A stretch of DNA of 34,006 nt from Kiritimatiellales bacterium (GTDB taxonomy: Bacteria > Verrucomicrobiota > Kiritimatiellia > Kiritimatiellales > Pontiellaceae): NCBI GenBank assembly GCA_021734345.1, contig JAIPJC010000022.1, forward strand, positions 1-34,006, read 5' to 3'. The notes beneath the pieces were generated by a model that ran no database searches, had not been told where the DNA came from, and saw only the letters and a list, made by a program, of their open reading frames with translations. The position numbers and the translations under genes are program-made. Position 1 is the stretch's first letter. Each line of letters starts with the position of its first letter. Below, one piece after another: positions 1-34,006 of this stretch.

Positions 1-101
1 GATCCATTGGGTGGACCGCATGGGTTTTCGGCCTCACCCTGCGGGTTGGCGCGAATCAACGGTTCGAATGCTTTCATGCCGTTGAGTGTAAACCACTTGC
101 C

Positions 102-398
102 TCATAATGGCCAGATTCCCATTTCCGGATTTAGGATAAAGGCAGTGGTTTTCTGCAGCGTGCGTTGTGGACTGGCAGGCTCTTTCCCAATATAGGCCAC
201 ATCGGTCGCGCAGACGCGGCCCTGCTTATCCTTGGATACGGAGTAGTAAACCTCTTGTCCGGGCTGCGGTCGCTGATGGCGGCGGTGGATGGCTTTGATG
301 TGGATAAAGACACGGTCACCTCCCGATACGGGGGTTATGAAGCCGAATCCCTTTTCATCGTTCCATGTGGTGATTTTTCCCTGTACTTGTAAACGCAT
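102..398 (-). CDS. Cold-shock-domain protein, probably truncated CSD-DUF1294
   Basis: The 98-residue product is a cold-shock (OB-fold, nucleic-acid-binding) domain over residues 1-70, with an RNP1-like KGFGFI and an RNP2-like VFIHI motif. In the CSD-DUF1294 family this domain is followed by several membrane helices. Here the frame ends about 25 residues after the CSD, just where the first hydrophobic helix would begin (KTTAFIL, then NPEMGIWPL and stop). The remaining 100 bases of the window on this strand show no DUF1294-like continuation. The gene therefore looks like a truncated derivative, though a genuine short CSD protein cannot be excluded. The ATG at 398 has only a weak ribosome-binding site. 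Confidence 0.7.
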   Translation of the reverse strand: MRLQVQGKITTWNDEKGFGFITPVSGGDRVFIHIKAIHRRHQRPQPGQEVYYSVSKDKQGRVCATDVAYIGKEPASPQRTLQKTTAFILNPEMGIWPL

Positions 399-514
399 GT
401 TGAGTTTCTACAATTTGCCTGAGTGACATGAAATTGTAATTTTTGGGTTTTCCGTAGATTTTTATGGCAACCATGCGTCCGCGTTCATCTGCTTTGCACC
501 GTTGTTTTAATTAC

Positions 515-590
515 TGGGTACTGAATCACCTTCGTGTTCTCTGTGTTCTTCGTGGTGAATTCCTTCTGTAGCTTGGCGAGCACCTTTTCA
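515..590 (-). pseudogene. vsr 3'-end fragment
   Basis: Read on the minus strand, this stretch encodes KVLAKLQKEFTTKNTEN followed by KVIQYP. It parallels the C-terminal part of the intact vsr gene in this window (KVLARLRKELTAEHTEKVIPYP, 1861-1922 region), and nucleotide similarity is obvious across about 65 bases. No catalytic domain lies upstream, because the similarity stops just before the operator array of the fic gene. It is best read as the leftover 3' end of a second vsr copy. The core also resembles the accgaagaacac-type repeats common in environmental genomes, so part of the match may be repeat-derived. Confidence 0.5.
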
Positions 591-596
591 TGGCCG

Positions 597-675
597 TTAT
601 GGGCAATAAAATCCACATTATAGCCCATAAATAGATTGAATTGTGGGCTATAAATGCGCAACTTATGGCCCATGA
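597..675. promoter_or_regulatory. Four-copy palindromic operator-like array upstream of fic
   Basis: Four 13-bp sites related to TTATAGCCCATAA lie at 597-609 (TTATGGGCAATAA), 618-630 (TTATAGCCCATAA), 641-653 (TTGTGGGCTATAA, inverse) and 663-675 (TTATGGCCCATGA). Start-to-start spacing is 21, 23 and 22 bp, which is two helical turns. The last copy overlaps the fic start codon at 672. Sites 2 and 3 also form a perfect 9-bp inverted repeat (TATAGCCCA/TGGGCTATA). The arrangement fits a cooperative repressor bound over the promoter and start. A candidate regulator is the Fic protein's own C-terminal winged-helix-like region. Confidence 0.6.
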
Positions 676-1772
676 AATGGAATTGGCAGAAAGAGGGCTG
701 GCCGGAGTTCAGGTATGATTCCGCTGCATTGGCGGGATTGGAGGCGGAGTTCCTGACGTCGTCGGGCGTTTTGCTGGGTGCCTGCAAGCACCTTGATCCG
801 GAGCAGTTCGACGCATTGCGCGTGGAGCTGGTCAGCGAGGAGGCGCTGAAGACGTCGGCGATCGAGGGCGAGTTCCTCAACCGTGACAGTCTCCAGTCGT
901 CTATTCGCCGGCAATTCGGTTTGGAGGCCGACGGCCGCAGAATTCCGCCCGCCGAAGAGGGAATCGCGGAACTGATGGTGGAGGTCTACCGGACTTGGAA
1001 TGATCCGTTGACCGATGAAACGCTGTTCAACTGGCACGCCATGCTGACACGGGGCCGTCGCGATCTCGTAGATATGGGGTGCTACCGTGCGACGGCAAAT
1101 ACGATGCAGGTCGTTTCCGGCGCATTGGATCGCCGGACGATCCATTTCGAGGCCCCGCCATCGCACCGGGTGGCGCAAGAGATGGCGACATTCAACGGCT
1201 GGTTCAACCGTACTGCTCCCGGCGGGCTGTCCGCCTTGCCGTCGCTGACCCGCGCCGGGATTGCGCACCTCTACTTTGTCAGCATCCATCCGTTCGAAGA
1301 CGGAAACGGGCGCATTGGCCGCGCCATTGCGGTAAAATCCCTATCCCAGTCGATGGGAAGATCGAGCCTGATTGCGCTGGCGCACATGATCGAGGCCACC
1401 CGCAAGGACTACTATGCTGCATTGGAACGCAACAACCAGTTGCTGGAGGTCACGGATTGGCTGGAGTGGTTTGCCCGGACGGTGCTGGATGCGCAGGCAT
1501 ACACCGTCGAGTGTATCGAGTTCCTGATCAAGCAGGCCAAGCTGTATGCAAGGTTGGGCGGACAGCTCAACGAGCGCCAGGACAAGGTGCTCACCCGCAT
1601 GTTCAGGGAGGGACTCGGTGGTTTCGAGGGGGGGCTGAGCGCGGACAACTATATCCGCATCGCCAAGACCTCGGCATCCACGGCAACCCGCGATCTGCAG
1701 GATTTGGTAGCCAAGGGGGCGCTGGTTCGCACCGGCGAGCTGAAGGCGACGCGCTATCATCTCCATTTGTGA
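672..1772 (+). CDS. Fic family protein (DUF4172-Fic-wHTH)
   Basis: The 366-residue protein has the Fic core motif HPFEDGNGRIGR at residues 206-217; in this family the His is catalytic and transfers AMP (or another nucleotide moiety) to protein hydroxyls. The N-terminal part (MKWNWQKEGWP onward) resembles DUF4172. It carries SAIEGE at residues 62-67, the (S/T)xxxE(G/N) inhibitory-helix motif that keeps such enzymes auto-inhibited in cis. The last 50-60 residues look like a winged helix. I chose the ATG at 672 because the family usually starts MKWxW; an in-frame ATG at 654 would add six residues. No separate antitoxin is adjacent. The operator-like array overlapping the start suggests autoregulation. 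Confidence 0.9.
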   Translation: MKWNWQKEGWPEFRYDSAALAGLEAEFLTSSGVLLGACKHLDPEQFDALRVELVSEEALKTSAIEGEFLNRDSLQSSIRRQFGLEADGRRIPPAEEGIAELMVEVYRTWNDPLTDETLFNWHAMLTRGRRDLVDMGCYRATANTMQVVSGALDRRTIHFEAPPSHRVAQEMATFNGWFNRTAPGGLSALPSLTRAGIAHLYFVSIHPFEDGNGRIGRAIAVKSLSQSMGRSSLIALAHMIEATRKDYYAALERNNQLLEVTDWLEWFARTVLDAQAYTVECIEFLIKQAKLYARLGGQLNERQDKVLTRMFREGLGGFEGGLSADNYIRIAKTSASTATRDLQDLVAKGALVRTGELKATRYHLHL

Positions 1773-1781
1773 TCGGCGCGC

Positions 1782-2291
1782 CTACCTCTTTCGCTTCTTG
1801 GTGCCGTATTTAGTCTGTTCTTCGGCGGCCAGAAAAACTTCGGCATCCTCCTGTGCAGGATACGGGATCACCTTTTCCGTGTGTTCCGCGGTTAATTCCT
1901 TCCGCAGCCGCGCGAGCACCTTTGCGGGTTTCTTCAATTCGCATTCCCAGACGGTGACGACTTTCCATCCGAGTTTTTTCAAGGCGCGGCGGTGTTTCGT
2001 ATCGTTGGCGACGTTGCGGTCGAACTTGGCCTGCCAGAACTCGACGTTGCTCTTGGGGGTGGAGGCTGTTTTGCAGGTTGCGTGGCGATGCCAGAAGCAG
2101 CCGTGGACGAAGACGACGGTGTTGTATTTGCGCAGGACGATGTCGGGTTTGCCGGGCAGGTCTTTCCGGTGGAGGCTGAAGCGGTAGCCGGCGCGGTGGA
2201 GTATGGAGCGGACGGCCAGCTCGGGCTTGGTGTTCTTGCCGCGTATCCGGCCCATGAGTTTCGAGCGCTCTTCTGGTGTCAGCGAGTCCAT
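1782..2291 (-). CDS. vsr: Very short patch repair endonuclease
   Basis: The 169-residue product is a full Vsr nuclease. It starts MDSLTPEERSKLMGRIRGKN, and it has Asp50 in the GKPDIVL strand and the Zn/active-site block HGCFWH with His63 and His68, matching the E. coli Asp51/His64/His69 arrangement. Vsr nicks at T:G mismatches created by deamination of 5-methylcytosine and normally partners a C5-methyltransferase. No methyltransferase is visible in this window, so the gene is an orphan here. The tail beyond residue 130 (TAEHTEKVIPYP onward) is not typical of the fold and resembles a translated repeat. Gene ends converge with fic, only 9 bp apart. Confidence 0.92.
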   Translation of the reverse strand: MDSLTPEERSKLMGRIRGKNTKPELAVRSILHRAGYRFSLHRKDLPGKPDIVLRKYNTVVFVHGCFWHRHATCKTASTPKSNVEFWQAKFDRNVANDTKHRRALKKLGWKVVTVWECELKKPAKVLARLRKELTAEHTEKVIPYPAQEDAEVFLAAEEQTKYGTKKRKR

Positions 2292-2394
2292 GCCGGAAGC
2301 TAACCACGGATACTCGCGGGTGGACAGGGATTATTTGCAACGGATGGATGGAAGCAACGGAGGATAGAAAAAATTGTTCTGCCTCCAAATGGTT

Positions 2395-2765
2395 CTGCCC
2401 CTAAAACCTCATGCCTGAACTGGAGGGGTGATAGGCAAAATAATTTTATGCAGAATGATTCTGCTGTCTGCAATGGAAGGAGGGGACAAGGGTTCTGCCC
2501 CTGAAAAACCCAAGCCCGAACTGGATGGATGTTAGGCAAAATAATTTTATGCAGAATGATTCTGCTGACGTCCGTGCGTTGGAGGCTGGTTGTCTGCAAT
2601 GGAAGGAGGGGACAAGGGTTCTGCCCCTGAAAAACCCAAGCCCGAACTGGAGGTGTGATAGGCAAAATAATTTTATGCAGAATGATTCTACTGACGCCCG
2701 TGCGTTGGAGGCTGGTTGTCTGCAACGGAAGGAGGGGAAAAGGGTTCTGCCATGGCATCGACCGG
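2395..2765. repeat. Tandem array of 101/126-bp repeat units
   Basis: Three units start at about 2413, 2514 and 2640, with period 101 then 126 bp. The first unit lacks about 25 bp (the ctgacgtccgtgcgttggag part) present in the other two. Each carries GGCAAAATAATTTTATGC followed by the 15-nt palindrome GCAGAATGATTCTGC (at 2450, 2551 and, with one change, 2677), then GGAAGGAGGGGACAAGGGTT and CTGCCCCTGAAAAACCCAAG. A diverged partial unit precedes the array at about 2340-2400. The open frames across it are artefacts of the repeats. The rest of 2292-3031 holds no gene that I can support. Confidence 0.85.
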
Positions 2766-3031
2766 CCCCAAGGCTGAACTTCCTGTAGGGCTGTCATTGA
2801 ATTCTCTTTCCGGAACCGTTTTAGTTCCTTTCCGAGTGCCCGTCAAACCGGGGTTGCTTTTTCGATAAAAAATTATAAGACGTTTATGTCAATGTGTTTA
2901 ACGATTATTTAAAACACCACTGCTTCTGTCCTTCGAGGGAGAGACATAAAAAATGGGCGACAACGGCGCGTTTTTTTGGCAGAAATAGGTTTTCTATGTA
3001 AGTGGACGCGATAGAAGAGGGGTAGTTTGAT

Positions 3032-3925
3032 ATGAAGCGCTTGATTGTTTTTGTCTTTGCATTGGCCGGTGTGCTGGGAACTGGAACGGTTTCAGCCGAA
3101 ATGCACGAGTTCACAGCCAAAGACGGAAGTGTCGTTCAAGGCGAGATCATGGACTACAACGTCGATACCGACGTAGTTAGCATAAAGTCTGATCGCGGAA
3201 AAACCCTTCAGACCAAGGCAGGCACGTTCCGCGACGAGGACTTCAAGTATATCCGCGACTGGGATGCGGTGCGGCTCTTTTCCAAGAATACCCATTTCCG
3301 GGTTTATATCGACGGCCCCATGTCGAAGAATAAATGGACCAAGTACACGTGGTACCGGGGGCCTGGAAAGCGAGAGCCGTATGCAACATGGATAAACAAC
3401 TTCAATCGGATGGGGTATACCATTAAATTTGAGAACCAAACCGGCTATGATTTGGAGAATGTAGTGTTGAAATACTGCATCTACTACGAACAGGAGCGTT
3501 TGGACCACGCCGTCGAAAAGAAGGTTACCGATCTTGTCGTCCGTCCCTCGGTTCAACTGTTTACCATTGTGCCGAATGGAATAAACAAGAAGTTTGAATC
3601 AGCCAGCATTGTGCTGCGGAGCAAGGAATATGTCGGGGGTCGCCAAACTCTGTTGCGCTACTTGGAGGGAGATGGACGTTTATTCAGGAATAAAATGATC
3701 GGCATGGTGTTCCGGGCCGAAATCAAGACAGCCAGCGGATTTTCCGCGGTGCGCGAGGTTCGGCAGCCCATCGATCTATCCGAGGAATATGCATGGGTCG
3801 AACCTACCCCGGAGAACACCATCTGGCCGGATGACAGCCTCGATGAAAGCGAAGATACCAAGAAGCCACCTACCTTTTGGGATGAGAGAGGCGGAGGGGG
3901 CGGTAGTGACGGGGGCGGGGAGTAG
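3032..3925 (+). CDS. Secreted SHD1-like domain protein, function unknown
   Basis: The 297-residue protein begins with a clear Sec signal peptide (MKRLIVFVFALAGVLGTGTVSA, cleavage likely before EMHEF). Residues about 25-75 (EFTAKDGSVVQGEIMDY, then DRGKTLQTKAGTFRDEDFKYI) resemble the SHD1/SLA1-homology module seen in many planctomycete and verrucomicrobial exported proteins. The middle (residues 90-240) has no family I recognise and looks beta-rich. The C-terminus ends in an acidic segment and a Gly-rich run (GGGGGSDGGGE). The ATG has a good AGAGGGG ribosome-binding site. It lies 103 bp upstream of the next gene and may share its transcript. Confidence 0.7.
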   Translation: MKRLIVFVFALAGVLGTGTVSAEMHEFTAKDGSVVQGEIMDYNVDTDVVSIKSDRGKTLQTKAGTFRDEDFKYIRDWDAVRLFSKNTHFRVYIDGPMSKNKWTKYTWYRGPGKREPYATWINNFNRMGYTIKFENQTGYDLENVVLKYCIYYEQERLDHAVEKKVTDLVVRPSVQLFTIVPNGINKKFESASIVLRSKEYVGGRQTLLRYLEGDGRLFRNKMIGMVFRAEIKTASGFSAVREVRQPIDLSEEYAWVEPTPENTIWPDDSLDESEDTKKPPTFWDERGGGGGSDGGGE

Positions 3926-4028
3926 ATTCGGCCTAGGCACATTCTGGCATAGCGATTTCACCTTTATTTTTCGTAGAAATTTGGATATAGAACACCGGTT
4001 TGAAGTTCCACTGGTTTGAGGGGTCAAT

Positions 4029-5243
4029 ATGGGTAAAAACAAAAAACCATTTTTCGCCAAGCATGCGAAATCCAGTGCAATGCTCGTCAGCTTGATCATC
4101 CACGGCATCATCGTGCTTGTCGCCGTGTCGTTTGTAGCCTTCACCGTAATCAACAAGCAGGAAAAGGTGTTTGAAGCCAAAGAGGTCAAGCATCCCCGGA
4201 TGAAGCTCAAAAAACTTCAAGTACCGGTTAAGATCGAAAAACGCAAAAAGCAAACGGCAAAACTGCGCAAACGGGTCGTGGCCAAGAATACGCGCCAAAA
4301 TACCATGGATATCCAGATGCCGGAAATCACTGGAATACCCGCAGGATTGGGAGCCATGGATGTTTCCAGCGGGATCGGCGGCGATATCGGCTTCTCCATG
4401 CCCGAAATCAACTTTTTCGGAGTGAAGAAGAAGAGCGAAAAAGTGGTGTTCGTCGTGCTCGCGGGACCGGCCAGTACGGCGGGGGCGGACGGACGCTACA
4501 CCCCAAAGTCGCGCATGTGCTTCTCCACGATCCGGGCACGCCTGGACGACATGGTCATGAAACTGCCTGAATATGCTTTGTTCAACGCGTCGTTCTTCAT
4601 GTACGACATCGCCACACCGTTTTCCACGAACATGCTGCTGGCCACGCCCGAAAACAAGCAGAAGCTTGTCGATTGGGCCGCGCCGGTCAACCCGCTGGAA
4701 CTGGAAGAAACCTACGGTCCCGGCACGGTGTACGAAGGGTTCCCGGAGCGCTATTCCAAGCTTGATTGGTACAACGGGGATGTGATGACCAATGATATTC
4801 CGCCAGTCTTCCCCAAGTGGGTATACAACTACAACCCCGGTCCGCAGATCATGAAATATTTCAAGACGGGGGACAACGAGCTTCTCGACATGGAGTTTGT
4901 GCACTGGAATCGCGCGATTTGCTTTGCATTCGAGCAAAAGCCGGATGCGATATTCATCCTCACCACAAACTATATTGGCGAGGATCCGGGTGTGCTGGTG
5001 CAGGTTTTCATGAATATCTGCAAGGATCTCTACGGACCTGATCGCAGCAAATATCCAACCATCAATGTAGTGGTGCTGAGTCGTGTCGGGGTGGAGGAGG
5101 ATACGGCCGCCAACGTGCTGGCAAACCAGTATATGTCCATCATCAACGCCTTCCGCGGAAAAGGGGATGTCGTGAAGGATATCCGCGACCTCATGACGCC
5201 GGAAGAAAAAGCGGCGATGGATAAGTTGCCGGGCACCTTCTAG
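4029..5243 (+). CDS. Membrane-anchored protein with degenerate VWA-like domain
   Basis: The 404-residue protein has a short basic N-terminus, one transmembrane helix at about residues 18-41, then a long Lys/Arg-rich stretch (50-88), a topology reminiscent of TonB or GspL-type anchored proteins. From residue 137 it looks VWA-like: KVVFVVLAGPAS sits where a MIDAS DxSxS strand is expected, and KPDAIFILTTNYI resembles the later VWA strand. The metal-binding residues are missing, so metal-dependent adhesion is unlikely. I cannot name a specific function; a role in envelope assembly or gliding-like machinery would be a guess. The start has a GAGGGG ribosome-binding site 5 bp upstream. Confidence 0.65.
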   Translation: MGKNKKPFFAKHAKSSAMLVSLIIHGIIVLVAVSFVAFTVINKQEKVFEAKEVKHPRMKLKKLQVPVKIEKRKKQTAKLRKRVVAKNTRQNTMDIQMPEITGIPAGLGAMDVSSGIGGDIGFSMPEINFFGVKKKSEKVVFVVLAGPASTAGADGRYTPKSRMCFSTIRARLDDMVMKLPEYALFNASFFMYDIATPFSTNMLLATPENKQKLVDWAAPVNPLELEETYGPGTVYEGFPERYSKLDWYNGDVMTNDIPPVFPKWVYNYNPGPQIMKYFKTGDNELLDMEFVHWNRAICFAFEQKPDAIFILTTNYIGEDPGVLVQVFMNICKDLYGPDRSKYPTINVVVLSRVGVEEDTAANVLANQYMSIINAFRGKGDVVKDIRDLMTPEEKAAMDKLPGTF

Positions 5244-5264
5244 TTTCCGGCAATAGGATTTTGG

Positions 5265-5298
5265 AAACGCGGCGGACTATGCGACGTCGCGTTTTTTT
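5265..5298 (+). terminator. Probable rho-independent terminator
   Basis: AACGCGGCG pairs imperfectly with CGACGTCGCGTT and is followed by seven Ts at 5292-5298. It lies 22 bp after the stop of the VWA-like gene and separates region 2 from the large operon. Confidence 0.6.
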
Positions 5299-5307
5299 GT
5301 TATCTAT

Positions 5308-5329
5308 CTTTTGTTGTCCTTAACAAAAG
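5308..5329. promoter_or_regulatory. 8-bp inverted repeat before the large operon
   Basis: CTTTTGTT and AACAAAAG form a perfect 8-bp inverted repeat separated by GTCCTT. It lies 53 bp upstream of the first operon gene's ATG and directly downstream of the terminator, which is the expected place for an operator of the long operon. A simple hairpin role is also possible. I see no convincing -35/-10 pair. Confidence 0.4.
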
Positions 5330-5381
5330 GTCGGGAAACGTCATCTTGGTGGTCTGCACACGGGGATTCAAGGGAGGTTGC

Positions 5382-6560
5382 ATGGGAAAATGGGTTTGGT
5401 TTGCATGGGCGACGTCGATCGTATTCTGTAGCTATTCCGCCGATTGGCCAGTTTGGCGCGGTCCGGACGCCAATGGGATTTCGAGTGAAACCGGCTTGAA
5501 CCCAACAGGCGCGCACGTTCTTTGGACAAAGGAACTCGGCGTTGGGCATTCGACCGTATCCGTCAAGGATGGACGGCTCTACACGATGGGCAACATTGAA
5601 GACAAGGACGTGGTCTACTGTCTCGATGCCAAGACCGGCGAAAAGATCTGGGATCATTCATACGACTGCCCGGCCGGAAACTATCCGGGTCCGCGTGCGA
5701 CGCCTGTTTGCTCCGGGGATAGGGTCTACACCTTCAGTCGGGAGGGCCTGCTGATCTGCTTCGATGCGGTGTCTGGCGCCGTGGCATGGAAGACAGACGT
5801 CTTGGACAAGTCCGGCAATGAAAACATAAAGTGGGGTCTGGCATCCTCGCCTGTCATCGAGGGCGATCTCATCCTGCTCAATGTCGGCGAGTCCGGCGTT
5901 GCGGTTGACAGGAACAGCGGGAAAATAAAATGGAAGAGCGTCGGCAAGTCCAGCTACGCCACGCCGGTGGTGTTCGACCATAAGGGCAAGCGCTGCGCCG
6001 CCATCTTTTCCGCGCCGGGTCTACAGATCGTCGATGTAGCTACAGGCAAGAAGCTCGACTCTTTCAACTGGGAAACCAAGTACGATATCAATGGCGCCGA
6101 TCCGATTGTCATGGGCGACCGGATTTTCATCTCCTCTGGCTACGACCACGGCTGCGCCATGCTCGATTTTTCGTCCGGAAAATTGAAGAAGGTTTGGGAG
6201 AGCGATGTGCTCAACAACCAGTTCAGCAGCAGCATCCTCATTGATGGCTACTTGTACAGTGTTGATGGCCAAGCCAAGAAAAAAGGGCATTTGCGGTGCA
6301 TCTCCGCCGTGGACGGTGTCGAGCAGTGGAGCATGCCGATCGGGTTTGGCTCGCTGATCTCAGCCGACGGTAAGCTGATTGCCCTAGGCGAGGACGGAAC
6401 GCTCTACTTCGCCGAAGCCACGCCCAAGGCCTATAAGGAAATCTCGCAATTCAAGACCGGCCTGTCCCAGCTCTGTTGGACGCCGCCGGCGCTCGCAAAC
6501 GGCATCATCTATTGCCGCAACGACAAGGGGACGCTCGTCGCGATCGATGTCAGCAAATAA
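5382..6560 (+). CDS. PQQ-like (BamB-type) beta-propeller, exported
   Basis: The 392-residue protein has a signal peptide (MGKWVWFAWATSIVFCSYSA) and then DWPVWRGPDANGIS, the WPxxRGPxxNGI start that recurs in verrucomicrobial PQQ-like propeller proteins. Repeats such as YCLDAKTGEKIWDHS, CFDAVSGAVAWKTD and AVDRNSGKIKWKS are typical Ala/Asp-x-x-Thr-Gly-x-x-x-Trp blades. Such proteins are usually periplasmic scaffolds rather than true PQQ enzymes, and no PQQ biosynthesis gene is present here. The ATG at 5382 is preferred over an upstream TTG because it has a GGGAGG ribosome-binding site. It is the first gene of the operon and overlaps the next by 14 bp. Confidence 0.88.
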   Translation: MGKWVWFAWATSIVFCSYSADWPVWRGPDANGISSETGLNPTGAHVLWTKELGVGHSTVSVKDGRLYTMGNIEDKDVVYCLDAKTGEKIWDHSYDCPAGNYPGPRATPVCSGDRVYTFSREGLLICFDAVSGAVAWKTDVLDKSGNENIKWGLASSPVIEGDLILLNVGESGVAVDRNSGKIKWKSVGKSSYATPVVFDHKGKRCAAIFSAPGLQIVDVATGKKLDSFNWETKYDINGADPIVMGDRIFISSGYDHGCAMLDFSSGKLKKVWESDVLNNQFSSSILIDGYLYSVDGQAKKKGHLRCISAVDGVEQWSMPIGFGSLISADGKLIALGEDGTLYFAEATPKAYKEISQFKTGLSQLCWTPPALANGIIYCRNDKGTLVAIDVSK

Positions 6561-7242
6561 AACCATTCTAATCTGCCAATGCGCCGCGCGCGGCTTGGTC
6601 AATGTAGACGCGGCTTCCAGCCGCGTTGCGCCTGAAGAGTCCGTCGTCATCCCCGACCTCTGCCGCGCCGCCGCCGAAAAGGATCCAATCCTTGGAACTC
6701 GTTTTTCGGAAATCCACGCCTGCCATCCCCGCGCCGTCCGGGCTCTTTTTTCCTTTGCCGGGTTCCCGCTTCCTGAAGGCGCAAAACTGCATAACCACCG
6801 CCATCCGGTCGGCCCGCCAGCCGATAATCCATCCGTCCAATCCGACACCGCATGGTTTCCGGTCATCGACTACGACCGTTGCACCAGCTGCGGACAGTGC
6901 TTCCAGTTCTGCTTGTTCGGAGTCTATGAGAAGGACGAATCAGGCAGGGTGGTGGTGGCGAATCCGCAAAGTTGCAAAAACAACTGCCCGGCCTGCGCGC
7001 GGATCTGCCCCGAGGCCGCGATCATTTTTCCAAAGGTCGGCGAGTCGCCTATCAATGGAGCAGAGATTTCCGACGAAGACGGACTCAAGGCCAATATCAA
7101 GGTCAACGTCGACGAAATCCTTGGCGACGATGTCTATGCTGCACTCACCGCCCGTAGGCAGAAGCGCCGCGCATTGCTCAACGAGAAGAAAATCGGGAAG
7201 GCATTGGCAGAGCGGAAAAAGTATTTTGGGGAGAAGTCATGA
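6547..7242 (+). CDS. 2x[4Fe-4S] ferredoxin-like protein with extra N-terminal Cys domain
   Basis: The 231-residue cytoplasmic protein carries two [4Fe-4S] motifs: C112-x2-C115-x2-C118-x3-C122 and C143-x3-C147-x2-C150-x3-C154. The first 100 residues are not ferredoxin. They contain ILICQCA (C10, C12), PDLC (C39) and HACHPRAV (C59), a spacing that recalls the N-terminal parts of HdrA/MvhD-type redox proteins, though I cannot assign it firmly. Residues 20-28 (VDAASSRVA) are the translation of a family A palindromic repeat at 6603-6631. The C-terminus is basic and helical. It overlaps the genes on both sides and probably donates electrons to the radical SAM enzyme or to the redox complex encoded downstream. 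Confidence 0.8.
   Translation: MSANKTILICQCAARGLVNVDAASSRVAPEESVVIPDLCRAAAEKDPILGTRFSEIHACHPRAVRALFSFAGFPLPEGAKLHNHRHPVGPPADNPSVQSDTAWFPVIDYDRCTSCGQCFQFCLFGVYEKDESGRVVVANPQSCKNNCPACARICPEAAIIFPKVGESPINGAEISDEDGLKANIKVNVDEILGDDVYAALTARRQKRRALLNEKKIGKALAERKKYFGEKS
6603..6631. repeat. Family A palindromic repeat, in-frame
   Basis: The core TGTAGACGCGGCTTCCAGCC continues with GCGTTGCGC. GCGGCTTCCAGCCGC is a palindrome. It is translated as VDAASSRVA inside the ferredoxin-like gene. Confidence 0.85.
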
Positions 7243-8432
7243 GCACCACCCTGATGAAACGTCTATTGACGGAACCCGATAAGCGGTTGCTATGGAAGTT
7301 CGCCTACAACTTTGGCTACAAGGGCATGCGCTCCATCGAAAAGTTTCAGCAACGCATCAAGCGGGGCGAATATTTTCCGGCTTTCCTGTTCCTCTCCGTC
7401 ACCAACGCCTGCAACCTCGCCTGCCAAGGTTGCTGGGTGTCGCAGTCGAATCCGCCCAAGGAGATTTCCCCCGGCACGCTCGACAACGTCATCACCGAGT
7501 GCAAGGCGCAGGGTTCTTTCTTTTTCGGTATCCTCGGCGGCGAGCCGTTGCTCTACGACGGCCTCTTCGAGGTTTTTGAAAAGCATCCCGACTGCTACTT
7601 CCTGCTCTTCACCAACGGAACGATGATCACCGATGCCGTCGCCAAGGAGATGCGGCGCATCGGGAACATTAGCCCGCTCATCAGCATCGAGGGACTCGCA
7701 AAGGTCAGCGATGTGCGTCGCGGCGGGGAGAACGTCTATGAGCAGTCGATGATGGGGTTGGCCAACTGCCGCGCCAACCGTCTTGTGACCGGCGTGGCGA
7801 CCAGCATCTGCAAAACCAACATCGACGACCTCGCCTCGGAAAAATTCGTGAACGAAATCGCGGCGCTCGGCGCGCATTATCTTTGGTACTACATCTACCG
7901 TCCGGTTGGCCCGAAGCCCACGCCGAAGCTGGCCTTGAACTCCGAACAGATCACCGCGCTGCGGCGCTTCATGGTCGACATCCGCCTCAAGGCGCCGCTG
8001 ATGGTCATCGATGCCTACTGGGACGACAAGGGCCACGCGCTCTGTCCGGCGGCGGTCGGCATCGCCAATCACATCAGCCCCGACGGCTACATCGAACCTT
8101 GTCCGCCGCTCCAGTTCGCCAAGGACAACATTGGCGATGGCACGGGGCTCTACGACATCTTCAACCGCTCCGACTTCCTCGCCAAGTTCCGCATGATGAG
8201 TTGCGAAACCACGCAGGGCTGCATCATCATGGAACATCCTGGCAAGCTCGCGGACTTCATCAAGAACGAGGGGGCGGTCGACAGCTCCGGGCGAAGCTCC
8301 CTGCTGGCCGAACTCGATCACATGTGCGCCTGCGGGAGCCATCACCAGCCCGGCAAGGAAATTCCTGAACGCAGCTGGGCCTACCGCTTTGCCAAGAAAC
8401 ACTGGTTCTTCGGATTCGGAGCATACGGATAA
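7239..8432 (+). CDS. Radical SAM protein with C-terminal Cys cluster (SPASM-like)
   Basis: The 397-residue enzyme has the radical SAM motif C58-x3-C62-x2-C65 (CNLACQGC) and GGEP at residues 100-103 for SAM binding. The C-terminal third adds Cys-rich segments (LCPAAVG, EPCPPLQ, MMSCETTQGC, HMCACGS) consistent with auxiliary Fe-S clusters as in SPASM/twitch proteins. It cleaves SAM to a 5'-deoxyadenosyl radical; the substrate is unknown. Its position between a ferredoxin-like gene and a polyprenyl synthase fusion makes a lipid or terpenoid substrate, or a peptide, possible. The start overlaps the previous stop (ATGA), so it is translationally coupled. It is not an HpnH match that I can confirm. 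Confidence 0.9.
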   Translation: MSTTLMKRLLTEPDKRLLWKFAYNFGYKGMRSIEKFQQRIKRGEYFPAFLFLSVTNACNLACQGCWVSQSNPPKEISPGTLDNVITECKAQGSFFFGILGGEPLLYDGLFEVFEKHPDCYFLLFTNGTMITDAVAKEMRRIGNISPLISIEGLAKVSDVRRGGENVYEQSMMGLANCRANRLVTGVATSICKTNIDDLASEKFVNEIAALGAHYLWYYIYRPVGPKPTPKLALNSEQITALRRFMVDIRLKAPLMVIDAYWDDKGHALCPAAVGIANHISPDGYIEPCPPLQFAKDNIGDGTGLYDIFNRSDFLAKFRMMSCETTQGCIIMEHPGKLADFIKNEGAVDSSGRSSLLAELDHMCACGSHHQPGKEIPERSWAYRFAKKHWFFGFGAYG

Positions 8433-9955
8433 TGGAAAAAATAAAACAACCCTACGGCGTTCCGCCCGGAAAGGATCAGCGCGACGCACTGCAGCAAGCC
8501 GCTTGCGCCTATGTCGCACGGCACCAGCTCGTGCCGCCCCTCTCCATGGAGGAACTGCGGGATCACGCCTCGCGGATCACTCATCACTCAAGCCTCATCG
8601 ACTACGCCATGGTGCTGCTCAACAACGAGGTGTGGCGCGAAACCGTCGCCTCCATCCCCTACGAACGCCGCCTGCTACTGCTGCCGCAATGCCTGCGCGA
8701 CTTCAAGCATTGTCCGGCCGAGATCGACGAATTCGGCCTGCTGTGCGAGGAGTGCGGGCGTTGCAATATCGGCGAACTTCAGGCGCTCGCCGAGGAACTC
8801 GGCTATGTCGTGCTCGTCGCCGAAGGTTCCACCGTCGTCTCCAAACTGCTCGAAGGCGGGAAGGTCGACGCCGTCGTTGGTGTCAGTTGCCTGAATGCGC
8901 TCGAAAAATCATTTCCGCACATGGCCGCCGGAGCCATCCCCGGCCTGGCCATCCCGCTCACTATCGACGGTTGCATCGGCACCGAAATGGATCTTGGCCA
9001 TGTCCGCGACGCCATCCAGTTGAAATCGGATACCCCATGGGAAAACCAGCTCGATCTTGACCGCCTGCAGGAAATCGTGGACGGCTGGTTCGCGCCCTCC
9101 AGGGAATGGGAAACCGAAACCCGCACCGGGCAGATTGCCTACGAGTGGCTGCTCAAGGACGGCAAGCGCTGGCGCCCGTTCCTGCTGGCCTGCACCTATA
9201 GCGCGCTCAATGAAGGTTCCATCGATTTGCCCGATGAGATCCGCCGCCTTGCGATCGCCGTCGAATGTTTCCATAAGGCATCGCTTGCCCACGACGATAT
9301 CGAAGACGCCGACGACCTGCGCTACGGCGAACCCACGCTCCATCGTCAATATGGAATTCCCGTTGCGCTCAACGTGGGCGATCTGCTCGTGGGCGAAGGC
9401 TACCGCTGGATTGCATCCGTCGCCACCCGGACCGTCGAGCTGCTGCGTATCGCCGCCGAAAACCACCACACCCTTTGCTTGGGGCAGGGCGAAGAACTCT
9501 ACGGCCTCTCCCGGGAAACACCGTTCACCGCCAAGGAAGCCATCGAAATCTTCCGCCGCAAAACCGCGCCCGCCTTCGGCGTCTCGCTTTTGCTGGGAGC
9601 CGTTGCCGCCGGGGCGGACGATACCCTGCTGGCGACCCTCCAATCCTTCAGCGAATCGCTCGGCATTGCCTATCAGATCCGCGACGATATCGATGAATAC
9701 AAAACCGGCGAAGCTGTCGACCTGCGCGCGTCGCTTCTGCTGGCTCTCGCCAACGATCATAAACCGCTGGAATGGCTGCGGAGCGACAGCCCGAACCTCA
9801 GCCACATTTTTGACGAACTGATGGTGGTCGAAAAAGCCTCCCAGTTGTTGGAGCACTACAAGAACGAGGCCGTCCGCGCGCTCAATCCGCTTCAAAACGC
9901 CTTGCTGAAGAGCATGCTGCGGCGTGTCGCCACCAAAATGCTGGGAGGGATTTGA
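8432..9955 (+). CDS. DUF116-polyprenyl synthase fusion
   Basis: This 507-residue protein joins two domains. Residues about 60-200 match DUF116, with C87, C94, the CEECGRC block (C105, C108, C111), NIGELQALAEELGY, C153 and C181; the Cys pattern suggests a metal or Fe-S site. Residues about 225-500 are a class I trans-prenyltransferase, with KDGKRWRP, the first Asp-rich motif HDDIEDADD (D288-D295) and the second IRDDIDEY (D418-D421). The prenyl part should condense IPP with an allylic diphosphate to give a C15-C40+ chain. DUF116 genes often sit beside radical SAM genes, as here. The fusion suggests channeling or redox control of prenyl-chain synthesis. The start overlaps the previous stop by one base. 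Confidence 0.88.
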   Translation: MEKIKQPYGVPPGKDQRDALQQAACAYVARHQLVPPLSMEELRDHASRITHHSSLIDYAMVLLNNEVWRETVASIPYERRLLLLPQCLRDFKHCPAEIDEFGLLCEECGRCNIGELQALAEELGYVVLVAEGSTVVSKLLEGGKVDAVVGVSCLNALEKSFPHMAAGAIPGLAIPLTIDGCIGTEMDLGHVRDAIQLKSDTPWENQLDLDRLQEIVDGWFAPSREWETETRTGQIAYEWLLKDGKRWRPFLLACTYSALNEGSIDLPDEIRRLAIAVECFHKASLAHDDIEDADDLRYGEPTLHRQYGIPVALNVGDLLVGEGYRWIASVATRTVELLRIAAENHHTLCLGQGEELYGLSRETPFTAKEAIEIFRRKTAPAFGVSLLLGAVAAGADDTLLATLQSFSESLGIAYQIRDDIDEYKTGEAVDLRASLLLALANDHKPLEWLRSDSPNLSHIFDELMVVEKASQLLEHYKNEAVRALNPLQNALLKSMLRRVATKMLGGI

Positions 9956-9959
9956 TTCC

Positions 9960-10739
9960 GTGAAAACACTCGCTGGCCAGATGATCCGTATGGCTGCGCG
10001 TTCGCGCACCTTCCTGGAAAAAGACTCCCGCCGGGAGGTGGCCCGTTTCATTCGCGCACGGCAAAATCCCGATGGAGGTTTCCGGGGGCGGGGGGCGGCG
10101 AGCGATCTCTACTACACGGTCTTTGCTTCGTCCGGATTGATGGCGCTGGGCGCACCGTTTTCACTGTGGCGGCTATGGCGGTATGTGCGTTCGTTCGGCA
10201 TGGGCGACAACCTTGATCTGGTTCATCTGGCCTGTTTAATCCGGTTGCGCGTGGTGTTCCCGATGCGGAAATCGACACGCCGGAAGTTTGCCGAGGCATT
10301 GGCAGAACACCAGTCCGAATCCGCCTACGATCTATTCATGAAATTGTTGGCGGAGGATTATTTAGCCGAATCCAACTTTCCCGACGAACCGCTTTACATT
10401 CCGCCGGACGATCCCACTACGAATCTGGCCGCTGCGGTCGTGGTGAACCGGCAGATAGATCCTGTCACGGAGGACGCACTGTTTGAACGGATCTGTCCGT
10501 CCGGTGGTTTTGCCGCAACCGGGAACCTGCAATCCGCCGATTTGCTATCGACCGCGACGGCGCTTTTCGCCTTGCGGTCCATGGATGCCGATCTCGATTT
10601 CATCCGCCGGCCATGCCTGGACTATATCGCATCGCTCTGGCGGGATAGTGGTGGTTTTTCCGGACATGAAGCGGATCAGTTCGAGGACGTCGAATACACC
10701 TTCTACGCCCTGCTGGCCATCGGGTGCTTGATGGCATGA
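9960..10739 (+). CDS. Prenyltransferase/terpene-cyclase-like alpha-barrel protein
   Basis: The 259-residue product contains squalene-cyclase/prenyltransferase-type repeats: ARQNPDGGFRG near residue 30, SGGFAATGNLQSADLLSTATALFAL, and DSGGFSGHEADQFEDVEYTFYALLAIG at the end. Only about half of an alpha/alpha barrel is present, and I see no DxDD motif, so catalysis by itself is doubtful. It may be a partner or half-barrel of the following cyclase, or resemble the geranylgeranyltransferase beta fold. I chose the GTG at 9960, which follows GGGAGG at about 9944-9949 and starts 4 bp after the previous stop. An upstream ATG at 9924 would overlap the previous gene by 32 bp. Confidence 0.72.
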   Translation: MKTLAGQMIRMAARSRTFLEKDSRREVARFIRARQNPDGGFRGRGAASDLYYTVFASSGLMALGAPFSLWRLWRYVRSFGMGDNLDLVHLACLIRLRVVFPMRKSTRRKFAEALAEHQSESAYDLFMKLLAEDYLAESNFPDEPLYIPPDDPTTNLAAAVVVNRQIDPVTEDALFERICPSGGFAATGNLQSADLLSTATALFALRSMDADLDFIRRPCLDYIASLWRDSGGFSGHEADQFEDVEYTFYALLAIGCLMA

Positions 10740-12358
10740 ACGCCGCCTTGCAAAACGCCCGTGCAACCCTGCTGGCCGAACTTTCGCCCGCGGGGCGTTG
10801 GGAAGGAGAGCTTTCCAGTTCTGCCCTAGCTACGGCGGTGGCCGCGTTTGCATTGAAGCTGGCTGGCAAGGCCGAGCTGACGGCGCGCGGATGCCAATGG
10901 CTGGAAAACCATCGCAATGCCGACGGTGGTTGGGGCGACAGTCCCGAGAGTCCGAGCAACTTTACCACTACCTTGCTCTGCCGTTGCGCGTTGGATGAAG
11001 CGATCGGATCGCCGCAGGAAGTAGCTGATTCGATCCTCGGATTCTACGGCAACGACCGTACCTTTTCTGTTCCGATTTTGACCATGTGCATGCTGGCGGG
11101 GAAACTGGGCGACGACTGGTCGGTCGTGCCGCAACTCCCGTTCGAGCTGGCGGTGTTCCCTCACCGCTTCTACAAGTTTCTCCGGCTTCCCGTGGTGAGC
11201 TATGCCCTGCCCGCGTTGATCGCCATCGGGCTGGTGCGTCACAAAAACAAACCGTCCCGATTCTCATGCCTCCGGAATAGCTTGATGAACCGGGTGCTGG
11301 ATATCCTGCAGAAAATCCAACCCGACAGTGGTGGATATCTCGAGGCCGCACCATTGACCAGTTTTGTAGGCATGAGTCTGGTGGGCGCGGGCCTTGGCGA
11401 TCATCCGGTGGCGCAGGCGTGCTTCCGCTTTCTGGAAAACACGGTCCGCGACGATGGCAGCTGGCCGATCGACATCAATCTCTCGACGTGGGTGACGTCG
11501 CTTTCCGTCCGGGCCTTGGGTGACGATCTTTCCGGAGAACAAAAGGAGCGGATCCGCGACCATCTGCTCAAGACAAAGTGGACGGTGGAACATCCCTTTA
11601 CCCATGCCGTGCCGGGCGGCTGGGGCTGGACGTATGCGCAGGGCGGCGTGCCCGATGCGGACGACACCGCCGCCGCACTGCTGGCTTTGCGACGGCTTGG
11701 GCAGACAGGAATGTCTGCCCCGCATGTGGAGCAGACTTTCCAGTCTGCTCTGCGGGGAATCCGCTGGCTGTTGGATCTACAGAACCGCGACGGCGGCATG
11801 CCGACCTTTTGCAAGGGGTGGGGGAAGCTGCCGTTCGACCGCAGCTGTCCGGATCTGACCGCGCATGCGATCCGCGCCTTTATCGAGTGGCGCGGCGAGG
11901 TGGATGCCAACCTTTGGAAAAGGATGGAGCGTTCGATTCGTCGCGGCCTGCGTTATTTGGAAAAAGAACAACGTGCGGATGGCGTGTGGCTTCCGCTATG
12001 GTTTGGCAGCCAGTCCGACCCGACCCACGAAAACCCGGTGTACGGCACCGTCCGTGTACTGGAAGCCCTGCGCGAGCTGGACGAAGCCGAGTTTCCATCG
12101 GTTGTAAAAATGAAGCAACGTGGGTTCCATTGGCTGGAACGTGTTCCGCTTTCGGGGCTTTCGGTTGAGGAAACGGCCTTGGTGGCCGGCTCGACGGGCA
12201 GGGGGGCGGATCAACTACTCGAAATGACACAGGGTGGCACGGTGTTTTTGGCTAGCCCGATTGGGCTATATTTTGCGAGTCTGTGGTACTCCGAAAAACT
12301 ATACCCGCTGATTTTCACGGTGGAAGCATTGAAACGTTGCAAGGAAGAGCATGAGTAG
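10736..12358 (+). CDS. Squalene-hopene-cyclase-like class II terpene cyclase
   Basis: The 540-residue protein follows the SHC plan. The N-terminus (NARATLLAELSPAGRWEGEL) matches the LLxxQxxdGyWxgeLe start, several QW-like repeats follow (NADGGWGDS, RDDGSWPI, NRDGGMPTF, RADGVWLPLWFG), and the acid motif PDADD lies at residues 306-310, the DxDD that protonates the substrate. Bacterial SHCs are about 630-720 residues, so this one is short. No squalene synthase gene (hpnCDE or sqs) is in the window; the substrate may instead come from the polyprenyl synthase two genes upstream. Residues about 322-339 (GMSAPHVEQTFQSAL) are a translated family B repeat just after the DxDD helix. The start overlaps the previous stop (ATGA). 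Confidence 0.85.
   Translation: MNAALQNARATLLAELSPAGRWEGELSSSALATAVAAFALKLAGKAELTARGCQWLENHRNADGGWGDSPESPSNFTTTLLCRCALDEAIGSPQEVADSILGFYGNDRTFSVPILTMCMLAGKLGDDWSVVPQLPFELAVFPHRFYKFLRLPVVSYALPALIAIGLVRHKNKPSRFSCLRNSLMNRVLDILQKIQPDSGGYLEAAPLTSFVGMSLVGAGLGDHPVAQACFRFLENTVRDDGSWPIDINLSTWVTSLSVRALGDDLSGEQKERIRDHLLKTKWTVEHPFTHAVPGGWGWTYAQGGVPDADDTAAALLALRRLGQTGMSAPHVEQTFQSALRGIRWLLDLQNRDGGMPTFCKGWGKLPFDRSCPDLTAHAIRAFIEWRGEVDANLWKRMERSIRRGLRYLEKEQRADGVWLPLWFGSQSDPTHENPVYGTVRVLEALRELDEAEFPSVVKMKQRGFHWLERVPLSGLSVEETALVAGSTGRGADQLLEMTQGGTVFLASPIGLYFASLWYSEKLYPLIFTVEALKRCKEEHE
11700..11750. repeat. Family B palindromic repeat, in-frame
   Basis: GCAGACAGGAATGTCTGCCC is followed by CGCATGTGGA and GCAGACTTTCCAGTCTGC, two imperfect hairpins joined by a CATGTG linker. 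It is read in frame as MSAPHVEQTFQSAL. Confidence 0.85.
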
Positions 12359-12758
12359 TTTTATCAAAGGTATTTGCCATTTCGGGCTGTCGGTGTCCGA
12401 CCTCGACGAATCGGTGCGTTTCTATACCGAGGTGCTGGGGCTGGAAATCAGCGAGCGCCGCGAAAAGGATGTCTTCTTCCGTGTCGGCGCGGACGATGTG
12501 CTGGCGTTGATCCAGTATCCGGGCGGGGCGGAGCGGTTCGATGCCGAGATGCGGCCGAAGAATTGGGGCAAGGCCTTCACGCATTTTGGACTGGCCGCGG
12601 AATCGGCCGAGGCGGTATTTGAATTTCAGGAGCATCTGAACGCGAATGGCGTGAGGATCGTGAAGGAGGCGTACGAACGGTGGGACGGTGCGAGCCTTTA
12701 TTTTATCGATCCCAACGGCTACACGCTGGAGTACATCTATTTCAAACCGGGGAAATAA
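12351..12758 (+). CDS. VOC-family (glyoxalase-fold) metalloenzyme
   Basis: The 135-residue protein has the paired beta-alpha-beta-beta-beta units of the vicinal oxygen chelate fold: CHFGLSVSDLDESVRFYTEVLGLE at the start, THFGLAAESAEAVFEF in the middle and DPNGYTLEYIYF at the end. Candidate metal ligands are the two His of the HFGL motifs and the Glu of LEY. VOC enzymes range from lactoylglutathione lyases to dioxygenases and epimerases, so the reaction is not determined. It overlaps the terpene cyclase stop by 8 bp. That coupling suggests it acts on the terpenoid product or an intermediate. Confidence 0.85.
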   Translation: MSSFIKGICHFGLSVSDLDESVRFYTEVLGLEISERREKDVFFRVGADDVLALIQYPGGAERFDAEMRPKNWGKAFTHFGLAAESAEAVFEFQEHLNANGVRIVKEAYERWDGASLYFIDPNGYTLEYIYFKPGK

Positions 12759-12780
12759 CAACAACATAAGGTGGTGGGGA

Positions 12781-14106
12781 ATGAGCAAAAAAGGTGTTTG
12801 TGCGGTGCTGGGGGTGGCATGCATGGCTACGGCGTACGCCGGCGACTGGCCGCAATTTGGCGGACCGGACCGGAATAATATTTCAACCGAAGTTGGGCTG
12901 GCCGATTCATGGCCGGCGAGTGGGCTAAAAACCCTGTGGGAAACCGCCGTCTTCGATGGCTATTCAGGGCCGGCCATCAAAGCGGGAAAAGTTTATCTGA
13001 TCGACCGCGACGGCGACGACAGCCTGCTGCGGTGCCTCGATCTGGCGTCCGGCAAGGATCTCTGGAAGTGTTCGTTCCCCGATCCCGGCGAAATGAAGGG
13101 GAAGAAGTTTGCGGGAACGCGCGGCGTACCGACCGTTACCGACGATGCCATCTATCTGGTCACCGGCTACGGCACCTTTGCCTGCATCGACCTCAAGTTG
13201 CACAAGGTCAAGTGGAAGCTCAACCTCCTCGAGGACTACAACAGCGAGCTGAACCAATTTGGCATAGCGCAGGCACCCTTCATCCATGGCGACATGGTTT
13301 TGGTTGCGCCCAATACGGACGAGGCCGGGGTGGCGGCGTACGACAAGGCATCCGGCAAGAAGCTGTGGACATCGCCCGGACTAGGGAAGCATGCCTACGT
13401 GTCCCCCCGGATCGTGACCCTCTGCGGACAGGAGATGGTGGTGGCCGCCGGCTCGAAGGAAGATCCTCCCAAAAAGCGTGGACGGGGTAAGGATGCAGAA
13501 CCGGAAGAGCCTGCCAAGGAACCCATGCTGGGTCATATCGTAGGACTCTCGCCCAAGGACGGATCGATCCTATGGGACTACACTGGATGGCAGTGCAAGA
13601 TTGCGATTCCACAACCGGTACTGGTATCGGATGACCGGCTTTTCATCACGGGGGGCTACGACGCCGGATCGGCCATGATCCAGATCGTGAAGGAAGGCAA
13701 CGGCTTTGCGGTGAAGGAACTCTATAAGACCGAAGAGGTCGGTTCGCAAACCCACTTGCCGATCCTGGTAGGGAACCATCTCTTCATCGAGAGCAACTCC
13801 AACTCCCGTCACGACGGCCTTGCATGCTTCAGTCTCGACGGCAAACTCGAATGGCGCACGAAGGATATCGACGGTGCGCCCAACTTCGAGCGTGGTTCCT
13901 TCATTCTGGCTGATGGCAAGCTGATCATCCTCGATGGCAAGACCGGTTCCCTTCATCTGGTGAAGGCCGATGTCGCCGGTTACAAGGAGCTCGCCTCGGC
14001 CCCGCTGGTCAAGGAAAACGATATGGCTTGGGCTACGCTTGCGCTTTCCGATGGCAAGCTGCTCGTTCGCGATTGGAACACGCTCAAGTGCGTTGATTTA
14101 AAGTAG
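12781..14106 (+). CDS. PQQ-like beta-propeller, exported
   Basis: The 441-residue protein has a signal peptide (MSKKGVCAVLGVACMATAYA) followed by GDWPQFGGPDRNNIS, matching the other propellers of the operon. Blade motifs include RCLDLASGKDLWKC, AYDKASGKKLWTS and GLSPKDGSILWDYTG. Compared with the first propeller it has a charged loop (KKRGRGKDAEPEEPAKEP) near residue 235. The ATG is preceded by AAGGTGGTGGGG, 22 bp after the VOC stop. The TAG stop at 14104-14106 is part of a family A repeat. It is likely periplasmic and structural or scaffold-like. Confidence 0.87.
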   Translation: MSKKGVCAVLGVACMATAYAGDWPQFGGPDRNNISTEVGLADSWPASGLKTLWETAVFDGYSGPAIKAGKVYLIDRDGDDSLLRCLDLASGKDLWKCSFPDPGEMKGKKFAGTRGVPTVTDDAIYLVTGYGTFACIDLKLHKVKWKLNLLEDYNSELNQFGIAQAPFIHGDMVLVAPNTDEAGVAAYDKASGKKLWTSPGLGKHAYVSPRIVTLCGQEMVVAAGSKEDPPKKRGRGKDAEPEEPAKEPMLGHIVGLSPKDGSILWDYTGWQCKIAIPQPVLVSDDRLFITGGYDAGSAMIQIVKEGNGFAVKELYKTEEVGSQTHLPILVGNHLFIESNSNSRHDGLACFSLDGKLEWRTKDIDGAPNFERGSFILADGKLIILDGKTGSLHLVKADVAGYKELASAPLVKENDMAWATLALSDGKLLVRDWNTLKCVDLK

Positions 14107-14133
14107 ACGCGGCTGCCAGCCGCGTCGCGCACA
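14103..14133. repeat. Family A repeat, supplies stop codon
   Basis: GTAGACGCGGCTGCCAGCCG continues with CGTCGCGCACA. Its TAG is the stop of the upstream propeller, and it fills the gap before the next GTG start at 14136. Confidence 0.85.
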
Positions 14134-14135
14134 AT

Positions 14136-15572
14136 GTGAAACAGAAATTCACCAGCCTGTTGATAGCTGTGCCCATCCTCATCCTGTGCGGATGGGTGGC
14201 CCTCCTCCTATTGTCGCGCTGGTTCGCCTACGACCCCGCGCGCGGACTTGTGCGCAGCCTGCCCGGTACGGATGGTGGCCCTCCGGAGTCGGAACGGATG
14301 GTGGCCGAGAAGCTGGATGTGGATTTGACCGGAACGCTCGAAAACTTTGATGGCGTTCCGTCCAACCTGCCCGGTAGCTGGCCGCGCTTTCGCGGTGCCG
14401 ACTTCGACAATATCTGCAAGGACGATGTACGACTCGCCAATGCTTGGCCGGAGTCCGGTCCCAAAATACTCTGGTCGGTCGAGTTGGGCGAGGGCCACGC
14501 CGCGCCCGCTGTGTTCAAAGGTTGCGTCTACCTGCTCGACTATAACGAAGCCACGCGCTCCGATGCGCTCCGCTGTTTTTCGCTCGCCGACGGCAAGGAG
14601 ATCTGGCGGCGTTCCTACACCTTGCCCGCCAAGCGCAACCACGGCCTGTCGCGCACCATCCCGGCCGTCACCGAGGACTGCATCGTAACCATCGGCCCAC
14701 GCTGCCATGTCTCATGCGTTGATACTGCGACAGGCCAGTTCCGCTGGGGAATCGATCTGCAAAAGGAATACGGTACCACCGAACCGCTCTGGTTCACCGG
14801 TCAATGTCCGCTCATCGACAACGGTCTGACGATCATCGCGCCCGGCGGGCCGGACGCGTTGCTGATGGCGGTCGACTGCAAGACCGGCACGGTGGTTTGG
14901 AAAACGCCGAATCCCAATGGTTGGAAAATGTCGCACTCGTCCATCATGCCAATGGTGCTGCACGGCGAAGAAATGTACGTCTATGCCGCCATCGGTGGAA
15001 TGGCTGGCGTTTCCAAGGACGGAAAAATTCGGTGGGAAATTCCATGGAGCGCATCGGTCATTGCTCCGTCGCCCGTTCTGGTTCCCGGCAATCGCATCTT
15101 CATCACCGGCGGCTATGGTGCAGGCAGCCTGATGGTGCAAATCGATAAAACCAATGAGGGTTATGCCGCGAAGGAGGTGGCCAAAAACGGCCCGGCGGAT
15201 TGGCTCGCCTGCGAGCAGCAGACGCCGATCCTGCACGACGGCCTACTCTACGGCATCATGCCCAAGGATGGCGGCGCGTTGAAACAGCAGTTTGTGTGTT
15301 ATGATCCGGCCAATGGGTTGGTTTGGTCGAGTGGCAAGACGCATCGATTTGGACTCGGGCCGTTCATCATGGCGGACGGGAAGTTTTTTATACTGGACGA
15401 CGACGGTACATTGACCATGCTGGTGGCCAGCCGAAGCGGCTACGAGCAGCTCGCACAGCATAAGGTGCTCGACGGCCAAGACGCATGGGGGCCGTTGGCC
15501 ATCGCTGGCACCCGCATGCTGTTGCGCGACTCGACCCGCATGATTTGTATCGAACTGGAGGAAGGGAAATGA
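14136..15572 (+). CDS. Membrane-anchored PQQ-like beta-propeller
   Basis: The 478-residue protein starts at a GTG and has an N-terminal transmembrane helix (LLIAVPILILCGWVALLLL, residues 8-26) with no obvious cleavage site, so it is probably anchored in the inner membrane with the propeller outside. SWPRFRGADFDNIC at about residue 80 is the WPxxRG start motif. Blades include CFSLADGKEIWRRS, CVDTATGQFRWGID, AVDCKTGTVVWKTP and YDPANGLVWSS. It is a paralogue of the preceding gene (shared HSSIMP and FITGGYxAGS-type segments). The start is separated from that gene only by a family A repeat. The stop overlaps the next start (ATGA). Confidence 0.85.
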   Translation: MKQKFTSLLIAVPILILCGWVALLLLSRWFAYDPARGLVRSLPGTDGGPPESERMVAEKLDVDLTGTLENFDGVPSNLPGSWPRFRGADFDNICKDDVRLANAWPESGPKILWSVELGEGHAAPAVFKGCVYLLDYNEATRSDALRCFSLADGKEIWRRSYTLPAKRNHGLSRTIPAVTEDCIVTIGPRCHVSCVDTATGQFRWGIDLQKEYGTTEPLWFTGQCPLIDNGLTIIAPGGPDALLMAVDCKTGTVVWKTPNPNGWKMSHSSIMPMVLHGEEMYVYAAIGGMAGVSKDGKIRWEIPWSASVIAPSPVLVPGNRIFITGGYGAGSLMVQIDKTNEGYAAKEVAKNGPADWLACEQQTPILHDGLLYGIMPKDGGALKQQFVCYDPANGLVWSSGKTHRFGLGPFIMADGKFFILDDDGTLTMLVASRSGYEQLAQHKVLDGQDAWGPLAIAGTRMLLRDSTRMICIELEEGK

Positions 15573-16522
15573 GCACCGCGAAAAAAAACTGGATCTGGTT
15601 CATCGCCTTGATGCTGCTGGTGCTCGGTGTGGGAATCTATCTCGGCCAGAGCCGGCGCACCGAGCTGGGCAAGAGCTTCGATTATTCCCTCGAAGACTAC
15701 CGCAAAGTCGATCCCGCATTGATCCGCTACACCGAAGTTGATCGTATTGTTCCAAACATAGGCAAGCTGTCCGCGCTGGCGGTTGCCCCGGATGGAAATG
15801 TCTATGTCGGCGGCGAAAATGCGATTTCCATCTTTCCTGAAAACCGGCGGCTTCCCGTGAATGGAACGCCAACCTGCATCGCCGTGGACGATGCCGGCAC
15901 CGTGTTTTTAGGTGTGGGCGACCATGTCGAAATATTCTCCAAGGATTGGAAAAACACGGCGTGGCCGTCACTTGGTGAAAAGGCCTACCTGACGTCGATT
16001 GCGGTCGACGACTGGTATGTCTACGTGGCCGATGCTGGAAGCCGCCGTGTCTGGCGCTACAAGAAGGAAGGCGGCAAGCCGCTGGAAATCGGCAAGAAGG
16101 ATTGGGCGAATGGCGTGCGCGGCTTCTATGTCCCGAGTCCGTTCTTCGATCTCGCGATCAGTCGGACCGATGGCTCGATCTGGGTGGTCAATCCGGGCTA
16201 CCACGCGCTGGAAAACTATCGCCCGGACGGCATGCCGCTTTCAAAGTGGGAAAACAGTTCGTTTATGATCGACGGCTTTAGCGGTTGCTGCAACCCGTCG
16301 CATTTTGCACTCATGCCCGATGGCGGATTCGTCACGGCCGAAAAGGGACTGCCGCGCGTGAAGATCCACAATGTGGATGGCTCGCTGCGCTGCGTGGTTG
16401 CTGCACCCGACCAGTTCGACGATGGGGTGTTGGGGCTCGACGTGGCGGTCGATGGCAACGGTCGCATTTATGTACTCGATCCGAGCCAGGGCGCGGTACG
16501 TATTTTCGAGGAGAAAAAATGA
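15569..16522 (+). CDS. Membrane-anchored NHL/SMP-30-like beta-propeller
   Basis: The 317-residue protein has an N-terminal anchor (WIWFIALMLLVLGVGIYLG, residues 8-26) and then NHL-type strands: LSALAVAPDGNVYVGG, TCIAVDDAGTVFLG, TSIAVDDWYVYVADAGSRRVWRY, LAISRTDGSIWVVNPGYHALENY and LDVAVDGNGRIYVLDPSQGAVRIF. It differs from the PQQ-like proteins by lacking TG-x-x-x-W blades. A CCNPSHFALMPDG segment gives two adjacent cysteines that may bind a metal or form a disulfide. It is probably a binding or docking protein in the periplasm. The start overlaps the previous stop (ATGA) and its stop overlaps the next start (ATGA). Confidence 0.82.
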   Translation: MSTAKKNWIWFIALMLLVLGVGIYLGQSRRTELGKSFDYSLEDYRKVDPALIRYTEVDRIVPNIGKLSALAVAPDGNVYVGGENAISIFPENRRLPVNGTPTCIAVDDAGTVFLGVGDHVEIFSKDWKNTAWPSLGEKAYLTSIAVDDWYVYVADAGSRRVWRYKKEGGKPLEIGKKDWANGVRGFYVPSPFFDLAISRTDGSIWVVNPGYHALENYRPDGMPLSKWENSSFMIDGFSGCCNPSHFALMPDGGFVTAEKGLPRVKIHNVDGSLRCVVAAPDQFDDGVLGLDVAVDGNGRIYVLDPSQGAVRIFEEKK

Positions 16523-16743
16523 AGACGCTCAATCGCCAAGATGTATTGAGGGGATTCGCGCTCACCGGCCTTGCCGGCCTGTGCACGGTGCTGGCCTCGC
16601 GCAAGGACAAGTTTGAATGCAACACATGCGCCGAGTTTATGGACGGGCAATGTAGACGCGGCTTCCAGCCGCGTTGCGCACGTTCGGCAGACGGCTTTTC
16701 AACCACAACGCGGCTGGAAGCCGCGTCTACAATCAAGCGATGA
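16519..16743 (+). CDS. Small exported Cys protein with repeat-encoded tail
   Basis: The 74-residue product begins MKTLNRQDVLRGFALTGLAG, close in shape to the Tat-like leader of the next gene though with only one Arg before the hydrophobic part (RQD). It then has C22, a CNTC pair (C34, C37) and C45 in GQC. Residues 45-72 are read through a family A inverted pair at 16651-16731 (CRRGFQPRC and RLEAAST). The 3' end has therefore probably been rewritten by repeat insertion. Start and stop both overlap neighbours (ATGA), which argues that it is really translated. It may be a partner of the Tat ferredoxin downstream. Function is unknown. Confidence 0.62.
   Translation: MKTLNRQDVLRGFALTGLAGLCTVLASRKDKFECNTCAEFMDGQCRRGFQPRCARSADGFSTTTRLEAASTIKR
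16651..16731. repeat. Family A inverted pair, in-frame
   Basis: TGTAGACGCGGCTTCCAGCC and, inverted, GCGGCTGGAAGCCGCGTCTA bracket a 38-bp middle. It forms a long hairpin inside the 3' part of the small Cys-protein gene, ending 9 bp before the next ATG. Confidence 0.87.
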
Positions 16744-17297
16744 ACAAGAATACAAAATCAGGTCGGCGTGATTTTGTGCGCGGGGCGGCGGCGGTGCTGA
16801 TCGGCGGCGCGGTGCTGTCGGCCGGGCGCAGTCGTTCGCCGCGGTTGGTATGGCAGATTGATCCGGCCAAATGCACGCAGTGCGGACGCTGCGCGACCCA
16901 TTGCGTATTGGCTCCGTCGGCCGTGAAGTGCTTCCACTCCTATTCCATCTGCGGCTATTGCGACCTCTGCGGCGGCTATTTGCGCCCCGACGCCAAGAAC
17001 CGCAACACCGGCGCGGAAAACCAGCTCTGTCCCACGGCGGCGTTGCAACGCAAGTTCATCGAGATGCCGTACTACCAGTACACGATCAACGAGGATCTGT
17101 GCATCGGCTGCGGCAAGTGCGTGAAGGGCTGTTCCGTCTTCGGCAACGGTTCGCTCTATATGCAGGTAAGGCACGACCGCTGCGTTAACTGCAACGAATG
17201 CGCCATCGCCCGGGCGTGTCCCTCCGACGCCTTCAAGCGCGTCCCCGCCTCCGATCCCTATCTGCTCAAGTCCGATCAGGAACGGAGGATTGTGTGA
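16740..17297 (+). CDS. Tat-exported polyferredoxin (about four [4Fe-4S])
   Basis: The 185-residue protein has a twin-arginine leader (SGRRDFVRGAAAVLIGGAVLS, RR at 9-10), so it should fold with clusters in the cytoplasm and be exported. Cys sets are C45/48/51/55, C64/71/74/77 with C97, C121/124/127/131 (CIGCGKCVKGC) and C148/151/154/160 (CVNCNECAIARAC), enough for about four clusters. It is organised like periplasmic ferredoxins next to NosR/NapH-type membrane proteins, and here it directly precedes such a protein with a GTGA overlap. It should carry electrons between the membrane polyferredoxin and other periplasmic components. Confidence 0.88.
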   Translation: MNKNTKSGRRDFVRGAAAVLIGGAVLSAGRSRSPRLVWQIDPAKCTQCGRCATHCVLAPSAVKCFHSYSICGYCDLCGGYLRPDAKNRNTGAENQLCPTAALQRKFIEMPYYQYTINEDLCIGCGKCVKGCSVFGNGSLYMQVRHDRCVNCNECAIARACPSDAFKRVPASDPYLLKSDQERRIV

Positions 17298-18616
17298 AAA
17301 GGTATGTAGTTCCGCCTTTAGGCGGCTTCTCTCCAACTGGGTCGCGCTGGACGGGCCGCCTAAAGGCGGTACTACATGCCTTGGTGTGCATGTTCTTCTT
17401 TTTCTTCGGAACAACAGCCCATGCCGAGTTCCGGTTCCCGATGCCGGAGTTTGCTTCGGGCTACACGCACCCGCCGGTGCATGTTCCCGGCCCGTCGAAT
17501 ATGATGGTGGGGTGGGACATTGTCGTATTGCTTTCAACGCTGACGCTGGCGAGTATCTTTGTGCTGAAACACCGCAAGCGGCGGGAAATATTCTTGCTGA
17601 CCCTCTTCTCGATGATCTATTTCGGGTTCTGGCGCAACGGGTGCGTCTGCTCGGTCGGGTCGGTACAGAATATCATGGCGGGCATCTGCGATCCGGACTA
17701 TGGCGTACCGCTCACCGTGCTGGTTTTTTTTTCCGCACCGCTGATCTTTGCGCTGCTGTTTGGCCGCGTCTTCTGCGCGGCGGTCTGCCCGCTGGGTGCG
17801 ATTCAGGAGGCGGTGGCCGTCAAACCGGTCAAGGTGCCGCCCGCTGTTGAGAAGGTGCTCTCCGTTTTTCCGTACCTCTACCTTGGGCTGGCGATGCTAT
17901 CTGTCGCGATGGGCGCGGGCTTCATCATTTGCCAGTACGATCCGTTTGTCGGCGTCTTCCGCATGGGCGCCAGTTTTAGCATGTGGATCTTCGGTGGCCT
18001 GATGCTCGTGCTCGGCATCTTTGTGGCGCGACCCTACTGCCGCTTTCTCTGCCCCTACGGCGTGCTGCTCAACTGGTGCTCGAAACTTTCGCGCCGCCAC
18101 GCCACCATTACGCCGGCCGGTTGCATCCAGTGCGATCTTTGCGCCGACTCGTGCCCCTACAACGCCATCAACGAACCAACGCCATCCGAGGTTCCGGAAA
18201 CCCGCGAGCAAGGCGCTCGTCGACTCGGACTCTTGTTGTTGCTGTTCCCGGTTCTGGTAGCGCTCGGTGTTGGCGTCGGCTGTTTGCTGAAAGAGCCGCT
18301 TTCGCGCATGCACCCAACCGTGCGGCTGGCCGAGCGCATCGCCGGCGAGGAACTGGGCCGCTACGCCGAAACCAACATCGAGTCCGAAGCCTTCCGCGCG
18401 TCCGACACGCCCAATGAAAAGCTCTATGCCGAAGCCATGGAGATCAAGGAGGGGTTCGGGATCGGTAGGAAATGGCTCGGCGCATTCATCGGGCTGGTGA
18501 TCGGCTGCAAGCTGGTCTCCGTTTCCATTTTGCGCAAACGCACCGATTACGAACCCGATCGCGGCACCTGCTATAGCTGTGGACGATGTTTCAAGTATTG
18601 CCCGGTGCAGGAGTAA
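17294..18616 (+). CDS. NosR/NapH-like membrane polyferredoxin
   Basis: The 440-residue protein contains several transmembrane helices and the paired NosR/NapH motifs CAAVCPLG and CRFLCPYG, then a [4Fe-4S] motif CIQCDLCADSCPYNAI and a C-terminal CYSCGRCFKYCPVQE. CVCSVGSVQNI is also typical of the NosR C-terminal half. The FMN-binding periplasmic domain of NosR is missing. The family moves electrons from quinol or cytoplasmic donors across the membrane to periplasmic Fe-S proteins. The GTG at 17294 (GTGA overlap) is chosen; residues 4-29 are then encoded by a family C repeat and lengthen the n-region of a signal peptide ending TTAHA before EFRFP. Confidence 0.88.
   Translation: MKRYVVPPLGGFSPTGSRWTGRLKAVLHALVCMFFFFFGTTAHAEFRFPMPEFASGYTHPPVHVPGPSNMMVGWDIVVLLSTLTLASIFVLKHRKRREIFLLTLFSMIYFGFWRNGCVCSVGSVQNIMAGICDPDYGVPLTVLVFFSAPLIFALLFGRVFCAAVCPLGAIQEAVAVKPVKVPPAVEKVLSVFPYLYLGLAMLSVAMGAGFIICQYDPFVGVFRMGASFSMWIFGGLMLVLGIFVARPYCRFLCPYGVLLNWCSKLSRRHATITPAGCIQCDLCADSCPYNAINEPTPSEVPETREQGARRLGLLLLLFPVLVALGVGVGCLLKEPLSRMHPTVRLAERIAGEELGRYAETNIESEAFRASDTPNEKLYAEAMEIKEGFGIGRKWLGAFIGLVIGCKLVSVSILRKRTDYEPDRGTCYSCGRCFKYCPVQE
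17304..17378. repeat. Family C inverted repeat, encodes signal-peptide n-region
   Basis: ATGTAGTTCCGCCTTTAGGC and, inverted, GCCGCCTAAAGGCGGTACTA form about 20-bp arms around a 30-bp loop. It is in frame as YVVPPLGG through GRLKAVLHA in the NosR-like gene. Confidence 0.85.
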
Positions 18617-18620
18617 TTTG

Positions 18621-20327
18621 ATGAATGAGTTTAAGAAGAGACCGGTTTTGGGAACGGCGGCGCAGAGCGTGGCGCTGGTGGCGGCGCTGTTTTCGCTTGT
18701 CGTTTGCATCCTGCTTGTGGGCGACCATGTGCGGTTGCTGAAAATGGATCCACTGAACGATCCGCACTTGCTTCAATTGCGAAAGGAACTGGCCGATTCC
18801 ACAGGCGACAACGTGGCGTTGGTGGAACAAATACGTACCTACGATCTCTATGCACGCCGCGCCTTCTTCGCCAACCAGGAACAACGGCGCACGGGCGGGT
18901 TGCTACTGCTCGGTGGGGCGGTGGTCTGTTTTGTTGCGCTCAAGTTTTCCCATCTCTGGAAACCCAAACTCCCAACGATTGGAACATCGGGGAAGGTCGA
19001 TCACTGGGAGCTGAACTTCCTGTTCCGGCAACTCATGACTGGAACCGCTGTCTTCCTCGTAGTGGTTTCGCTGTTTCTAGCCTTTGCAGTCCAGAGCGAT
19101 CTGCCTGCCGTGCTTGAACATGCGGATAAGCAGGCAAGAAAGCCTGCTCCACATGTGGGGCGGACTTTCCAGTCTGCCCTTTCTGAGGACATGAAAACCA
19201 ACTGGCCATCACTACGCGGGCCAGGCGGCTATGGCGTGGCGCACTTCGCGACCGCGCCGACGAACTGGAATATCGAAAGCGGCGACGGCGTGCTGTGGAA
19301 AACCGAAGTGCCGGTTCCCGGCTTCAACTCGCCGATTGTCTGGGGCAACCGTATTTTCATGTCGGGTGCCGATGACGAAGGGCAGGAGGTTTTCTGCTTC
19401 GATGGCGACACGGGCGAGCAGCTCTGGAGCAAGACGGTTGAAACCACCGTCGAGCTTCCGGAGGTTTCGGAAGATACGGGTTATGCCGCGCCGACGATGG
19501 CGACGGATGGCTCGCTTGTGTTCGCCATCTTCGCCACGGGCGAGCTGTCCGCGTTCGATTTCGACGGCAATCCAGCTTGGCAAAAAAACCTCGGCGTGCC
19601 GAAGAATCCGTACGGCATGGGATCGTCGCTCATCAGCGACGGCCAGCGGTTGTTTGTTCAGTACGACCATCAGGACGCGCAGAAGGTCATGGCGCTCGAT
19701 TGCGCGACCGGAAACACGGTTTGGCAAATGGCCCGCACTCATATTTCGTGGTCGAGCCCGGCGCTGATCGATGCCGCCACCGGATTGCAGCTTGTCCTCA
19801 ACGATGAAGAAAACGTTACGGCGTACGATCCGGTTTCCGGGAAACAGTTGTGGCAGGTGAAATGTCTCGGCGGCGAGGTCGCGCCGTCGCCTGCCTTCAA
19901 CGGCAAAGACATTGTTTTTGTGGCGAATGAATATGCGCAGGCCAGCGCGCTCAAGCTGACCGACGGTACGCCGGAAATCCTTTGGCAGTACGACGAATAT
20001 CTTCCTGAAATCAGCAGCCCGGTCGCGGCGTCCAACCTCTTCTTGATCGCTACCTCGGCAGGTGACGTGGTCTGCCTTGATGCCGCCACGGGCAAGGCGA
20101 AGTGGGAACATGAATTCAACGACGGGTTCAGCTCTTCGCCCGTACTGGTCGGCGACCGTATCTACGCAATCGACCGCAAAGGCGTGGTGCATATCTTTGG
20201 AGCGGAAGCAGAATACAAGGAGATTGCAACCATCGAAATGGGCGAGCCTGTCTATGCCACTCCGGCCTTTCTCGATGGCCGCATCTACATCCGCGCCGAT
20301 GAAAACCTGTACTGTATTGGAAACTGA
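18621..20327 (+). CDS. Multi-TM PQQ-like beta-propeller fusion
   Basis: The 568-residue protein has about three N-terminal transmembrane helices (near 12-33, 92-108 and 138-157), with a charged loop between the first two. The periplasmic propeller begins at NWPSLRGPGGYGVA (about residue 194). Blades include CFDGDTGEQLWSKT, ALDCATGNTVWQMA, AYDPVSGKQLWQVK and CLDAATGKAKWEHE. Residues 171-186 (QARKPAPHVGRTFQSA) are a translated family B repeat in the linker between membrane and propeller, a position that tolerates insertion. It starts 4 bp after the NosR-like stop and is probably a membrane partner of that protein. Confidence 0.85.
   Translation: MNEFKKRPVLGTAAQSVALVAALFSLVVCILLVGDHVRLLKMDPLNDPHLLQLRKELADSTGDNVALVEQIRTYDLYARRAFFANQEQRRTGGLLLLGGAVVCFVALKFSHLWKPKLPTIGTSGKVDHWELNFLFRQLMTGTAVFLVVVSLFLAFAVQSDLPAVLEHADKQARKPAPHVGRTFQSALSEDMKTNWPSLRGPGGYGVAHFATAPTNWNIESGDGVLWKTEVPVPGFNSPIVWGNRIFMSGADDEGQEVFCFDGDTGEQLWSKTVETTVELPEVSEDTGYAAPTMATDGSLVFAIFATGELSAFDFDGNPAWQKNLGVPKNPYGMGSSLISDGQRLFVQYDHQDAQKVMALDCATGNTVWQMARTHISWSSPALIDAATGLQLVLNDEENVTAYDPVSGKQLWQVKCLGGEVAPSPAFNGKDIVFVANEYAQASALKLTDGTPEILWQYDEYLPEISSPVAASNLFLIATSAGDVVCLDAATGKAKWEHEFNDGFSSSPVLVGDRIYAIDRKGVVHIFGAEAEYKEIATIEMGEPVYATPAFLDGRIYIRADENLYCIGN
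19130..19179. repeat. Family B palindromic repeat, in-frame
   Basis: GCAGGCAAGAAAGCCTGC, TCCACATGTGGGG and CGGACTTTCCAGTCTGCCC. It is read as KPAPHVGRTFQSAL, the same frame as the other family B copies in the operon. Confidence 0.85.
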
Positions 20328-20332
20328 TAGAT

Positions 20333-20393
20333 GACCGCAAAGACGCTAAGAAGCAAAGATTCTATTCCTTCGCGTCTTTGCGTCTTCGCGGTC
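20333..20393. repeat. Family F element, empty form (MITE-like)
   Basis: GACCGCAAAGACGCTAAGAA begins the left arm (26 bp) and CTTCGCGTCTTTGCGTCTTC begins the right arm (26 bp), which is its approximate inverse, with 9 bp between. It lies in the only sizeable gap between the propeller and the NuoEF-like gene. The same arms frame the GxxExxY gene at 22776-23231. Confidence 0.85.
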
Positions 20394-20404
20394 AATAAAA
20401 TCGG

Positions 20405-22750
20405 ATGAATGGTGAACTAAATAATATGGAAGTGGATCGGATCGTTGGCGAGATCGGGCGCGATGCGGCGTCGGTCATTCCGATCCTGCAAGGCTTGCAG
20501 AAGCAGTTCAAGCATCTGCCGGAGGCTGCGCTGCGGCGCGTGTGCGAGATCAGCGACATCACCCCCGCACAGATCGAAGGCGTGTCGTCGTTCTTCTCGC
20601 AGTTCCGCCGGACACCGGTCGGCAAACACATGATCAGCGTCTGCGACGGCACGGCCTGCCATGTGAAAGGCTCCGAAACGATCCATGCCGCCGTGCTCAC
20701 CGCACTCGGCATCGACGGGGGCGATACGGATGCAGACGGACTTTTCACGGTGCAGAAAGTAGCGTGCCTTGGATGCTGCACGCTGGCACCGGCGGTGCAG
20801 ATCGATAGCGTGACCTACGGACACCTGCGGACGGACACCGTCTCGAACATGATCGCCGACTTCCTGGAGAACGACGCCAACCGGACGCCTCGCCATTTCG
20901 AGAAATCGGAAGACGGTATTTCGATGGGCGAGGTGCGGATCGGGCTGGGGTCGTGTTGCGTTGCGGGCGGTAGCGCAAAGATACGCGATGCGCTGGAGGA
21001 TTCGCTCGCCGCACTCAAGTGCAAGGTCGACATCAAACCCGTCGGGTGTGTTGGCATGTGCCACCGCACGCCGTTGTTGGAAGTGGTGATTCCCGGAGAA
21101 GAACCGGTGCTGTACGCCAAGGTTCGGCCGGAGGATATTCCCGAAATCATCGAACGCCACTTCTGGTCGGACAGTTCGTTTATCAAGATCCGTACGGCGG
21201 CGGAAAGCTGGTTGAAAAAACTCTACACCGACGATGCGCGCAACGTGCCGGAGCGCTATGAAATCGATGTGCGCGACAAACTCGTGGCCGATTTCCTCGG
21301 TCGCCAGCAGCGCATCGCCACGGAGCATAGCGGCGTATTGAACCCGTCGGACATGGACGAATACAAGCTGCTCGGCGGTTTCAAGGCCCTCAAAACCGTC
21401 TTCTTCAAGAACGATTCCGATTGGTTGATTTCCGAAATCGAAAGAAGCGGACTGCGCGGCCGTGGCGGCGGCGGTTTTCCGACGGCAAAGAAATGGACGG
21501 CTGTGCGCAAGGCTGTCGGCGAAAAAAAATACATCATCCTTAATGGCGATGAAGGCGACCCTGGCGCGTTCATGGATCGAATGATTCTGGAGTCGTATCC
21601 GTACCGCGTGATCGAAGGAATGATCATTGCCGCTTGCGCAGTCGGAGCTACGGAAGGGGTGCTGTATATCCGCGCCGAATATCCGCTGGCGGTGAAGCGG
21701 ATGCGGCAGGCGCTGATCGACTGCGAAGCGGACGGTTTGCTTGGCGATAATATTTTCGGCAGCGGGCATTCTCTAACACTGCGTGTTTTCGAGGGGGCGG
21801 GCGCGTTCGTGTGCGGCGAGGAGTCGGCGCTGGTCGCCTCGCTCGAAGGGCGGCGCGGTATGCCGCACTACCGCCCACCGTTTCCGGCGGAACAGGGATT
21901 GCACGGGTGCCCGACGCTGGTGAACAACGCCGAAACCTACGCCGTGGTGCCCTGGATTATCCGCAACGGCGCGGAAGCCTTCTCGAAGCTCGGAACGGAA
22001 CACAGCAAGGGCACCAAGGTGTTTTCGCTGGCGGGCAAGATCGAACGCGGTGGGCTGATCGAGGTGCCGATGGGGATCACCATCAACGAGGTGGTCGAAC
22101 AGATCGGCGGTGGAGTGGCCAATGGTCGGACGTTCAAGGCGGTGCAGATCGGTGGTCCATCGGGCGGCTGCATTCCGGCGTCGCTCGGAGATACGCCGGT
22201 CGACTTCGAGGCGTTGAAGGATATTGGTGCGATGATGGGCTCGGGCGGTTTTGTGGTATTGGACGACCACGACTGCATGGTTGAGATGGCGCACTATTTT
22301 TTGTCGTTTACCCAGAGCGAGTCGTGTGGGAAATGCACGCCCTGCCGCGTTGGCACCAAGCGGATGCTTGAAATTCTGACGCGGCTTTGCACCGGCGGCG
22401 GCAAACCAGGCGATATCGAAAAACTCGAACCGCTGGCGCATACCGTCAAGGCGCAGAGCCTGTGCGGACTAGGTAAAACCGCGCCGAATCCGGTGCTGAC
22501 CACCATAAAGTATTTCCGCGAGGAGTTCGAAGCGCATATCGCAGGCCGATGCCCGGCAGGCAAGTGCCGGAAAATAATCACCTATTCGATCAGCGACGAT
22601 TGCATCGGATGCACCAAGTGCGCGGTCGAATGTCCGGTGAACGCGATCAGCGGCGAGCCGTATGCGGTGTTTGAAATCGATCCGGATCTTTGCATTCGGT
22701 GCGACAACTGCCGGCAGGTCTGCCCGGTCGATGCAGTGGAAGTCAGATAG
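20405..22750 (+). CDS. NuoE-NuoF fusion, NAD(P)H-oxidising diaphorase subunit
   Basis: The 781-residue protein joins a NuoE domain (residues 1-155; [2Fe-2S] Cys C80, C85, C121, C125), a second thioredoxin-like [2Fe-2S] region (about 176-255; C184, C215, C219), a NuoF FMN/NADH domain (about 320-690; RGRGGGGFPT at 351-360, NGDEGDPGAFMDR, N3-type cluster C641, C644, C647, C687) and a C-terminal 2x[4Fe-4S] ferredoxin (C733/736/739/743, C763/766/769/773). It should oxidise NAD(P)H through FMN and pass electrons on via Fe-S clusters, as in HndC/HydB-type complexes. No hydrogenase gene is nearby. The start is in a weak context; the ATG at 20426 is an alternative. Confidence 0.9.
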   Translation: MNGELNNMEVDRIVGEIGRDAASVIPILQGLQKQFKHLPEAALRRVCEISDITPAQIEGVSSFFSQFRRTPVGKHMISVCDGTACHVKGSETIHAAVLTALGIDGGDTDADGLFTVQKVACLGCCTLAPAVQIDSVTYGHLRTDTVSNMIADFLENDANRTPRHFEKSEDGISMGEVRIGLGSCCVAGGSAKIRDALEDSLAALKCKVDIKPVGCVGMCHRTPLLEVVIPGEEPVLYAKVRPEDIPEIIERHFWSDSSFIKIRTAAESWLKKLYTDDARNVPERYEIDVRDKLVADFLGRQQRIATEHSGVLNPSDMDEYKLLGGFKALKTVFFKNDSDWLISEIERSGLRGRGGGGFPTAKKWTAVRKAVGEKKYIILNGDEGDPGAFMDRMILESYPYRVIEGMIIAACAVGATEGVLYIRAEYPLAVKRMRQALIDCEADGLLGDNIFGSGHSLTLRVFEGAGAFVCGEESALVASLEGRRGMPHYRPPFPAEQGLHGCPTLVNNAETYAVVPWIIRNGAEAFSKLGTEHSKGTKVFSLAGKIERGGLIEVPMGITINEVVEQIGGGVANGRTFKAVQIGGPSGGCIPASLGDTPVDFEALKDIGAMMGSGGFVVLDDHDCMVEMAHYFLSFTQSESCGKCTPCRVGTKRMLEILTRLCTGGGKPGDIEKLEPLAHTVKAQSLCGLGKTAPNPVLTTIKYFREEFEAHIAGRCPAGKCRKIITYSISDDCIGCTKCAVECPVNAISGEPYAVFEIDPDLCIRCDNCRQVCPVDAVEVR

Positions 22751-22775
22751 AAATTCTTGGCAGGATCAATTTGAT

Positions 22776-23231
22776 GACCGCAAAGACGCGAGGACGCAAA
22801 GGAGAAGAGAATGACTAAAACAACCGAACGGCAGGAGGAGTTAGTTAAACAGTTTCTAGATGCGGCGATTGAGGTTCATCGAGAACTCGGGCCGGGCTAT
22901 GATGAAGCGGTCTATGAAAATGCATTGGTTGTTGAAAGGATCTCAGGGGGATCCCTTATGAACGGCAAAAGATCATTGAGGTTTTCTATAAAGGAACGCG
23001 TGTTGGCGAGGGGCGAATAGATTTATATCTGGGTGGAGAAGTTGTTGTGGAACTGAAGACAGTAGAACAGTTGAACCAAAAGCACATGGCTCAGGTAATT
23101 TCGTATCTGAAAGCAACGAAGCGCCCTTTGGGATTATTGGTAAACTTTCACGAGTTCCTTTTGAAAAATGGCCTTAAGCGCATCCTGTACTCCTAGAAAA
23201 AGCTCCTTTGCGTCGTCGCGTCTTTGCGATC
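22776..23231. mobile_element. GxxExxY cassette bounded by 29-bp inverted repeats
   Basis: The left end at 22776-22804 (GACCGCAAAGACGCGAGGAC, then GCAAAGGAG) and the right end at 23203-23231 are inverted copies matching at about 27 of 29 positions. The interior is a single GxxExxY gene. The element sits exactly in the gap between the nuoEF-like and GltD-like genes. No transposase is present, so it would be non-autonomous. I see no clear target-site duplication. Confidence 0.65.
22811..23196 (+). pseudogene. GxxExxY protein gene, frameshifted
   Basis: The first part reads MTKTTERQEELVKQFLDAAI then EVHRELGPGYDEAVYENALVVERI, the GxxExxY family N-terminus. At the run of five Gs near 22945-22950 the frame is lost. 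Adding one G restores IPYERQKIIEVFYKG, GEGRIDLYLGGEVVVELKTV, QVISYLKATKRPLGLLVNFH and LKRILYS to a stop at 23194-23196, which completes a family-typical protein of about 128 residues. The family is nuclease-like (PD-(D/E)xK-like IDLY...ELK) with unproven function. Whether the lost G is real or a sequencing error in a homopolymer cannot be told from this window. Confidence 0.82.
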
Positions 23232-23252
23232 AAAAACAGCGGTGGAATGGTT

Positions 23253-24725
23253 ATGCCTGATTTGAAAATAAATGGATTGCCTGCGCATGTTGAATCCGGC
23301 GCTTCGGTGCTGGAAGCGGCGGAGATGGTGTTTGTCGAGATCCCGACGCTGTGCCACCTGAAGGGCATGAAGCCGGATACGTCGTGCATGCTGTGCGTCG
23401 TGAAGGACACGGCTAGTGGCCAATTGATTCCGGCCTGTTCGGCGCGGGCGGTTGACGGGATGGAGATTGATACCAACTGCGCCGAGGTGCAGTCGGCGAG
23501 GCGCGATATCCTGAACCTGTTGTTGAGCGAGCATGTAGGCGACTGCGAAGCACCATGCACACGCATCTGTCCAGCGCACCTCGACATTCCGCTGATGCTC
23601 CGTGAAATTGTGCGCGGCAATATGGAGTCCGCCGCGTGGATTGCCCGGCGCGATTTAACCCTTCCCGCGACGCTGGGTTATATTTGCCCCGCGCCGTGCG
23701 AAACGGGATGTCGTCGCGGGCAGGTGGACAAAGCTATCACTATCCGGGATCTGCATCGCTCGATGGCGGAAAACCACGAGGGGTCAGTCCTCGGATTTAA
23801 TGATACTGAAATACGAGGACTGACCCCTAAGGTGGTGGCGGTGATCGGCTCGGGGGCGGCAGGGCTGGCCTGTGCGTGGCGGTTGCGGTTGCTGGGATAT
23901 GGCTGCACGGTTTTCGATGAAAAACCGCAAGCGGGCGGAGCATTGCGCGAGGAGTCGGTGCTTCCGATGGATGTGCTGGATGCCGAGGTGGAGTCGCTGC
24001 GGGAGGCGGGGATTGCTTTTGAGCTGGGCCATGCGGTTTCCCTGCATACGGTTGCGGAGAAGTACAACGGCGTGGTGTTCGCCGGAACCGAGTTTGCCGG
24101 AGCGCATTTCGCGGATGCGTTCTATGCCGAGGAGCACAAGTTGGCGGTAAAGGCGGTGGCGAACGGCAAGGCGGCGGCGGTGGCGCTTGACCGGTTTTTG
24201 AAAGGCGAGAAGCCCAATGTGGCAAAACCGTTTGATTCGAAGATCGGAAAGCTGCGCGAGAGCGAAGTGCAGGAACTCGTGAAGAACTGTGCGGCGGTCG
24301 AGCAGACTGGAAAGTCTGCTCCACATGTGGGGCAGACTTTCCAGTCTGCCCAGTCCGAAGCTGGGAAGTGCCTGCATTGCGACTGTCGGAAGCCAGTGGG
24401 TTGCAAGTTACGGAAGTATGCGGAGCAGTATGGCGCGGATCAGCGCGAATTCCCGGCAGACGAACGGGGACACGTGCAATTGATCGGCCACAGCGAAGCG
24501 GTGGTGTTCGAGCCGGGCAAGTGCATCAAGTGCGGGCTGTGCGTCAAAATTACGAAGCGCGCAGGCGAGGCGTTGGGTCTGGCGTTTGTCGGGCGCGGAT
24601 TCAATACGCAGGTTCAGGTTCCGTTTGGCGAATCGTTGCAGAACGGTTTGCGGGAAGCGGCGAAGGATTGCGTCGAAGCCTGCCCAACGGGAGCACTGGC
24701 CTTTCGTAACGAGGAGGAGCGATGA
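23253..24725 (+). CDS. [2Fe-2S]/GltD-like flavoprotein lacking NAD(P)H domain
   Basis: The 490-residue protein starts with a NuoG-type [2Fe-2S] domain (C34, C45, C48, C62). It then has the GltD Fe-S cysteines (C98, C102, C106; C145, C149, C153), an FAD Rossmann motif VIGSGAAG (about 197-204) and Fe-S motifs near the C-terminus (C373/376/378/384; C424/427/430 with C473/477). The second Rossmann domain of GltD (GGGNxxxD) is absent: the chain goes from YNGVVFAGTEFAG almost directly to the final VKAVANGKAAAVALDRFLKG helix. Two translated repeats lie at residues 176-192 (family E) and 350-367 (family B). The ATG at 23253 follows GGTGGA; 23247 is an alternative. It probably forms a complex with the NuoE-NuoF fusion. 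Confidence 0.85.
   Translation: MPDLKINGLPAHVESGASVLEAAEMVFVEIPTLCHLKGMKPDTSCMLCVVKDTASGQLIPACSARAVDGMEIDTNCAEVQSARRDILNLLLSEHVGDCEAPCTRICPAHLDIPLMLREIVRGNMESAAWIARRDLTLPATLGYICPAPCETGCRRGQVDKAITIRDLHRSMAENHEGSVLGFNDTEIRGLTPKVVAVIGSGAAGLACAWRLRLLGYGCTVFDEKPQAGGALREESVLPMDVLDAEVESLREAGIAFELGHAVSLHTVAEKYNGVVFAGTEFAGAHFADAFYAEEHKLAVKAVANGKAAAVALDRFLKGEKPNVAKPFDSKIGKLRESEVQELVKNCAAVEQTGKSAPHVGQTFQSAQSEAGKCLHCDCRKPVGCKLRKYAEQYGADQREFPADERGHVQLIGHSEAVVFEPGKCIKCGLCVKITKRAGEALGLAFVGRGFNTQVQVPFGESLQNGLREAAKDCVEACPTGALAFRNEEER
23780..23827. repeat. Family E palindrome, in-frame
   Basis: GGGGTCAGTCCTCG (23780-23793) and CGAGGACTGACCCC (23814-23827) are a perfect 14-bp inverted pair around an AT-rich 20-bp loop. 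It is translated as GSVLGFNDTEIRGLTPK between the GltD Fe-S region and the FAD motif. Confidence 0.9.
24302..24350. repeat. Family B palindromic repeat, in-frame
   Basis: GCAGACTGGAAAGTCTGC, TCCACATGTGGG and GCAGACTTTCCAGTCTGCC, two hairpins plus a linker. It is the most regular copy and is read as EQTGKSAPHVGQTFQSAQ. Confidence 0.88.
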
Positions 24726-25996
24726 AGGTTGTACACATCGTTCCAGGATCGGGCGGCACGTTCTACTGCCAGAACTGTATGCGCGACGGTGCTTTGGTGA
24801 CGGCATTGCGGCGGGCAGGCGTAGATGCGGTGATGGTGCCGATGTATCTGCCCATGTTTTCCGACGGCGAGCCGGTGCAGGCCGACGTACCGGTATTCTT
24901 CGGCGGCATCAATGTCTGGCTGCAACAGCAGTTTCCGTTTTTCCGCAAGACCCCGCGTTGGTTGGATCGCTTGTTCGATTCGCAATGGATGCTCAACCGG
25001 GTGGCCAAGCTGGAGGGGACGACGTCCCCTGTCGAACTTGGGCCGATGACGCTTTCAATGCTGGAGGGTTCCGAAGGGAATCAGCGCAAAGAGGTCGAGC
25101 GTTTGGTGGCATGGTTGGCGGAACATGAAAAACCGGACGTGGTGCATCTTTCGAATGCGTTGTTGATCGGCTTGGCTGGCGCGATCAAAGAGGCGCTGAA
25201 TGTCCCGGTGGTCTGTTCGCTTCAGGACGAAGATGGGTGGCTCGACGGGATTGCTTCGCCGTTCGGCGAGGCGTGTTGGGATGCGATCCGTGCGCGGGCG
25301 GGGGATGTGGATCGGTTCGTGGCGGTGAGCGCTTGGTTTGCTGATCGGATGAGCGAGCGCTTGATGATCCCGCGCGATCTGATCGACGTGGTGCATATCG
25401 GCATCGACCTTACGGGATACGATCCCGCGCCGTTCGCGGTTGATCCACCGGTGCTTGGATTTCTTTCCCGCATGAATCCGGTCTTGGGACTGGACAAGCT
25501 GGTGGATGCGTTTATCGCGCTTAAAAAAATCCAAGGATTGGAAAAGCTGAAACTGCGTGCGATGGGCGGGGCGGTTGGCGAGGATCGGGAATACGTATCC
25601 TCCCTGAAAAAAAAGCTGGCGAAGCTAGGGCTGGAAAGCGAGGCGGAGTTTATTGAGGATTTTGGCCGCGAGCATCGCTTGGCGTTTTTGAAGTCGCTGT
25701 CGGTCATGTGCGTACCGGTGGAGCAGGGCGAGGCGTTTGGCACCTACATTATCGAAGCCATGGCGGCGGGCGTTCCGGTGGTGCAGCCGCACGCGGGCGC
25801 ATTTCCGGAATTGATCGAGCAGACGGGTGGCGGGTTGCTCTACGATGATTTGGAGGAAACCTTGGAGGATTTGCTGACCAATCCCCGATTGGCCCGGCAG
25901 CTGGGACAAAACGGGCGCGAGTCGGTGCTGGAAATTTTTGGAATCGAATCGATGGCGCGGAACATGGTCTCTGTCTACGGGGATTTGGCAAAATGA
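24722..25996 (+). CDS. Glycosyltransferase family 4 (GT-B)
   Basis: The 424-residue protein is a GT-B fold enzyme. The N-terminal MKVVHIVPGSGGTFYCQN region and the C-terminal glycosyltransferase domain (about 235-410: LGFLSRMNPVLGLDKLVDAF, then EDFGREHRLAFLKSLSVMCVP) lead to EQGEAFGTYIIEAMAAGVPV with the ExxxxxxxE nucleotide-sugar motif and the HAGAFPELIE region. It transfers a sugar from an activated donor to an unknown acceptor. In this operon the acceptor may be the cyclised terpenoid or a membrane component. No signal peptide or TM helix is seen, so it is cytoplasmic or peripheral. ATGA overlaps couple it to both neighbours. Confidence 0.87.
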   Translation: MKVVHIVPGSGGTFYCQNCMRDGALVTALRRAGVDAVMVPMYLPMFSDGEPVQADVPVFFGGINVWLQQQFPFFRKTPRWLDRLFDSQWMLNRVAKLEGTTSPVELGPMTLSMLEGSEGNQRKEVERLVAWLAEHEKPDVVHLSNALLIGLAGAIKEALNVPVVCSLQDEDGWLDGIASPFGEACWDAIRARAGDVDRFVAVSAWFADRMSERLMIPRDLIDVVHIGIDLTGYDPAPFAVDPPVLGFLSRMNPVLGLDKLVDAFIALKKIQGLEKLKLRAMGGAVGEDREYVSSLKKKLAKLGLESEAEFIEDFGREHRLAFLKSLSVMCVPVEQGEAFGTYIIEAMAAGVPVVQPHAGAFPELIEQTGGGLLYDDLEETLEDLLTNPRLARQLGQNGRESVLEIFGIESMARNMVSVYGDLAK

Positions 25997-27108
25997 CCAG
26001 GGACAGAATAATTTTTTTACTGACGTGCCTGGCTGTTTCGGTTTTTGGCGAGTGGCCAACCTATCACGGTGCGGCGGATTTGCGTGGTGTGGCGGATGTG
26101 GCATTGCCGGAGCAACCGGCGTTGCTGTGGCGATATGATGCAGGCGGTGCGATCGGCCATGCGCCGGTGTCGGACGGAGAACATATTTTCTTTTCGGCGA
26201 AGAAGGGAAAGATCGTTGCCATCGACTTGGAAGGTTCCGAGGTCTGGAAAAAAAACCTGATGCGAACGAACGATGCCGGTGCGGAGATGCCCGTACAGTT
26301 CGAAGCGCCGCTGGCCTGCGGAGGCGGATTGGTTTTTGCGGGGACATTGCGCGGATCGGTCTATGCGCTGGATGCCAAAACGGGCGAGGAGAAATGGCGC
26401 TATGAGACGGGTGGAATCTTTGTCGGATCGCCGAATATGGTTTCAAACCTTGTGGTGGTGCTGGATCAGTCGGAGGGGGCATTGCACGGTGTGGATATCG
26501 AGACGGGGAAGCTGGCCTGGAAGACGGAGGGCGTTGAACGGTGCGACGGTTCGCCGGGGATTGGAGATGGGCGCGTTGTGTTTGGCAGCTGTGCGGCGGC
26601 GTTGCATGTCTATTCGGCGAGTGATGGAATGCATTTGAAAAACATCGAACTGGGCGGTGATGCGCAGGTGGCGGGCGGTGTCGCGGTGGATGGAAACCTT
26701 GTTTTTGCCGGTGTGCGCGATGGCAGCATGGTTTGCGCCGATGCAGCAACCGGAGAGATGATTTGGAGCAGCGACGAGTCGACGGAGCAGACGTTCTCAA
26801 CTCCTGCGGTAACACCGAACGCAGTGGTTTATTCCTCAGACAATGGGTTTGTTTATGCGGTGGATCGCGAAGTCGGGAAGCTGCTTTGGAAATTCGATGC
26901 GGGTGGCTTGCCAGGGTCACCCGTGATTGCGAAGGACAAGGTGGTTATTTCGTCGGACGGTACGCTTTATTTGCTGGATCTAAAGGATGGAAAAAAACTG
27001 TGGGCGAAGGAGATCAGTGACGAGATTACGTCTCCGGCGATCATCAACGGGATGATTGTTGTCGGCGCGGACGATGGAACGGTGCGTGCGTTCGGCTCTA
27101 AAAAGTAG
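25993..27108 (+). CDS. PQQ-like beta-propeller, exported (last of five)
   Basis: The 371-residue protein has a signal peptide (MTRDRIIFLLTCLAVSVFG) and EWPTYHGAADLRGVA as its start motif. Blades are regular: ALDAKTGEEKWRYETG, GVDIETGKLAWKTEG, ADAATGEMIWSSDE, AVDREVGKLLWKFDAGG and LLDLKDGKKLWAKE. It resembles BamB more closely than the other propellers, with seven or eight short blades and no large inserts. Its stop TAG at 27106-27108 is part of the family A repeat that follows. It sits between the glycosyltransferase and the ABC transporter genes, and overlaps the former (ATGA). Confidence 0.88.
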   Translation: MTRDRIIFLLTCLAVSVFGEWPTYHGAADLRGVADVALPEQPALLWRYDAGGAIGHAPVSDGEHIFFSAKKGKIVAIDLEGSEVWKKNLMRTNDAGAEMPVQFEAPLACGGGLVFAGTLRGSVYALDAKTGEEKWRYETGGIFVGSPNMVSNLVVVLDQSEGALHGVDIETGKLAWKTEGVERCDGSPGIGDGRVVFGSCAAALHVYSASDGMHLKNIELGGDAQVAGGVAVDGNLVFAGVRDGSMVCADAATGEMIWSSDESTEQTFSTPAVTPNAVVYSSDNGFVYAVDREVGKLLWKFDAGGLPGSPVIAKDKVVISSDGTLYLLDLKDGKKLWAKEISDEITSPAIINGMIVVGADDGTVRAFGSKK

Positions 27109-27184
27109 ACGCGTTTTCCAGCCGCGTTGGGGGGGAACTGCTATTGGCTTTGGCGTGCGCAAGGCGGCTGGAAGCCGCGTCTAC
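27105..27184. repeat. Family A inverted pair, supplies stop codon
   Basis: GTAGACGCGTTTTCCAGCCG and, inverted, GGCTGGAAGCCGCGTCTAC enclose a 40-bp middle with a G7 run. The TAG of the first arm ends the upstream propeller; the second arm ends about 17 bp before the ABC ATPase start. Confidence 0.85.
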
Positions 27185-27200
27185 AATATGGGGAATGTTT

Positions 27201-27860
27201 ATGGAACATCTGCTGAAACTGGAAAAGATATCCAAGCGATACGACGCGTGCACCCATGTTTTGGCGTGCGTAGATTTGGCGGTGGCCGAAGGCGAATCGG
27301 TTGCCGTGGTCGGGCCATCGGGCTGCGGCAAGAGCACGTTGCTGAATATTATCGGAACGCTGGATCGACCGGATGCAGGATCGGTGGAATTTGACGGAAC
27401 CGATCTGTTGGCGATGGATGAAAAGGCGACGGCCGAGTTCCGGAACGCGCGCGTCGGTTTCGTGTTTCAGCTGCACCATCTCCTTCCGCAATGCTCGGTT
27501 TTGGAAAATGTGCTGGTGCCGTCGCTGGTAAACAGGAATGCCGGCAATGCGAAAGAGCGGGCGTTGCAGTTGCTTGATCGTGTTGGATTGTCGGATCGGT
27601 TGTCGCATCGGCCGGGTAAACTGTCGGGCGGGGAGCGGCAACGCGTGGCGGTGGTGCGGGCGCTGATCAACCGGCCGCGATTGCTGTTGGCGGACGAGCC
27701 GACCGGGTCGCTGGATCGCGCGGGCGCGGATGAACTGGTGCGACTTTTGTTGGAACTCAACCGCGAAGAAAGCCTGACGCTGGTCATGGTGACGCATTCG
27801 ATGCGGTTGGCGGAAAAGATGGATCGGGTGATGACACTCGAAGCCGGAACATTGAAATGA
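27201..27860 (+). CDS. ABC transporter ATPase (LolD/MacB-type)
   Basis: The 219-residue ATPase has Walker A GPSGCGKST, Q-loop FVFQLHHLLPQCSVLENV, signature LSGGERQ, Walker B LLLADEPTGSLD and the H-loop VTHS. The length and LLPQxSVxENV segment are typical of LolD/FtsE/MacB-class ATPases paired with FtsX permeases, as encoded directly downstream with an ATGA overlap. These systems extract lipoproteins or act as mechanotransducers rather than pump small solutes. I prefer the ATG at 27201 (MEHLLKLEK) with GGGGA upstream; an earlier ATG at 27195 adds two residues, and longer starts would read into the repeat. Confidence 0.9.
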   Translation: MEHLLKLEKISKRYDACTHVLACVDLAVAEGESVAVVGPSGCGKSTLLNIIGTLDRPDAGSVEFDGTDLLAMDEKATAEFRNARVGFVFQLHHLLPQCSVLENVLVPSLVNRNAGNAKERALQLLDRVGLSDRLSHRPGKLSGGERQRVAVVRALINRPRLLLADEPTGSLDRAGADELVRLLLELNREESLTLVMVTHSMRLAEKMDRVMTLEAGTLK

Positions 27861-30800
27861 TCCGATTGGTTTCCAGGAGTCTGCGGTTTTATGGACGGAG
27901 CCATGTGGGCGTACTGCTCGGCACGGTGTTGGCATCGGCCATATTGACCGGGTCGTTGCTGGTTGGCGACTCGGTGGATGGCTCGCTCCGGAAGTTTGCC
28001 CTGCAACGCCTCGGCGGAATCCATTATGCAATGCAGGTGTCGAACGGGTTGGTTTCGAGTGAGCTTGCCGTAAAAATTTCCGATGATGCGGCGGTGGTTT
28101 TGCAATTGCGCGGCATGGCGCTGGCCAACGAAAAACAGATCAACCGCGTGCAGGTGCTGGGTACGGATGGCCGATTCTGGAAGTTTGCAGGGCTGGATTT
28201 CCAGTTGCGGGGAAACGAAGTGGCGTTGAACGAAAAACTGGCGGTGGCTTTGGGTGTCGATGTTGGAAGCGAGGTTTCGCTTCGGATTGAAAAGCCATCG
28301 CTGCTGCCGCGCGATGCCCCGTTGGCAGCGCAAAAGGATGACCGCAGTGTTCGCGGTCGGTTTACGGTCACACGCATTCTGGGGGATGACGAGCTGGGGC
28401 GCTTCGGTTTGTCGGCCAGCCAGACTGTGCCGTACAATGCGTTCGTTAACTCAAAGTGGCTGGAAGAACGCACGGGTTTGGACGGCAAGGCGAATTTGAT
28501 TTTGACGGGCGAGGAGCTTCCCGATTCATCCCTTGAAAACGTGTGGGAGTGCTCAGACTTCGGGTTGAGGTTCCGTACGGTGAATGGCGTGGTGCAGCTG
28601 GAGTCGGAGGGGATTTACCTGCCGCCGGAAGCGGTGCGGGCGGCCATGTCGATTCCGGGGGCGGAGGGGACGCTGACCTATCTGGTGAATTCGATTTCCA
28701 AGGGTGGGAAGTCGACGCCATATTCGTTTGTGCTGGCGAGCGGCGGGGCAGGCGGGCCGCCTGCGGTACAGCTTGGCGACCATGAAATAATCATCAACCG
28801 GTGGCTGGCGGACGAGCTGGGCGCGGTGGTTGGCGACTCCGTTTCGATGAAGTATTTCGAACTGCTTCCTGCGAACCGCTTCGAGGAACGGGAGCGGACT
28901 TTCACGGTTCTCCGTGTGGTTGAAATGGACGATTTGGAATTAGAGCGGAAGCTTGCGCCGCAGTTCCCGGGGCTGACGGACGTGGACCGTTGCGCGGATT
29001 GGGATGTCGGGATTCCGATGGAGAAGGCGCGGTTGGATGATGCAGCGAACGAGGCCTACTGGAACCAATACAAACAGATGCCAAAGGCCATCGTTTCGCT
29101 GAAGGCCGGACAGGAAATGTGGTCGAACCGGTTCGGAGGTTTGACGTCCGTTCGGTGGTTGAATGGCAACGATGTCGAGACGGCTTTCCGGCAGGAATAT
29201 AATCCTGCGGCGGCCGGATTTGTTTTCCAGCCGGTGCGCGAACAGGCGCTGGCGGCGGTGGATCATGCGATGGACTTTGGCCAGCTATTCATCGGTATGA
29301 GCTTTTTCCTGATTGTGGCGGCGCTGATGCTGACGGGCCTGTTATTTGTGTTCGGCGTTCAACGGCGCGCGGAGGAGATGGGGATTCTGCTGGCGACGGG
29401 CTGGACACCGGGCCGGGTACGTACGCTCTTTTTTGCGGAGGGAGGGATGATTGCTCTCGTTGGTTCGGTGGTCGGTGCATGGCTGGGGACGGGATACACG
29501 AAGCTGTTGATTCTCGGGTTGTCCAACTATTGGAAAGGGGCGGTGGCCCATTCGGCGATCCAGTATTTTGCGAAGCCGGAGACCCTCGCGACGGGTGCAA
29601 TTTCGAGTTTCGCTTGCGCGCTGGTAGCGATGGGCGTTGCGATGTGGCGGCAGACCAGGCATCCGGCGCGCGAATTATTGATGGCGGATTTTACACAGGA
29701 GTTCCTCCCGCTGGAAAAAGATTCACCGGGGCAGGTGGGCCGCCTGCGGTACGTCGCCGGAGGTGCGGCTCTTGGCGCGATTGGGTTGGTGGCCTATGCG
29801 CTGATGGCGGAAGTGCAGAGTGTGACCATGCCGTTTTTCGGGGCGGGGGCATTGTTGCTGGTTGCGGGGGTGCTGTTTTGCGGGATCGCTTTGCGGCGGG
29901 TGGGCAGACTGGAAAGTCTGCCCCACATAAAAGGCATGGCTTTGCGGAATGTGGCGCGGCGGCGCGGGCGCAGCCTGACGGTGGCCGGTCTGCTGGCGTG
30001 CGGGTGCTTTCTGGTGTTTGCGGTTTCTTCAATGAAGGAGGATGTGGCGGCGCATGCGGATGAGCCGGGATCGGGCACGGGTGGATTCGCTTGGTTCGGG
30101 GAGTCGACGCTACCGATTGCCGATGATTTGGGCGGTGTCCGGTTGCGGGTACATGACGGGGACGACGCGAGCTGCCTTAATCTGAACCGCGCCCGGTCGC
30201 CCAAGTTATTGGGAGTGGATCCGGATGCGATGTCGAGGCGGAAGGCGTTTCTGGCTGGCGAGGATGTATGGGCGCTGCTGAAACTCGATTTACTGGATGG
30301 CGTTATCCCGGCTCTGGTGGGTGATTTGGATACGGCGATGTGGGGGCTGGAGGCAAAGGTTGGCCCGGAAAAAGGCGATGTGTTGGATTATCGTGACGAA
30401 GCCGGAAATGCGTTCAAGGTAAAGCTGGTCGGTGCGCTGCCGATGCGGCTGTCGGTTTTCCAGGGAAGTTTGCTGATGGCCGAAGAGCGGTTTGTGCAAC
30501 GGTTTCCGGGCGAGGCGGGCTATCGGATGTTCCTGCTCGACGGGGCAGGCGGGACGCCTGCGGTACGGCAGTACGAACGGGCCGGTTTGGATGTGGTGCC
30601 GACGACGGAACGGTTGATGGAGTTCTACGCGGTGGAGTCGACCTATCTGGCGATGTTTCTAGTGCTGGGAGCGATGGGTTTGGCCGTCGGCAGCATGGGC
30701 ATGGGCGTAGTGGTGCTGCGCAATGTGCAGGATCGGAAAACAGAGGTTGCCTTGATGCGGGCGGTGGGATATCGGCGCGCCGTTTTGTGGAAGCTGCTCG

Positions 30801-31021
30801 TTGCCGAACATGGGATGTTGCTAGTGGCCGGGTTGGCTGTGGGGATGATGGCTTCGGCAGTGGCGATGGTTCCGGCCATGGTGATTTCGCAGTCGCAGGT
30901 GTCGTACGGTTTTCTGGCGGGATTGCTTGGGATGGTTGTGCTGTGCGGGATCGTGTGCATGGCGGGCGCGATTGGTATCTCGCTTAGAGGGGATGCGCTG
31001 GCCGGCTTGCGAAATGAATAA
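27857..31021 (+). CDS. FtsX-like ABC permease (large, two FtsX domains)
   Basis: The 1054-residue protein has about ten transmembrane helices: one near the start (VGVLLGTVLASAILTGSLLV), groups around residues 475-595, 630-740, and 930-1045. This is the two-FtsX-domain layout with large periplasmic loops of the LolCE/MacB-related, MetI-unlike permeases. Four in-frame repeats are seen: family D at about residues 296 (GGAGGPPAVQLG), 624 (PGQVGRLRYV) and 895 (GAGGTPAVRQ), and a half family B at 682 (GRLESLPHIKG), all in loops. With the upstream ATPase it forms a complete transporter; the substrate may be a lipoprotein or a lipid made by the operon. It ends 4 bp before the convergent ferredoxin. 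Confidence 0.87.
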   Translation: MIRLVSRSLRFYGRSHVGVLLGTVLASAILTGSLLVGDSVDGSLRKFALQRLGGIHYAMQVSNGLVSSELAVKISDDAAVVLQLRGMALANEKQINRVQVLGTDGRFWKFAGLDFQLRGNEVALNEKLAVALGVDVGSEVSLRIEKPSLLPRDAPLAAQKDDRSVRGRFTVTRILGDDELGRFGLSASQTVPYNAFVNSKWLEERTGLDGKANLILTGEELPDSSLENVWECSDFGLRFRTVNGVVQLESEGIYLPPEAVRAAMSIPGAEGTLTYLVNSISKGGKSTPYSFVLASGGAGGPPAVQLGDHEIIINRWLADELGAVVGDSVSMKYFELLPANRFEERERTFTVLRVVEMDDLELERKLAPQFPGLTDVDRCADWDVGIPMEKARLDDAANEAYWNQYKQMPKAIVSLKAGQEMWSNRFGGLTSVRWLNGNDVETAFRQEYNPAAAGFVFQPVREQALAAVDHAMDFGQLFIGMSFFLIVAALMLTGLLFVFGVQRRAEEMGILLATGWTPGRVRTLFFAEGGMIALVGSVVGAWLGTGYTKLLILGLSNYWKGAVAHSAIQYFAKPETLATGAISSFACALVAMGVAMWRQTRHPARELLMADFTQEFLPLEKDSPGQVGRLRYVAGGAALGAIGLVAYALMAEVQSVTMPFFGAGALLLVAGVLFCGIALRRVGRLESLPHIKGMALRNVARRRGRSLTVAGLLACGCFLVFAVSSMKEDVAAHADEPGSGTGGFAWFGESTLPIADDLGGVRLRVHDGDDASCLNLNRARSPKLLGVDPDAMSRRKAFLAGEDVWALLKLDLLDGVIPALVGDLDTAMWGLEAKVGPEKGDVLDYRDEAGNAFKVKLVGALPMRLSVFQGSLLMAEERFVQRFPGEAGYRMFLLDGAGGTPAVRQYERAGLDVVPTTERLMEFYAVESTYLAMFLVLGAMGLAVGSMGMGVVVLRNVQDRKTEVALMRAVGYRRAVLWKLLVAEHGMLLVAGLAVGMMASAVAMVPAMVISQSQVSYGFLAGLLGMVVLCGIVCMAGAIGISLRGDALAGLRNE
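28744..28772. repeat. Family D repeat, in-frame
   Basis: GGGGCAGGCGGGCCGCCTGC, then GGTACAGC: palindromic GGCAGGCGGNCCGCCTGCGGTAC-type unit. Read as GAGGPPAVQ. Sister copies are at 29728 and 30542 in the same gene. Confidence 0.8.
29728..29755. repeat. Family D repeat, in-frame (second copy)
   Basis: GGGGCAGGTGGGCCGCCTGC, then GGTACGTC. Read as GQVGRLRYV, a different frame from the first copy. Confidence 0.78.
29902..29929. repeat. Half family B repeat, in-frame
   Basis: GGCAGACTGGAAAGTCTGCC followed by CCACATA: one hairpin of the family B element, read as GRLESLPHI. Confidence 0.75.
30542..30569. repeat. Family D repeat, in-frame (third copy)
   Basis: GGGGCAGGCGGGACGCCTGC, then GGTACGGC. 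Read as GAGGTPAVR, the same frame as the first copy. Confidence 0.8.
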
Positions 31022-31025
31022 AACC

Positions 31026-31322
31026 CTATTCGGCCAATATTTTTTCTAGCGTATGAAGAATTTCGGGCAGGTCTGCGAGGGATGCGCCAGAGAACCATAT
31101 CTGCTGGGGGTAGACCATGATGTTGGGGCCGGCTTCGCAGACGCCAAGGCAGCCGGAATCCGATACGCGGACAATCCCTTTCCATCCGCGGTTGCTGATT
31201 TCATTCTTAAGAGCATCCTTCAATGCAGGATTTTCACCATCGCCGCAGGATTTCCGTTCTCCGCCGCGGGACTTACCGCATACGAAGAGGTGGCACTTGT
31301 AGGGGGATTGCTGTTGTTTCAT
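31026..31322 (-). CDS. Thioredoxin-like [2Fe-2S] ferredoxin
   Basis: The 98-residue protein has the Cys pattern C10-x4-C15, C26, then C58-x3-C62 (SGCLGVCEAGPN), as in thioredoxin-fold [2Fe-2S] ferredoxins and the NuoE/HndA N-terminal folds. YPQQIWF and the helical end (LPEILHTLEKIL) fit that family. It is a soluble one-electron carrier in the cytoplasm. The minus-strand start at 31322 has an AGGAG ribosome-binding site 8 bp upstream. It converges on the FtsX gene with only 4 bp between stops and is divergent from the kinase gene. Confidence 0.87.
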   Translation of the reverse strand: MKQQQSPYKCHLFVCGKSRGGERKSCGDGENPALKDALKNEISNRGWKGIVRVSDSGCLGVCEAGPNIMVYPQQIWFSGASLADLPEILHTLEKILAE

Positions 31323-31530
31323 CGTAAAAACTCCTGTTCGTTTACCAATAGGACGTGATGGTGATAATCATTTGTGAGAATTAAAAGACAAATGGTGCGT
31401 GTTTTTAGTCGTACTTCACGCTCGAAGCTGAGAGGTCGGGTGTTTTATAGGGGAAAGCACCATCGGCACACTTGACGATCATATCGTTCGAACATAAGCT
31501 GGGTTCAAGTCACGCGGGACACGGTTCGGT

Positions 31531-32886
31531 TTGTTTAGAGAAGAGCCTTCTTGGAGAGTTGTATTGTTCGGTATCGCCCATAACAAAAAGATCGTGGCTC
31601 CTCCTCCGGCGGGCGTGGCAACATTGATTTTCTGCGTTTTTGATGAAAAGCACAAGATCCACCATAATTTTCGCGCCAGCCAGTCTCCGGAATTGGATGA
31701 CGGTGCGTTCCGTTTCATGGAGGACCCTTCCTGTATTGCGGAAAACAGTTTTCTGACGGATGCCTTCCGGCTGCGCGAGTCTTCCTCCGTGGTGCTTTCC
31801 TGCGGGGGCGGACAAAGAAAATACCTCTATGTGCTTCCCTATGAAAGGAAATGGGGAAAATGGTGCTTTGCGTGCGTCCAAGTGACCACGGTACCTCCTA
31901 ATCCGGATGACGTTGCCCTGTCGGGTGGTTGTGCGTTGGCGGAGGAGCGCGTTTGTCTGGTACTTGTCGATTCGCGGGATACTATTCGTGCGGCCAGTCC
32001 CCGTGTGCCGGAAGCCTTCGGCTACGAATCGAAAAACCTGATTGGACTGAATCTTGGGGATCTGTTTTCCGGATCGGATGCCGAGGTGCTGTCGGGCTGT
32101 TCGGCGGATACCAATGAATCGATCCTGAGCTGTACGTTTTTCTGCCTGGATGGATCAAAGCGGGATGTGGAAGTCAAAAAATTCTCCGCTCCGGATGGCT
32201 TCACCCTCTACGGGATTTGCGACGTGTCGCCACGGCGCAGCATGGAGGAGTTCGCCGAGGCTACGGCACGGGAACGCCGCCGGATTGGGCAGGACCTGCA
32301 CGATTCGATCGGGCAGACCCTCACCGGCATCAGCCTGCTCAGCCGCTCCCTTTCCAACGTTTTAAACCGCGATGGACATGGTGGGAGCACCGATGCTTCG
32401 CAGATTTCCGAACTGGCCGATGAAGCCAGCAACCAGATCCGCCAGATTTCACGGAGTCTGATGCCTTCGGATATCGTACAGCGGGGGCTATGCGATGCAC
32501 TTCGCGAGCTGGCCCGGATCACCACGGCTTCGTGCAATGTGGTCTGCGAGGCCTTTTTGGACGAATCGCTCGAATTCCCGGATGTGGCGGTGGAGACGCA
32601 TCTTTATCGGATTGCGCAGGAATCGGTGAACAATGCGGTACGGCATGCCGGGGCGAGTCGCATCGAGATCATTGTCTGCGAAGTCGACGGCTTGCAGCAG
32701 CTCGAAGTGGTTGATAATGGACGATGGAAAGAGCCGGCAACCAATCTGGCAGGGATAGGATTGAAAACAATGGAATACCGTGCGTCGGCCATCGGCGGGC
32801 TGTTGCATTTGGGTCATGGAGCCCAGGGTGGCACCCGGGTGACTTGCCGACTGGAGTTGGACGAAGCCTTGGCACTAAGAGAGTAG
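31531..32886 (+). CDS. NarL-type sensor histidine kinase with Cys-rich sensor region
   Basis: The roughly 451-residue kinase has no obvious transmembrane helix. A PAS-like domain lies at about 137-230 (CLVLVDSRDTIRAASPRVPE, then FGYESKNLIGLNLGDLF). The HisKA_3 domain has ERRRIGQDLHDSIGQTLTGI with phospho-acceptor His257. The HATPase domain shows NNAVRHA (367-373), VVDNG (393-397) and GIGLKTM (408-414). The sensor part (1-235) has about a dozen cysteines, including a C112-x2-C115 pair, which recalls oxygen or redox sensing kinases such as NreB. The start is uncertain: TTG at 31531 or TTG at 31564, neither with a strong ribosome-binding site. It is paired with the response regulator 8 bp downstream. 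Confidence 0.8.
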   Translation: MFREEPSWRVVLFGIAHNKKIVAPPPAGVATLIFCVFDEKHKIHHNFRASQSPELDDGAFRFMEDPSCIAENSFLTDAFRLRESSSVVLSCGGGQRKYLYVLPYERKWGKWCFACVQVTTVPPNPDDVALSGGCALAEERVCLVLVDSRDTIRAASPRVPEAFGYESKNLIGLNLGDLFSGSDAEVLSGCSADTNESILSCTFFCLDGSKRDVEVKKFSAPDGFTLYGICDVSPRRSMEEFAEATARERRRIGQDLHDSIGQTLTGISLLSRSLSNVLNRDGHGGSTDASQISELADEASNQIRQISRSLMPSDIVQRGLCDALRELARITTASCNVVCEAFLDESLEFPDVAVETHLYRIAQESVNNAVRHAGASRIEIIVCEVDGLQQLEVVDNGRWKEPATNLAGIGLKTMEYRASAIGGLLHLGHGAQGGTRVTCRLELDEALALRE

Positions 32887-32894
32887 GATTAGGT

Positions 32895-33572
32895 ATGGCG
32901 GGAAAAAATACGAAAAAGCGAGTCTACCTTGTGGATGATCATCCGATTGTCCGCCAGGGCCTGATAAAATTGATTGAACAGGAAGCCGGACTCGAAGTTT
33001 GCGGCGAGTCGGGCAGTGTTGCGGAAGCGCTGGACGCCCTCAAGAAGCTGAGTCCGGACGTGATCCTCGTTGATATTTCGCTGGAAGACTCCAACGGGCT
33101 TGAACTCATCAAGATTGTCGACGACCTTGGGCTTCAGATCCCGATGCTGGTGCTCTCGATGCATGATGAATCGCTCTATGCCGAACATGCCTTGCGCGCG
33201 GGGGCCAGCGGCTATGTTATGAAGCAGGCAGCCTCGAACACGCTGATCCAGGCCATTGAAAAAGTGTTGGATGGCGAAATCTATGTAAGCAAGGAAATGT
33301 CCTCCCAGATGCTCAAGATGGCGTTTCGCGGCAGCGGAGACGACACCCGCACCGGCACGGAAACGCTGAGCCTGCGCGAACTGGAGGTATTCGAACTTAT
33401 CGGGCGTGGAAATTCCACGCGCGAAATCGCCGAACAACTACATCTTAGCGTGAAGACCATCGAAACCTACAGGGCGCACATCAAGGACAAGTTGCAACTG
33501 CGTAGTGGAACCGAACTCATGCAGCGGGCCATTCATTGGGTTGAAACCGAATCCCATCGCATTTCAGAGTAG
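32895..33572 (+). CDS. NarL/FixJ-family response regulator
   Basis: The 225-residue protein has a receiver domain (acid pocket D14, D15; phospho-acceptor D60 in ILVDIS; S88; K110) and a LuxR-type helix-turn-helix at about 157-215 (LSLRELEVFELIGRGNSTRE, IAEQLHLSVKTIETYRAHIK). The pair with the upstream kinase is a standard two-component system. The targets are not shown by the sequence; the operon and the [2Fe-2S] ferredoxin nearby are candidates. The ATG at 32895 has AGGATTAGG just upstream. Confidence 0.92.
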   Translation: MAGKNTKKRVYLVDDHPIVRQGLIKLIEQEAGLEVCGESGSVAEALDALKKLSPDVILVDISLEDSNGLELIKIVDDLGLQIPMLVLSMHDESLYAEHALRAGASGYVMKQAASNTLIQAIEKVLDGEIYVSKEMSSQMLKMAFRGSGDDTRTGTETLSLRELEVFELIGRGNSTREIAEQLHLSVKTIETYRAHIKDKLQLRSGTELMQRAIHWVETESHRISE

Positions 33573-34006
33573 GGGTTCTTTCTGTAAAGATAGTTCCCAT
33601 TCGAAATTCCTTGTTCGATATTCGGACCTCCTATCAGGGTTTCCCCTATGCGGAATTGCCGGTTTTCCCAATCCCTCCATCAGGGATTGTTCCATCCAAC
33701 TATCAGCCGATCCCCGTCTTGCCGCTTTCCAGATTGTGCGCGAGAGTCCGACGCATAACGAATCCCTCAAACAAACAAAGGGATTGAGTCTTGGATGGTT
33801 CAGTAAGAATTTTTAGAGGGCAGTTTGTTCAGGCATGGAAATTGCTGTGAATGCGGCAGGTTAACAAGGTTCTGTCAAAATTTCTATGAAAACGCCGATA
33901 GCTATGAAGCCGGGAGAACAGGAACCCCGGAGCGGGGCGAATGAGGGCTTTTGATGGGGATGGTTTCTGTGTCGGCGGGAGTTTGGTCGCCGGTTTTTAG
34001 CCCTGT
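33573..34006. other. No gene recognised; small hairpins
   Basis: CAATCCCTCCATCAGGGATTG-like (33669-33689) and AATCCCTCAAA...GGGATT (33761-33785) inverted repeats could end the response regulator transcript. Another CCCCGGAGCGGGG hairpin lies at 33925-33937. Frames here are short and lack ribosome-binding sites. Confidence 0.5.

What the first reader, a model, noticed from the sequence alone, without database searches (positions are those of the whole stretch)
5382..31021. Candidate undescribed module: terpenoid synthesis plus NAD(P)H-to-periplasm electron chain plus propeller scaffolds
Seen: about 20 co-directional genes with ATGA/GTGA-type coupling. They comprise an upstream prenyl synthase fused to DUF116, class II cyclase-like proteins, a radical SAM enzyme, a VOC protein, NuoEF-like and GltD-like proteins, a NosR/NapH-like polyferredoxin, a Tat polyferredoxin, five PQQ-like and one NHL-like propellers, a GT4, and an FtsX-type ABC system. 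Inference: a cyclised (and perhaps glycosylated) terpenoid made in the cytoplasm could serve as a membrane carrier or structural lipid for a chain NAD(P)H to NuoEF/GltD, to ferredoxin, to the NosR-like protein, to the Tat ferredoxin and propellers. I know of no named system with this gene set.
Basis: partly seen in the sequence, partly recalled or inferred. Interest (0 to 1): 0.85.

Follow-up and report, generated by a model that had tools for sequence, protein, structure and literature searches.

The report
Conserved terpenoid and electron-export gene block
A set of 19 neighbouring bacterial genes, found again in many related and some distant bacteria, appears to make an unusual ring-shaped lipid and to carry electrons from inside the cell across its membrane; the parts belong to known families, but our searches found no paper that describes the combination.

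Summary
The block is real. Nineteen co-directional genes (5382-31021) form three sub-modules. T is ferredoxin, radical SAM, DUF116-prenyl synthase, toroid protein, class II cyclase. E is propeller, NHL, Tat ferredoxin, NosR/NapH-like protein, propeller, NuoE-F fusion, GltD-like protein. X is GT4, propeller, ABC, FtsX. A Planctomycetota genome keeps 13 of the genes in window order.

NuoEF carries all five ligands of the bifurcating Bfu core. The GltD-like subunit has lost its presumed NADPH domain, so NAD(P)H becomes NADH plus ferredoxin. The cyclase keeps DxDD, but 23 of 26 T-positive genomes searched lack squalene synthase, so a hopanoid pathway is unlikely. The membrane-carrier idea is weak: probable Pontiella relatives make menaquinone, and T and E each occur alone.

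Likely role: a Bfu enzyme feeding a periplasmic ferredoxin, coupled to an undescribed cyclic terpenoid lipid. The T-E chemical link is inferred. In Planctomycetota the association is weak (7 of 16 E-positive).

The parts
5382..6560 (+). PQQ1: PQQ-like (BamB-type) propeller, probable signal peptide (by eye)
   Evidence: Pfam PQQ_2 2.7e-31; beside the T genes in relatives
6547..7242 (+). Fd1: soluble ferredoxin with two 4Fe-4S motifs (module T)
   Evidence: Fer4_10 2.5e-08; cysteines conserved in 41 rows
7239..8432 (+). rSAM: radical SAM protein with CxxxCxxC and further conserved cysteines (module T)
   Evidence: Radical_SAM 2.6e-15; conserved Cys; below the curated cut-offs of HpnH, NirJ and AhbD
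8432..9955 (+). DUF116 + polyprenyl synthase fusion (module T)
   Evidence: PF01976 2.2e-36 and PF00348 5.8e-40; FARM DDIED in 105 of 106 rows, seven DUF116 cysteines in 106 of 106 (101 distinct relatives plus the window); model pTM 0.85
9924..10739 (+). PTtor: single alpha-alpha toroid protein with a DLLSTAT-type motif, no DxDD (module T); start uncertain
   Evidence: Prenyltrans 9.7e-11; motif count; D.DD absent in the window protein, present somewhere in 3 of 70 relatives
10724..12358 (+). SHC-like class II terpene cyclase, catalytic DADDT at residues 311-315 (module T)
   Evidence: SQHop_cyclase_C 5.4e-26; DxDD in 58 of 58 rows
12351..12758 (+). VOC (glyoxalase-fold) protein; not part of the widely conserved core
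   Evidence: Glyoxalase 7.5e-17; seen only in same-family relatives, in none of 80 loci
12781..14106 (+). PQQ2: PQQ-like propeller
   Evidence: PQQ_2 3.9e-23
14136..15572 (+). PQQ3: membrane-anchored PQQ-like propeller (module E)
   Evidence: PQQ_2 1.5e-21; N-terminal hydrophobic helix 8-26
15569..16522 (+). NHL: membrane-anchored NHL-like propeller with a conserved GCCNP motif (module E)
   Evidence: NHL 1.2e-06; GCCNP in 39 of 39 relatives; helix 8-26
16740..17297 (+). TatFd: twin-arginine ferredoxin, 17 cysteines, about four 4Fe-4S clusters (module E)
   Evidence: Fer4 3e-10; Cys conserved in 41 rows; RR near the N-terminus in 37 of 40 relatives
17294..18616 (+). NosR/NapH-like membrane polyferredoxin, seven predicted helices (module E)
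   Evidence: Fer4_5 1.3e-12; NosR and NapH hits far below cut-off; hydropathy
18621..20327 (+). PQQ4: propeller with N-terminal membrane helices (module E)
   Evidence: PQQ_2 2.6e-34; hydropathy
20405..22750 (+). NuoEF: fused BfuC-BfuB-like subunit (NuoE, 2Fe-2S, FMN/NADH domain, SLBB, 2x 4Fe-4S) (module E)
   Evidence: PF01257, PF01512, PF10589; best PDB matches NfnB, StnB-type and HydB chains; B2 ligands C624, C662, H711, C716, C721
23247..24725 (+). GltD: BfuA-like subunit, Fer2 + GltD FAD part + C-terminal Fe-S, presumed NADPH domain absent (module E); start uncertain
   Evidence: Fer2_4 2.9e-09, Fer4_20 3.9e-14; alignment to 9bov_A leaves chain residues 285-472 unmatched; short in 25 of 25 rows
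24722..25996 (+). GT4 glycosyltransferase (module X)
   Evidence: Glycos_transf_1 2.1e-20
25993..27108 (+). PQQ5: PQQ-like propeller (module X)
   Evidence: PQQ_2 1.1e-50
27195..27860 (+). ABC ATPase of LolD/MacB type (module X)
   Evidence: ABC_tran 2.8e-35; the type is my reading from its FtsX partner
27857..31021 (+). FtsX-type double permease, about ten hydrophobic helices (module X)
   Evidence: FtsX 3.9e-18, two stretches; hydropathy; 54 of 288 phylum genomes
31531..33572 (+). Histidine kinase and LuxR-type response regulator, possible regulators; both beside the block in G001, a regulator piece in G005
   Evidence: HisKA_3, Response_reg, GerE

Best explanation
The block encodes one functional system of three parts. 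(1) Module T makes a squalene-independent cyclic terpenoid in the cytoplasm: the DUF116-prenyl synthase builds a head-to-tail polyprenyl diphosphate, the DxDD class II cyclase with its small toroid partner cyclises it, and the ferredoxin and radical SAM enzyme modify it. (2) Module E is a membrane-linked Bfu-type enzyme: NADH and reduced ferredoxin are confurcated on the fused NuoE-NuoF core, electrons run through the Fe-S wires of the shortened GltD-like subunit to the NosR/NapH-like membrane polyferredoxin, and on to the Tat-exported ferredoxin and the membrane-anchored propellers. This would supply low-potential electrons outside the cytoplasmic membrane. (3) Module X (GT4, propeller, FtsX-type ABC) glycosylates and/or moves the lipid. 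The most likely link is that E drives a reductive step on the terpenoid lipid, or on a protein carrying it, at the periplasmic face. Shown: conservation, linkage, domain make-up, retained catalytic ligands. Inferred: direction of flow, product, periplasmic substrate, role of X.
For: T and E markers co-occur: both in 49 genomes, of 59 T-positive and 55 E-positive among 288 of the phylum (Fisher p 2e-38, treating related genomes as independent), in 23 families; 19 of the 49 have both within 8 kb, in 8 families. X (FtsX) is in 44 of 59 T-positive and 42 of 55 E-positive genomes, and in only 4 genomes with neither. Contiguous T+E+X or T+E occurs in several families and in Planctomycetota (L233 and L234; L137 with L179). 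Bfu ligands: C624, C662, H711, C716, C721 align with C438, C476, H525, C531, C536 of NiFe-Bfu (residues from PMC9304861 section 6); H711 in 37 of 37 covering rows, C662 is Thr in 6 of 37. The stretch that holds the NADPH part in relatives is short in 25 of 25 GltD rows. In one compact relative the A subunit is reduced to Fe-S parts fused to NuoEF, and in L215 it shows no FAD-domain hit. 17 conserved cysteines in TatFd, RR in 37 of 40. No CxxCH in the window's block proteins. DxDD in 58 of 58 cyclase rows; no SQS_PSY in 23 of 26 T-positive genomes searched.
Against: T and E are separable: 10 T-positive genomes lack E and 6 E-positive lack T, and a profile search did not find the fusion in those 6. 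Of 50 T-positive genomes elsewhere only 21 have a NosR match, one of them a short piece, and Chthoniobacter flavus (G072) has none. In 195 Planctomycetota genomes T is in 43, E in 16, both in 7 (p 0.037), and 8 of the 9 other E-positive genomes lack the fusion even by profile. In G001 and G016 the E genes lie on another contig than T and X. Three of 26 T-positive genomes do have a squalene-synthase-family gene, one of them the probable P. desulfatans. I recognised no acceptor enzyme for the periplasm in the block. The DUF116 model had no PDB match below E 0.03. Polar-lipid work on Pontiella reported common lipid classes (passages), though it did not target neutral terpenoids.
Confidence: 0.42

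Rival explanations
1. Module E is an electron outlet (extracellular or periplasmic electron transfer) for fermenting anaerobes, and T only supplies a structural lipid for the same envelope.
For: Electrons leave the cytoplasm by gene content.
Against: The same paper says Kiritimatiella glycovorans reduces AQDS and metals too, and I could not show that it has the block; it also says the Pontiella strains have menaquinones and c-type cytochromes that could serve. The identification of G005 and G021 as Pontiella rests on size alone. No c-type haem motif is in the window's block proteins. It does not explain the tie to T.
Confidence: 0.22
2. T and E are independent modules that co-occur because the same anaerobic lifestyle favours both.
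For: T without E and E without T exist; weak association in Planctomycetota.
Against: Physical linkage within 8 kb in 19 of 49 double-positive genomes over 8 families, with several gene orders, and the same order of 13 genes in another phylum.
Confidence: 0.16
3. One reading: the cyclised terpenoid is itself the membrane electron carrier of the chain.
For: Both halves are in one block; NosR/NapH relatives work with quinols (recalled).
Against: The probable Pontiella relatives make MK-7 and MK-9. E occurs without T in 6 of 55 genomes. I recognised no gene for a redox-active head group in the block.
Confidence: 0.08
4. E substitutes for Rnf or Nqr as the NADH-ferredoxin energy coupling site.
For: Both link NADH, ferredoxin and the membrane (for E; recalled for Rnf and Nqr).
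Against: PF03116 (Rnf/Nqr membrane subunits) is in 26 of 33 E-positive and 23 of 34 E-negative genomes tested, including the window's own genome (E status).
Confidence: 0.04

Closest known systems
Bfu family of electron-bifurcating enzymes (HydABC, Nfn-Bfu/StnABC, NiFe-HydABCSL; PMC9304861)
   Same: NuoE-NuoF core with SLBB, NADH_4Fe-4S and C-terminal 2x 4Fe-4S domains, all five B2-cluster ligands, and a BfuA-like Fe-S subunit
   Different: The BfuA-like protein shows no hydrogenase or pterin domain and lacks the presumed NADPH part; its genomic partners are a NosR/NapH-like membrane protein, a Tat ferredoxin and propellers, so the third partner is probably periplasmic. The passages read name Mbh-Bfu and Nuo-Bfu as predicted membrane-bound members
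NapGH / NosR membrane and periplasmic ferredoxin relays
   Same: Fer4_5-type membrane polyferredoxin next to a Tat-exported ferredoxin
   Different: Scores far below the curated cut-offs for NapH and NosR; electrons appear to come from NADH/ferredoxin rather than quinol; no Nap or Nos reductase in the block
Squalene-hopene cyclase and hopanoid pathway
   Same: Class II cyclase fold family and DxDD motif
   Different: Below the hopene-cyclase cut-off (74 against 431 bits); no squalene synthase family match in the own genome, which is 84.8% complete; a prenyl synthase is in the operon
DUF116-polyprenyl synthase fusion noted for Pirellula staleyi Psta_0175 (PMC5898192, passages)
   Same: Same domain fusion; those authors suggested a role in electron transfer for the DUF116 family
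   Different: The passages seen describe no conserved gene set around the fusion

Membership tests
Bfu electron-bifurcating family | BfuB domains IPR011538, IPR019554, IPR019575, IPR017896 | tested here: met
   PF01512, PF10531 (SLBB, 21.6 bits, below its cut-off of 27), PF10589 and Fer4 in one protein; that these Pfam models correspond to the InterPro numbers named is recalled
Bfu electron-bifurcating family | BfuC NuoE-type 2Fe-2S subunit | tested here: met
   PF01257 at residues 11-152, fused to BfuB
Bfu electron-bifurcating family | Five B2-cluster ligands, with a His absent in non-bifurcating homologues | tested here: met
   C624, C662, H711, C716, C721; H711 37 of 37 covering rows
Bfu electron-bifurcating family | BfuA with 2Fe-2S ferredoxin and 4Fe-4S domains | tested here: met
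   Fer2_4 and Fer4-type hits
Bfu electron-bifurcating family | Coupled use of NAD(H) and ferredoxin | not testable with these tools
   needs the purified enzyme
Nfn-Bfu (NADPH type) | NADPH-binding domain in BfuA | tested here: not met
   13 query residues where 9bov_A has 188; 15-58 residues across the site in 25 rows; that the missing stretch is the NADPH domain is recalled from GltD-type enzymes
Squalene-hopene cyclase | DxDD acid motif and toroid domains | tested here: met
Squalene-hopene cyclase | Squalene as substrate, made in the same cell | tested here: not met
   no PF00494 match in the own genome (84.8% complete) and in 23 of 26 T-positive genomes; 3 of 26 have one
Squalene-hopene cyclase | Curated hopene-cyclase score | tested here: not met
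   TIGR01507 74.4 against 431.1 bits
HpnH adenosyl-hopene transferase | Curated score | tested here: not met
   TIGR03470 36.2 against 225.05 bits
NosR / NapH | Curated family scores | tested here: not met
   NosR 41.2 against 1000, NapH 38.6 against 213 bits
Polyprenyl diphosphate synthase | Asp-rich motifs and fold | tested here: met
   PF00348 above cut-off; FARM 105 of 106; the 50 structure matches shown are prenyl synthases

The most novel reading that the evidence does not exclude
A widespread system of the Planctomycetes-Verrucomicrobia-Kiritimatiellota group in which an electron-confurcating Bfu enzyme feeds a dedicated low-potential ferredoxin pool outside the cytoplasmic membrane, and this pool drives reductive chemistry on an exported, squalene-independent cyclic terpenoid lipid not yet described.
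Probability: 0.28. Interest if true: 0.92.

Novelty: new variant of a known kind. Interest (0 to 1): 0.74.

Why it matters
Bfu enzymes with unassigned partners are an open question: PMC9304861 speaks of 17 BfuB clades whose function is not obvious (passage). This block offers a concrete candidate whose partner would be periplasmic, a place where low-potential ferredoxin chemistry is little known (recalled). It also points to a cyclic terpenoid pathway spread over several phyla that mostly lacks the squalene step, so hopanoid and sterol searches would miss it. The unexplained reduction of AQDS and metals by Pontiella would become testable too.

Tried and rejected
Hopanoid or sterol pathway: judged unlikely, since squalene synthase family members are absent in 23 of 26 T-positive genomes searched. 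Rnf/Nqr substitute: rejected by coexistence. NADPH as donor: judged unlikely from the missing stretch. HpnH, NosR and NapH membership: below cut-offs. Haem relay through the propellers: no CxxCH in the window's block proteins. DUF116 fold: Foldseek found nothing below E 0.03, so inconclusive; the structure search of the full fusion showed only prenyl synthases among the 50 rows listed. G053 as Kiritimatiella glycovorans: rejected, because a 20 kb stretch has 45% GC against the 63.3% reported. Defence library on five upstream proteins: Fic and Vsr matches only, unrelated to the block. RNA families at gathering threshold and tRNAs: none in the window. Promoter and terminator scan of 5000-24900: 5 promoter-like sites against 7.8 in shuffles, 35 terminator-like against 24.4, not informative. 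Literature; two searches were too loose to help. Of the 24 papers listed for DUF116 I read passages of one only, PMC5898192; the other titles looked unrelated.

Method limits: Fisher values treat related genomes as independent. Markers were cut at E 1e-60 (fusion), 1e-45 (NosR) and 1e-40 (FtsX), so diverged copies can be missed: one search lists 13 genomes with T and E but no FtsX match, yet L213 from one of them shows an ABC gene beside the block. Family rows come from loci I had fetched and include a few duplicates (105 fusion rows, 101 distinct). Three of the 80 loci are the same contigs as G009, G017 and G039. A first Planctomycetota Fisher test counted G376 by profile; the strict count is the one used. 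Gene order in relatives rests on tblastn or longest-ORF calls, which let antisense ORFs mask some genes.


Full report
What is there. The window is one whole contig (G000:C22) of a 3.25 Mb, 84.8% complete genome. The closest named relatives are Kiritimatiellales and Pontiellaceae metagenome genomes. From 5382 to 31021 there are 19 + strand genes: PQQ1, Fd1, rSAM, DUF116-PPS, PTtor, SHC-like, VOC, PQQ2, PQQ3, NHL, TatFd, NosR/NapH-like, PQQ4, NuoEF, GltD-like, GT4, PQQ5, ABC, FtsX. Four larger gaps (before NuoEF, TatFd, GltD and ABC) hold copies of dispersed repeats.

Is it conserved? Among 58 genomes (the own and 57 relatives), 17 have the DUF116-PPS fusion (one split over two contigs), 19 a NosR-like match at E below 1e-60, and 16 both (p 2e-10). 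The whole set is contiguous in G021, G005 and the other-family genome G030. G030 has the window order without VOC; in G021 and G005 the fusion gene has moved to just after PQQ2. In G001 and G016 the T and X genes are together but E lies on another contig. Among 288 genomes of the phylum: fusion 59, NosR 55, both 49, spanning 23 families; FtsX 54. Of the 49, 19 have fusion and NosR 2.4-7.7 kb apart, in 8 families. Contiguous T+E blocks recur in several families, some of them compact (L205-L211, L213, L214; in L212 the two halves are divergent).

Beyond the phylum. A scan of named genomes returned 80 loci of the fusion at 45-78% identity, titled Kiritimatiellales, Lentisphaeria, Verrucomicrobia, Planctomycetota, Acidobacteria, Hydrogenedentota and one Bacteroidales metagenome genome, among others. 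Beside it, in the DNA held, were rSAM in 58 of 80, PTtor in 57, Fd1 in 54 and SHC in 36; many loci are cut by contig ends. Among 30 NosR loci, TatFd was present in 28, PQQ4 in 28, NuoEF in 27, NHL in 25, PQQ3 in 22 and GltD in 22. In Planctomycetota, G391 keeps PQQ1-Fd1-rSAM-PPS-PTtor-SHC-PQQ3-NHL-TatFd-NosR-PQQ4-NuoEF-GltD, the window order without VOC and PQQ2, at 34-64% identity. G102 holds T (rSAM not seen), E and X in another order.

Limits of the association. In 195 Planctomycetota genomes the fusion is in 43, NosR in 16, both in 7 (p 0.037); of the other 9, only G376 has the fusion by profile. Of 50 T-positive genomes from the named scan, 21 have a NosR match at E 1e-15 or better. So T is the wider module, and E is not strictly dependent on T. 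X is also partly separate: FtsX is in 8 of the 10 T-only and 6 of the 6 E-only genomes of the phylum sample.

Module E. NuoEF combines NuoE, a 2Fe-2S domain, the FMN/NADH domain, SLBB and a two-cluster tail. Its best solved relatives are NfnB, two Stn-type chains, NiFe-HydB and HydB (the Stn label is recalled). The paper that defines the Bfu family (abstract, outline, passages and section 6 part 1 seen) names five ligands of a special cluster, with a His that non-bifurcating homologues lack. All five are present here (C624, C662, H711, C716, C721); the His is in 37 of 37 covering rows, and C662 is Thr in 6 of 37, a change the paper also reports. The GltD-like subunit matches BfuA chains but skips chain residues 285-472, where the NADPH part should lie (recalled from GltD-type enzymes); 25 of 25 rows are short there. 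In L206, a compact relative, NuoEF carries a C-terminal NuoG-like Fe-S piece and no GltD hit, and in L215 the separate subunit shows no FAD-domain hit. This fits a subunit that acts as a wire and not as an NADPH site. NosR/NapH-like has seven predicted helices and conserved cysteine sets, TatFd a twin arginine and 17 cysteines, and PQQ3, NHL and PQQ4 have N-terminal hydrophobic helices. NHL has GCCNP in 39 of 39 relatives, role unknown. Direction of flow is inferred.

Module T. The first Asp-rich motif is DDIED in 105 of 106 rows, and seven DUF116 cysteines are in 106 of 106. Ala and Ser at positions -5 and -4 of that motif suggest a longer chain (rule recalled, not tested). The cyclase has DxDD in 58 of 58 rows; the window's small toroid protein has none. 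Squalene synthase family members are absent in 37 of 40 genomes searched, and in 23 of 26 T-positive ones. The substrate is thus most likely a head-to-tail polyprenyl compound. In other lineages a CobW-type GTPase (26 of 77 loci) and a GcvH-like protein (16 of 77) precede Fd1.

What it does. I favour a Bfu-type supply of low-potential electrons to the outer face of the membrane, used on or with the terpenoid lipid that T makes and X glycosylates or moves. The chemical link between T and E is inferred from linkage alone. The probable Pontiella relatives make menaquinone, and their reported polar lipids are common classes (passages), which speaks against the terpenoid as the main electron carrier. 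E coexists with Rnf/Nqr.

Novelty. Parts belong to known families. The fusion was noted before (PMC5898192, passages). No paper in the library searched was found to describe the gene set; that library lacks most subscription papers and holds no bioRxiv preprints.

Noticed in passing
window 11693-11757, 19122-19186, 24294-24358, 29889-29928: A palindromic repeat family sits in frame inside four conserved genes (SHC, PQQ4, GltD, FtsX); in SHC the translated insert is present in the window, G009 and G001 but missing in G021, G030, G005 and G016. It resembles the in-frame palindromic elements known from Rickettsia (recalled).
   Followed up: partly
window 6597-6631, 14096-14130, 16645-16731, 27098-27187: A second palindromic repeat family, once inside the Fd1 gene and otherwise mainly at gene junctions, including an inverted pair between NHL and TatFd.
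   Followed up: partly
window 28741-28772, 29724-29755, 30538-30569: A third short repeat occurs three times in FtsX; the relative G021 has it expanded in frame near the last site.
   Followed up: no
window 2398-2751: Tandem repeat with a 126-base unit beside the Vsr gene.
   Followed up: no
window 654-1772 and 1782-2291: Fic protein with DUF4172 and a Vsr mismatch endonuclease upstream of the block.
   Followed up: no
L098 5589-6782, L122 4772-5272, L212 4388-5985: A CobW-type GTPase and a GcvH-like protein precede module T in 26 and 16 of 77 loci clustered; neither was among the window genes scanned.
   Followed up: partly
L084 222-1823: A second radical SAM protein precedes the fusion in 7 of 77 loci clustered.
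   Followed up: no
G229:C7:167134-167574 and G337:C17:34433-35002: Two E-positive genomes without the fusion have a separate DUF116-like stretch.
   Followed up: no
window 31531-33572: Histidine kinase and LuxR-type regulator downstream, both beside the block in G001 and a regulator piece in G005; possible regulator pair.
   Followed up: no
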